From Procambarus clarkii (taxonomy: Eukaryota > Arthropoda > Malacostraca > Decapoda > Cambaridae), in the NCBI RefSeq assembly GCF_040958095.1, contig NC_091193.1:19083222-19147221 (forward strand): DNA of 64,000 nucleotides, written 5' to 3'. Position 1 is the stretch's first letter; each line of letters opens with the position of its first letter. A program made the translations under genes and the position numbers. Below the pieces are notes generated by a model that did no database searches, was not told where the DNA came from, and was given only the letters and a program-made list of their open reading frames with translations. This document shows, piece by piece, positions 1-64,000 of the stretch.

Positions 1-245
1 ACCATTGCTTGGGGCTCCATTAGAGGCGCCAAATCCGTTACCAAAACCTCCATTTGGGGCTCCGTAACTATTTGAAGGTCGCTTGTCAGCGATGGACAAT
101 CCCAGCAGGGCTGTAAAGGACAAATAATGTTCATAATATTTTGAAATTGAAGAAATATACTTCCAATTCTAAAATTAGCATATATCAAGAATTATCACTG
201 CAGTAAAGTTAAATTATATTTACCAATGAACAGAAGAACCTTCAT
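1..245 (-). CDS. CPAP1/resilin-like cuticle protein, copy 1 (cut by window edge)
   Basis: Only the 5' end is present. Exon 1 is 245-224 and encodes MKVLLFI plus the first base of the next codon. The intron is 223-111 (GT..AG, 113 bp), and exon 2 runs from 110 off the left edge. The joined product starts MKVLLFIALLGLSIA, then DKRPSNSYGAPNGG, so the signal peptide is split by a phase-1 intron. About 44 residues are visible; the chitin-binding domain and Asn-Gly tail would lie outside the window. Residue 7 is Ile, as in copy 6, whereas copies 2-5 have Thr. It also shares third-position variants with copy 6 in the first 110 bp of exon 2. The intron and upstream DNA are diverged from copies 2-5. 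The identity follows from near-identity to the complete copies; whether the rest is intact cannot be seen. Confidence 0.85.
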
Positions 246-345
246 GTTATCGGTCAGCAGAAAGTTGAAGTACAGAGAAATATAAAGCAGAGTCAACCAG
301 AGAAGGAGCTGCTGGAATGTGATGCTGGAGGTCGCTTTTCCAGCT

Positions 346-351
346 TTTATA
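346..351 (-). promoter_or_regulatory. TATA box of copy 1
   Basis: Minus-strand TATAAAAG lies 106 bp upstream of the ATG at 245, at the same place as in the other five copies. The GC-rich block just upstream (CTCCGCCCACTCAAA in plus-strand reading) is also conserved. Transcription should start about 30 bp downstream, near 320. Confidence 0.75.
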
Positions 352-1109
352 CCCGGGCGCTCACCAAGCTCCGCCCACTCAAAGTTATCTCCTCCCTCCC
401 TTCCTTGCCCGCCCTCGCCCACTCCTCTCTCTCGTGATATGTCCGTCCAGCTTATGAAGGGACGGACATAGGCTGGACGTGGTAGGCATGAGTTGAATGA
501 TTTAAGAGATATTATTAATTAGTTACTACCTCCCTCTTCACCCTCTCCCCATGTCTCACGGATTCAATTCTGGTCAAGTGTGAAACATTGGTTGACATGC
601 CCGAAGAACTTTTTTGCCAAAAGTATTTGCTTGAGACCCACACAGTAGTTATAAACTCGCCTTGGAAATAGGCACATATGGCAAGTCAGTGAGGCTGAGT
701 CACTATCAGCATATCCCAACCTATCCTCCTGTTTAGATAGTACTTTTTGTAACTATGTGCACTATAGTACAAACACTGACGTACTAAGCAATTACATAGT
801 TTACTAGACTTTGTACTAGTCACTTTATAGAGTCCGAAAAAAATTAATTAAAAGTAAACTTAAATATTCCTAGGCTTGTTATAGCACACATATGTACCAG
901 GCATGAGCTAGCGTGTATTAGGCCTAGGATAGTTAGGCTAAGTTAGTTTAGTTTGTCTTTCCAACATAAGTAGTAAGTCGTTTTCCGGTTTGTTGATATT
1001 CAGTAGTACCAATTTCTACTTTCCAATTGTATTGTACATCGGTGTATGTATTATGGTCCTCATTCTTCCTATAAGTACTACCAAAACAGGAGGATGGGCT
1101 GAGTATTCA
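352..1109. other. 5' flank of copy 1, nothing recognised
   Basis: This is AT-rich non-coding DNA upstream of copy 1. Apart from the promoter-proximal 60 bp, I see no clear match to the spacers of copies 2-5 and no convincing coding signal. An open frame at 990-1181 has a non-coding look except for its end, which is a LINE tail relic. Confidence 0.5.
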
Positions 1110-1290
1110 GCTTGTAAATTCAAAGACAAACCATTATATAACTCACTTGAACACTACATTATTGAATGTGAATCTGTATAATATTTTAGACCTCCTGGCC
1201 TGTTGTACAATCAACTATATAATTACGTCGTTGAATCTGGTACATTTTAAGACATTCTGACAATTTATCCCAAGTTTGCGTGTCCATTCT
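1110..1290 (+). mobile_element. LINE RNase-H-type 3' end relic
   Basis: The translation contains CKFKDKPLYNSLEHYIIECE and, after a stop, LTIYPKFACPF. These match the terminal zinc-knuckle and last codons of the LINE proteins at 57881-58474 (CKLCQQ...LRHYVMECEKI...ILAKYPQFANCR) and 59495-59863. It is interrupted by stops, so it is a decayed fragment. Confidence 0.6.
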
Positions 1291-1479
1291 AAAGAATAAA
1301 GAACGATAATTTTATTAATTTATTATTATTAAATTTTTAAGATTCATATTTCACGAATCCATCCCTGCCGTGTGGGGGTAGTGAACAATTGAACGTTTCA
1401 TTTACAAATTCGTAAACTGAAGCATGTAATATATATGATGTAGTAGAATGTACACTCCTGAAATATACATGTGCTTCAG

Positions 1480-1620
1480 TCTACAATTTAGGCCAATTGT
1501 CTTGTGTATGATCCTCTGTCGTGTGCGGTAGGGAATACCAACAGCACCTCGCTGTAACAGGACTTAGTTGAATTACTGTGATAAAGAAAAATTCTAAATT
1601 TTGTCAATAAAGATGGTAAT
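1480..1620 (+). repeat. Dispersed repeat, probable LINE 3' untranslated tail
   Basis: The segment runs from the CTTGTGTATGATCCTCTGTC region to TTTTGTCAATAAAGATG. It is clearly similar to 39845-39975, with the same order of blocks and the same AATAAAGATG end. The position after a LINE protein relic suggests a 3' untranslated region. Confidence 0.5.
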
Positions 1621-1739
1621 AATAAGGAAATAAACGGAAGAGGGGGCTAAGCAAGGTGGGGAGGAGGACGTGCGAAGGGGCAAGGACGAGGGAAGGGGAA
1701 TGGAGGGGAGTGGGAGAGACGGAGAGGATGACTGATGTG

Positions 1740-2110
1740 TGTGGGGGGGGGGGGGGGGTCTCGTGGCTGACGAGTATCTCAGATAGTTTAGACTCAGGTG
1801 TTCAAAAAGGTGAGATGGATAATATTATGTATCAGGGAAGATTATTAACAGTTGGTGCCGAGCATAGAAAGAAGGTTAGGTGAGATCCGTCTATTCTTGA
1901 ACATGATTCTTAATATTGTATTGTGGGCTATTTAAAAATCCTCTTACGGTACAAGAATAGTTGGAGGACCAGAAGCAATTTGCAGAAGTGTGTTGTTAAG
2001 GTTGTAACACACTCAATTCACAGTGGAATATGAGGATTTTTTTTATGTTTGTAAATCACGGCGCAAGATGGACAAATGAAAGTTCCAGCTCAGTTGCTCG
2101 TCAATTACTA
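1740..2110 (+). repeat. Diverged LTR-like/PBS segment
   Basis: The segment contains GTTGGTGCCGAGCATAGAA near 1853, which matches the TTGGTGCCGAACACAGAG motif in the array spacers. The following 80 bp (TATTCTTGAACATGATTCTT..) also align loosely with them. A poly-G run lies at 1742-1758. It seems to be an older copy of the spacer LTR-like block upstream of copy 1. Confidence 0.35.
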
Positions 2111-2114
2111 TACC

Positions 2115-2663
2115 CAGTCCGTCCTCATCAACAAAGATCAAATGTTCGTTAATCCAGCCGGCAAACCTGTTTATAAATGAAGACACGGTTTACACGCGAC
2201 TCAGAACTGATGACGTATGTACTTGTATATACTCTCTTCGCTGACGTCCTCTACTCGAATATCAAGATTGTAAATGCTTCACCCACGTACTACAAACACA
2301 AATCTAGTGGTCTTTCTAGTGGTCAAATCTAATCCACTTTGCCTAGTGGACCAAACTCTCACAAGTCAAGCCTGGCCTCGGGCCGGGCTTGGGGGAGTAA
2401 AAGAACTCCCAGAACCCCATCAACCAGGTATCAACCAGGTAACAAATACTCGCCAGCAGAACCTAAATACCTAACCTAACCAATGCCTAATTATACGTTG
2501 AATTTTTTTGTATAATAATATTAATTTATATATGAGACTAAACATATTTTTATTACACAGTGTGTTAAAACTGATGACAACGTCTTGAGGGACGACGGCT
2601 GCGCTAACGAGCATGGCCTGAGGACTGGTTGAGGATATAACATTTGTTGTTGAGGACGGGTTG
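2115..2663. mobile_element. Short terminal-inverted-repeat element (family A), copy 1, with nested LINE tail
   Basis: The left end is CAGTCCGTCCTC and the right end is GAGGACGGGTTG, imperfect inverted termini. A second copy lies at 36764-37148 with the same internal blocks (TGCTTCACCCACGTACTAC, the CGCCAGCAGAACCTAAA block, TAATTTATA...). No coding capacity is visible, so it is a non-autonomous (MITE-like) element. It is interrupted by an insertion at 2304-2441. Confidence 0.6.
2298..2447 (+). mobile_element. Nested 5'-truncated LINE 3' end with target-site duplication
   Basis: The insert 2304-2441 is flanked by direct repeats ACAAAT (2298-2303 and 2442-2447). The sibling element at 36764-37148 has a single ACAAAT at 36953-36958, an empty site. 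The insert contains CAAGTCAAGCCTGGCC and the GGGCCGGGCTTGGGGGAG block. The same LINE 3' end is found in the array spacers. It ends in a short tandem tail (ATCAACCAGGT-like, twice). Confidence 0.7.
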
Positions 2664-2751
2664 TACTTGTTGATGAACTTGTCTTTGTTTATAATTTTTC
2701 ATTTGATCTTCCTCACCTGGAAGGAGCGGGTCATTAGCGGCCAGGTGAGTG

Positions 2752-2845
2752 AGTGTAGTCAGTTAAGGCGTACCAGTCATGTCAGTTACGCGGACACCTG
2801 TACTCTCTGGGTTCCAGTCAACTGCTGAGAGGGTGTTTATATGTA
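2752..2845 (+). mobile_element. tRNA-derived SINE fragment
   Basis: The sequence AGTTAAGGCGTACC..GTCAGTTACGCGG..CTCTGGGTTCCAGTCAACTG resembles the SINE at 27335-27440 (GGTTAAGGCGTACCTGTTATG..GGGTTCGAGTCTCC). The B box is degenerate. The preceding bases (CACCTGGAAGGAGCGGGTCATTA) also have a relative near 28640. Confidence 0.45.
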
Positions 2846-2851
2846 TGTATG

Positions 2852-3341
<490 letters not shown>

Positions 3342-3425
<84 letters not shown>
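3342..3425. repeat. (TA)n microsatellite
   Basis: A perfect dinucleotide run abuts the right terminus of the TIR element. Confidence 0.95.
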
Positions 3426-3428
<3 letters not shown>

Positions 3429-3790
3429 AACAAGCCTGAATGGTCCCCAGGACAATATGCAACTGAAAACTCACACCCCCAGAAGTGACTCGAACCCATA
3501 CTCCCAGGAGCAACGCAACTGGTATGTACAAGACGCCTTAATCCACTTGACCATCACGACCGGATAAAATGAGGTGATAGCCGAGGCTATTTGAACCACC
3601 CCACCGCCGGCACTCGGATAGTAATCTTGGGCATAGCATTTTACCAAATCACCTCATTCTTTGGGGCACACGTGAGGAACACAAATGCGAACAAGCCTGA
3701 ATGGTCCCCAGGACAATATGCAACTGAAAACTCACACCCCAGAAGTGACTCGAACCCATACTCCATACCATACTTTGTTATATAAGAACC
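3426..3790 (-). mobile_element. tRNA-derived SINE, two partial copies
   Basis: On the minus strand the head reads TGGTCAAGTGGATTAAGGCG (A-box-like) and GGGTTCGAGTCAC (B-box-like), then a body ending in AGGCTTGTTCGC. The body block GCGAACAAGCCTGAATGGTC occurs twice (3426 and 3687), so two copies lie in tandem. The second is cut within its tRNA head by the TA-rich sequence after 3770. Confidence 0.65.
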
Positions 3791-3799
3791 CATACTTTG

Positions 3800-4294
<495 letters not shown>

Positions 4295-4300
4295 TTTATT
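4295..4300 (-). terminator. Polyadenylation signal AATAAA, copy 2
   Basis: Minus-strand AATAAA lies 159 bp after the stop codon of copy 2, in the same place as in copies 3-6. Confidence 0.7.
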
Positions 4301-4458
4301 ATATATTATTAAAGACAATCATCGAGAAATGAGACACAATTGTCATTCGTATAAATATTTACAAAAGTGCAAAGTCAACGTGTAATTCTTTCCTGACTCG
4401 AATCATTGTAGCAGAGAGACAGTCAAGTGACAGAAGACATGAGGCAAAGACGGACATT

Positions 4459-5714
4459 TTAAAATGGAGTTCCATAGGCAGCGGAGGGAGCAGATGGAGC
4501 AACATATCCGTTGCTGGCACCATTTCCATTGACACCGTTGCCATTGGCACCATTGCCGTTACTGGCACCATTTCCATTGCCGTTCAATCCGTAACCATTG
4601 TTACCGTTGCTTCCATTTCCGTTTCTTCCGTTACCGTTGGCTCCATTAGCATATCCGTTGCTGGCACCATTCCCATTCACACCGTTGCCATTGCCGTTAC
4701 CGGCACCATTTCCATTCCTTCCATTGCCGTTGGATCCATAACCATTGTTACCGTTCTTTCCATTTACGCCATTTCCGTTCCTTCCGTTTCCGTTGGCTCC
4801 ATTGCCATTTCCGTTCCTTCCGTTTCCGTTGGCTCCATTGCCATTTCCGTTCCTTCCGTTTCCGTTGGCTCCATTGCCATTTCCATAACTGCCACCGTTA
4901 CCATTACCGTTGCTAATGCCATTGGTGGCGGGACCATAACCATAGCCAACGTCGGGGACGACGCCGATGAGTTCGTTGACGGAGTAGAAGTTCTCAGCCT
5001 GGGAACAGTCAACGTTGAACCACCAGTCGCACACCAGGTACTGCTGGTTGAAGATGGTACCGTTGGGGCACAGGAAGGAGTCCTTCTGGCGTCTGACGGC
5101 GCGGTCCTGGCAAATGTGGAACACCTGGCAACGGGCCTCAGGGTCGGTATCGGCGTAATAGCCAGCCACTGCCTGGGCGTCACAGGAGAAGTCAGTGTCT
5201 GGTGGAGAAGCCAAGACAGGGTAATCTTCCCCGGGGACGCCACCACCGGGGATGTTCTCCTGCAGAGCAACCAGTTCGGCATCTAGTCCATAGGAACCTG
5301 TCGGGGGACCGTACCTGTTACTTGGGGGAGCTGAGTATCCATTGCTTGGGGCAGCTCCGAACCCGTTGCTTGAAGTTTGTCCAAACCCATTACCTGAGGC
5401 TGCACCGTTTCCATTACTTGCAGGAGTTCCGAAGCCATTGGTTCCTGGAGCTGTGTAACCATTGCTTGGAGCTCCATTAGAAGCGCCAAATCCGTTATCA
5501 AAACCTCCATTTGGGGCTCCGTAACTATTTGAAGGTCGATTGTCTGCGATGGACAATCCCAGCAGGGCTGTAAAAGACATAAATATAGCTTATAATAGTT
5601 TAAAATTTCAAGATTTTTCTAAATGATCTTTCCATCCCTCGAAAATTTAAACATAAAGAATCAACATTGCAATGAATATATGCTTTATTTACCAGTAAAC
5701 AGCAGAACCTTCAT
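4459..5714 (-). CDS. CPAP1/resilin-like cuticle protein, copy 2 (376 aa)
   Basis: Exon 1 is 5714-5693 (MKVLLFT plus one base), the intron 5692-5568 (125 bp, GT..AG) and exon 2 5567-4459. The start is set by the exon 1 ATG at the end of a conserved leader; an in-frame ATG inside the intron end (MSF) is not the start. The signal peptide is MKVLLFTALLGLSIA. Residues 16-101 are resilin-like (PSNSYGAP, SNGYTAP, SNGYSAPPSNRYGPP). Cysteines at about 136, 154, 160, 174, 187 and 195 have spacing C-17-C-5-C-13-C-12-C-7-C, typical of peritrophin-A (CBM14) domains of the CPAP1 class. The remainder is an Asn-Gly tail ending APSAAYGTPF. It is the longest copy because a 12-residue unit (NGNGANGNGRNG) occurs three times. 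It has Asn rather than Lys at residue 17 and Asp in GGFDNGFG. Expected role: an extracellular chitin-binding, elastic cuticle component. The role is inferred; the structure is seen. Confidence 0.9.
4780..4890 (-). repeat. 36-bp coding repeat in copy 2
   Basis: Three near-perfect tandem copies of a 36-bp unit encode NGNGANGNGRNG. The other gene copies carry only one unit here, so copy 2 gained two by in-frame expansion. Confidence 0.85.
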
Positions 5715-5819
5715 GTTTGTCGGTCAGTAGAAATATGAAGTAGAGAGAGAGAAGTGGAGATAAGAGTCAACCTGAGAAGAAGCTGCTGGAATACGATGTT
5801 GGAGGTCGCTAGTCAAGCC

Positions 5820-5825
5820 TTTATA
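5820..5825 (-). promoter_or_regulatory. TATA box of copy 2
   Basis: GGGTATAAAGGC on the minus strand lies 111 bp before the ATG. The GAGTGGGCGGAGCTTGGTGA block just upstream is conserved in all six copies. The expected start site is near 5793, giving a leader of about 80 nt. Confidence 0.75.
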
Positions 5826-6542
5826 CCCAGGCGCTCACCAAGCTCCGCCCACTCAAAATTATCTCCTTCCACCCTCGGCCACCCATCGCCCTTTCACTCT
5901 CCCTCACGATCTCAAATTTTAAGGTCACTCGAAGTAGGAGTTAGTGTGCACTACTTCGTTGTCCTTTAATATTTAAATTTGTTCTAGTAGCTGCGGCTAA
6001 TTCGCGTATCAAACACTGTTATTATTATATAGTAATTCATTGTAACTACGATAACATTCCATGATGCAACATACAAATTTCAGGAAGTAATTAGTATGAC
6101 TATGTGTTGCCAAAAATAGATTTAGCGATGACACTTGTTATGAGTAATCTGATTGTAACATCATCAGTTTCAAGAATTTAAGAAATTGTTATTAAAGTTT
6201 GATTTTCAAATTTATAAAGATTTTTTTTTTAATTAAAACACTGTTGATGTAACAATACTGATGTAGTCACGTGCATCTTGTAAGCAATAATTGTTATGCT
6301 AAAAAATATAATATATACTAACGCAATATTTATTTATCTAGAATTTATAATGACGAATATTGATATTATTTCTCAGCTAATACAACGAACTATTATCTAG
6401 CGGTTGAAACTAGTAACATCTTAACCTAATACAGTATTTATTAAATAAGTATATAATAAAATCTTAAAAATTAAGGCAAGCCATGTTAATATTTTACTAG
6501 ATTACAGTAATAAGGAAAATAATCTTGAGATGCTCTTAGGAA

Positions 6543-6835
6543 TGTAACACGGTGCTTCATAAGATCCTGCTCAATGTGTCGTTTGATAATTTATTTAACC
6601 AATAAAAGTGTAGGTGTATTACGAAAGTTGAGAGGTAATTCGTGCAATGTATGACAATCCCAGACATGGAGGAACTATTTAGACTGGCAGAAATGAGTAG
6701 TATTTAGTATTTTCCCCTTCTAGTGTATGTACCTTGCGAGTATATTAAACTGTTTATATAATTGTATGCAAATAGTGACATATATCATTTATTTGTGTCA
6801 GTGAAGACAAGCAATTGGTGCCGAACACAGAGTGG
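6543..6835 (+). mobile_element. LTR-like block with primer-binding-like site, spacer 1
   Basis: The segment 6543-6813 begins TGTAACACGG and ends AAGCA (TG...CA). It is followed at once by TTGGTGCCGAACACAGAG, which could pair with a tRNA 3' CCA end. A 27-codon frame (MAGVSLENIVQITPDTNI...) starts at 6916. No integrase or polymerase sequence and no second LTR are present, so at best it is a relic; the call is tentative. Confidence 0.35.
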
Positions 6836-7599
6836 ACCAGTTTAGTGTGTTTGTTCTTAATTAATATTATTCTTATTAATGTCTTGTGGAAATCGGACAG
6901 TCTTACTTTAGAAGCATGGCTGGTGTATCACTGGAAAATATAGTACAGATAACTCCAGACACTAACATCAGAGTTGAACATGAAAGATTTTCAAAGTGAA
7001 CATTATTTTAGTATTAACCTTTAAAGTTCATGAACAAATAATTCATAATATACAATTATCAGCAGTTACAAATGCTTAATGATGAAATTAGTATAATAGC
7101 ATATATTTTAACTAGTGAAAATAGTCCACTAGTTTAGGTAGTCATGAGTTGATAATCACCAGGATGGTCCATCAGGAAGATGGTTGAGACATATGAATAC
7201 AGAAGAAAATGTAAGAATATCCATTTTGGGGTCGACCACCACTGAGTCGAGCATATCCTGAACATATGCTGGTATGCTCTTGTAAGCTGTAACCGTCTAA
7301 ATAGTGCATTTTTAATTTTTCTTACTGTACAATCAAACAGTATTTTGTAAACTAAAATTTATAACATTATAAAATATTTTGTGTAAAATCAAGACTGTGT
7401 TAAGTGTTATGGTAGTTATTTGTATATACAGTTCGAGGGTGAATGAACATCTACGAGAGAGGCGCCTCGAGTTTAAGGTTGTGAAAATCTGCTCGGGAAA
7501 GTTTGAACATAATTCTGAGTCCTATTTATAGTTTTTCATTCATGATTAGTACTCATGTACTAATCATTCACAGTGAAGAGCCAGTGGTGCCATAGGGAC

Positions 7600-7910
7600 A
7601 ATCAGAGAACATGATAAACATCAGAGGTCCACGATTGTTCAACATCCTCCCAGCGAGTATAAAAAATATTGCCGGAACAATTGTGGACATATTCAAGAGA
7701 AAACTAGATAGTTTTCTTCAAGTGCCGGACCCATCATGCTGTGGTGGATATGTGGGCATGCAGGCCGCTCCAAGCAACAGCCTGTTCGAGAAAGCTCTCC
7801 CAAGTCAAGCCTGGCCTAGGGCCGGGTTTGGGGAGTAGAAGAACTTTCAGAACCCAAAGGCGGGGCTTGGGGAGTAAAACTCCCATAACCCCCATCAAGT
7901 TGGTATTCAA
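7600..7910 (+). mobile_element. LINE 3' end relic, spacer 1
   Basis: The frame 7611-7838 ends in RGPRLFNILPASIKNIAG, VDIFKRKLDSFLQVPDPS and GGYVGMQAAPSNSLFEKA. This pattern is typical of the C-terminus of crustacean non-LTR reverse transcriptases. It is followed by a 3' untranslated block (CAAGTCAAGCCTGGCC.., CCCCATCAAGTTGGTAT) shared with 2304-2441. The upstream reverse-transcriptase domain is missing. Confidence 0.7.
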
Positions 7911-8249
7911 TCGACGGAAAGATTACTGGGATTATATCCACCGAGGTGTACTCGCTTCTCAACACACACATGCACTGAGAGCTTTATTGAGGCCGCCGGA
8001 GAGGGCTAGGCTAACCTCCTCACATGATAATTATAAGGTCCGCTAGTTACAGATATTTTTTCAGTACATAATTTATGTATTAACAATAAATTATTATACA
8101 CTGAAGGAAGGTCTTTTGCTAATACATAAACTGTTTAGGAATTGGTGTATTATACGATCATAGAGGAGCTGATGTTTATTAGTATTTGTTTTCACACTTC
8201 TCGGCTTATTTCTTAGTCTCATGTATATATAATTATATACACTTGAGTT

Positions 8250-8445
8250 AGCACTTGTTCAGGCGTGAAGTTGCCTGAAAAGCTTTGCGTAATAGTGGCT
8301 CTATAGATTGTGTAACTCCTGTACGTACAATGTATACATTATTCCTTTGTTCTTTGTATTCATTCTTTTGAATAAATCGTTTTGTAATGTATAGCTGTTG
8401 CCTAGCCATTAAAGTGGTCTGACCCACTTTATAATTAACGAGCAT
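8250..8445 (-). repeat. Dispersed repeat (ACGCAAAGC family)
   Basis: CCTGAAAAGCTTTGCGTAATAGTGGC is the inverted form of GCCACTATTACGCAAAGCG at 35981-36005 and shares the neighbouring GTACATACAATG block. The same segment recurs in all four spacers. Confidence 0.55.
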
Positions 8446-8808
8446 TTAGTCAACATTTTGAGGAAGGACGCGTTCATGGGACACTGAATAGCAGGGGGGG
8501 GGGGTCTTTGTACATAGATTTATAATCAAGGTTTGTATGAACTTTAACTTTTTCGATCCTTGGTAGTTTCAATAAGGGTTAATGTATCTTAATTTACATA
8601 AACTATATTTGGGTATAGTTGACCATGTTATGTATTCAATTTAACATAACACTGCTTACTGAAGATCTTAATTTTAGCTGAACTGAAGCCTGGAGAAGAC
8701 ATCGTTCAGTATGTGGCTAGTAGCCTAACGACCGCTTGAATGCGACAAGTAAACTTTCAAAGAAAATAACTACGGGAATTGATACAGTTATATTCAGCAT
8801 TTGACACT

Positions 8809-8814
8809 TTTATT
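8809..8814 (-). terminator. Polyadenylation signal AATAAA, copy 3
   Basis: Minus-strand AATAAA lies 158 bp after the copy 3 stop codon. Confidence 0.7.
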
Positions 8815-8971
8815 ATATAATTTAAAGGCGTTCATTGACAAATCACGCTAAATTGTCATTCGTATAAATATTTACAAAAGTGCAGAGTCAACGTGTAGCT
8901 CGTTCCTGACTCGAATCATTGTAGCAGAGAGACAGTCAAGTGACAGAAGACATGAGACAAAGACGGACATT

Positions 8972-10119
8972 TTAAAAAGGAGTTCCATAGGCAGCGGAGG
9001 GAGCAGATGGAGCAACATATCCGTTGCTAGCACCATTTCCATTCCTTCCATTACCGTTGGATCCATAACCATTGTTACCGTTACTTCCATTTGCGCCATT
9101 TCCGTTCCTTCCGTTACCGTTGGCACCATTAGCATATCCGTTAATGGCACCATTCCCATTCACACCGTTGCCATTGCCGTTACCAGCACCATTTCCATTT
9201 CTTCCATTGCCGTTGGAACCGTAACCATTGTTACCGTTCCTTCCATTTACGCCATTTCCGTTCCTTCCGTTTCCGTTGGCTCCATTGCCATTTCCATAAC
9301 TGCCACCGTTACCGTTGCTGATGCCGTTGGTGGCGGGACCATAACCATAGCCAACGTCGGGGACGACGCCGATGAGTTCGTTGACGGAGTAGAAGTTCTC
9401 AGCCTGGGAACAGTCAACGTTGAACCACCAGTCGCACACCAGGTACTGCTGGTTGAAGATGGTACCGTTGGGGCACAGGAAGGAGTCCTTCTGGCGTCTG
9501 ACGGCGCGGTCCTGGCAAATGTGGAACACCTGGCAACGGGCCTCAGGGTCGGTATCGGCGTAATAGCCAGCCACTGCCTGGGCGTCACAGGAGAAGTCAG
9601 TGTCTGGTGGAGAAGCCAAGACAGGGTAATCTTCCCCGGGGACGCCACCACCGGGGATGTTCTCCTGCAGAGCAACCAGCTCGGCATCTAGTCCATAGGA
9701 GCCTGTCGGGGGACCGTACCTATTACTTGGGGGAGCTGAGTATCCATTGCTTGGGGCAGCTCCGAACCCGTTGCTTGAAGTTTGTCCAAACCCATTACCT
9801 GAGGCTGCACCGTTTCCATTACTTGCAGCTGTTCCGAAGCCATTGGTTCCTGGAGCTGTGTAACCATTGCTTGGAGCTCCATTAGAAGCTCCAAATTCGT
9901 TACCAAAACCTCCATTTGGGGCTCCGTAACTATTTGAAGGTCGCTTGTCTGCGATGGACAATCCCAGCAGGGCTGTAAAAGACATAAATATAGCTTATAA
10001 TAGTTAAAAATTTCAAGATTTTTCTAAATGATCTTTCCATTCCTCGAAAATTTCAACATAAAGAATCAACATTGCAATGAATATATGCTTTATTTACCAG
10101 TAAACAGCAGAACCTTCAT
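8972..10119 (-). CDS. CPAP1/resilin-like cuticle protein, copy 3 (340 aa)
   Basis: Exon 1 is 10119-10098, the intron 10097-9973 (125 bp) and exon 2 9972-8972. The product has the same plan as copy 2: signal peptide MKVLLFTALLGLSIA, resilin-like segment, CBM14 with all six cysteines, Asn-Gly tail. It is the shortest complete copy, because one block near the C-terminus (AGNGNGANGNGVNGNG in sister copies) is missing in frame. Distinctive changes are Glu in GGFGNEFGASNG and Ile in NGAINGYANG. The domain retains PPDTDFSC, as in copy 2. The reading frame is intact, the splice sites are canonical, and the leader and TATA are conserved, so it is probably expressed. Promoter details (GAAGTGGAGAGAGAAGTGG leader) group it with copy 5. 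Confidence 0.9.
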
Positions 10120-10222
10120 GTTTGTCGGTCAGTAGAAATATGAAGTGGAGAGAGAAGTGGAGATAAGAGTCAACCTGAGAAGAAGCTGCTGGAATACGAT
10201 GTTGGAGGTCGCTAGTCAAGCC

Positions 10223-10228
10223 TTTATA
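10223..10228 (-). promoter_or_regulatory. TATA box of copy 3
   Basis: TATAAA in the conserved GGGTATAAAGGC context lies 109 bp upstream of the ATG. Confidence 0.75.
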
Positions 10229-10953
10229 CCCAGGCGCTCACCAAGCTCCGCCCACTCAAAATTATCTCCTTCCACCCTCGGCCACCCATCGCCCTTTCAC
10301 TCTCACTCACGATCTCAAATTTTAAAGTCGCTCGAAGTAGGAGCTAGTGTGCACTACTTTGTCGTCCTCTAATATTTAAATTTGTTCTAGTAGCTGCGGC
10401 TAATTCGCGTACCAAACACTGTTATTATTATATAGTAATACATTGTAACTACGGTAACATTCCATGATGCAACATACAAATTTCAGGAAGTAATTAGTAT
10501 GACTATGTGTTGCCTAAAACCGATTTAGCGATGACACTTGTTAGGAGTAATCTGATTGTAACATCATCAGTTACAAGAATTTAACAAATTGTTATTAAAG
10601 TTTGATTTTGAAATTTATGAAGAATATTTTTTGTTAATTAAAACACTGTTGATGTAACAATACTGATGCAGTCACGTGCATCTTGTAAACAATAATTGTT
10701 AAGCTAAAAAACATAATATATACTAACGCAATATTTATTTCTTTATCTAGAATTTATAATGACGAATATTGATGTATTTTTCTGCTTATATAACAAACTA
10801 TTATCTAGCGGTTAAAACTAGTAACATCTTAACCCAATACGGTATTTATTAAATACGTATATATAATAAAAATCTTAAAAATTAAGGCGAGCTATGTTAA
10901 TATTTGACTAGATAACAGTAATAAGAACAATAATCTTGAGATGCTCTTAGGAA

Positions 10954-11245
10954 TGTAACACGGTGCTTCCTAAGATCCTGCTCAATATGTCGTTTGATAA
11001 TTTATTTAACCAACAAAAGTGTAGGTGTATTACGAAAGTTGAGAGGTAATTCGTGCAATGTGTGACAATCCCAGAAATGGACGAACTATTAGACTGTGTG
11101 ACACAAATGAATAGTGGTTAGTATTTCCCTTCTGGTGTATGTACCTGGCGAGTATATTAAACTGTATATATAATTGTATGCAAATAGTGACATTTATCAT
11201 ATATTTTGTGTCAATGAAGACTAGCATCTAGTGCCGAGCATAGAG
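10954..11245 (+). mobile_element. LTR-like block, spacer 2
   Basis: This is the counterpart of 6543-6835. It starts TGTAACACGG and ends CTAGCA, then TCTAGTGCCGAGCATAGAG, in which the presumed primer-binding site has decayed. Confidence 0.3.
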
Positions 11246-11975
11246 TGGATCAATATAGTGTGTCTGTTCTTAATTAATAGTATTCTTATTAATTTCTTGT
11301 GGGAATCGGACATTGTCTTACTTTAGAAGCATGACTGGTGTACTGGAAGATATAGTACAGATAACTCCAGACACTAACATCAGAGTTGATCATGAAAGAT
11401 TTTCAAAGTGAACATTATTTTAGCATTAACCTTTTAAGTTCATGAACAGATAATTCATAATACAATTATCAGCAGTTACAAATGCTAAATGAAGAAATTT
11501 GTATAATAATAGGTACTTTAACTAGTGGGGATAGTCGACTAGTTTCTGTAGTCAAGAGTTGATAATCATCAGGATGGTTCATCAGGAAGATGGTTGAAAC
11601 ATTTGAATACAGAAGAATAATGTAAGAATATGCATTTTGGGGTCGAGCATAGCCTGAACATATGCTGGTATGCTCGTGTAAGCCGCGACCGTCTAAATAG
11701 TGCATTTTTAATTTTTCTTGCTGTACAATCAAACAGTATATTGTAAACCAAAATTTATAACATAATAAATTATTTTGTGTACAATCAGGACTAGGTTAAG
11801 TGTTATGGTAGTTATTTGTATTTACAGTTCGTGGGTTCGAGAGGCGCTTCGAATTTAAAGTTGTGAAAATTTGAACATAGTTGCGAGTCCTATGTAACGT
11901 TTTTCATTCATGATTAGTACTCATGTACTAATCATTCACAGTGAAGAGCCAGTGGTGCCATAGGGACAATCAGAG

Positions 11976-12272
11976 AACATTTTAAACATCAGAAGTCCAC
12001 GGTTGTTTTAACATCCTCCCAGCGAGTATAAAAAATATTGCTGTGGCAACCGTGGGCATATTCAAGAGAAAACTAGTTTTCTTCAAGTGCCGGATCAATC
12101 GGGCTGTGGTGGATATGTGGGCATGCAGGCCGCTCCAAGCAACAGCCTGTTCGAGAAAGCTCTCACAAGTCAAGCCTGGTCTTTGGCCGGGCTTGGGGAG
12201 TAGAAGAACTTCCAGAACCCAAAGGCCGGGCTTGGGGAGTAAAACTCCCATAACTCCCATCAAGTTGGTATT
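11976..12272 (+). mobile_element. LINE 3' end relic, spacer 2
   Basis: This is the same fragment as 7600-7910, with additional small indels that break the frame (for example TTGTTTTAACATCC in place of TTGTTCAACATCC). Confidence 0.65.
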
Positions 12273-12579
12273 AAATCGACGGAATGATTACTGGAATTAT
12301 ATCCACCGAGATATACTCGCTTCTCAACAACAGGCACTGAGAGCTTTATTGAGGCCGCTGGAGAAGGCTAGGCTAACCTGCTCACATGATAATTATAAGG
12401 TACGCTAGTTACAGATATTTTTTCAATACATAATTTATGTGTTAACAACAAATTATTATACAATGAAAGAAGGTCTTTTGCTAATACGTAAACTGTTTTA
12501 GGAATTGGTGTATTATACGATCATAGAAGACCTGATGTTTATTAGTATTTGTTTTCACACTTCTCAGCTTATTTCTTAG

Positions 12580-12680
<101 letters not shown>

Positions 12681-13302
12681 TGAACACTTGAGTTAACATT
12701 TGTTCAGGCCTGAAGTTGCCCGAAACGCTTTGCATAATAGTGGCTTTATAGATTGTGTAACTCCTGTACGTACAATGTATGCATTACTCCTGTGTTCTTT
12801 GTATTAATTCTTTTGAATAAATCGTTTTGTAATGTATAATTGTTGCCTAGCCATTAAGCCAATAAAGTGGTCCAACCCTCCAGAGGTGGATAGGACTTAA
12901 GCCCAACTCTATCACTTAATTAACAAGCATTTGATCAACGTTTAGAAGAAGGACGCGTTCATGGGGAACTGAATTGCAGGAGGTCTTTGTACATAAATTT
13001 ATAATCAAGTTTTTTATATATATTTTGTATGAACTTTAACTTTTTCGATCCTTGGTAGTTTCAATAAGGGTTAATGTATCTTAATTTACATAAACTATAT
13101 TTGGGTATAGATGACCATGTTATGTATTCAATTTAACATAACACTGCTTACTGAAGATCTTAATTTTAGCTGAGCTGAAGCCTGGAGAAGACATCGTTCA
13201 GTATGTGGCTAGTAGCCTAACGACCGCTTGAATGCGACAAGTAAACTTTCAAAGAAACTAAGTACGGGAATTGATACAGTTTTATATTCAGCATTTGAAA
13301 CT

Positions 13303-13308
13303 TTTATT
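13303..13308 (-). terminator. Polyadenylation signal AATAAA, copy 4
   Basis: Minus-strand AATAAA lies 158 bp after the copy 4 stop codon. Confidence 0.7.
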
Positions 13309-13465
13309 GTATAATTTAAAGGCGTTCATTGACAAATCACACTAAATTGTCATTCGTATAAATATTTACAAAAGTGCAGAGTCAACGTGTAGCTCGTTCC
13401 TGACTCGAATCATTGTAGCAGAGAGACAGTCAAGTGACAGAAGACATGAGACAAAGAAGGACATT

Positions 13466-14667
13466 TTAAAATGGAGTTCCATAGGCAGCGGAGGGAGCAG
13501 ATGGAGCAACATATCCGTTGCTAGCACCATTTCCATTCACACCGTTGCCAATGGCACCATTACCGTTACCGGCACCATTTCCATTCCTTCCATTACCGTT
13601 GGAACTGTAACCATTGTTGCCGTTCCTTCCATTTGCGCCATTTCCGTTCCTTCCGTTACCGTTGGCACCATTAGCATATCCGTTGTTGGCACCATTCCCA
13701 TTCACACCGTTGCCATTGCCGTTACCAGCACCATTTCCAATTCTTCCATTGCCGTTGGAACTGTAACCATTGTTACCGTTCCTTCCATTTACGCCATTTC
13801 CGTTCCTTCCGTTTCCGTTGGCTCCATTGCCATTTCCATAACTGCCACCGTTACTATTACCGTTGCCAATGCCGTTGGTGGCGGGACCATAACCATAGCC
13901 AACGTCGGGGACGACGCCGATGAGTTCGTTGACGGAGTAGAAGTTCTCAGCCTGGGAACAGTCAACGTTGAACCACCAGTCGCACACCAGGTACTGCTGG
14001 TTGAAGATGGTACCGTTGGGGCACAGGAAGGAGTCCTTCTGGCGTCTGACGGCGCGGTCCTGGCAAATGTGGAACACCTGGCAACGGGCCTCAGGGTCGG
14101 TATCGGCGTAATAGCCAGCCACTGCCTGGGCGTCACAGGAGAAGCCAGTGTCTGGAGGAGAAGCCAAGACAGGGTAGTCTTCCCCGGGGACGCCACCACC
14201 GGGGATGTTCTCCTGCAGAGCAACCAGCTCGGCATCTAGTCCATAGGAACCTGTCGGGGGACCGTACCTATTACTTGGGGGAGCTGAGTATCCATTGCTT
14301 GGGGCAGCTCCGAACCCGTTGCTTGAAGTTTGTCCAAACCCATTACCTGAGGCTGCACCGTTTCCATTACTTGCAGCTGTTCCGAAGCCATTGGTTCCTG
14401 GAGCTGTGTAACCATTGCTTGGAGCTCCATTAGAAGCGCCAAATCCGTTACCAAAACCTCCATTTGGGGCTCCATAACTATTTGAAGGTCGCTTGTCAGC
14501 GATGGACAATCCCAGCAGGGCTGTGAAAGACATAAATATAGCTTATAATAGTTTACAATTTCAAGATTTTTCTAAATGATCTTTCCATCCCTCGAAAATT
14601 TCAACATAAAGAATCAACATTGCAATGAATATATGCTTTATTTACCAGTAAACAGCAGAACCTTCAT
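13466..14667 (-). CDS. CPAP1/resilin-like cuticle protein, copy 4 (358 aa)
   Basis: Exon 1 is 14667-14646, the intron 14645-14521 (125 bp) and exon 2 14520-13466. It has signal peptide MKVLLFTALLGLSIA, then DKRPSNSYGAP. The CBM14 domain has six cysteines at about 136-195 and contains GYYADTDPEARC, HICQ, FLCPNGTIFNQ and LVCDWWFNVDC. Just before it is PPDTGFSC (Gly in place of Asp of copies 2 and 3). The Asn-Gly tail has private changes NGIGNGNSNGG, NGYSSNG and RIGNG, so the tail drifts faster than the domain. The leader GAAGTAGAGAGAGAGAAGTGG matches copy 2, which supports the two-gene duplication. All signals are intact. Confidence 0.9.
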
Positions 14668-14772
14668 GTTTGTCGGTCAGTAGAAATATGAAGTAGAGAG
14701 AGAGAAGTGGAGATAAGAGTCGACCTGAGAAGAAGCTGCTGGAATACGATGTTGGAGGTCGCTAGTCAAGCC

Positions 14773-14778
14773 TTTATA
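14773..14778 (-). promoter_or_regulatory. TATA box of copy 4
   Basis: TATAAA in the conserved context lies 111 bp upstream of the ATG, the same distance as in copy 2. Confidence 0.75.
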
Positions 14779-15499
14779 CCCAGGCGCTCACCAAGCTCCG
14801 CCCACTCAAAATTATCTCCTTCCTCCCTCCCTCGACCACCCATCGCCCTTTCACTCTCCCTCACGATCTCAAATTTTAAGGTCACTCGAAGTAGGAGTTA
14901 GTGTGCACTACTTCGTCGTCCTTAAATATTTAAATTTGTTCTAGTACCTGCAGTTAATTCGCGTACCAAACACTGTTATTATTATATAGTAATACATTGT
15001 AACTACGATAACATTCCATGATGCAACATACAAATTTCAGGAAGTAATTAGTATGACTATGTGTTGCCTAAAACAGATTTAGCGATGACACTTGTTATGA
15101 GTAATCTGATTGTAACATCATCAGTTTCAAGAATTTAAGAAATTGTTATTAAAGTTTGATTTTCAAATTTATAGAGATTTTTTTTTTAATTAAAACAATG
15201 TTGATGTAACAATACTGATGTAGTCACGTGCATCTTGTAAGCAATAATTGTTATGCTAAAAAATATAATATATACTAACGCAATATTTATTTATCTAGAA
15301 TTTATAATGACGAATATTGATATTATTTCTCAGCTAATACAACGAACTATTATCTAGCGGTTGAAACTAGTAACATCTTAACCTAATACAGTATTTATTA
15401 AATAAGTATATAATAAAATCTTAAAAATTAAGGCGAGCCATGTTAATATTTTACTAGATAACAGTAATAAGAACAATAATCTTGAGATGCTCTTAGGAA

Positions 15500-15790
15500 T
15501 GTAACACGGTGCTTCATAAGATCCTGCTCAATGTGCCGTTTGATAATTTATTTAACCAATAAAAGTGTAGGTGTATTACGAAAGTTGAGAGGTAATTCGT
15601 GCAATGTATGACAACCCCAGACATGGATGAACTATTTAGACTGGCAGAAATGAGTAGTATTTAGTATTTTCCCCTTCTAGTGTATGTACCTTGCGAGTAT
15701 ATTAAACTGTTTATATAACTGTATGCAAATAGTGACATTTATCATTTATTTGTGTCAGTGAAGACAAGCAGTTGGTGCCGAACACAGAGT
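15500..15790 (+). mobile_element. LTR-like block, spacer 3
   Basis: This is the counterpart of the spacer 1 block. It begins TGTAACACGG and ends AAGCA followed by GTTGGTGCCGAACACAGAG. Confidence 0.35.
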
Positions 15791-16533
15791 GGACCAGTGT
15801 AGTGTGTTTGTTCTTAATTAATATTATTCTTATTAATGTCTTGTGGGAATCGGACAGTCTTACTTTAAAGCATGACTGGTGTATCACTGGAAAATATAGT
15901 ACAGATAACTCCAGACACTAACATCAGAGTTGAACATGAAAGATTTTCAAAGTGAACATTATTTTAGTATTAACCTTTTAGGTTCATGAACAGATAATTC
16001 ATAATATACAATTATCAGCAGTTAGAAATGCTTAATGATAAAATTAGTATAATAGCATGTATTTTAACAAGTGAGGATAATCCACTAGTTTGAGTAGTCA
16101 TGAGTTGATAATCATCAGGAAGATGGTTGAGACATATGAATACAGAAGAAAATGTAAGAATATCCATTTTGGGGTCGAACATAGCCAGAACATATGCTGG
16201 TATACTCCTCTAAGCCGCGACCGTCTAAATAGTGCATTTTTAATTTTTCTTACTGTACAATCAAACAGTATTTTGTAAACCAAAATTTATAACATAATCA
16301 TTTATTTTATGTACAATCAGGACTAGGTTAAGTGTTATGGTAGTTATTTGTATATACAGTTCGAGGGTGAATGAACACTACGAGAGAGGCGCCTCGAATT
16401 TAAGGTTGTGAAAATCTGCTCGGGAAAATTTGAACATAATTCTGAGTCCTTTGTAAAGTTTTTCATTCATGATTAGTACTCATGTACTAATCATTCACAG
16501 TGAAGAGCCAGTGGTGCCATAGGGACAATCAGA

Positions 16534-16836
16534 GAACATTATAAACATCAGAGGTCCACGGTTGTTCAACATCCTCCCAGCGAGTATAAAAAATATTGCC
16601 GGAACAACCGTGGATATATTCAAGAGAAAACTAGATAGTTTTCTTCAAGTGCCGGACCAATCGGGCTGTGGTGGATATGTGGGCATGCAGGCCGCGCCAA
16701 GCAACAGCCTATTCGAGAAAGTTCTCACAAGTCAAGCCTGGTCTTGGGCCGGGTTTGGGAAGTAGAAGAACTTCCAGAACCCAAAGGCCGGGCTTGCTGA
16801 GTAAAACTCCCATAACCCCCATCAAGTTGGTATTCA
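16534..16836 (+). mobile_element. LINE 3' end relic, spacer 3
   Basis: The frame 16562-16765 encodes FNILPASIKNIAG, VDIFKRKLDSFLQVPDQS and GGYVGMQAAPSNSLFEK, then the shared 3' untranslated block. Confidence 0.7.
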
Positions 16837-17734
16837 ATCGACGGAATGATTACTGGAATTATATCCACCGAGGTATACTCGCTTCTCAACACACACATGC
16901 ACTGAGAGCTTTATTGAGGCCGCCGGAGAGGGCTAGGCTAACCTCCTCATATGATAATTATAAGGTCAGCTAGTTACAGATATTTTTTCAGTACATAATT
17001 CATGTATTAACAATAAATTATTATACACTGAAGGAAAGTCTTTTGCTAATACATAAACTGTTTAGGAATTGGTGTATTATACGATCATAGAGGAGCTGAT
17101 GTTTATTAGTATTTGTTTTCACACTTCTCGGCTTATTTCTTAGTCTCATGTATATATAATTATATACACTTGAGTTAGCACTTGTTCAGGCGTGAAGTTG
17201 CCTGAAAAGCTTTGCGTAATAGTGGCTTTATAGATTGTGTAACTCCTGTACGTACAATGTATGCATTACTCCTGTGTTCTTTGTATTCATTCTTTTGAAT
17301 AAATCGTTTTGTAATGTATAGCTGTTGCCTAGCCATTAAAGTGGTCTGACCCACTTTATAATTAACGAGCATTTAGTCAACGTTTTGAGGAAGGACGCGT
17401 TCATGGGACACTGAATAGCAGGGGGGGGGGTCTTTGTACATAGATTTATAATCAAGGTTTGTATGAACTTTAACTTTTTCGATCCTTGGTAGTTTCAATA
17501 AGGGTTAATGTATCTTAATTTACATAAACTATATTTGGGTATAGTTGACCATGTTATGTATTCAGTTTAACATAACACTGCTTACTGAAGATCTTAATTT
17601 TAGCTGAGCTGAAGCCTGGAGAAGACATCGTTCAGTATGTGGCTAGTAGCCTAACGACCGCTTGAATGCGACAAGTAAACTTTCAAAGAAAATAAGTACG
17701 GGAATTGATACAGTTATATTCAGCATTTGAAACT

Positions 17735-17740
17735 TTTATT
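17735..17740 (-). terminator. Polyadenylation signal AATAAA, copy 5
   Basis: Minus-strand AATAAA lies 158 bp after the copy 5 stop codon. Confidence 0.7.
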
Positions 17741-17897
17741 ATATAATTTAAAGGCGTTCATTGACAAATCACGCTAAATTGGCATTCGTATAAATATTTA
17801 CAAAAGTGCAAAGTCAACGTGTAGCTCGTTCCTGACTCGAATCATTGTAGCAGAGAGACAGTCAAGTGACAGAAGACAAGATACAAAGAAGGACATT

Positions 17898-19099
17898 TTA
17901 AAATGGAGTTCCATAGGCAGCGGAGGGAGCAGATGGAGCAACATATCCGTTGCTGGCACCATTTCCATTCACACCGTTGCCATTGGCACCATTACTGTTA
18001 CCGGCCCCATTTCCATTCCTTCCATTACCGTTGGATCCGTAACCATTGTTACCGTTACTTCCATTTGCGCCATTTCCGTTCCTTCCGTTACCGTTGGCAC
18101 CATTAGCATATCCGTTGCTGGCACCATTCCCATTCACACCGTTGCCATTGCCGTTACCGGCCCCATTTCCATTCCTTCCATTGCCGTTGGAACCGTAACC
18201 ATTGTTACCGTTCCTTCCATTTACGCCATTTCCGTTCCTTCCGTTTCCGTTGGCTCCATTGCCATTTCCATAACTGCCACCGTTACCATTACCGTTGCTA
18301 ATGCCGTTGGTGGCGGGACCATAACCATAGCCAACGTCGGGGACGACGCCGATGAGTTCGTTGACGGAGTAGAAGTTCTCAGCCTGGGAACAGTCAACGT
18401 TGAACCACCAGTCGCACACCAGGTACTGCTGGTTGAAGATGGTACCGTTGGGGCACAGGAAGGAGTCCTTCTGGCGTCTGACGGCGCGGTCCTGGCAAAT
18501 GTGGAACACCTGGCAACGGGCCTCAGGGTCGGTATCGGCGTAATAGCCAGCCACTGCCTGGGCGTCACAGGAGAAGCCACTGTCTGGTGGAGAAGCCAAG
18601 ACAGGGTAGTCTTCCCCGGGGACGCCACCACCGGGGATGTTCTCCTGCAGAGCAACCAGCTCGGCATCTAGTCCATAGGAACCTGTCGGGGGACCGTACC
18701 TATTACTTGGGGGAGCTGAGTATCCATTGCTTGGGGCAGCTCCGAACCCGTTGCTTGAAGTTTGTCCAAACCCATTACCTGAGGTTGCACCGTTTCCATT
18801 ACTTGCAGCTGTTCCGAAGCCATTGGTTCCTGGAGCTGTGTAACCATTGCTTGGAGCTCCATTAGAAGCTCCAAATCCGTTACCAAAACCTCCATTTGGG
18901 GCTCCGTAACTATTTGAAGGTCGCTTGTCAGCGATGGCCAATCCCAGCAGGGCTGTAATGGACATAAATATAGCTTATAATAGTTAAAAATTTCAAGATT
19001 TTTCTAAATGATCTTTCCATTCCTCGAAAATTTCAACATAAAGAATCAACATTGCAATGAATATATGCTTTATTTACCAGTAAACAGCAGAACCTTCAT
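17898..19099 (-). CDS. CPAP1/resilin-like cuticle protein, copy 5 (358 aa)
   Basis: Exon 1 is 19099-19078, the intron 19077-18953 (125 bp) and exon 2 18952-17898. The signal peptide is MKVLLFTALLGLAIA, with Ala at residue 13 in place of Ser. The resilin-like segment has GNGATSGNG (Thr in place of Ala). Before the chitin-binding domain it reads PPDSGFSC, a third variant at this site across the array. The six cysteines and the aromatic DWWFNVDC are conserved. The C-terminal Asn-Gly region is close in register to copy 6 and ends SNGYVAPSAPSAAYGTPF. Promoter and leader details match copy 3. The frame, splice sites and poly(A) signal are intact. Confidence 0.9.
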
Positions 19100-19202
19100 G
19101 TTTGTCGGTCAGTAGAAATATGAAGTGGAGAGAGAAGTGGAGATAAGAGTCAACCTGAGAAGAAGCTGCTGGAATACGATGTTGGAGGTCGCTAGTCAAG
19201 CC

Positions 19203-19208
19203 TTTATA
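19203..19208 (-). promoter_or_regulatory. TATA box of copy 5
   Basis: TATAAA lies 109 bp upstream of the ATG, in the conserved context apart from one substitution in the adjoining CAGGTGCTCACC. Confidence 0.75.
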
Positions 19209-19934
19209 CCCAGGTGCTCACCAAGCTCCGCCCACTCAAAATTATCTTCCTTCCACCCTCGGCCACCCATCGCCCTTTCACTCTCACTCACGATCTCAAA
19301 TTTTAAGGTCACTCGAAGTAGGAGCTAGTGTGCACTACTTCGTTGTCCTCTAATATTTAAATTTGTTTTAGTAACTGCGGCTAATTCGCGTACAAAACAC
19401 TGTTATTATTATATAGTAATGCCTTGTAGCTACGGTAACATTCCATGATGCAACATACAAATTTCAGGAAGTAATTAGTATGACTATGTGTTGCCTAAAG
19501 CAGATTTAGCGATGACACTTGTTAGGAGTAATCTGATTGTAACATCATCAGTTACAAGAATTTAAGAAATTGTCATTAAAGTTTGATTTTCAAATTTATG
19601 AAGAATATTTTTTGTTAATTAAAACACTGTTGATGTAACAATACTGATGCAGTCACGTGCATCTTGTAAACAATAATTGTTATGCTAAAAAACATAATAT
19701 ATACTAACGCAATATTTATTTCTTTATCTAGAATTTATAATGACGAATATTGATGTATTTTTCTGCTTATATAACAAACTATTATCTAGCGGTTAAAACT
19801 AGTAACATCTTAACCCAATACGGTATTTATTAAATACGTATATATAATAAAAATCTTAAAAATTAAAGCGAGCTATGTTAATATTTTACTAGATTACAGT
19901 AATAAGGACAATAATCTAGAAACGCTCATAGATA

Positions 19935-20225
19935 TGTGCCACGGTGCTTCCTTAGATAATGTTCAATGTATCGTTTGATAATTTATATAACCAACAAAAG
20001 TGTAGGTGTATTACGAAAGTTGAGAGGGAATTCGTGCAATGTGTGACAACCCCAGAAATGGACGAACTATTAGACTGTGTGACACAAATGAGTAGTATAA
20101 AGTATTTCTCTTCTGGTGTATGTACCTGGCGAGTATATTAAACTGTTTATATAATTGTATGCAAATAGTGACATTTATCATATATTTTGTGTCAATGAAG
20201 ACTAGCAGCTAGTGCCAAGCATAGA
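19935..20225 (+). mobile_element. LTR-like block, spacer 4
   Basis: This is the counterpart of the other spacer blocks. The start has changed to TGTGCCACGGTG and the primer-binding-like site to CTAGTGCCAAGC. Confidence 0.3.
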
Positions 20226-20989
20226 GTGGACCAATATAGTGTGTTCGTTCTTAATTAATAGTATTCTTATTAATTTCTTGTGGGAAGCGGACATTGTCTT
20301 ACTTTAGAAGCATGACTGGTGTACTGGAAGATATAGTACAGATAACTCCAGACACTAACATCAGAGTTGAACATGAAAGATTTTCAAAGTGAACATTATT
20401 TTAGCATTAACCTTTTAAGTTCATAAACAGATAATTCATAATACAATTATCAGCAGTTACAAATGCTAAATGAAGAAATTAGTATAATAACATGTATTTT
20501 AACTAGTGGGGATAGTACACAAGTTTGGGTAGTCATGAGCTGATAATCATCAAGATGGTTCATCAGGAAGATGGTTGAGACATTTGAATACAGAAGAAAA
20601 ATGTAAGAATATGCATTTTGGGGTCGACCACCACTGAGACGAGCATAGCCTAAACATATGCTGGTGTAAGCTGTGACTGTCTAAATAGTGCATTTTTAAT
20701 TTTTCTTACTGTACAATCAAACAGTATTTTGTAAACCATCATTTATAACATAATAAATTATTTTGTGTACAATCAGGACTAGGTTAAGTGTTATGATAGT
20801 TATTTGTATTTACAGTTCGAGGGTGAATGAACACTACGAGAGAGGCGCCTCGAATTTAAAGTTGTGAAAATTTGCTCGGGAAAATTTGAACATAGTTCTG
20901 AGTCCTATGTAAAGTTTTTCATTCATTATTAGTACTCATGTACTAATCATTCACAGTGAGGAGCCTGTGGTGCCATAGGGACAATCAGA

Positions 20990-21290
20990 GAACATTATAA
21001 ACATCAGAGGTCCACGGTTGTTCAACATCCTCCCACCGAGTATAAAAAATATTGCCGGAACAGCCGTGAATATATTCAAGAGAAAACTAGATAGTTTTCT
21101 TCAAGTGCCGGAGCAATCGGGCTGTGGTGGATATGTGGGCATGCAGGCCGCTTCAAGCAACAGCCTGTTCGAGAAAGCTCTCAGAAGTCAAGCCTGGTCT
21201 TGGGCCGGGCTTGGGGAGTAGAAGACCTTCCAGAACCCAAAGGCTGGGCTTGGGGAGTAAAACTCCCATAACCCCCATCAAGTTGGTATT
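20990..21290 (+). mobile_element. LINE 3' end relic, spacer 4
   Basis: The frame 21018-21221 encodes FNILPPSIKNIAG, VNIFKRKLDSFLQVPEQS and GGYVGMQAASSNSLFEKA, followed by the shared 3' block. Confidence 0.7.
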
Positions 21291-22212
21291 CAATCGACGG
21301 AATGATTTCTGGGATTATATCCACCTAGGTATAATCGCTTCTCGACACACATGCACTGAGAGCTTTATTGAGGCCGCCGGAGAGGGCTAGGCTAACCTCC
21401 TCACATGATAATTATAAGGTCCGCTAGTTATAGATATTTTTTCAGTACATAATTTATGTATTAACAATAAATTATTATACACTGAAGGAAGGTCTTTTGC
21501 TAATACATAAACTGTTTAGGAATTGGTGTATTATACGATCATAGAGGAGCTGATGTTTATTAGTATTTGTTTTCTCACTTCTCGGCTTATTTCTTAGTCT
21601 CATGTTTATATATATATAATTATGTACACTTGAGTTAGCACTTGTTCAGGCGTGAAGTTGCCCGAAAAGCTTTGCTTAATAGTGATTTTATAGATTGTGT
21701 AACTCCTGTACGTACAATGTATACATTACTCCTGTGTTCTTTGTATTCATTCTTTTGAATAAATCGTTTTTTAATGTATAACTGTTGCCTAGCAATTAAG
21801 CCATTAAAGTGGTCTAATCCACTTTATAATCAACGAGCATTTAGTCAACGTTTTGAGGAAGGACGCGTTCATGGGGCACTGAATTGCAGGAGGTCTTTGT
21901 ACATAAATTTATAATCAAGTTTTTTATGGATATTTTGTATGAACTTTAACTTTTTCGATCCTTGGTAGTTTCAATAAGGGTTAATGTATCTTAATTTACA
22001 TAAACTATATTTGGGTATAGTTGACCATGTTATGTATTCAATTTAACATAACACTGCTTACTGAAGATTTTAATTTTAGCTGAGCTGAAGCCTGGAGAAG
22101 ACATCGTTTAGTATGTGGCTAGTAGCCTAACGAACGCTTGAATGCGACAAGTAAACTTTCAAAGAAACTAAGTACGGGAATTGATACAGTTTTATATTCA
22201 GCATTTGAAACT

Positions 22213-22218
22213 TTTATT
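22213..22218 (-). terminator. Polyadenylation signal AATAAA, copy 6
   Basis: Minus-strand AATAAA lies 158 bp after the copy 6 stop codon. Confidence 0.7.
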
Positions 22219-22375
22219 ATATAATTTAAAGGCGTTCATTGACAAATCACACTAAATTGTCATTCGTATAAATATTTACAAAAGTGCAAAGTCAACGTGT
22301 AGCTCGTTCCTGACTCAAATGATTGTAGCAGAGAGACAGTCAAGTGACAGAAGACAAGAGACAAAGAAGGACATT

Positions 22376-23578
22376 TTAAAATGGAGTTCCATAGGCAGCG
22401 GAGGGAGCAGATGGAGCAACATATCCGTTGCTGGCACCATTTCCATTCACACCGTTGCCATTGGCACCATTACCGTTACCGGCCCCATTTCCATTCCTTC
22501 CATTACCGTTGGATCCGTAACCATTGTTACCGTTACTTCCATTTGCGCCATTTCCGTTCCTTCCGTTGCCGTTGGCACCATTAGCATATCCGTTGCTGGC
22601 ACCATTCCCATTCACACCGTTGCCATTGCCGTTACCAGCACCATTTCCATTTCTTCCATTGCCGTTGGAACCGTAACCATTGTTACCGTTCCTTCCATTT
22701 ACGCCATTTCCGTTCCTTCCGTTTCCGTTGGCTCCATTGCCATTTCCATAACTGCCACCGTTACCATTACCGTTGCTAATGCCGTTGGTGGCGGGACCAT
22801 AACCATAGCCAACGTCGGGGACGACGCCGATGAGTTCGTTTACGGAGTAGAAGTTCTCAGCCTGGGAACAGTCAACGTTGAACCACCAGTCGCACACCAG
22901 GTACTGCTGGTTGAAGATGGTACCGTTGGGGCACAGGAAGGAGTCCTTCTGGCGTCTGACGGCGCGGTCCTGGCAAATGTGGAACACCTGGCAACGGGCC
23001 TCAGGGTCGGTATCGGCGTAATAGCCAGCCACTGCCTGGGCGTCACAGGAGAAGCCAGTGTCTGGTGGAGAAGCCAAGACAGGGTAGTCTTCCCCGGGGA
23101 CGCCACCACCGGGGATGTTCTCCTGCAGAGCAACCAGCTCGGCATCTAGTCCATAGGAACCTGTTGGGGGACCGTACCTGTTACTTGGGGGAGCTGAGTA
23201 TCCATTGCTTGGGGCAGCTCCGAACCCGTTGCTTGAAGCTTGTCCAAACCCATTGCCTGAGGCTGCACCGTTTCCATTACTTGCAGGTGTTCCGAAGCCA
23301 TTGGTTCCTGGAGCTGTGTAACCATTGCTTGGGGCTCCATTAGAGGCGCCAAACCCGTTGCCAAAACCTCCATTTGGGGCTCCGTAACTATTTGAAGGTC
23401 GCTTGTCAGCGATGGACAATCCCAGCAGGGCTGTAAGAGACAAATATTGCTTTTCATAGTGTAAAATTTGAATATTTTTGCAAAATAAACTAACCATTCC
23501 CCCCAAATTTCATTATATAAAGAATCATCATTGCAGTGAACATATGCTTTATTTACCAATGAAAACCAGAACCTTCAT
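22376..23578 (-). CDS. CPAP1/resilin-like cuticle protein, copy 6 (358 aa)
   Basis: Exon 1 is 23578-23557, the intron 23556-23431 (126 bp) and exon 2 23430-22376. The signal peptide is MKVLVFIALLGLSIA, differing from copies 2-5 at residues 5 and 7. The intron sequence is unrelated to that of copies 2-5 except at the ends. The second exon is nearly identical to copies 4 and 5, with PPDTGFSC and all six CBM14 cysteines. It also has TPASNG (as copy 2) and GQASSNG (private). A frame that reads through the intron in this copy adds a false N-terminus and should not be used. It is the right-hand end of the array: no further copy follows upstream. The mixture of a diverged 5' end and a conserved exon 2 suggests gene conversion of the coding part. 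Confidence 0.9.
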
Positions 23579-23681
23579 GTTTGTTGGTCAGTAGAAATAT
23601 GAACAAGAAAGAGGAATGGAGCGAACAGTCAACCAGAGAAGGAGCTGCTTGAATACATCGCTGGAGCGCGCTAGGCTCGCC

Positions 23682-23687
23682 TTTATA
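23682..23687 (-). promoter_or_regulatory. TATA box of copy 6
   Basis: GGGTATAAAGGC lies 109 bp upstream of the ATG. Beyond the CTCCGCCCACTCAAA block the upstream DNA diverges from the other copies. Confidence 0.75.
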
Positions 23688-23739
23688 CCCAGGCGCTCAC
23701 CAAGCTCCGCCCACTCAAAGTTCTCTCCTACCTCCCTGT

Positions 23740-24973
23740 GCCACCCATAGACCTCTCACTCTCTTTCATGATCTGAATTTTTTAAGGTCAATTGAAGTTG
23801 TAGTGCGCATCGTTTCGTCGGATTCTTATATCTGATTTTGTTCTTGTAACGTAAGTTAATTCGTTTAGAAAACACATTTATTATATGGAAACACTATGTA
23901 AACTACGGTAATATACCTTGATACAAAATACACATTTTTGAAAGTAAATTACTCAACATATCTGCAGTATTAACGTTTGACAGGAAATTATAATTTTCCA
24001 TCAGTGCTAAATCTATATTTGCTTTTAGATTTCGTGTTTTATTTGGCTTATTATCAGTTCAGTAAATATTTAAATGCATTTAGTTAAAGTATACAATTTG
24101 TCGTGCCTGCTAATCTCTCGCTAGTTACCAGTTACCTGGATTGTTTGTATTACAAGAACGCAATACCAGGATATACACGGATATTGCCAAAATGATTTGC
24201 ATGCTTCAATTGTATTATTTGTTGTCTAAAATAGATTAAGGGACGATACCTGTGAAGTTTAATCTGATTGTATCATATCATTAGCTAAAAAAAATTAAAC
24301 ACAAACTAATACAAAATTTAGTTAACAATTTATTTTGAAGAATTTCTTTTATATAATACAGATATAACAATACTGATATATAATATGCAGTGTGATTATA
24401 ACACTTCATTAGCTTAAAGAATTATAATATTTAGTAACACGATCTTTTTTTATCTAAAGTTTACTACAAGGAATATCTGGATATTTTAAAACTAATACAC
24501 GTAATATCTTAACCTAATACAGTATTACTGTTAACCTAAACTAAGGTAACAATCTAAATCTTATAAATTAAGGTGGTTAGTACAACATTTTGGTGTTAAG
24601 TACAACATTTTATTAGATTTCATGAATAAAGTGACACATATTTTCATATACACATGTATATGTGTTACGGTGTTTCCTCCGATACTTTTGGATGTCTCGT
24701 TTTATTCTTTGTCATTTTATTCTTTCGACATTGAAAGTGTAGGTGTATATCGAAAGGTGGGAGGCAATCCGTACCTTATATGATAACCAGTGAAGTGAAC
24801 AGACAATTTAGACTGTGTTGAAGAAATGAGTGGGAGAGTGAGATTCAATTTGAATCCTAAGTGATGTTGAGCATTTTCTCTTCCGTTGTATGTGATTGCT
24901 GAGTATATTAGGATTGTTTAGAAACTTGTATATCAGGCGTGAAATTTAGAATTTATTGGTGTCATTGAAGAAA

Positions 24974-24975
<2 letters not shown>
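23740..24975. other. 5' flank of copy 6, diverged spacer
   Basis: This AT-rich non-coding DNA keeps scattered similarity to the spacers (TGTTACGGTGTTTCC.., AAAGTGTAGGTGTAT.., GAGTATATTAGGATTG..). An old LTR-like block therefore seems to lie at about 24650-24970, cut by the (TA)n tract. There is no LINE 3' end here. Confidence 0.5.

Positions 24976-25068
<93 letters not shown>
24976..25068. repeat. (TA)n microsatellite
   Basis: A perfect dinucleotide run abuts the left end of the second TIR element. Confidence 0.95.
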
Positions 25069-25555
<487 letters not shown>

Positions 25556-25559
25556 TACG

Positions 25560-26460
25560 TAGAATATATTGTGCTGAATACAACTTCACGTTCAACCCTG
25601 CCCATATGTGCTCTAGTTGTTTTCAACTCTCTGAACTCTTGCTATCCAGATCTTAAACTAAAATTGTTCGGAAGAGAGTTATCAGTAATTAAGTCTGAAA
25701 AGTATCTGGAGTGCATTATATCCTCAAACGGCCAACTTGTAAATTTGTGTCAGACCTGAATGTCACAACAAATATCATTGAGTGAAACTCGTCACATTGA
25801 TACTTTCTAGAAAATTGAGTTATTTAAGTTGATGTTGGCATGAATGTGAACTGTAGCACTGAGTGCTGACCTGGGTAAGCCGAACTGTGAATGAGAGGAC
25901 ATGTTCCAGACGTATCTTGGGCGTCCATCCTCGCACTCATTGTTACTTTCCACCTGGTCTGATGTCCACACCCACACTTAAAGACATAATTAACAAATTA
26001 AAGACATTTTTTCTGAAGGGAATCACACAATCATCCAGCAAACGCTACCAGCTCCTTTGTTTTCAGGCTGTTACTTATTAGTGGGCACTCACGCGTTTCG
26101 TGAAATATCAACTTGACTGATAGGAAATATAACTTAAGAATAAGTGACGTAACAGCGTAGCTGGTCCCCAGGGAGACACCCCCCCCCCCCCCCGCAGCCG
26201 GATATCTGCAATTATGAAGGAATTACTGTCACAAATATATTGTTTATTAACAAGAATTTTAAATCCAGTTGTGGGTCGCATGACCTCTGTGTTCAGAGTT
26301 ATTCTAATCCAGGTTAGCTTCAAAATTTATTGATGTTAAATGTTGAGGATGTGCAAATATATATATATACCTTCATGGTATAATTAGTTTACATTAGTCC
26401 TCCTTCAAATTGTCTTATCATTTTCCTAATTTTGTGATACACTAGCTGGGGTACTTGGCG
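25560..26460 (+). mobile_element. Reverse-transcriptase relic, YADD-type family, fragment 1
   Basis: Frames here encode CALVVFNSLNSC..YPDLKLKLFGREL..KSEKYLECIISSNGQLV and then CSRRILGVHPRTHCYFPPGL. They align with 61840-62340 (HLWHIIFSKCPLVNFSDAI, RQILGVHPHTHCNLISGL). The tail 26380-26420 matches that element's 3' region. Stops and frameshifts break it. The 5' reverse-transcriptase core is missing. Confidence 0.6.
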
Positions 26461-26479
26461 TAGCTACGGTGAAAGAGGA

Positions 26480-26830
26480 ACGCCGCATTTACACTAGACA
26501 CGATCTTCATCACCAACCGTCGACGCTACACACGATCTTCATCACTGTAGCCAGCTACGCTACACACGATCTTCATCACTGTAGCCAGCTACACTACACA
26601 CGACTTTCATCGCTGGAACTATTTTCACTACACATGGGCCTTCATCACTGTAACCATTTTCACCACACAGAACCATCATTACTGTAGCCGTTTCTAATAC
26701 ACTGCCTTCATTACTGTAGCCTCCGATACCTCCCATGACTTGCATCACTGTAACCATCTATACTACACACTACTGTAACAATATTCACTACACACTATAT
26801 TCATCACTGTAACCAAAAATGTCGCAACAT
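26480..26830. repeat. Degenerate tandem repeat, ~33 bp
   Basis: Variants of CATCACTGTAGCCAGCTAC / CTACACACGATCTT recur about ten times with decay. A poly-C run lies just before it at 26170-26194. Confidence 0.65.
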
Positions 26831-27183
26831 ATAAGTGTTGAGAGCCTCCACGATGCAAATCTGTTATCAGAACATCAGTTTTATACCTCACGATCAGAAT
26901 GCAGAAATAATTAATTGAACGTATGATCTAGCTCAATGGACTCAAGGCCGAACACGTCATCAACTTCAAACTATGAAGGGGAAATAGTGGCCAATTCCCA
27001 TTAAAGGGGAGCATAGGGACCAGCCCCGACCCACTGTGACGGTCGCCATAATCAATCAGTTACCCCTGCAAGTTTAAGAAGGTGAACTTTAATGGTCAAC
27101 TTTAATATTTTTCTGTAGTTCACTCCAGCAATAATTACAATAATTTTTAAATCACTGATAATTGTAACTACTAAATTTAAATC

Positions 27184-27184
<1 letters not shown>
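26830..27184. other. Unassigned
   Basis: I see no coding, RNA or repeat signal in this stretch. Confidence 0.4.
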
Positions 27185-27256
<72 letters not shown>

Positions 27257-27303
27257 AATAACCCAAAGATCAACACAAAGTGTGTGTTGATCTTTGGGTT
27301 ATT
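27185..27303. repeat. (TA)n tract followed by a 20-bp perfect hairpin
   Basis: (TA)n at 27185-27253 is followed by inverted arms AATAACCCAAAGATCAACAC (27257-27276) and its complement (27284-27303) with a 7-nt loop. Confidence 0.85.
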
Positions 27304-27334
27304 TAAATACTCCGAAATTACCATCTCTTTTAAG

Positions 27335-27440
27335 GGTCTGAGTGGTGGTGCAGAGGGTTAAGGCGTACCTGTTATGCCAGTTGCTGGAAGGCTTCTGTGC
27401 TGGCTAGGGTTCGAGTCTCCTGGTGGGAAAGTGTTCTAAA
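27335..27440 (+). mobile_element. tRNA-derived SINE
   Basis: GGTGGTGCAGAGGGTTAAGG (A-box-like) and GGGTTCGAGTCTCC (B box) lie about 50 bp apart, followed by a short body and a TA tail. Confidence 0.6.
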
Positions 27441-27497
27441 GTTATATATATATATATATATGTGTATATCACGAAAATAAACACGTGATTAAGAATG

Positions 27498-27648
27498 TGA
27501 CAATGTCAGACCACGGAGGAAAAAATGAAACAGGAAATTTCCTTAAGTACTTTCGTATATTGACCTTCTGAAGATGTATGTATTCAATATACGAAAGTAC
27601 TTAAGGAAATTTCCTGTTTCATTTTTCCTCCGTGGTCTGACATTGTCA
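27498..27648. repeat. Long near-perfect inverted repeat (65-bp arms)
   Basis: Arms 27498-27563 and 27584-27648 are complementary except for one extra A, with a 20-nt loop. Short TA runs flank it on both sides. It is either a very compact TIR element or a fold-back element. Confidence 0.85.
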
Positions 27649-27679
27649 TATCAAATATATATATATATATATAATTATT

Positions 27680-27790
27680 ATGACTCAGGTAAATAATGTA
27701 CTGTAATTTTGTGTAAATTAACTGGCATTCATGAATAAAGGTATTGAAAGTAAAGAATTTTTAATAAAGAATTTTAAAAGATATAACTTT
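27680..27790 (+). repeat. 3' tail of the YADD-type RT family
   Basis: CAGGTAAATAATGTACTGTAATTTTGTGTA..CATTCATGAATAAAG matches 62720-62800 (TAGGTAAATAATTCACTGTAAT..TTTATGAATAAAG), the end of the element at 61180. A third, shorter match lies at 57055-57100. Confidence 0.55.
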
Positions 27791-28119
27791 GTGAACAATT
27801 AGAACTAGGATAGGTTAAATATCACCGTTCTCTCCGTGAGATCTTGAACCATTTGTATCAACCATTTACAGGTCGTGGGCGAAGCATTTAGAAAGGTGCG
27901 CTACGAATTTAGGAATCAAATGAAACTCTATCCGATAAAATTGGATCTAAGTTGTAAGTCATATGTAAAGAACATTTATGTATAATACCTGTAATCATCA
28001 GCGATATGATTACAGGGATTATATACACGGAAAGATGTACTTGAATTTCACACACTCTTTGCGTTTTCTTTAGTTCTGGATTATGTTGAAGCATGTTGTA
28101 TACTTCTTGGTTGGTCATA

Positions 28120-28320
28120 CAACCCGTCCTCCTAAGATTTCCCGACGTCAAAAAAACGGTCAATTTAAAGTGTCCTCTCCTAACCTACCAGAGGACCCAA
28201 AACAGAAAACGGGACAGTACGTCACTTTCGCGAACCGCTTCCATTTTCTAGTACGGCAATTTTTGGCCCTATGTAACGCATATGAGCAAAATGCGACGTT
28301 CTTTGTAATAGGACAGATTG
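28120..28320 (+). repeat. Dispersed repeat family C, copy 1
   Basis: CAACCCGTCCTCC, then CCAGAGGACCCAAAACAGAAAACGGGACAGTA and AAAATGCGACGTTC are shared with the minus-strand copy at 48975-49105. A frame of 104 residues crosses it by chance. Confidence 0.55.
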
Positions 28321-28399
28321 GATCATCAAGCTATTGTGGTGGCCTTAATAACCTTCCTGATCCAAAAGTGTCCAGACCATCACACACACACGCGTGACA

Positions 28400-31145
<2,746 letters not shown>

Positions 31146-31149
31146 AACT

Positions 31150-31350
31150 TTAGGGGTGGATGGGGAGGGAACTATCAGGAGCTAGCGTCAAGCCATTACG
31201 ATTACATAAGCCATTACTTGGCACTTGGCAAAGGATGGGACTGGAGGGATGGGGGGGGGGATGGTGCTCAAGCACTTGGCCGATCGGGGATTGAACGCCG
31301 ACTTGCATGAAGCGAGACCGTCGCTCTACCGTCCAGCCCAAGTGGTTGAG
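31150..31350 (-). mobile_element. tRNA-derived SINE
   Basis: The minus strand reads GCTGGACGGTAGAGCGACGG (A-box-like) and GCGTTCAATCCCCGATCGG (B-box-like), then a body containing CCATTACG/GCTTGACGC. The same body occurs at 45590-45760. Confidence 0.55.
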
Positions 31351-31429
31351 CTCCTTTAGGAGGGAGAAGAGTGAGGGGAGAGTTGGGGGCAGTGAGGGAA
31401 AAGTGGTGTGAGGTTGAGGAGGCAATGAG

Positions 31430-32172
31430 GGGACTGTGTGTGTGTGTGTGTGGGAGGAGGGGAGAGGGTCAACGGACTGGTCATGGTCGTGATCATGACC
31501 ATTTACCCCATCTTGTTCGACGCATTTCAGTTTTCCGATAATATTCAGGTCAAGACCTCATCAAATCCTCACTGAGAATACATTAACCTGAGACAATGGG
31601 GGGATCTATGCCTCATTGGTATGGACGTAAATATATACCGATACCTGAGGCGAGCGACCCGGTGTGGCCTCGCAGACCAGGTCGGGGCTGGTGGCCTCGT
31701 GTCACACGGCCGGTATTGTTGCGTGCCGCGACCCCTCGCAGCCCATCACCTCGAGAGTCTTATGGAGCAAGAAGCAGGCGTCGAGGGGGGCTCTTACCGG
31801 CCACCAGCCTCTCTGCCCTTCACACCAACATGCCTGAGCTTCACATGGAATAAATTCGTGCAGGACTTGCTGAGATGATAGTCGTTGCTCGCATGTGTTT
31901 CTGACGGCTTCGTACCTACCTACCTATCAGTACTTGCCTATCGGTGCTTTGGGAACACGGAGGGGGCGGCATATTCATTTGAGCCGGCTTCTAACTGAAG
32001 GACTTCACAGAAGCTAATGGCAACGGATCATCATGCATATGTTGCCCTCAATAACGATTTATAGATAGTGTTAGCACTATATTTACGGGGTGGAGGCTTC
32101 CCATGGCCACATAACGCGTGGTCTTTCGTTCTAAGTGGCAATAAACCTGATTTGTTGGCATATATATTTTGG
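31430..32172. other. Unassigned
   Basis: There is a GT run at 31436-31451 and a GC-rich stretch at 31640-31800. Short open frames exist, but none resembles a known protein. Confidence 0.4.
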
Positions 32173-32430
32173 ACACACACACCCAAGATGGCGGTCCATG
32201 TAAACAAACCACAGGACCCAGGAGCACCTGGCCACACACCCAAGATGGCGGTCCATGTAAACAAACCAGGACCCAGGAGCATCTGGCCACACACCCAAGA
32301 TGGCGGTCCATGTAAACAAACCAGGACCCAGGAGCACCTGGCCACACACCCAAGATGGCGGTCCATGTAAACAAACCAGGACCCAGGAGCACCTGGCCAC
32401 ACACCCAAGATGGCGGTCCATGTAAACAAA
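32173..32430. repeat. 55-bp tandem repeat, about five copies
   Basis: Each unit contains ACCCAAGATGGCGGTCCATG followed by TAAACAAACCAGGACCCAGG. The period is 55 bp (57 in the first copy). Because 55 is not a multiple of 3, every frame stays open and yields false ORFs. Confidence 0.9.
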
Positions 32431-32439
32431 CACCTGACA

Positions 32440-33699
32440 CTCACAGCAGTATTGTTAGCATCTTAATACTTAAATGTCATAACATTGTTCATCTTTGTAA
32501 CTCTGGTCACGTATGGCTAAGGTGTGGCTGTAAGTCAACTTTAACCTCTATAGTTAAAGGTTTCATAGAAAGACAACCGCAAACAATAACTTGAGAACTT
32601 AATTTAAGTAACTTTTCAAGCGTAATTATCTTACCTTACTTAACTCTTATAACAGATCGCAGGAGCTGGATTCGTCTTGTGTAATCTGACAAGGCATTTT
32701 ATAAGATCAGGAAAAATGGCTCAAACAGGCTCTTAAATCATCTTTCATGGTTGTGTGAATATCTGGATATATGTGTGCGTGCGCTTGAATGTTTGTGCGT
32801 GCGTGTGCGTATGTGCGTGCTGGCAAGCAGGTGGTAAAGGGAGTGAGGTAAGGTAGACAAGCTGCCACTCTGGTAGATCTCCCATGTGATAGAGAGGCTG
32901 GGGAGCCGTGGCGTCTGAACCTGAGGTACAGCGTTGCCTGAGGCGCTCTGTGGAGTAGTGTATGAGATCTAACACAAGGCTGCCAATATGATCATTCTCT
33001 CACGCAGCTTCGTTCAAAATTAACAGAGATAATCAAAGATATTTCTATTCGCGCAAGGTTGTTAGGGTGTGTAACGAGGACTTCTCAGTAGTTCCTGTTT
33101 TTCTGTGGAATGTCGCGCAGTATATTCAGATATATTCAGATATATTTGAATATAATCTAGCCTCTATAGCAGGGGGGAGGTCTCTTGCGGTCGTCGTGGC
33201 CTCTACAGTAACAACAATAGAGCAGGGGGGGTCTCACCCGGGGATGGGGGGGAGTAATTCCATCCTGGGGATGAATTTAGCATCATCTAGCATGGACGAG
33301 AAGGGAGCAATTCGATTTTGAGTTTCAGGAACAAAACAAATAAAAATCTGGGAATGATCTGAGAAAAGGTTTGAGACGTTACTCTAGAGCTATGTTCCTG
33401 TGAGAGTCAATCAACTGATAACTTCAAGAGTTGACTTCAAGAGTTGACATCACTAACGAGACTATCGGCAGGATGTGGTGTCATCATGGAGATTGATTGT
33501 GACAGGTTTAAGAGAGCGTAATCCTTAAGATTACTTCGATCCCCCTATGAGCTTTGGGGCTGAGTTTAGCGAAGCTCTGCGACGGTTATGCCTGCCTTGA
33601 AGGCTCTCGTGTCGAGATGGTGCAAGAAAAACAATGCCCTCAAGGGATACCCGCGCGTGTGCTGCCTCGCTCAGCCCCAGCTCTTGCGTCAGCCCCAGC
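32440..33699. other. Unassigned
   Basis: A GTGCGTGCGTGTGCGT-type run lies near 32770-32820. I see no gene, and no element that I can name. Confidence 0.4.
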
Positions 33700-35560
33700 C
33701 TGGCCTCCAGTGATGTGTGTGGGGCACTGGGAGGCCTCCAGTGATGTGTGTGGGGCACGGGGAGGCCTCCCAGTGATGTGTGTGGGGCACTGGGAGGCCT
33801 CCAGTGATGTGTGTGGGGCACGGGGAGGCCTCCCAGTGATGTGTGTGGGGCACTGGGAGGCCTCCAGTGATGTGTGTGGGCACGGGGAGGCCTCCCAGTG
33901 ATGTGTGTGGGGCACTGGGAGGCCTCCAGTGATGTGTGTGGGGCACTGGGAGGCCTCCAGTGATGTGTGTGGGGCACGAGGAGGCCTCCAGTGATGTGTG
34001 TGGGGCACGAGGAGGCCTCCAGTGATGTGTGTGGGGCACTGGGAGGCCTCCAGTGATGTGTGTGGGGCACTGGGAGGCCTCCAGTGATGTGTGTGGGGCA
34101 CTGGGAGGCCTCCAGTGATGTGTGTGGGGCACTGGGAGGCCTCCAGTGATGTGTGTGGGGCACGAGGAGGCCTCCAGTGATGTGTGTGGGGCACGAGGAG
34201 GCCTCCAGTGATGTGTGTGGGGCACTGGGAGGCCTCCAGTGATGTGTGTGGGGCACGAGGAGGCCTCCAGTGATGTGTGTGGGGCACGAGGAGGCCTCCA
34301 GTGATGTGTGTGGGGCACTGGGAGGCCTCCAGTGATGTGTGTGGGGCACTGGGAGGCCTCCAGTGATGTGTGTGGGGCACTGGGAGGCCTCCAGTGATGT
34401 GTGTGTGGCACGAGGAGGCCTCCAGTGATGTGTGTGGGGCACGAGGAGGCCTCCAGTGATGTGTGTGGGGCACTGGGAGGCCTCCAGTGATGTGTGTGGG
34501 GCACTGGGAGGCCTCCAGTGATGTGTGTGGGGCACTGGGAGGCCTCCAGTGATGTGTGTGGGGCACGTGGAGGCCTCCCAGTGATGTGTGTGGGGCACTG
34601 GGAGGCCTCCAGTGATGTGTGTGGGGCACTGGGAGGCCTCCAGTGATGTGTAGGGCACTAGGAGGCCTCCAGTGATGTGTGTGGGGCACTGGGAGGTCTC
34701 CAGTTATGTGTAGGGCACTAGGAGGCCTCCAGTGATGTGTGTGGGGCACTGGGAGGCCTCCAGTGATGTGTGTGGGGCACTGGGAGGCCTCCAGTGATGT
34801 GTGTGGGGCACTGGAAGGTCTCCAGTGATGTGTAGGGCACTAGGAGGCCTCCAGTGATGTGTGTGGGGCACTGGGAGGTCTCCAGTTATGTGTAGGGCAC
34901 TAGGAGGCCTCCAGTGATGTGTGTGGGGCACGAGGAGGCCTCCAGTGATGTGTGTGGGGCACTGGGAGGTCTCCAGTGATGTGTAGGGCACTAGGAGGCC
35001 TCCAGTGATGTGTGTGGGGCACGAGGAGGCCTCCAGTGATGTGTGTGGGGCACTGGGAGGCCTCCTGTGATGTGTGTGGGGCACGGGGAGGCCTCCAGTG
35101 ATGTGTGGGGCACTGAGAGGCCTCCAGTGATGTGTATGGGGCACGGGGAGGCCTCCAGTGATGTGTGTGGGGCACTGGGAGGCCTCCAATGATGTGTGTG
35201 GGGCACTGGGAGGCCTCCAGAGATGTGTGTGGGGGATGGGGAGGCCTCCAATGATGTGTGTGGGGCACGGGGAGGCCTCCAGTGATGTGTGTGGAGCACG
35301 GGGAGGCCTCCAGTGATGTGTGTCGGGCACGGGGAGGCCTCCAGTGATGTGTGTGGGGCACGGGGAGGCCTCCAGTGATGTGTGTGGGGCACGGGGAGAC
35401 CTCCAGTGATGTGTGGGGCACTGGGAGGCCTCCAGTGATGTGTGTGGGGCACGGGGAGACCTCCAGTGATGTGTGGGGCACTGGGAGGCCTCCAGTGATG
35501 TGTGTGGGGCACGGGGAGACCTCCAGTGATGTGTGGGGCACTGGGAGGCCTCCAGTGAGG
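33700..35560. repeat. 31-bp minisatellite, about 60 copies
   Basis: The unit includes CCTCCAGTGATGTGTGTGGG followed by GCACTGGGAGG. Variants are GCACGAGGAGG, GCACGGGGAGG and a 28/29-bp form with GTGTAGGGCAC. Variants occur in alternating blocks (CTGG/CGAGG; in the right part CGGGGAGAC/CTGGGAGGC), a sign of multi-unit duplication. The period of 31 keeps all minus-strand frames open and gives false proteins up to 375 residues. Confidence 0.95.
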
Positions 35561-35850
35561 TGTTGTTGGTGGTTGAAGAGGTTGATGGTAGCTGTGGGGG
35601 GTTGATGGTGTTGTTGGGGGTTGTGGGGCAGTTGGTAGTCATTGTAGGCGGATGGTGGTGTTTGTGATAGGTTGGTGATGGTTGTGGGGGTCGGTGGTGA
35701 TTGTGGGGGTCGGTGGTGATTGTAGGGATCGGTTTTGGTTGTATTTAATATTTGTGAATCAGAATGAATCAATATTTGTGCTGCAGAATCGAGCTATTAG
35801 CCCTTGGATCGGGTCTGTCTAATTACCCAAAGCTACTCAAAGCTTCCTTG
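35560..35850. repeat. GT/GGT-rich degenerate low-complexity
   Basis: This is a decaying run of GGTTGATGGT, GTTGTGGGGG and GGTCGGTGGTGATTGT segments next to the minisatellite. Confidence 0.6.
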
Positions 35851-35854
35851 CATT

Positions 35855-35859
35855 ACGTA

Positions 35860-35895
<36 letters not shown>

Positions 35896-36240
35896 TTTTA
35901 TTTAGGCAAAGGTACATACATAAAGAGATTTTACAAAGTTTGTTGGCTTTATAGATAGGAGCTAGTACATACAATGCCTAAAGCCACTATTACGCAAAGC
36001 GTTTCGGGCAGGAAAAAACACTACTGACTAAAGCTTAAAACTAATGGGTAAAAAGAAAAAAATGCGTTGAGTACAAATAAAAATAGAGGTAAAAGAGGGG
36101 GGAACATTGTTGAAAAAACAGCACAAATACAATTACAAATTATTACAGAAAATTACATTAAAACAGCGTTGATTTGTAAAACAAAAAAAAAAACAAAAAA
36201 CATACATGGGTTGACAATAGAGAGGTAAGGTAGGTTACAG
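35855..36240 (+). repeat. (AAT)n and adjoining dispersed repeat
   Basis: (AAT)n at 35859-35896 is followed by TTTTTATTTAGGCAAAGGTA and GCCACTATTACGCAAAGCGTTTCGGGCAGG. The same block lies inverted in each array spacer (for example 8268-8300) and partly at 51560-51715, where (ATT)n again marks the end. Confidence 0.6.
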
Positions 36241-36555
36241 GGAATTTATTAATGAAGAACTACGATATACTTACTCACTATATAATGTTGGTACTGAATG
36301 TACAGCATGAAAACACATATTTTTACCCTGAAATAATATCATTTCACAAAGAAATTTGACGACACTAAGAGGCAGGTGACGTCACAGGAAGTCGACGCTC
36401 CAAGCGACAACATTGGGGCTTTAGGTAATTTAGACGGACCGCCCCGTCGCCTCCCAATTACTGTGTAAACTGACTGTACTTGTAGGGGGAATTTATTTAA
36501 TAAATCCATTTATGATGTTACCCTCCAGATATATGGAGGGAAGGGAACGGGACTG
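36240..36555. other. Unassigned
   Basis: Nothing recognised. Confidence 0.35.
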
Positions 36556-36557
36556 TG

Positions 36558-36740
36558 CGAACGGAACGGAGCGAAACAGGAGGGAACCGAACTTGGGAAA
36601 CGGAACGGAATGAAACAGGAGGGAACCGAACTTGGGAAACGGAACGGAATGAAACAGGAGGGAACCGAACTTGGGATTCGGAACGGAATGAAACAGGAGG
36701 GAACCGAACTTGGGAAACGGAACGGAATGAAACAAGGAGG
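36558..36740. repeat. 40-bp tandem repeat, about 4.5 copies
   Basis: The unit contains GGAACGGAATGAAACAGGAG and then GGAACCGAACTTGGGAAAC. The third copy has GGGATTC in place of GGGAAAC. Confidence 0.9.
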
Positions 36741-36763
36741 GAATGGAACACTCCGGAAATAAT

Positions 36764-37148
36764 CCAGCCCGTCCTCCAAACAAAGATCCAAAAGTGATTC
36801 CATGCACCCGCCAAACCCCCGGTTTATGAATGAAAAGCGGTTTACACACGACTCACAACTGCTGACGTTCGAACACTTCCGGAACAAGTGCTTCACTGAC
36901 GAATTTTGTTCGAATCACAACGCTATAAATGCTTCACCCACGTACTACAAATACAAATAATCGCCAACAGAACCTAAACACCTGACCTAACCTAACCTAT
37001 GCCTATATATACACAATATGCTAATATATTATAATATTAATTTATACTTGCGAAAATTCCCGTTTTGAATGAACAGCATGTTAAAATTTATGAATGCGTC
37101 TGTGGGGTTGACCGCTGGATGGAATGGACTTGAGTCGAGGACGGGTTG
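36764..37148. mobile_element. Short terminal-inverted-repeat element (family A), copy 2
   Basis: The left end is CCAGCCCGTCCTC and the right end GAGGACGGGTTG. The interior matches 2115-2663 without the nested LINE insert and so serves as the empty site for it. Confidence 0.6.
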
Positions 37149-37229
37149 AATAATCGTATTGGGAGGGAAGATAAATGAACGACAGGGAAGGGAATGGAAT
37201 TATATATATATTTTTTTTTTTACCCACAA

Positions 37230-37484
37230 GTGAGTACAGGAACAGACGACTGCTGACTCCAGTTAGGAGACTGAGAACTTTCCCGTCCCATAGCTCATGG
37301 TAATCCTCACCCACTAGTTTCCCCTGGAACACGACCCTCTAGTCCGTTAACAACCAGGAACCTAATTACTGCTGGGTGAACAGAGGCGCGCAATTAAAGA
37401 TTAACGCCCCTCCCTAACCAGGACTCGAACCCAGACAAAAAATAAGTGGAGAGGCGTTACCACTGCGCCACCATCGACTACATA
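37230..37484 (-). mobile_element. tRNA-derived SINE
   Basis: Minus strand: GGTGGCGCAGTGGTAACGCC (A box) and TGGGTTCGAGTCCTGG (B box), then a body with CTGTTCACCCAGCAGTAATT and TTACCATGAGCTATGGGA. The body matches the plus-strand copy at 56530-56700. Confidence 0.7.
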
Positions 37485-37494
37485 TAAGGACTTG

Positions 37495-37620
37495 TTACGG
37501 GGGTCCAGAGAGTGGACCGAAACGTTGTTACTTGCACTAATTATACTGGAGTCCACGTGTGTACGGACTGGCTATTGGTTTCAGTCACGTTCTTGTGTGA
37601 CATTCTCTGTTGAATATAAT
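37495..37620 (+). repeat. Dispersed repeat with GGTCC..GGACC palindrome
   Basis: GGGTCCAGAGAGTGGACCGAAACGTTGTTACTTG is related to TGGTCCAGGACGGACCGAAACGTCG at 57252-57278. Confidence 0.5.
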
Positions 37621-37739
37621 CTTGCGGGGGGGGGGGTGGACTTAGCAATACGCGACCGGTGCGGAAAAGCTGCGTTCGCTCGGTAATGAGACTCTTCGTC
37701 TTTATTAATTGTAAGTGACTATTTAGCTAACATTTCTGC

Positions 37740-38115
37740 TACCAGAAATGTTAGCCAAATATCCCCAGTTTGCTAACTGTAGGTAGTAACTAAGTGATTG
37801 TAACCTATCCACCGCTGCCCACTGGATGGGGGGCGGTGTGCAGGACAAACATATCAATTATGACACTACCTCTCTACATATGTCAGTTGCTTAATTTAGA
37901 AAATGTACTTTTGGTTGATCTCGAACCCATTGATGATGTAACGACGTATATTCAATTTTGTAACTAGCACATCAAGACTGTAACTTGCTCAGCTAAATGA
38001 ATTGTGGGGTTCAGTCCCTGAGCCCATTATGTGCCTCTGTAACCCTCTCCACTACCGCCAAGAAGATGGGTATGGGGTGCATAATAAATGAACTATCTTC
38101 TTATCTTCTTATCTT
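37740..38115 (+). mobile_element. LINE (RNase-H type) 3' end
   Basis: 37747-37788 encodes MLAKYPQFANCR and a stop, the last codons of the LINE at 57881-58474. The 3' untranslated sequence follows (ACCTATCCACCGCTGCCCAC.., GGTTCAGTCCCTGAGCCCAT..), which lies inverted at 57571-57880. It ends in CTTATCTTCTTATCTTGAGA, a tail shared with the SINE at 42700. Confidence 0.7.
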
Positions 38116-38319
38116 GAGATGATTTCGGGGCTAAACTAAAACTACCGTCGCCTCCAAAGACCTGCCAAAAACATTTATATTTAGAATATGAAGGTGCTAA
38201 AATAGACTGAAGAGCGTAATATTCCTTTCGTGTTAAAGCTTATCAGATGTGAATACGATAGTTAGACCTGACCTTTGTCAGTGACGGAGCGAGGCCTGTA
38301 AGTTGAGTGGGGGCCCCAC

Positions 38320-38508
38320 GAGCGTGGGAGAGTGTGGGCATCACAAGCGTGGGAGAGTGTGGGCATCACAGGCGTGGGAGAGTGTGGGCATCACAGGCGT
38401 GGGAGAGTGTGGGCATCACTGGCGTGGGAGAGTGTGGGCATCACAGGCGTGAGAGAGTGTGGGCATCACTGGCGTGGGAGAGTGTGGGCATCACAAGCGT
38501 GGGAGTGA
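38320..38508. repeat. 25-bp tandem repeat, about 8 copies
   Basis: The unit is built on GCGTGGGAGAGTGTGGGCAT plus CACAG/CACAA/CACTG. Confidence 0.92.
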
Positions 38509-38509
38509 T

Positions 38510-39840
38510 CGAGGAACTGTCACCTGGACTTCAGAGGCTGACACCAAGACAGATGCGCCACCTGGGTGAGTGCACAAAAGCTTCAGGAAAGGAAGCTGCA
38601 TCTTGCCTGATGCTCGCGTGCTAATTTCCCTTCCAGTTTTTTGCCCAAATTACCGCATAACACAACGTATTGTCAGCAGTGAGTTCTTGTAAGGCGAGTG
38701 TAAACATTTAGTGACTCTGGGAGTCGTCGAGGTACCACTAAAAGAACCCTAGATAAAGGTGGAAAGTTAAAACAAATGGTCGGTTATACTCCACTGGACT
38801 CGGAGGGGCGCCCTGTATAAGGCTAAGCTTATAATTGTGAAATTCTCGAGTGAGCGTATATAATTTATACCACAAGGAGACTTCCCTAATAAAGCTAAAC
38901 GCATTGCTAATGACAGCGTGTTGACCTGGAAAACGCTTCAGACAGGGGCCAGAGCGAGAGAAAGAGCAGGTTGTGGAGGAGGGAATGGCATGGCCCAGAT
39001 CGCAGGAGTAAACAAGATGCACAATAATAATGGAAGAGAGAGAGAGAGAAAGACTGGAGGCGCTGGAGAGAAGGTCGGGAGATCTCGGCCAGTGTTCCGT
39101 CTGTCTGGGAGGTCTCTTCTTCTTCTTCACGTCTGTCGCCCCCGCTCGAGATGAGGGATTGCTGGAGTTCCGAGTGAATGTGTGGGTAAGGTGATCACTT
39201 TCAAAGAGGCGAGTTGCAGCAATAGCTCCCCTGGCCATTTTTCTGAGCACTTAATACCAAGAGCATTAATGAAATCCGTCCGTTAACTCTAGCAACGCTC
39301 TCGTTGGTCTTCTGTTGCTTGGGACTCTGCTTTCAACAATGTATAGTTACTGGGTAACTGTCCTGCGCCTCAGCGAGGGGGCAGCACCAGCACAAGTGCC
39401 ATGGGAACTGGCCAAGAGGAAATTAGAAGCAGGTATAGAGAATATTTTTATAACATGTGATGCCTCAGGCTATGAGAGAGGAGCAGAAGTAAGCGTGATG
39501 GTTTTTCCTGATGCGAGAAGAGTGGCAAAATATATATATATATCATTGTTAGAGAAAATAGCAGTCGTGCAGAAGCAGAAATGTGAGTTGCAGTCATTAA
39601 AGAGATATATACGCAGCAATAATTAAATTGAGACGATAAAAGAGAACGTAACAAATGTAGATAATTGTCAGGAGAAACTGCGAAAAGTTGTGCTGGATCG
39701 GGCGCTTCTGGATAAGACTTGTGGTTGTGCCTTTATATATAAGTAAACATGTGAGTGTAGTGAAGCGGAACAACACAGAGTGTACAACACTCCAGATGAC
39801 GTTTCCAGTGTAAAAACTTTGTTAATTCTTCATCACGACA
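38510..39840. other. Unassigned, one open frame of unknown status
   Basis: A plus-strand frame at 39315-39626 (includes VPWELAKRKLEAGIENIF and CDASGYERGAEVSVMVFPDA) looks somewhat protein-like, but I do not recognise it and it has no clear start context. A GA run at 39032-39050 and a TA run at 39531-39543 lie nearby. It may be an exon or an element fragment. Confidence 0.25.
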
Positions 39841-39844
39841 GCGC

Positions 39845-39980
39845 TCGTCTTGTGTGTGATCCTCTGTCCTGTGTGACAGTGAATATACCAGTATTATCCT
39901 CACGCTAATAACACCTAATTGAATTACTCAAATTAGGCAAATTTTTTATTTAATTTTGTCAATAAAGATGTTAATAATGG
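39845..39980 (+). repeat. Dispersed repeat, probable LINE 3' untranslated tail
   Basis: This is a relative of 1480-1620, ending in TTTTGTCAATAAAGATG. Confidence 0.5.
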
Positions 39981-40129
39981 GTCGTTGTCATCACTGTGTG
40001 GTCTCTATACCTAATGTAGGTTTTGCTTTACAAGAATGTTAACACCATGCTATGTATCCTCACAAACCCTGTGTACCTTCTTCTATATAAATAAATCAAT
40101 AAATAAATAAGTATTCTACAGTTAGGTCC

Positions 40130-40285
40130 TCAGAGGCACTGGCGCGACCTGTGTAGAAACAGTGTCCGTTCGTTAAAACATTTCCGAGGCTCGAACCCAG
40201 GTCGTCTGGCTTGTTATAGTCGAGGGAATTAGAGTTGGTAACCACTGCATCAAAGGGATTTTTGCTGTGCTAACTACTCGGGAAA
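40130..40285 (-). mobile_element. tRNA-derived SINE fragment
   Basis: The minus strand has TTTGATGCAGTGGTTACCAA (A-box-like) and CTGGGTTCGAGCCTCGG (B box). Confidence 0.5.
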
Positions 40286-40299
40286 CAATGAGAAAACTT

Positions 40300-41240
40300 A
40301 TAGTGTTATGACATTTAATAAAATTTTGAGAAAGCCTCATGATAAAGTGTTTGTAAAGGGAATCTGGAGAGTAATGGACATGTTGAAGGTTGTGGGAATG
40401 TTGTTAAATGTTGTGAGGAGCACATTCTCTATTCACTCTATTCAGTGAGAACAGGGTTGTATTTAGTTTATGCTGTAAATAGGTTACTAGTTTGATCTCA
40501 AAATACTAGACGGTGTGAAAATAGTGTATGTTAGTAATAAAGGGAGGTTGTTAAAGTTAATGTTTTCAGATGATGTAGTTTCTCTGACTGGAAATGATTG
40601 AGATAAATGTTATTAGTTGAAAGTTGTGTTGACGCGTGTCAGGCGACGGGAAATTATGAAAATGCGCAAAGCCAGTATAACTATATACTGGGAGAGATAG
40701 CGTGAGATAGCATGGGAGAGATAGGACCTGGTATAAGGGGACGGAGTTAGCGAAGGTTGACCAACCACTTGGGCCAAGTAAGCCAGGAAATGAACGTATC
40801 TGGTCCAGTGAAAATCCTGACTAGGAAGGAGACGGATAAGGTAGGCAGGGAAGACGTGCCAGTGATTACCATCATGCGGATACGAGACGTTGATGAGTAC
40901 ATTATTTTTTTACATTTTGCCCCAAGGGGCGAGTTGATGAGAGTGTGTGAGAGGGAAGGAGGGTGTGTGTGTGTGAGGTCATGCCAAAGACGTACCAAGC
41001 AGCGAGGAAAGGCCGCTCGAGCTCCATAACAAATGGAGGTGAAACGTGAAGGCTAGACAGGGAGACTGGGCCCCGAATGTAACAGCAGCTGCGGTTGGGC
41101 AAGCTGCAGCAGCCGCCGCCGCCGGGCCCCCACACTGCAAGGCTGGCCAAGGGCACGAAGATGCTCACACGAAGGGCAGAATTTCCAAATCCGGGCGAGG
41201 CTCTGATTCTTCAGTAAGACTTTCAACCCAAGCAACAATC
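40300..41240. other. Unassigned
   Basis: There is a short GT run at 40963-40974 and a CAG/GCC-rich patch at 41080-41130. The frames are short and unrecognised. Confidence 0.35.
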
Positions 41241-41244
41241 TCAG

Positions 41245-41330
41245 CCTAGGAAGACCTGAATCTCTGGTAAGACTCCTAGGATGACCTGAACCTGTGGTAA
41301 GACTCTTAGGAAGACCTGAACCTTCTCCTG
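41245..41330. repeat. 35-bp tandem repeat, about 2.5 copies
   Basis: GAAGACCTGAA / TCTGGTAAGACTC / CTAGGA-type blocks repeat imperfectly. Confidence 0.7.
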
Positions 41331-41334
41331 TGGG

Positions 41335-42165
41335 ACTTCCTAACCCCGGTCAAGAGAGAGACTACACACAATACGGGCAAGATCCCTTTCTCATCTCATA
41401 TTCCTACACACGCCTCGTCACACTAAATACCTGACTCCCCCGCCTTACGTCCACTGCCATACTTGTTACAGCACTCACACGCACTCACACGCACACATAT
41501 CTCCAACCGCACACTCTAAATCAATAACCCACAAATGAACTAGTAATTGCACCAACACATTAATCCGAATTCAAGTGACGTGAAAAGCCTTTGCATGACC
41601 TCAGCCTGCTACAAGTCTTGCAGTTGGCAGTGGCCTGGATCCGTTCTTCCAGCAGCCTCGGCCATTTGCCTCTAACCGTCCCGAATCTGGCTGCGTTAAA
41701 ACCGGCGCTGATGCGGCCCAAGTCGTGAGGAGTCCCGCGGGTTGAGAGCTGGTGGAATAATTCTAAGTGACTGTGTAATATTTTACCTGCCACTGTAGCC
41801 AGGGCAACACCTGTGTTGAGGCTCTTGGTGTGAGGCCGTCAGCATTTCCTGTGTAAAGGAAAGTGCTTGGTAGATTGCGGCCGCCAGGCGGGTATAGAAT
41901 GCTTGTCGTTATTCCAGACACATTTCTTCCAGCATTTATCACGAAGCTGGCCGTGAGTTCTGACCTACTCTCACTAAAATTACACTCTTGTTTCGCAAAA
42001 TTGGTCTTTCGGGCTGTTTACGAACGGATAGACCTCCCCTAGGGAGCGAAAGCTAATTAATTAGACCTCTGTTGCGGTTGGGGAAGGCGTTGTCGGGGTC
42101 TGTCTGTGCCCTGATGGGTACAGACCGTCTGTTCATGATATGGCAGAAGTGAGGCTTCGTGAGTA
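41335..42165. other. Unassigned
   Basis: A CAC-rich patch lies at 41474-41500. Nothing else is recognised. Confidence 0.35.
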
Positions 42166-42269
42166 CCGTCACCTCATTCAGTCATTAGCCAGGTCGAGCG
42201 ACTAATAACTAGTCTGAGGAAACAAGGTGTGCGCCGGGCGAGCATCCTGGCCACACTGACACCAACACA

Positions 42270-42501
42270 GATGATTTCGGGGATTAGTGTCCCCGCGGCC
42301 CGGTCTTCGACCAGGCCTTCACCCCCAGGAAGCAGCCTGTGACAGCTGTCTAACTCCCAGGTACCTATTTTACTGCTAGGTAACAGAGGCATCAGGGTGA
42401 AAGAAACATTTTGCCCATTTGTCTCTTCCTCCACCGGGGATCGAACCCGGAACGTCAGGACTATGAATCCGAAGCGCTGTCCACACAGCTGTCAGGCGCC
42501 C
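42270..42501 (-). mobile_element. tRNA-derived SINE, full head
   Basis: Minus strand: GGGGCGCCTGACAGCTGTG, then the B box CCGGGTTCGATCCCCGG, then a body with CTGTTACCTAGCAGTAAAAT, AGGCCTGGTCGAAGACCGGG and CCCCGAAATCATCT. The same body follows in the opposite orientation at 42575-42738. Confidence 0.7.
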
Positions 42502-42574
42502 CAAGCACACAAGAGACTGGCCGCTGGTGCTGGTATTGACTCATAATATTAATAATACCTTACTTCAGCCAATT

Positions 42575-42738
42575 GGGCACAGTTTCTTTCACCCTATGCT
42601 CCTGTTACCTAGCAGTAAAATAGGTACCTGGGTGTTAGTCAGCTGTCACGGGCTGCTTCCTGGGGGTGGAGGCCTGGTCGAAGACCGGGCCGCGGGGACA
42701 CTAAAGCCCCGAAATCATCTCAAGATAACCTCAAGATA
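42575..42738 (+). mobile_element. Same SINE, 5'-truncated, inverted
   Basis: It contains CTGTTACCTAGCAGTAAAAT, GGCCTGGTCGAAGACCGGGC and ends CATCTCAAGATAACCTCAAG, a simple tail. With 42270-42501 it forms an inverted pair about 75 bp apart. Confidence 0.7.
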
Positions 42739-42779
42739 GATCAAACGCGGCATAGAATCTTTTGTATTATATTCCATTC

Positions 42780-43510
42780 AGCAAATATATACATTCATAC
42801 ATATATATCTGTATAAAATAGAATGTCCGTCGGAGAAAATCTGTCCGTGTGTCCTTCGTGTGTGTGTGTGGGACACATGAGGCGAGACACTTGAGGCTAT
42901 CCTCAACCAACGTCCATACATGATACATATGGGTTATGGGAGTGTCACAGATCAGTCAGGGTCGGCCCAAGTGTCATTGCTTTAAGGAATATCGGCATCT
43001 TAAATGCCCTCCCTTACGATTTTCATGGTGTCAGAAATAAAATCATGGGTTGTGAAACCCGTAGAGTTTTGATCATTACTCTCCATTGGCTGATAAAGAT
43101 TCATCCACCCAAGAGGTGGCACGGGCATGAATAGCCCGTAATTTTACTCTTCACAGTTTACCCGGGTTAAATAAGGGGTAAAGAAGGAAGAGTGGGCTGA
43201 GAGAAGTAAAGGAGGAGAGAGAAAATGGGGGATAGAGGTGGAGGGAGAGGAGAAGAGATGGAATAGAGGGAGATTGGGAGAGAAGATGGAGACGGGGGAA
43301 CATTTATTGTGTTTACGTGATGGTAAATGCACAGATTGTCTATTCAACAAGTCGTTTCTACGGGCTAACCATAGCCCATGCTACTTTGGAACTTTTATTC
43401 TAAGTAGCTGAATCTAAAACAACAACAACAACAAGTCGTAAAGCGGTGGACATGACGGCCTCAGAGTCTAAGCGACCACCATCTCCTCTCAGGTTGAAGA
43501 GACATGTAAC
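42780..43510. other. Unassigned, with a short dispersed repeat at 43085-43145
   Basis: GATTCATCCACCCAAGAGGTGGCACGGGCATGAATAGCCC is related to 50770-50812. A purine-rich patch covers 43180-43300. Confidence 0.45.
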
Positions 43511-43513
43511 CTG

Positions 43514-43771
43514 GGGCCAGATTCACAAAGCAATTACGCAAGCACTTACGAACCTGTACATCTTTTCTCAATCTTTGGCGGCTTTGTTTACAATTATGAA
43601 ACAGTTAATGAGTTCCGAAACACCAGAAGGATGTTTATAACAATAACAGCAGCTGATTGGGAAACTTTCATGCTTGTAAACTGTTTAATAATTGTAAACA
43701 AAGCCGTCAAAGATTGAGGAAAGATGTACAGGTTTGTAAGTGCTTCCGTAACTGTTTCGTGAATCTGGCCC
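43514..43771. mobile_element. TIR element (GGGCCAGATTC family), 258 bp
   Basis: Ends GGGCCAGATTCAC and GTGAATCTGGCCC are inverted. The arms stay complementary for about 85 bp (AGCACTTACGAACCTGTACA, TCAATCTTTGGCGGCTTTGT). The element has no coding capacity and is a MITE-like fold-back element. Confidence 0.8.
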
Positions 43772-43799
43772 TTTGGTCTCCTCGTAGGGCTTCTCTCAT

Positions 43800-43826
43800 G
43801 CAGAGAGAGAGAGAGAGAGAGAGAGA
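43800..43826. repeat. (GA)n short microsatellite
   Basis: About 26 bp of GA. Confidence 0.9.
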
Positions 43827-43924
43827 ACGTTGCGTATCATACACAATAGTATAATGACATTGAAATGTTTCTTTTTATATATAAAATTGTGTACGTTATT
43901 GACGGGTTTGGATAATTGTTTGCT

Positions 43925-44030
43925 AGATAGCTGATTTTTTCTATAAAAAAATAACTGATTTTTTCTATAAAAAAGATAGCTGATTTTTTCTATAAAAAAG
44001 ATAGCTGATTTTTTCTATAAAGCTGATAGC
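43925..44030. repeat. 25-bp tandem repeat, about 4 copies
   Basis: The unit is GATAGCTGATTTTTTCTATA plus AAAAA. Confidence 0.9.
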
Positions 44031-44440
44031 GGGAGAAGAGGTGCGTGAAGGGATAGGGGGAACTGTGTTAAATGATTTACTTAGACAGGTTGGGTTCTGT
44101 TGGATAGATATGACGATAAGATATTTCAGGCGATGACTGAAATATCTATCAGGTATTTCAGGCGATGAATGAGCCTCACAGGTGTACTCACCTGCCTTAC
44201 TCACTGCTTTACTCTGCATGCTCACTCACACGTTCTTTTAATCGTATATTTTACTTATTCTCTTATACAGCCATGGAATTGTAAACCAGTCGTTAACTAC
44301 CTGCTTTATTCACTCATTCACTAGATGCTGTACTCTCTCTCAGTTATGCACTAGCTCCTTCACTCACCTCAATCATTCACTCGTATGATCATATCATTCA
44401 GCCATCTGTTGCACTCATTAATGTTCTCTCGCACTCTCCT
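44030..44440. other. Unassigned
   Basis: A duplicated GATATTTCAGGCGATGA/GGTATTTCAGGCGATGA lies near 44120-44170. CACTC-rich DNA follows. Confidence 0.4.
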
Positions 44441-44444
44441 TCAG

Positions 44445-44505
44445 TCTCTCCCTTCCCTGAAGTTAGTCTCCCTTCCCTGAAGTTAGTTTCCCTTCCCTGA
44501 GGTCA
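44445..44505. repeat. 21-bp tandem repeat, three copies
   Basis: TCCCTTCCCTGAAGTTAGT units. Confidence 0.8.
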
Positions 44506-44699
44506 GTCTCTTCATTTTGGTCCCTTCCTCTTTTTCCGTAGGTCACCTCTCTTACCTTACTCCTTCTCCTCTTCCTCCCTTCACTTTGCTTACTGCCTCC
44601 CTTCCTTAGATCACCCTTTTACCTTAGGTCACTGCCTTCCTCCCTTTAAGTGGCACTCTGGCTCTCCCAAGGTGCCCCTGCTGCCTCCCTGGCTACAGG

Positions 44700-45182
44700 G
44701 GACACAACCAGTGGTGGCGGACACCACCAGTGGTGCCGGACACCACCAGTGGTGCCGGATACAACCAGTGGTGCCAGACACAACCAGTGGTGCCGGACAC
44801 CACCAGTGGTGCCAGACACAACCAGTGGTGCCAGACACAACCAGTGGTGCCAGACACAACCAGTGGTGCCGGACACAACCAGTGGTGCCAGACACAACCA
44901 GTGGTGCCAGACACAACCAGTGGTGGCGGACACAACCAGTGGTGCCAGACACAACCAGTGGTGGCGGACACAACCAGTGGTGCCGGACACAACCAGTGGT
45001 GCCAGACACAACCAGTGGTGCCGGACACAACCAGTGGTGCCGGACACAACCAGTGGTGCCGGACACAACCAGTGGTGCCAGACACAACCAGTGGTGCCAG
45101 ACACAACCAGTGGTGCCAGACACAACCAGTGGTGCCAGACACCACCAGTGGTGGCGGACACAACCAGTGGTGGCGGACACCA
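44700..45182. repeat. 19-bp minisatellite, about 25 copies
   Basis: The unit is AGACACAACCAGTGGTGCC, with variants GGACACC, GGTGGCGG and one GGATAC. All six frames stay open through it and yield false proteins up to 238 residues. Confidence 0.95.
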
Positions 45183-45589
45183 CGCGCGGCACGTTCTCCC
45201 AACAGTCCCATCGGCTCCTCTAACAAGGGAATTAAGAGATTGTATCATTAGCTTTAATGACGCCCCCAAAAAAATTAAGCTGCCACCGTCGCTCCAGGTA
45301 CGGCCGGAGACGCCCGCTAACTATGTCCTCATTGGTTGTCAGCCGGTCGTTAGAGAGACTCTCTAATTGGTCAGTGCCAGGCGTGGGCCGGGCGGCTTAC
45401 ATCACTGCCTGGTGTTACTCTGTGATAACTTGTCAGTGCCTCGACCCCCCCCCCCCCCCGTGTTTGTGTTGTGATTGTGCTGTTGTTATGTTGTTTTGGT
45501 GTTCTGATTGGTTAATTCTACGAATTGTTAGTTAAGGTGGTTGTGAGTGGCGCACGTTGCTGCCGGGGGGTTAGTGAGGACCATGATTG
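45183..45589. other. Unassigned, GC-rich start
   Basis: CpG-containing sequence at 45260-45420 and a poly-C run at 45446-45459. No gene recognised. Confidence 0.35.
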
Positions 45590-45765
45590 GTGTGAAGGGA
45601 AGGGAACTATTACGGGGAGGGGGAGCGCCAAGCCATTACGACTTTATAGCACTTGGAAGGGGTCAGGCTAAGGATTTGGGATGGGACGGGGAGGTGGGGG
45701 AAGGAATGGTGTCTAACCTCTTGGACGGTCGGGGATTGAACGCCGACCTGTATGGGGGAGGCCCC
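45590..45765 (-). mobile_element. SINE related to 31150-31350
   Basis: The same AGCGCCAAGCCATTACGA.. body and the B-box-like GCGTTCAATCCCCGACCG on the minus strand. The tRNA-like A-box half is missing. Confidence 0.5.
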
Positions 45766-45974
45766 AGCAGAGTGTGGGGGACGCCCCAGCAGAGTGTGGG
45801 GGAGGCCTCTTCCTCACAGACACTGCTGGGGCCTCCCCCCCGCCCCCACCCCTTGGATCTGCAGTAATGAAGCCTCCCAAAAGGTCTGTTTAAATATTTC
45901 GCTTAATGCAGTTGTGTGTGTTTGTAAGTGGGAGATTATGAGTGTGCACGCGCGCCAGTATTTATGTGCACTCA

Positions 45975-47060
45975 CCCAGTTGTACTCATATAGATGTGCT
46001 TGCGGAGTCGTGCATCTGCTCTTATGCCCCGCCTTCCGACCATCACTAGCTCAACGCAGTGGCTCTGTTCGCTGGTTTTACTTAATGTATTGTATTTACA
46101 TTTTAAGTTGTGTATGGAATTGGCTTCGACCAAGTTCCCTCCATCTATTCCGTTCCACTTATTTATGACTCTTAGACATGAACAAGTTCTTTCTGACATC
46201 TCCGTGGCCTATATCTGTGGTTCCAATTTCCAACTATATAATCTCGTTCTGTTGTTCTTAAATGTGAACATTACCGCTATTTCTACTTTTGTCAATCTTT
46301 TACGTCGTTGTTATGCCCTATTCCTTCTTTCCTCCAGTGTCCAGCTCCCTCAGTCTTTCTTCATAGCTCAGTCCCCTTTGCTCAAGCACCTGCCTTGTTG
46401 CATATTTTTGGACTTTTTTTAGTGTTGTTTTCTTTGGGGTTTATTTAGGTAGGGGGGGGTTCCATGCCGTGGCACCATACTTAATAACTGGTATTACAGA
46501 CGATGTGTCCAGCGCTTTGTCCAAGCGCTGGACAAGTCCAAGTGCTGTATCTTTGTCAAAATTCCGGAAGGATAACCGGACATTTGCCAGCGTGGCATAT
46601 GCTGCTCTCGTTATCCTGCTGGTGTGTACCTCTGGTGTTAGGTCTCCAGTTATGTCCACTCCTAAGTCTCTCTCTTTTTCAAAAGTTGGAAGTTGCCTTC
46701 CCTTCATCTTGTACCGTATCTGAGGTCTTCTTGCTCTAACTCCTCTCCTCATAACCTTGCATTTGTCAGGGGTTAAAGTCTAGTAGCCATTTCTCAGACC
46801 GTCTCTGGAGAGTGTCAAGTTCATCTTGTAATGTATTGCAGTCCTCCTCAGTTCTGAGTCCCGTCATTAGTTTAGCATCGTCAGCAAACATGGATAAGAA
46901 TGAGCTTACTTCATCTGTTAGATCGCTTTCATATATTAGGAACAGTCTGGGCACTAATACCGACCCTTGAGGTACTCCGCTCATTACCTTTCCCCATTCT
47001 GATAGCTCTCCTCTCGCTGTGACTCTCTGCCTTCTTCCTAGTACTACAGTGTGACCATCT
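45975..47060 (-). pseudogene. CR1-like LINE reverse-transcriptase relic
   Basis: Reading leftward: VVLGRRQRVTARGELSEWGK, SGVPQGSVLVPRLFLIY, FADDAKLMTGLRTEEDC and SEKWLLDFNP, up to a frameshift. Then KMKGRQLPTFEKERDLGVDI and ASVIPVIKYGATAWNP-like sequence follow. Further frames give VQKYATRQVLEQRGLSYEER and VINKWN...VEANSIHNLKCKY. SGVPQGS and FADD are hallmark reverse-transcriptase motifs. A run of four C residues on the minus strand (46772-46769) gives a +1 frameshift, and more breaks follow, so it cannot make a functional protein. Confidence 0.8.
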
Positions 47061-47269
47061 GTGTTTCATGTGCCCCACTCTTATCAATATCAGTATAGAC
47101 ACGATCATTTCCAAGCAACTCCCGTCTGCAAGGACCATATATGCGGCCACCCGTCCAGGAAAGTGACGACTCTTCTGTATGGAGCAGTGACCAGCGAGAC
47201 AGCCATAGTGAGCGCTCATGGGTCTACAGCCACTGTGGTCACGGGCGGCGGGTAGCGTCCGACCCCTTG

Positions 47270-47790
47270 AGAGCTATCATATCCGGGCATCAACTTGCAC
47301 AATATGTAAATCTTTAATTTTTTGCCGCGGGAGATGCGGGGGAGGAGGAGGAGGAACACGGCCCGCAAGGCCGAAGTATTAGCGGTGATCTTGTGAGGAA
47401 GGTAGAAAGTGGTTCAAGACGAAGAGTGATCTTGCCGAGGGCAGTGGACCAGGTCAGCGCCGGGAGAGTAGCAGCAGCCCGTGGCAGCGACCGGGCCTCC
47501 GCGATACACATTTCTGACAAGCATCTCTGCTCCTCTGCCGCCGCTCCCGTCACGGGCACAGGGCCCCAGGCCGCAGGCGCCACAGCGGGCGAGGAGGCTG
47601 TCTCACCACACAGGAGTCTCGACCGTACGCGAGGATACACACTGCACTGTGTTGAAGACGAGAGAGAGTTGTTAAGTCAAGGCTGAAGAGTCGTGCATGT
47701 GAGAAGCTCTGGGAGGGGGGGAAGGTATGGGGGAGGGGTGGGGAGGAAGGGGCAAGGGGTGAGAGGGGGGCACATAATAGACAATAAATT
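47270..47790. other. GC-rich CpG-containing segment
   Basis: This patch is markedly richer in GC and CpG than its neighbours, with overlapping open frames on both strands (47393-47686 plus, 47314-47640 minus). Neither product is recognised. It could be a promoter or first exon, or simply compositional. Confidence 0.3.
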
Positions 47791-47799
47791 ATTTCTTAA

Positions 47800-48560
47800 A
47801 GTATGCGACGCTGCACCTTAGTCCATTTTCCAGACATTAAACATTATCACTTCATTCGGATCTCCACGAGCAGAGATCGTGGCGCAAGAAAATCAATTTG
47901 GAAACAGAAAGTGATTCCTTGCTATTTCGGTCGATTTCGAGGCGATTGGAGTGAATGGGATAGCGTGAAGGCTGAGCAGGATGGTAGAGTGACGGCAGCC
48001 TACCACCACCATGGGATGACCTGCTCTCCCCACCACCACTACCATGACATGACCTGCCCTCACCAACCACCATGGGACGGCTTTCCATCCTCACCAGCAA
48101 TAAGGAACGCGCAGCGCATCACTCTTGCACTTGTTTTCTCATATATTGGCCGTCAGAGGCTAGGTCATACAAGCCTTCACTTCCTGCGCTCACGTCCTCA
48201 AAGTAAAAAAGAATGATAAAAACACAAGAACATCGCCACCATTATCCGGGTGTTCTGGCAGAGCGCGTGAGCGCCCTCGCGCTCTCGTGATCCAGTTCTT
48301 GATAATACGTGAAGACACATTTATCTGATAAGTAAATTTAGTTAAATTCTTGAACGAAGTTACGGGTATTTGAACAATTGAATTAGAGAATGCTAGAGTG
48401 AGGAGTTGTGAGAAAGTTTGCAGTGTTTCCTTACGATTTCACCATCATATAGTCTAAATCATATAGTCTAAGATGTTCGGTTGCTTCAGAAATTTTCACA
48501 CACATTGATAAATTTTTCACCAAGCCCAAGTCGCTGTAGTTTACACACCAGACAATTGTG
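47800..48560. other. Unassigned
   Basis: A CACCACCATGGGATGACCTG-type segment is repeated imperfectly at 48003-48080. Nothing else recognised. Confidence 0.35.
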
Positions 48561-48565
48561 TCTTG

Positions 48566-48648
48566 GCCGGACACGTGCTGCAGGCCACGTGTCCCTGGCT
48601 CGGACACGTGTTGCAGGACACGTGTCCCTGGCTCGGACACGTGGATCC
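48566..48648. repeat. Short tandem/palindromic block with five CACGTG sites
   Basis: GGACACGTG and CACGTGTCC alternate. CACGTG lies at 48572, 48586, 48605, 48619 and 48638. Confidence 0.8.
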
Positions 48649-48974
48649 TCTCCACATCCCAGTTACTTGCTTCATCTTGCACTCATTTGTATTATAGCAG
48701 GTCTGTTGTGGTTCTCTTGTCTCGCAAACTAAATTTCCTGTTCCTTAATCATCGAATCTTACTAACCAAGATGGTTTTTCTAGACGTGTTATTAGACGCG
48801 CACATATTGTAAGGATGTTGGGGCTGACTCTGGTTCGAGGACCGTGGCAATATTTATAACGAGGATTTTTTCTAATTTTGTGTGTGATGTTAGAGACAGA
48901 CACGCGGTAATTGGTGAGAAGAGCACATGTCGGTCTCCGTAAATTGCATATAAAGTGAGAAGCAAGAAGACCCA

Positions 48975-49105
48975 CCCGTCCTCCCAATAGCACGTCGCAT
49001 TTTGACGTATAAATTGGCCAAAACACTGCCGTACAAGGAAATTGTTGCGGCTCTCGAAGTTGATATAATGTCCCGTTTTCTGTGTTTGGGTCCTCTGGCA
49101 CAGCG
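48975..49105 (-). repeat. Dispersed repeat family C, copy 2
   Basis: Minus-strand CCAGAGGACCCAAACACAGA..CAAAATGCGACGTGCTATTGGGAGGACGGGTGGG matches 28130-28305. Confidence 0.55.
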
Positions 49106-49109
49106 GCCG

Positions 49110-49535
49110 CCAACCGCTCGTCCGCAGAAAACATTTTTTGCATTTATTATGTTTTATTAATAATCAAACAAAAATAATATTCTAAGAAATTCTTATATTC
49201 TTCATGTTTTATTTTATTTGTGTATTGTATGTAATTGTGTGTTTTCTTTAACTGTTATATTACGGCATCAAGTAATTTGACTTTAATAACTATCATTTCT
49301 TGTTTGGTTTCAGATTCGAATGCAATAAACCAATAATGCGTGAAATAAAGCAGAGGAATATTTTGCATTTCTTTAGTACTACAAAAAGATAATGTAACTA
49401 ATGATAATAGTAACAATAGTAATATATGTACTTGACCGTGAGCTGATCAATGGTTCCTCCACCGTCCTCGTCAGCCACCATTACCAACAACATTCCAACT
49501 GGAGGCGGAGAGAATAAAAAACTCAAAATAACATG
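49110..49535. other. Unassigned AT-rich
   Basis: Nothing recognised. It may be the flank of the transposase relic that follows. Confidence 0.35.
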
Positions 49536-49537
49536 AA

Positions 49538-49700
49538 AATATGATTCACTTGAAATTTGGATTTATTCAAGAACCTGGTAGTGAATTGCAGCCTCCCCGG
49601 CCGCTTTGTGTGGTGTGTTCTGAGAATTTATCCAAAGATGCCATGAAACCTTCCAAACTCGAAAGATACTTGCAATCAAAACACCCGGGGATTTAGCTAG
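49538..49700 (+). pseudogene. BED-type zinc finger of a hAT-like transposase, relic
   Basis: In one frame: MIHLKFGFIQEPG, LCVVCSENLSKDAMKPSKLE and RYLQSKHPG, followed by a stop. C-x2-C and the KPSKLxRHLxxKHP pattern are characteristic of ZBED/hAT-derived proteins (here the first His is Tyr). No DDE or dimerisation region is visible downstream, though EYCQRMRENIQKQVNCFNKN can be read in another frame. It is a decayed fragment. Confidence 0.6.
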
Positions 49701-49704
49701 GAAA

Positions 49705-50330
49705 CCACTTGAATATTGTCAAAGAATGCGTGAAAATATACAAAAGCAAGTAAATTGCTTTAACAAAAATGACTGTTGGGGATAAGTCCTCATTACTGGA
49801 CCGCGGGATTTAAATTAACGGTCCGCGGGATCATATTAGTGGTCGATAGGATTTTAAAATTATGAATATAGTGATTCGTTAGGTTCGAAAGGTTGGTGAC
49901 CACTGCTCTGGTAGGTTAGGATAAAGCACTTTAGTACGAGAGTTTCTTCAGACTGGGAACGCAGAAGGGAATTGGCCGGGAAGCTCACCCGTTCCCCCCG
50001 CCATCAGGGGGTAAAAAACGGAATGAAGTAGCCTGATACTAGTAGATACTGCGCCGTTATCATGCCCCGCCCACCACATCCTTTGTGTCCTATAAGTTCG
50101 CCTGCTAACCATCAACAGCTAGTTTTTTCCCACTTGTGTCATGCTCATTCTCGAATTATATTGGAGGACGTTGTTCCAGTAGGTTAGTCTCTTACAGCGA
50201 GTCCCAACTCGTCAGCGGCTGGCGTTCCTCTCTCATGCCTACAAAAGGGTTGGTGCGTTGTGTGGGCGTCTGCACTCTTTGCGGGATATACAATGTGATG
50301 TACAAGCTTCTAAATCATTAAGTAATAGTT
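49705..50330. other. Unassigned
   Basis: GGACCGCGGGATTTAAATTA / GGTCCGCGGGATCATATTAG are similar and close (49798-49835). Nothing else recognised. Confidence 0.35.
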
Positions 50331-50515
50331 TCTAGAGCATTAGTATGATCCTAGAGCATTCGTATGATTCTAGAGCATTAGTATGCCCCTAGAACATGTA
50401 TATGCTCCTAAATATGCTTTTTAAATATATAAAGCAAATAAATATGCTTTTAGAGAATATACTATATATGCTCCTGAAGCATTAGCATGCTCCTAGAGCA
50501 TCTATATGCTCATAA
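50330..50515. repeat. Degenerate ~19-bp repeat
   Basis: Variants of CTAGAGCATTAGTATGATC recur about eight times. Confidence 0.75.
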
Positions 50516-50756
50516 AGTTAGCCGCATATATGAAAATAAAGGAAGGAACTAAATGGCAGAGCGGTAAGGAGCATTAGACACTGACGAACCATCCCATATC
50601 AAACAATCTCAACCGATCAGAACGTAATGATCCTGACGACCAAGACTGAAGACCAGCACACACACCGCCCCAGACATCATAAGAACATAAGCGTCAAGGA
50701 ACGACTGCTGGTCTATTTGCCCATCCGCCTTACTTATTGGCTGTACAGATGCGATT

Positions 50757-50820
50757 GATTGATTGGTGAAGATTAAGCCACCCGAGAGATGGCACGGGCA
50801 TGAATAACCGTAATGTACAG
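50757..50820. repeat. Dispersed repeat (GGCACGGGCATGAATA)
   Basis: GATTAAGCCACCCGAGAGATGGCACGGGCATGAATAACCG is related to 43098-43140. Confidence 0.6.
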
Positions 50821-50903
50821 ATGCGGCTGCCACACCTAATTTGTAGCCACGTCGTCTCTGCCTTTGAGAATGTTGACAGGCTCAACCAAACGCATCTCTT
50901 AGC

Positions 50904-51085
50904 ACCCCCCCTGGAGCAGTGAGCACCCACTTGGAGCAGTGAGCACCAACCTGGAGCAGTGAGCACCCACTTGGAGCAGTGAGCACCAACCTGGAGCAGT
51001 GAGCACCCACCTGGAGCAATGAGCACCCCCCCTGGAGTAGTGAGCTCCCCCTGGAGCAATGAGCACCCAGCTGGAGCAGTGATCA
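50904..51085. repeat. 20-bp tandem repeat, about 9 copies
   Basis: The unit is CTGGAGCAGTGAGCACCCAC with point and length variants. Confidence 0.92.
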
Positions 51086-51089
51086 GCCT

Positions 51090-51555
51090 TGACACGGTAT
51101 ACCGGCCGGGGTCGTCGTGGAGCGAGGGAATGGCCGGCCCTCTGGCCAGTATGGAGGAAAGGAGGCCCTTGACCACCCTCTCCTACAACCCCCCTTCCAC
51201 CGCCTCCACCGTCACGACCTCTCCTACTTACCCGTTTAAAGAGTGCCGCCAATTAACCCGCCTCTTGCACTCACAGAGGAGAGAGAGAGAGGAAGACTAA
51301 AGAGGGAGGTCGGGGGTACTCGAATCCCCCGTTGTTGAGTGCATTTTTCGACGCGGGTAACGGAGGAAAGTGAAACGAGTAGCCTAACATTAGAGACGCC
51401 TAACGCACTACTTACTGTATATTCCGATCCAGCCATCCACGCTGGATTGTGTGTCTAAGATGACGAATTATTGATCAGGTGCTAAATAAGGTCCTGAAAA
51501 CACTAGGTGTGTCTCCACAGGAGCAGGATATGTTGTTCTTGGATAGTAGATGGGG
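51090..51555. other. Unassigned
   Basis: A GAGAGAGAGAGG patch lies at 51277-51294. No gene recognised. Confidence 0.35.
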
Positions 51556-51559
51556 GTCC

Positions 51560-51664
51560 TTTGAAGACTGGCGCTTTGTGTATTAGTGGCTTTATTAAAT
51601 ATGCATGCTCTATATCAATTAATAAACCGCTGTATCATGCTCTGTATATTTTGTATGAATACAA

Positions 51665-51715
<51 letters not shown>
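51560..51715 (-). repeat. Dispersed repeat ending in (ATT)n
   Basis: TGTGTATTAGTGGCTTTATTAA followed by (ATT)n at 51667-51714 looks like an inverted, decayed copy of the 35855-36240 repeat. Confidence 0.45.
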
Positions 51716-51734
51716 AAATTGTGTTCATAGGGAC

Positions 51735-51905
51735 TGGATGTTATCCCCAGATACTAGATGTTATTCCCAGATACTAGATGTTATTCCCAGATACTAGATG
51801 TTATTCCCAGATACAAGATGTTATTCCCAGATACTAGATGTTATCCCCAGATACTAGATGTTATTCCCAGATACGAGATGTGGTCCCCAGACACTAGATT
51901 TAATC
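51735..51905. repeat. 20-bp tandem repeat, about 8 copies
   Basis: The unit is GATGTTATTCCCAGATACTA with decay toward the right end. Confidence 0.92.
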
Positions 51906-53000
51906 CCAAGACAGTAGATGTAGTACATAGGCTTTAGATATGGTCTCCAAATGATTGATCAGAGGGAAGACTGAAGTGATCTGGAGGACCAGTTCTGAGT
52001 TGAGCTTCAGGGCACAACTCATCTAACCAACACTTAGAAGTTAAAGTCCTCCATACCAGCACTGGCAATCTGGATGACGTGTTCAGCTCGCCTGGGTGAA
52101 TCACGCGAAGAGACTTAAGTGTCTTTCCAAGTAAAGTCAATATGCACTTTTTTTAAGACTGGTACACTCAACAGAGTGAAAGTGCAAAAGGCGGCTGGGA
52201 GATTTGGAGATTGAAAGTGGAATTGTTAAGAAACAAGAGAGAGAAAATGACGTTATGATTAGAAGATCCTTAAGGGACAGATGCAGTAAAAGTGAGATAC
52301 AAGGTCTGTATGTCAAAGGTTTGTGGAGTAAGTGTATGTTGGTTTGGAATATATGTAGGCTGATGAATGAGTTGTTCCAGACCGTTAAAAGTTGAGAAGT
52401 TGAAAGCTGTTTCTCCTTGAGGACCAGTATAAGACTGAAGCCAGTCATTCTGGTGAACATTGAAGTCTCTCTAGGCAAATTATTTAGCGATTCGTGATTC
52501 AAGAGACGAGTTTTGGTGACAAGAGACAGAAACGTCATTAAAGCCACAGGAAGAACCAGGTTATAACGAGATAAAAAAAAAACGGTTAGTGGCAAGAGCA
52601 TCGGAGACCTGTGATTCAGCAAGAAGATAGCAAGTGATGTTCTACAGAAGAAAGTCTGCAAATATTACATAACGCTATTGCAAAAGAAGAGTTGACCACA
52701 GAACAATTAGTGACGTGGGTTGAGTCGATACTGTTATTACCAAGAGTCTCTTCATGGCAACAGATTCAACCCTTGATCTAGAGATTTTAGCTCCCTCACC
52801 AGAGATAACCGTCGCTAGGTATCCTATTGTAGGCAGAACCATACTATAATTTTCAATTGCAATATATATGCCAATACACGCTGTAACCAATAGGCCTGTT
52901 GCATATACGCGAAAATAAATATCAAAGATTATTCAATAATACCTACTCGATAAATTTTCTGAGAACAGCAATATTTAAAGTTAATCTAGGAAAAAAAGAC
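51905..53000. other. Unassigned, long open frame of unknown status
   Basis: The minus strand has a 174-residue frame at 52137-52661, rich in Leu and Ser, with no motif that I recognise. Nothing supports expression. It may be a decayed element or chance. Confidence 0.25.
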
Positions 53001-53001
53001 C

Positions 53002-53043
53002 TATAACATTAACCAAGGCTAGTGAGCCTTGGTTAATGTTATA
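53002..53043. repeat. Perfect hairpin, 19-bp arms
   Basis: TATAACATTAACCAAGGCT and its exact complement are separated by 4 nt. Confidence 0.9.
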
Positions 53044-53279
53044 ATGATTAATAACGTCGGTTAATAATGTCGTGCCTTGGTTTCCTGGGCACGAATTAAC
53101 ATTTTGATCCTTGGATTTGTATGTGGATTAGGTTTGTACGCCCCCACTAATATTATATTTATTTATATAACATTATTTCATAATATTCTCATGTGGGCCG
53201 CCAAGTCAAAGCTCCAATTTATAATTGTATCTTCCTCGTGTATAAAATATTTAGCAATAAATTAAACTTTATCATTTTT

Positions 53280-53305
53280 CTTATGTAGACGATAGTCTAC
53301 ATAAG
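53280..53305. repeat. Hairpin, 11-bp arms
   Basis: CTTATGTAGAC, GATA loop, GTCTACATAAG. Confidence 0.85.
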
Positions 53306-53309
53306 CTGG

Positions 53310-54785
53310 AGGTGTTATCGTTGCTCATGTTGTATAGCGTGACCAACACTTTACATATATAATATATATACAAACAAAGCGGCCACAGAAAATGAGAATT
53401 GAGAAAACGGAACGAGAGCGTGTGCCACCTTGGCCACCTAGTGTATTGGTGCAGAACCAGGCCAGGGAGCCTCACCTTAGTTGCCAAAGATTGACCCACC
53501 ACGGCTCTTGGGGGTCCCTCCTCTCAACCCTTAATCAACAACAACAACATTGGACTTATTCGGCTGCCATGGACATGTGAAGGGACTTGTCTTTAGGCCG
53601 GGGCAGCACGTCCACCCCAGTGACTTACGAGGACACGATCCTGGATGAAGCAGCAGAAATACCAGTTATCCTTATCCAATCAGCAACAGGTCAGTGTTTC
53701 TTTACGAATTCTCGAACCCTGTGAGTGAGGAACTGCAGGCTGGGGTGCTGGGAACTCATTGTTTACTGAACACAGCAGCGGTAAAACAGGGATCCCATGG
53801 GATCATTATGTACAAAATGAGGAATATTATAGTCTTGTGGGCCCGTATTTTGTACATTTGACAGTCCGACTGTACAAATCTACAGAGATATGTTTCGTTC
53901 AACTCCAGCCTGTAGTGTTAACATTGTACCTAAGGTAGGCTTAGGCTATACCGTGAAGCACAGATATTGTACGCATTAAATAAATAGTAGGCTATATAAG
54001 ACAAGGGTTGCAAACAGTTATTCCTTATTTTGAATGTGACTTCATAGATCCAGAATGAGAAGATTTATTTGTAACACCTTCTACAAAACATTACAATAAT
54101 GGATGGACTAAACATGTGTACTGCAAGACAGGCATTTTTGGTGTAAAGTGAGGAACATTTAGCTTATAATTTGAAATGTGATTTGTATTGGGAAAACAAA
54201 GTGTAGTTTTTCATTCGAGCAGTTAGACAGATTAGGCAAAATTTTATCACAAAATTAGGATAAGAAAATTTAATGTTCAAGTATGTTTATTGAGATAATA
54301 AAGAAATGCATCTCAAAGGATAGAGTAGCTTAGGCTATTTCTACCCCCCTATAATGAATTAATATGCACTAAATATAAAATTAAATTAATCATTTTTTTC
54401 ACACCCTCAGCATTCTACCTCAACAGATTCTGGGATTGTCCCTAATCAAAACTCTAAACACACAGCTCATACAACATGTTTCTGACTTTAGTAGGACTTA
54501 AAAAGCGTCAGTAAGTCATCTTTTTGTGAGAGTAGTTAGTTCCTTCACAATTACAAATCTCTAACTTGGAGGGGGGGCAGTTGTTTTATTCTATCATATA
54601 AACCTGCAACACTATTATTTACATAACTAATTCTTAAGTTATATTTCCTAACACTTAAGTTGATATTTCTGGAAAGGTTGAAGTGAGCAGTGACAAGTGA
54701 GTGAAAAAAAGAAGAGCTGATTGATTAAGATGAATTGATAATTCCCTTCAGACAACATGATGGATATCATTCGTCCATGCATTAT
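53310..54785. other. Unassigned AT-rich
   Basis: I see no coding, RNA or repeat signal that I can name. Confidence 0.35.
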
Positions 54786-54789
54786 TTCT

Positions 54790-55435
54790 TCAAATATAGA
54801 TGTGGACATTAGACCAGGTAAATTGCAATAAGTGCGAGGATGGACTTTTAAGGATACATCTTAAACATTTCTTCCATTCACAATTAAGCACCAAGATCAG
54901 TATTTTACGGGTCCCATACATTAATTTCGACCAGGTATCAAGACCAAATACATTCATAATGACATATATTCTGGTTTTCAGGTTTCTAATAGCATCAGAA
55001 AAATTTACCAGTGGTCCCCTTGAGGATATTATATGGCCAAGATGCTCCTCAAAATACTTTACCAGAATCTGTTTAGCAATTTTAGCTTAGTATCTAGATA
55101 AAAAGGAAGTCCGGTGAGTTAAAAACAGTTACAGTACATTTGGCAAGACTAAACATTAGGTTCTATTTTGTGCTATATCTTTCACATACTTCTATCAAGT
55201 TCTCCAAAAGTATCTCTGGTCAGTGGGAGAACTAAATTATCTGCAAAACAGAAAACATTGGTCTTGGTACTGCCTCTGCGACAATCTGCTCTGCTGGCTC
55301 TTAACTCTTTCAAGAGTGGGTCAAGATACATAGCAAACCATATGGAATTAAAAACGGCACCTTGCCTGGCCCCATTTTTAGTAGAGCATTTTCAGAGAAG
55401 ATATTATTCCCTTTCGCAGTTAATTTGAATACCTG

Positions 55436-55440
<5 letters not shown>
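54790..55440 (-). pseudogene. Reverse-transcriptase relic, YADD-type family, fragment 2
   Basis: Leftward frames encode RQGAVFNSIWFAMYLDPLLK, ELRASRADCRRGSTKTNVFC, FADNLVL and, further on, HLGHIISSRGPLVNFSDAIR, NLKTR and LDTWSK. They are collinear with 61570-62030 (KQGAVFSPTLFAVYLNPLLK, YADDLVLL, PLVNFSDAIRDLK, HLDTWSK). The catalytic Asp pair is FADN at 55247-55236, so the active site is lost, and frameshifts separate the parts. Confidence 0.75.

Positions 55441-55489
<49 letters not shown>
55438..55489. repeat. (TA)n microsatellite
   Basis: This dinucleotide run abuts the third TIR element on its left. Confidence 0.95.
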
Positions 55490-55492
<3 letters not shown>

Positions 55493-55874
55493 GTACCTAG
55501 TAGCCAGAACTCACTTCTCAGCCTACTATGCAAGGCCTGATTTGCCTAATAAGCCTAGTTTTCATGAATTAATGTTTTTTCGACAACCTAACCTACCTAA
55601 CCTAACCTAACCTAACGTTTTCGGCTACCTAACCTAACCTAACCTATAAAGATAGGTTAGGTTAGGTTAGGTAGGGTTGGTTAGGTTCGGTCATATATCT
55701 ACGTTAATTTTAACTCCAATAAAAAAAATTGACTTCACACATAATGAAATGGGTAGCTTTATCATTTCATAAGAAAAAAATTAGAGAAAATATATTAATT
55801 CAGTAAAACTTGGCTTATTAGGCAAATCGGGCCTCGCATAGTAGGCTGAGAAGTGAATTCTGGCTACTAGGTAC

Positions 55875-55877
<3 letters not shown>
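55490..55877. mobile_element. TIR element (GTCGTACC family), copy 3
   Basis: 388 bp, the same inverted termini, opposing CCTAA/TTAGG runs and (TA)n on both sides as copies 1 and 2. Small differences (for example GAACTCACTTCTC for GAACGCACTTCTC) show independent decay. Confidence 0.8.
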
Positions 55878-55958
<81 letters not shown>

Positions 55959-56031
55959 CTCTCTTTGTTTTTTGATGTTTGAAAAACTTTTGACAAACTT
56001 TTTAGAGAATTGCTTTGCAAATAAGTATGTA

Positions 56032-56070
<39 letters not shown>

Positions 56071-56160
56071 CGATAACAGGACATACTTATTTGCAAAGCA
56101 ATTATCTATAAAAGTTTGTCAAAAGCTTTTCAAACAGCAAAAAACAAAGAGAGGACAGAG
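55878..56160. repeat. (TA)n and long inverted repeat around a second (TA)n
   Basis: (TA)n at 55878-55955. Then arms 55956-56034 and 56071-56157 are imperfect inverted copies (TTTGACAAACTTTTTAGAGA, TTGCTTTGCAAATAAGTATG against their complements) around (TA)n at 56035-56070. Confidence 0.85.
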
Positions 56161-56249
56161 CTACTCTATTAGTTGTATTAATGAATAGTTTCCACTACGA
56201 AACTACAGAACGTCGTTTCTGTAGCTTCTTTATCCACAAAAAAAGTAAA

Positions 56250-56715
56250 TTATATTTATCAAAGAGAATGCCTGTTTGCCTGTCCAGACGCCTGGTGCTG
56301 GCTTCACCCAACTTTTCAAGATGACACATGAGTGGTATTTGATTGTCATAGGGGGGTCGGAGAACCACATTCCCTCCCTTTGAAAGCCGCACAAGGTTGA
56401 TGGACAGTTGACAAGCAGGACCAAAGAGCCGAAGCTCAACCCTCGCAAGCACAAGTAAGTAAGTACACACACACACACACACACACACTCGCCCCGTGAC
56501 AAAACCCAGGGAGGATTGACAGGGAACCAATCCATAACTGTTCGCTCCCTTCTGTTCACCCAGCAGTAATTGGGGACCTGGGAGTAAAACAGACTGACAG
56601 GCCCTGTCGCATGGGAAACTAGTAGGGTAAAGCTTACCATGAGCTCTGGGAAGGGAAAGCTCTCATCGTGCTAACAGGAAACTCCTGTACCTGGCTAACA
56701 TAGCTTCCCCTTATC
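56250..56715 (+). mobile_element. SINE body with (AC)n insert
   Basis: TTCACCCAGCAGTAATTGGG and TTACCATGAGCTCTGGGAAG are the plus-strand forms of the SINE at 37230-37484. (AC)n lies at 56465-56488. No tRNA-like head is clear here. Confidence 0.5.
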
Positions 56716-56719
56716 TTTT

Positions 56720-57250
56720 TTAACATTCTTATAGATTCTCAACCATTGCAGGGCTTCAATGTGCAGATATTGAATATTTATATTTGACAACATTACATAT
56801 ATTGCGGGGCCTAGTTCATTACCCTTTTGAATTAACTTTTTATTTTATTTTTTTCTAATTTCACCCGAAAATTCATTAAACTTTTTTCTTAAAGGTTTAT
56901 CTGCAACTTTTGATATACAAATATTATCTTCCTCTTTCTTAATCCTCTTTATGACTTGATGATACTGAATCCTAGTGAGTCAGGGTTCATTCCTGACTGT
57001 AAGTTCATATACTGCCAGGTCTAACATCTCTCGAATTATTTACTTCAGCACTAATAACGTACTTAATAATTTACATTTATGAATAAAACATTTGAATTTG
57101 AATATTTCCCCAGTCTTAATTGTATCGATAGCACACAACCCATCAGACTGTTATTTAGTTAACTAATGTTCATGGCAAGCTTCACCGACCTCAACATATT
57201 CTGAACCAATTACTTTAAGAAATAATTGAGTCTGCTCGTCTACGACTCTA
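56720..57250. other. Unassigned, with a short RT-family 3' tail match
   Basis: 57055-57110 (TAATTTACATTTATGAATAAAACATTTGAATTTGAA) resembles the 3' tail at 62770-62810. Confidence 0.4.
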
Positions 57251-57251
57251 T

Positions 57252-57310
57252 AATGGTCCAGGACGGACCGAAACGTCGTTTCTTCATTTTCTGATATGTG
57301 TGGGGTTGGA
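57252..57310 (+). repeat. Dispersed repeat with GGTCC..GGACC palindrome
   Basis: GGTCCAGGACGGACCGAAACG is related to 37501-37525. Confidence 0.5.
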
Positions 57311-57570
57311 TATAATATCCTACTCTTCTAATGGAAGAGTGTTGAAGGCACAAAAGGCTATAAAGCTATTTTTTGTCCCTTTGATGTTTGAAGGTCGTTT
57401 GTGGGCTATGTGATCATGGTTACCTGAAGAACTTCATGCAGTATTTTCCTTCAATCTCGTGTGTATTCGCTTGTGGAGGTCTGAGGTTGTCTCAAATATC
57501 TGGAATATTAGCACCGACCACTCAGAGCGATGAAGATCCTATTGGATCCGATTGGATGAAGTTAGTTAGT

Positions 57571-58550
57571 TTAGTTCATTTATTATGCACCCCATACCCA
57601 TCCTGTGGGCGGTAGTGGAAAGGGTTACAGAGGCACATAATGGGCTCAGGGACTGAACCCCACAATTCATTTAGCTAAGCAAGTTACAATCTTGATGAGC
57701 TAGTTACAAAATTCAATATAAGTCATCACATCAACAATGGGTTCGAGATCGACCTCAAGTACAGGTTCTAAATTAAGCAACTGACATATGTGGAGAGCTA
57801 GTGTCAAAATTTATATGTTTGTCCTGCACACCGCCCCCTATCCAGTGGGCAGCGGTGGATAGGTTACAATCACTTAGTTACTACCTACAGTTAGCAAACT
57901 GGGGATATTTGGCTAAAATTTCTGGTAGCAGATCATTTTGAATGAAATATTGACACATCGCTGGAACATTGGTTATAGAATTGTCTCTAAATTCACGTAT
58001 CTTTTCGCACTCCATCACATAGTGACGGAGGGTGTGCGAATAATTTTGTTGACACAGTTTACATTTGGTCAGGTCTACATCAGCAGATAATGAGAATTCC
58101 CAGAGATACTTGTAACCGAGTCTAAGCCGAGCAGTAGTAACATCTAGAAGTCTGCTGATTTTATTGGATGATCCATAGATGTGTGGCTCCTCTTGCATGA
58201 TAGTATGATGATAGATGGAATTACTGGTGTCAATTTCACTTTGCCTCAGATCTACAAGATCTTGTTGAAGTTCTCGGTGTACAGCTGCTCTCAGATTGCT
58301 CATTGACAATCCAAGGTTACACTCAACGGCTCCTTTAAAGGCAGATTCTTTGGCTAACTTATCAGCTCTATCATGCATTCGGAGGCCAACATGAGATGGA
58401 GACCACATGAAATGGACTCTGTTACCATCCTTAATAATTTTGTTGTATTTGTGTCTAGCTTCGGACACGAGCATGTTACAGTTATGTCTTAAAGAGTTGA
58501 GAGCATTTAAGGATGAAGATCTCCCTTGTCGCTGGAAATCCTATTGGTGA
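57571..58550 (-). pseudogene. LINE RNase H and C-terminal region with 3' UTR
   Basis: The open part 58474-57881 encodes VHFMWSPSHVGLRMHDRADK, LAKESA, KISRLLDVTTARLRLGYKYL and CKLCQQNYSHTLRHYVMECE, ending ILAKYPQFANCR. WxPSHVGxxxxDxADxLAK is the terminal RNase H motif of jockey-type LINEs, and the Cys/His knuckle follows. The frame can be read back to about 58550 (SSSLNALNSLRHNCN). The 3' untranslated part occupies 57571-57880. The reverse transcriptase is absent, so the copy is 5'-truncated. Confidence 0.75.
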
Positions 58551-58554
58551 AAGC

Positions 58555-59060
58555 GAGCTCCACCTTTGTTGAATGGCCACGATTTCATAGTTCATGTACT
58601 GCGACACAGTACTGATTGAAAAATGTTAAATATGATGTGGTTCATGATGATCCATTGAGTAACTATGATTAAATAACTTGTTATTTATTAGTAAGTGTTA
58701 GTTAAAATATTTGTATTTAATGTGTTCTGTTTCTGAGGCAGAGTGAAAAAACAACATGGTAGAAAAATTTAATAAATGAATGAAAAGATACGAATAAGCA
58801 AGACGTATTTGAACACGGAATAACAAAGTAATAACTTTTAAAGGAAAATTAAATTGCGCAAAGCACAAATAAACAATATGATGTAATGAACACGCAGGCA
58901 TGAGGCTATGAAGTCATACCTCTAAGTGGTATGAAGTGGTAATATTTAGTTTGTTTACTAAAGGTTTAATGTTATTGCAGTTATTAAAACTAGCAAACAT
59001 GTTTGTGAATAATCACTGATTAAATTAAATAAATTACATTCTCCCATGCGCTCGCAAGGG
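58555..59060. other. Unassigned AT-rich
   Basis: Nothing recognised. Confidence 0.35.
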
Positions 59061-59064
59061 CAAT

Positions 59065-59234
59065 GAATTTCTTTCTTTATTATGCACCCCCATACCCATC
59101 CCATGGGCGGTGGTGTAAAGGGTTACAGAGGCACATAATCGTTTTAGGAACTGAACCCTCTAGTTCGTTTAGCTAAGCAAATAACAATCTTTTGACGCTA
59201 GTTACACAATTATTAATGATATGTATACATGTAC

Positions 59235-59323
<89 letters not shown>

Positions 59324-59930
59324 AAAAATCACCTACACAAATACACACATCAATAATCTTTTGTATCATAAGTAATTCAACAAGAGGCTCACAACAGTCA
59401 CTACCCAAGGCACTTTACATCTATGGTGAGTCACACAGTTACTAGTCTTGCTCCACACTCAACTGAGCGGCAGCTTTACAGTCATGTGCATGCATTACTT
59501 ACAGTAAGCAAATTTTGGATACTTCGCTAAGATTCCTGGCAGTACATCATTATGAATGAAGTACTTACACACTTCTAGGACACCATTGCTGGTGTTATCT
59601 CTGAATTCCGCGATTTTTTCACATTCCATATTATAATGACGCAAAGTATGCGAATAGTTCTGCTGACAGAGTTTACATTTAGTCACATCTATATCAGTAG
59701 ATGTTACAAACTCCCAGAGGTACTCGTAACCTAGCCTAAGCCTAGCAGTGGTAACATCTAGAAGTCTGCTAACCTTATTGGATGACCCATAGACGTGCGG
59801 TACATCCTGCATAATAGAATGATGATAGATGGAGGAACTGGTGTGAATTTCACTTTGCCTCAAGTCTCCGAAATGTAGTTGATGCAGATGGCAGATCGGA
59901 GAGTCGCCATATTAGCGCTTCTCAACAAGA
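59065..59930 (-). pseudogene. Second LINE C-terminal copy with 3' UTR
   Basis: The frame 59863-59495 encodes VSRLLDVTTARLRLGYEYLW, CKLCQQNYSHTLRHYNMECE and ILAKYPKFAYCK, collinear with 57571-58550. The upstream part is frameshifted (MATLRSAICINYISE). The 3' untranslated region is interrupted by (TA)n at 59237-59319. RNase H itself is missing. Confidence 0.7.
59237..59319. repeat. (TA)n microsatellite
   Basis: An ~82-bp run inside the LINE 3' region. Confidence 0.95.
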
Positions 59931-60089
59931 CGGCACGCTGGCTGCTGTACCTCTCGTGTTTCATAATTTTCCAGGAACTGCTAGCTTTAGTTCTCTCAGA
60001 ATTAGCCAGTGAACTTCCAGAGACATAAACAAACTCATTAATAAGTGCACCAACGCGCTACAAACCATAACAATTAACATCTGATCCCC

Positions 60090-60530
60090 CAGCTGTTCTA
60101 TGGCATGGGGCACAGATGACATTCGTTATGAGATGCTTCGCCATCTCCCTACATGCACATTTCATTATTTACTGAGTATTTATGACCGTATCTGGGAGGA
60201 GGAGCCAGTTCCCAAGGAATGGCTTGAGGTGTTGATTCTTTCTACTCGGAAGCCAGGTTCTCAAGGGACATCCCATAAGGATTTATCCCCCATTGCCATT
60301 GGCGAGTTGCATCTGCAAATTTTATGAATGTATGGTCAATGTCCGTCTGATGTGGTTCTTAGAATACTATCGCCACCTTTCCCTCTTCTCATTTTAACTT
60401 TCGCAATGTCGCAGCACGACTGAGGCTTTAGAGGACTCGAGAGGTCTGAATTCGTATTGCCTTAAATTTGCTGCATAGACCTCCGTTGTTGCTGTCCTTT
60501 TTTATGTGGAAAAGGTAGAGTGGAGATAAA
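60090..60530 (+). pseudogene. LINE reverse-transcriptase N-terminal fragment
   Basis: 60100-60327 encodes DDIRYEMLRHLPTCTFHYLL, SIYDRIWEEEPVPKEWLEVL and KPGSQGTSHKDLSPIAI, the fingers region of jockey-type reverse transcriptase. The frame then shifts (SCICKFYE...VNVRLMWFLEYYRHLSLF). It lies opposite in strand to the LINE tail at 59495, so the two are not one intact element. Confidence 0.65.
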
Positions 60531-60534
60531 AAAC

Positions 60535-60955
60535 TAGCTATAAGTTCATCTAATATCCCCATCTCACAGCATGGTTAGTCATCCATGGAGTCAGAACATG
60601 AAATGCAGGCTGATCTGAAGTTTCCTTAAAGTCAGTGGGAAAGATTTGATTAGATTGCGTTGTTCTTTTAGTGCTGAAAGACGAGGTGATAAAAAGAACA
60701 ATATAAAGTAATGAGATTCGACTTTTATCGCACAAGTAAACTAGAGTTAAAAAAATTAAAAGGTTCCACTTTCGAAAAATGTGCTTGGGAAGGAGTGATC
60801 GCTCCCCTTGCTCCTCCACTAGATACACTACTGCCTAACTCCCTGGTAGCTATATAACTAATGTGATAAGTCCTTGCGAAACGCTTTTAGGCATCCGACC
60901 ATAAATAAAGATGAGAAAAGGAACTTTGGAGAGTTAATTTTCCAATTACCCCCCC
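60535..60955. other. Unassigned
   Basis: Nothing recognised. A poly-C run at 60951-60961 marks the right side. Confidence 0.35.
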
Positions 60956-60959
60956 CCCC

Positions 60960-61065
60960 CAGGCATTAATTTATGTATGAGAACAGATGTATTTTTAGTA
61001 CACAGTAATCTAAAATTAATGACTGTGTCTTGAAGGACAGGTTGCAGTTCATGAAAGATGCACTC
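60960..61065. mobile_element. Family A element fragment
   Basis: TTAATTTATGTATGAGAACAGATG, ACACAGT and TGTCTTGAAGGACAGGTTG parallel 2519-2605 near the right end of the family A element. Confidence 0.45.
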
Positions 61066-61179
61066 TAAATGCTAATGAATGCTGGTATATCATATTTACC
61101 TTTGTCTGATTTACAGTGACTAGCCCAAAAGCTATATGACTTGCAGGAATAATTATAAAAATATAGGACATATGAGATT

Positions 61180-62815
61180 GAAACCGACCTAACTACAGCT
61201 GTATGTGAGACTATGCACCCTGCCCCTTATGTTAAACACCTGCATTATATAACCCCTATAATGGTTGAGAATGCTTTAAGAAAGCTAAAAAATGGGAGTT
61301 ATGATAGTACCCTTGACATATATTATGACAACATTGAATGCTGAAACTGTATGTTTATCTGTTTCTTATTGGTTTTCTCTCCCATGGTATATTGCTCTCT
61401 GTAATAAACACTTCTGTATTTGTTCCTATACCAAAAAAACTGTTGAGCTTCTGTGTCCTCTGATAACTACAGAGCTAGTGCCTTAAGCACTATTAAACAA
61501 AGTGTTTGATTATAGCAAATTAGCTGTGAATGTAGGAATGTCTTTTCTGAATATTTCTCATTGAAAAATTGAATCAAACAAGGTGCAGTGTTTAGTCCTA
61601 CATTATTTGCTGTCTATCTTAATCCATTATTGAAAGAGATAAAGAGCCAGTCGTGCTGGAAGTTGCATAGGCAGAACTAAGGCCAATGTTTTCTGTTATG
61701 CTGATGATCTAGTTCTACTCCCACTGACCAAAGATGCTAAGGAAACCTTGATAGGCATATGAAAAAGATATAGTGCTGAATACGCCCTTACTATGTATAT
61801 AAAGTTCAATTCAGCCAAATGTGCTGTAGTTCCCTTTCTCACGATTTGTATTATATTGATCCCAAATTAAGATTACTGGGCAGAGAGAGACTCTTGTGAT
61901 GTACAGCATTCTAAAAAGCATTTGTGGCATATAATTTTCTCAAAGTGCCCACTTGTCAATTTTTCTGATGCTATTAGAGACCTAAAAGTTAGAACAAATG
62001 TCATTACGAGTGATTTTGATCATCTTGATACCTGGTCGAAAGTAAAATTATTTAAATAACAAGGTCCAATAGTTAAAGTTATTTAACTATAGGACCTTCA
62101 AACTGTTGATCTTGGTAAGCTTAATTGTACATGGAGAAAGTGTTGAAGACAAATCTTGGGTGTCCATCCTCACACTCATTGCAATCTCATATCAGGCCTG
62201 ATGTCCATACCCACACTTGAAATAGCTCACAAACAAATGATATTCTTTTGTCTGAAGGGAATTGCCCATCCAGCACGCTTAATCAATTCTTTATTCAGAC
62301 ACGTGTCACTGGCCACTCCAAGTTTTACAGAAATATAAACTTAATTGTTGGGAAATACAACTTAAGAATAAGTGATACATATAATGGAGCAGCAGATATA
62401 CAGGACAGAATAAAACAACTAGTAAGCAGAGAAAGCAAGGAGATCCCCAGCTAGATAATTGAAATTTTAAAGGAACTACTGTCACAAAGAGATGGCTTAC
62501 TGACAGCCATTTTGAGTCCTATGGAAGTCAGATCTTTGTTGCATGAATTATGTTGGTAGTGATTTTAATCCAGGGCAGCCCTAGAATTTGTTAATTGAGA
62601 GTGCTGAGGGTGTGAAAATTGTTTTGTATAAATTCATTGAATGATTAGTTTATATTGGTCCTTTAAATTGTATTCTCTTCATCATATAGTCATAATAACA
62701 ACATAACATGAATTTCTCATAGGTAAATAATTCACTGTAATGCATTGTACACTTACCCGACTACTGTATAAATGTACTAAACAGACATTTATGAATAAAG
62801 TTTTTGAATTTAATT
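61180..62815 (+). pseudogene. Reverse-transcriptase relic, YADD-type family, fragment 3 (longest)
   Basis: In several frames, in order: MVENALRKLKNGSYDS, SSDNYRASALSTI, KQGAVFSPTLFAVYLNPLLK, CYADDLVLLPLTKDAKET (about 61694-61745), PLVNFSDAIRDLKVRTNVI, HLDTWSKVKLF, RQILGVHPHTHCNLISGL and YNLRISDTYNGAADIQDRIK. The YADD box is intact in sequence, but stops and shifts separate the parts. A 3' tail with ATGAATAAAG follows to about 62815 and recurs at 27680-27790. I do not assign it to a named clade. Confidence 0.75.
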
Positions 62816-62819
62816 TGCA

Positions 62820-64000
62820 CCTATAAAATTGAAGCAGGCATACTTAATTTAGACAATTTTACTGCAACATAGAGAAAATGTCCAAAACATATTCTCCGCG
62901 ATGCACAAACTCCTCCCAGAACCAGCCGCATCCACCCCCAGCAATGCTAGACAATGTCTTAACAATTACAAAAATAAGCAGAAATTGTAAATATACACAA
63001 GGCCATAAAAACTAGATGATTTTATTAATAAATTATAATATAAAAGGATGGTATTACTTCTAGTTGGAATGGGGACCCATACCATCAGAGAAAATGAAAA
63101 CAAAAGTAATTTCAAATTATTATAAGTTTCCACCAATGCAAGTTTATTATATAATCACCCCCCCCCCCCCCACCCTCCTGGACCATTTATGTTTCATAAT
63201 TGTAAAAAAAAACTAATGGAATTAGTTAATTTTAATGTACTCTACAAAGTTTTTTAGTTTGAGTCAAACCTCTTTGATCTATCCTAATAGGATAGGTATT
63301 TATAGATATTTAGATATAGATACTGTAGATATTTAGGATCTATCCTAAATATGTTATTATTTTTAATACTGCCAAATATAAGTAAAACTAGGCTAAAGTT
63401 AAAAGTTCATGTTGTCAATCTATAATATGTTAATATTATTAATGGTGAACAAATTTCCAAAGAAATATTTGAAAATACAGTGCACAAAATCACTCTGGCA
63501 GTTAGGCAAAATGGGTCTTGCTTTCTAGGTCAAATAGTGCAGTTCTGGCTATCAATGATACTAGCATGAGTCATTTCTATATTCCATATGTTCTTCAATT
63601 TGAAGAAGCTTTTAAAAATGTAGGATGAGGTGAAATGAGATATTACTCAGTCAATGTTGGCTGGGGCAGTAGGTGGTATATTGGATGGCAATGTCTTATC
63701 TTGAGGAAGGTAAGGTATACCTAATCTGCCTGTTTTTAATTTTTATGGGTGATATGTAGTGCCTTGGTTATCTTTAACTTCTATAGTCTGTTGATTATTT
63801 CTGTGTTTATTGGTCAAGATATATCTCGTTTTATGTCAAAATTGTTATCTTTGGTGGAGCCTTGTTTGTGCACTGTCAATTGCCTTCAATTAGATGATGT
63901 TTTGCCAATATATTGAGATCATTGGGGCTGATAGCCCCCAAATGGACATAAAAGAACGGATTCATGCCTTGTAAAGCATTTCACGTAAGTGTCGAGAGTT
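62820..64000. other. Unassigned, with a degenerate TIR at 63496-63565
   Basis: TTAGGCAAAATGGGTCTTGC..AGTGCAGTTCTGGCTATCA is a decayed version of the right terminus of the GTCGTACC element (TTAGGCAAATCGGGCCTTGC..AGTGCGTTCTGGCTACTA). A poly-C run lies at 63160-63173. No gene recognised. Confidence 0.45.

Follow-up and report, generated by a model that had tools for sequence, protein, structure and literature searches.

Concerted evolution of the chitin-binding core in a tandem array of CBM14 genes with Asn-Gly tails

In Drosophila and Anopheles, cuticle genes of the CPR (R&R) family are described, in the available text of PMC2793513, as evolving concertedly by gene conversion. Insect pro-resilin has two arms around a chitin-binding domain that is unrelated to CBM14 (PMC7737337, in its accessible portion), and CBM14 is also carried by the peritrophins of the gut matrix, as the accessible part of PMC3504105 reports. 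Further cuticle papers, as far as their available text indicates, concern CPAP3 in crayfish (PMC5799365) and the cuticle genes of a crab (PMC2222620). Our literature search, judged by titles and the beginnings of abstracts and covering few subscription journals, found no report of gene conversion in CBM14 genes, and a search of the same scope found no description of CBM14 proteins with an Asn-Gly (NG) tail.

The window (the whole 64,000-nt stretch of DNA that was analysed) contains part of a tandem array of near-twin chitin-binding genes. On the contig this array has 14 complete copies in 67 kb (positions 19039778-19106652), one of which, c02, is inverted and lies on the plus strand. As a truncated copy is also present, the total is at least 15 genes, which is a lower bound in that 5-kb stretches reading N may conceal more. 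An earlier note had described an array of six members; the array is real, but the count of six was an effect of the window edge, which cuts the sixth copy. Window positions 1-23700 hold five complete copies on the minus strand, spaced 4405-4548 nt apart, and this sixth. Every copy has two exons and encodes an apparent signal peptide, an arm rich in YGAP and NG, one CBM14 domain and an Asn-Gly tail. The features in the window are as follows.

1..245, minus strand: truncated sixth copy; exon 1 224-245, start of exon 2 1-110; next to it, 5 kb of the contig consist of N
4459..5714, minus strand: copy c10, 376 aa; exon 1 5693-5714, exon 2 4459-5567; 405-nt core 4942-5346, NG tail 4459-4941, TATA 5820-5825, poly(A) signal 4295-4300
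8972..10119, minus strand: copy c11, 340 aa; exon 1 10098-10119, exon 2 8972-9972; core 9347-9751, tail 8972-9346, TATA 10223-10228, poly(A) signal 8809-8814
13466..14667, minus strand: copy c12, 358 aa, CBM_14 by Pfam; exon 1 14646-14667, exon 2 13466-14520; core 13895-14299, tail 13466-13894, TATA 14773-14778, poly(A) signal 13303-13308
17898..19099, minus strand: copy c13, 358 aa; exon 1 19078-19099, exon 2 17898-18952; core 18327-18731, tail 17898-18326, TATA 19203-19208, poly(A) signal 17735-17740
22376..23578, minus strand: copy c14, 358 aa; exon 1 23557-23578, exon 2 22376-23430; core 22805-23209, tail 22376-22804, TATA 23682-23687, poly(A) signal 22213-22218
364..375, minus strand: promoter 12-mer GGCGGAGCTTGG, truncated copy
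5838..5849, minus strand: promoter 12-mer, copy c10
10241..10252, minus strand: promoter 12-mer, copy c11
14791..14802, minus strand: promoter 12-mer, copy c12
19221..19232, minus strand: promoter 12-mer, copy c13
23700..23711, minus strand: promoter 12-mer, copy c14

The claim that complete copies keep their frame, splice sites, TATA box and poly(A) signal was borne out. All five complete window copies have an open frame with GT..AG splice sites, a TATAAA whose first base lies 109-111 nt upstream of the ATG, and a poly(A) signal (AATAAA or ATTAAA) about 160 nt beyond the stop; across the contig the frame is open in 14 of 14 complete copies, despite 11 different tail lengths. The 12-mer, found upstream of the TATA box in six window copies, forms a conserved promoter block. 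The protein start, MKVLLFT ALLGLSIA, is hydrophobic as judged by eye. Five other frames in the window gave no Pfam match at E<=0.01.

A single CBM_14 domain was identified by Pfam in the one copy scanned (c12, E = 2.4e-9), with six cysteines spaced 17-5-13-12-7; no further Pfam family was found in this copy at E<=0.1, neither R&R (Chitin_bind_4) nor a carbonic anhydrase domain. CBM_14 is present in all 14 complete copies. The reading of these genes as amplified, CPAP1-type and chitin-binding is upheld, the CBM14 assignment being based on Pfam and the cysteines. A sequence search of the PDB matched four sequences, all of them chitinases (best E = 0.0023), and modelling the window core by itself yielded a poor structure (pLDDT 40).

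The Asn-Gly tail ranges from 90 to 196 residues across the array and from 124 to 160 in the window copies, where it contains 35-50 NG dipeptides. Each tail has 5-9 tyrosines, and the NG arms are nearly without acidic residues. The N-terminus had been called resilin-like; motifs of the PS..YGAP type do occur, but the likeness is thin (0-2 strict and 2-5 relaxed motifs per copy). Nor is a domain placed centrally between two low-complexity arms unusual, as had been supposed: the same order is found in paralogs of two other clusters of this genome, C8 and C18, pro-resilin shares this layout, and CPAP1 proteins are described in the available text of PMC3504105 as variable in length, with the domain a small part. 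NG arms also recur in another cluster of the genome, which the earlier note overlooked; the number of NG sites per tail is 23-61 in the array and reaches 122 in C8.

We compared the 14 complete copies over a 405-nt core and its flanks. Between copies the core shows about 1% difference, whether the flanks are 2% or 48% apart; over the 91 pairs, the mean difference is 0.011 in the core versus 0.34-0.37 in the upstream region, intron and 3'UTR. Among these copies, flank distance is a poor predictor of core distance (r = 0.25, a value reached in 593 of 5000 permutations), with core differences of 0.0085 in the nine pairs whose flanks are less than 5% apart and 0.0122 in the 35 pairs whose flanks are at least 40% apart. 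The inverted copy c02 and c10 differ at one of 405 core sites, against a 45% difference in their flanks. The contrast also shows at silent sites: between outer and inner copies, where the outer copies are three genes only and include the near-twins c01 and c02, pS is 0.036 in the core versus 0.472 in the adjoining 28 codons. Evolution in this array is concerted and centred on the core, which is homogenised at silent and coding sites alike, independently of the age and orientation of the copies.

Only four core sites are informative, and each of the six pairs that they form shows four haplotypes. Together with the differences above, the pattern is most likely best fitted by recurrent gene conversion. 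Core pN/pS is 0.07 inner-inner, 0.12 outer-inner and 0.18 outer-outer, and the corresponding values for the first 28 codons of exon 2 are 0.14, 0.21 and 0.33. As these ratios are well below 1, the objection that the earlier note had attached to its own reading, a dN/dS near 1 across the CBM14 domain, does not apply; however, because the likeness of the domains reflects homogenisation at the DNA level, dN/dS is no clean measure of selection there. Two other clusters, C37 (six loci) and C8 (14 loci), resemble the present array (C44) in combining low core differences with high flank differences. Inner copies of C44 are fairly alike over the whole of exon 2, beyond the core, and tails are alike in five of the six C37 loci; the homogenised tract is therefore not always the core alone.

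Could each core instead be held separately by strong purifying selection, including any that acts on the choice of codons or on an antisense frame overlapping the gene, with no conversion at all? The low core pN/pS (0.07-0.18), the GC-rich third positions of the CBM14 part (0.82-0.87 in the array) and a long antisense frame spanning exon 2 are what this explanation would expect. We nonetheless regard it as highly improbable, as the silent sites of the C44 and C37 cores are 0.591 apart and therefore free to change, and the two clusters share no codon at 19 of the 57 positions with the same residue; the four-haplotype patterns and a core likeness unrelated to flank age also speak against it. An antisense gene over the core was considered as a candidate and rejected, its frame being no longer than in synonymous shuffles (for the three frames, 282, 378 and 853 shuffles out of 2000 reached this length). 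As to GC-biased conversion, the GC content at third positions (GC3) in the CBM14 part does not clearly set converted clusters apart: it is 0.82-0.94 across C44, C37 and the C8 NG genes, and values of 0.75-0.78, 0.83-0.89 and 0.71-0.79 were obtained for four Gly-rich C8 genes, three C18 genes and three further loci, respectively.

The copies might also be alike simply by being young products of unequal crossing-over, in a process of birth and death. Flanks only 1-4% apart in c10-c13, c04-c05, c06-c07 and c01-c02 indicate that recent duplication does occur, but pairs with flanks at least 40% apart have cores as alike as those of young pairs and the inverted copy takes part in the sharing; for older copies this account is contradicted. 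It works alongside conversion, and as a replacement for it is very unlikely. Short-read polishing can overwrite differences in near-identical repeats, and C8 contains pairs that are very similar and lie about 39 kb from each other, so that true differences might have been erased during assembly. Yet 24 variable sites persist among the 14 cores, all of which are distinct, polishing could hardly shrink a flank-like difference of 45% to 1%, and the same picture is seen in three clusters, which makes an artefact extremely improbable.

With conversion as the preferred reading of the core, we consider it likely that the products of the array are CPAP1-like structural proteins, secreted into cuticle or another matrix, and that conversion keeps their chitin anchor uniform and leaves the arms evolvable. 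By analogy with the family, each protein would be secreted by a cuticle-forming epithelium, held to chitin by its single CBM14 and put to use in a matrix that is elastic or hydrated. The YGAP/NG arm at the N-terminus and the tail with its tyrosines may act as disordered spacers giving extensibility or hydration; the pattern of differences suggests that arm lengths change, and promoters and introns diverge, around an anchor kept uniform by recurrent conversion. The earlier note had proposed a specialised elastic cuticle or a gastric matrix as candidate sites. The same anatomy could serve a matrix other than exoskeletal cuticle, such as that lining the gut, an egg coat, egg cement or another secretion. 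The occurrence of CBM14 in gut-matrix peritrophins, noted in the available part of PMC3504105, is in keeping with such a role, and nothing counters it directly; the likeness in layout to CPAP1 and pro-resilin would favour cuticle, and we think the alternative unlikely.

The NG arms, nearly devoid of acidic residues, raise the question of what becomes of such a matrix once it is secreted. Among dipeptides, Asn-Gly is known to deamidate fastest; with almost no acidic residues and 23-61 NG sites, the tail would thus turn strongly negative without an enzyme. It is conceivable, at very long odds, that the tail is a chemical timer, turning a neutral, extensible matrix into a calcium-binding, mineral-ready one after the moult by non-enzymatic deamidation over days. 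In that case gene conversion would preserve a uniform chitin anchor in a matrix that is switched post-moult.

Among described proteins, Tribolium CPAP1, in the available text of PMC3504105, shares with the array one six-cysteine ChtBD2/CBM14, no other recognised domain and a variable, poorly conserved remainder; the present genes differ in their large tandem array, NG tail and homogenised core. Insect pro-resilin and Cpr56F, in the portions available (PMC7737337, PMC10743668), likewise have a repeat arm on either side of a chitin-binding domain, motifs of PS..YGAP type in the N-terminal arm and tyrosines outside the domain; the array differs in having CBM14 instead of R&R, 0-2 strict motifs and an Asn-Gly C-terminal arm in place of the pro-resilin repeat. 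The crayfish molar protein Cq-M13 has an RR-2 domain rather than CBM14, and the accessible text (PMC4444123) mentions no NG tail. Pearl-oyster nacrein/N66 also brings an NG-rich repeat domain to the matrix of a calcified tissue, but it is unrelated and an analogy only: the available text (PMC6599672) describes a carbonic anhydrase enzyme with Gly-Xaa-Asn repeats, and it has no CBM14.

The CPR arrays of Drosophila and Anopheles, as presented in the accessible part of PMC2793513, are likewise tandem cuticle genes with repeats within the coding sequence, and in both systems it is mainly the chitin-binding region that is homogenised while the gene ends diverge. The present array belongs to the CBM14 family and to another arthropod, probably a crustacean, has more copies and shows a stronger contrast. 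As three clusters of one genome behave alike, such arrays could reveal why the binding module is homogenised. Conversion of R&R genes in flies was known already; what is new, as far as our literature search reaches, is the same pattern in CBM14 genes with NG tails, which would extend the rule of the fly genes, a uniform binding module with diverging arms and promoters, to this family and probably to crustaceans.

A CBM14 search of the 4.03-Gb genome, together with fetched flanks on contig C44 (which carries the window at 19083222-19147221), identified 14 complete gene copies, c01 to c14, across C44 19039778-19106652; all are on the minus strand except c02, which is on the plus strand. The tandem array described in the earlier note is present in the window, with five complete genes on the minus strand and a further one truncated at the window edge. 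The window shows six members; the contig holds at least 15 copies (14 complete plus the truncated one), a lower bound because two 5-kb stretches, C44 19033222-19038221 and 19078222-19083221, read N and may hide more. At the left end, c01 and c02 (C44:19039778-19043833) are near-identical in opposite orientation, with a flank difference of 0.9%, and represent an inverted duplication.

All 14 complete copies keep an open frame and have a GT..AG intron after a 22-nt exon 1 that encodes the beginning of an apparent signal peptide. TATAAA begins 94-117 nt upstream of the ATG in 13 of the 14 (the c09 promoter reads N). Directly upstream of the TATA, in copies whose promoters were inspected, sits the 12-mer GGCGGAGCTTGG, which is exact in 12 of the 14 and in the truncated copy, and degenerate in c03. 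The tails have 11 different lengths (90-196 residues) and each contains 23-61 NG dipeptides, 5-9 Tyr and 2-8 Lys or Arg; Asp and Glu are absent from 13 of 14, with one such residue in c03. A speculative and rather unlikely reading, drawn from the chemistry of Asn-Gly deamidation and from tail composition, would make the tail a timer. Strict PS..YGAP motifs, close to the resilin repeat consensus reported as PSS[S/Q]YGAP (PMC10743668), number 0-2 per N-terminal region.

We found that the core, the 135-codon stretch of exon 2 with the CBM14 domain, is far more uniform than its surroundings: over all 91 pairs its mean difference is 0.011, against 0.124 for the N-arm, 0.138 for the tail, 0.352 upstream, 0.366 in the intron and 0.341 in the 3'UTR. 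In sliding windows the three outer copies (the near-twins c01 and c02 among them) differ from the eleven inner copies by 0.2-2% in the core and 30-70% in flanks and intron; among inner copies the contrast is softer, as they resemble one another fairly closely throughout exon 2 (0.3-10% in the scored windows).

Silent sites discriminate conversion from selection for the core. Comparing outer with inner copies gives a pS of 0.036 for the core, against 0.472 over the first 28 codons of exon 2; between the C44 cluster and that on contig C37 it reaches 0.591 across the shared domain, so silent positions can vary freely. The core also retains next to no memory of copy age, differing by 0.0085 at flank differences below 5% (9 pairs), 0.0123 at 5-25% (8 pairs), 0.0113 at 25-40% (39 pairs) and 0.0122 at 40% or more (35 pairs; 0.0073 over 22 pairs without c03). 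Four haplotypes were seen in all six pairs of four informative core sites. The core nearest to that of c10 belongs to the inverted c02 (1 difference in 405 nt), and the flanks of these two copies are 45% apart; such sharing between opposite orientations favours gene conversion over unequal crossing-over.

Other CBM14 clusters were compared. Among the matches listed, nine on C37 exceed 140 bits; in the six loci compared, cores are 0.3-2.4% apart, downstream flanks 48-65% and upstream flanks 46-63%, apart from a single near-twin pair at 3%. Tails are alike (0.8-3.8%) in five of these loci, and that of the sixth is 38-40% away from them; the homogenised tract on C37 therefore usually includes the short tail. 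On contig C8, 14 of 18 compared loci are identical across the 52-residue query, with coding DNA 0-3% different there; between subgroups, tails differ by 18-44% and 3' flanks by 23-68%. These 14 loci have NG-rich tails (40-122 NG) and, in the 13 where it was read, an upstream exon with 11-91 NG; NG arms are thus not private to the window's array. C8 also carries four loci (L059-L062) that form a Gly-rich subgroup, and the arms of a C18 gene are Gly-rich too. A CBM14 domain between two low-complexity arms, previously considered unusual, is therefore ordinary in this genome, as C8 and C18 genes share the layout.

In each of four NG-type pairs at C8:46484000-46550100 (L045/L046, L050/L051, L053/L055, L054/L056) the two genes lie ~39.1-39.2 kb apart and differ by 0.00 in intron and 3' flank; the pairs represent either recent segmental duplication or uncollapsed haplotypes; upstream arm frames are unequal in one pair (L050, 208 aa; L051, 338 aa). 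Most C44, C37 and C8 genes end in a short tyrosine-proline motif (YGTPF; LYNRPNRL; LYQTPSI or LYQTPSF), with the proline missing in c01, c02 and c03. A common ending of this kind may have a role in assembly or be a sign of common descent. At L008 (C61:15502931-15506077) and L001 (C59:21340294-21343431), mucin-like relatives, CBM14 adjoins very long frames made of VPEVTGEVQQ and TTEEPKTT repeats.

Elsewhere the window contains:
28952-30279, simple array, AG x 664
33702-35563, minisatellite array, 31-nt unit x 60
44700-45180, minisatellite array, 19-nt unit x 25
57884-58540, minus strand, open frame
59498-59911, minus strand, open frame
The two frames have a related stretch in common, SIYHH.IMQ...SRLLDVTTARLRLGY, and are perhaps retroelement remnants; a Pfam search of both gave no match at E<=0.01.

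From what is described of the CPAP1 family (PMC3504105), the array would make secreted chitin-binding matrix proteins; expanded chitin-binding families are reported for Procambarus clarkii (PMC10371857). Elasticity, tissue and tail function we infer rather than observe. Pro-resilin is described with two repeat types either side of an R&R domain (PMC7737337), and the array proteins match this layout, a chitin-binding domain between two repeat arms; Pfam showed no R&R domain in the array product scanned. The array proteins may therefore function much as a resilin does, though they are not resilins. A pro-resilin relative from the crayfish molar, reported to bind chitin and to have elastic properties, differs in its RR-2 domain (PMC4444123). 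For the NG-repeat domains of pearl oyster nacrein and N66, a role in regulating mineral growth is discussed (PMC6599672), which is an analogy only to the NG tail. Cornman describes conversion in fly cuticle genes as centred on the R&R region and associated with coding repeats, and suggests that homogenising changes there are more likely to become fixed (PMC2793513); the CBM14 array appears to show this process at work in a different domain family.
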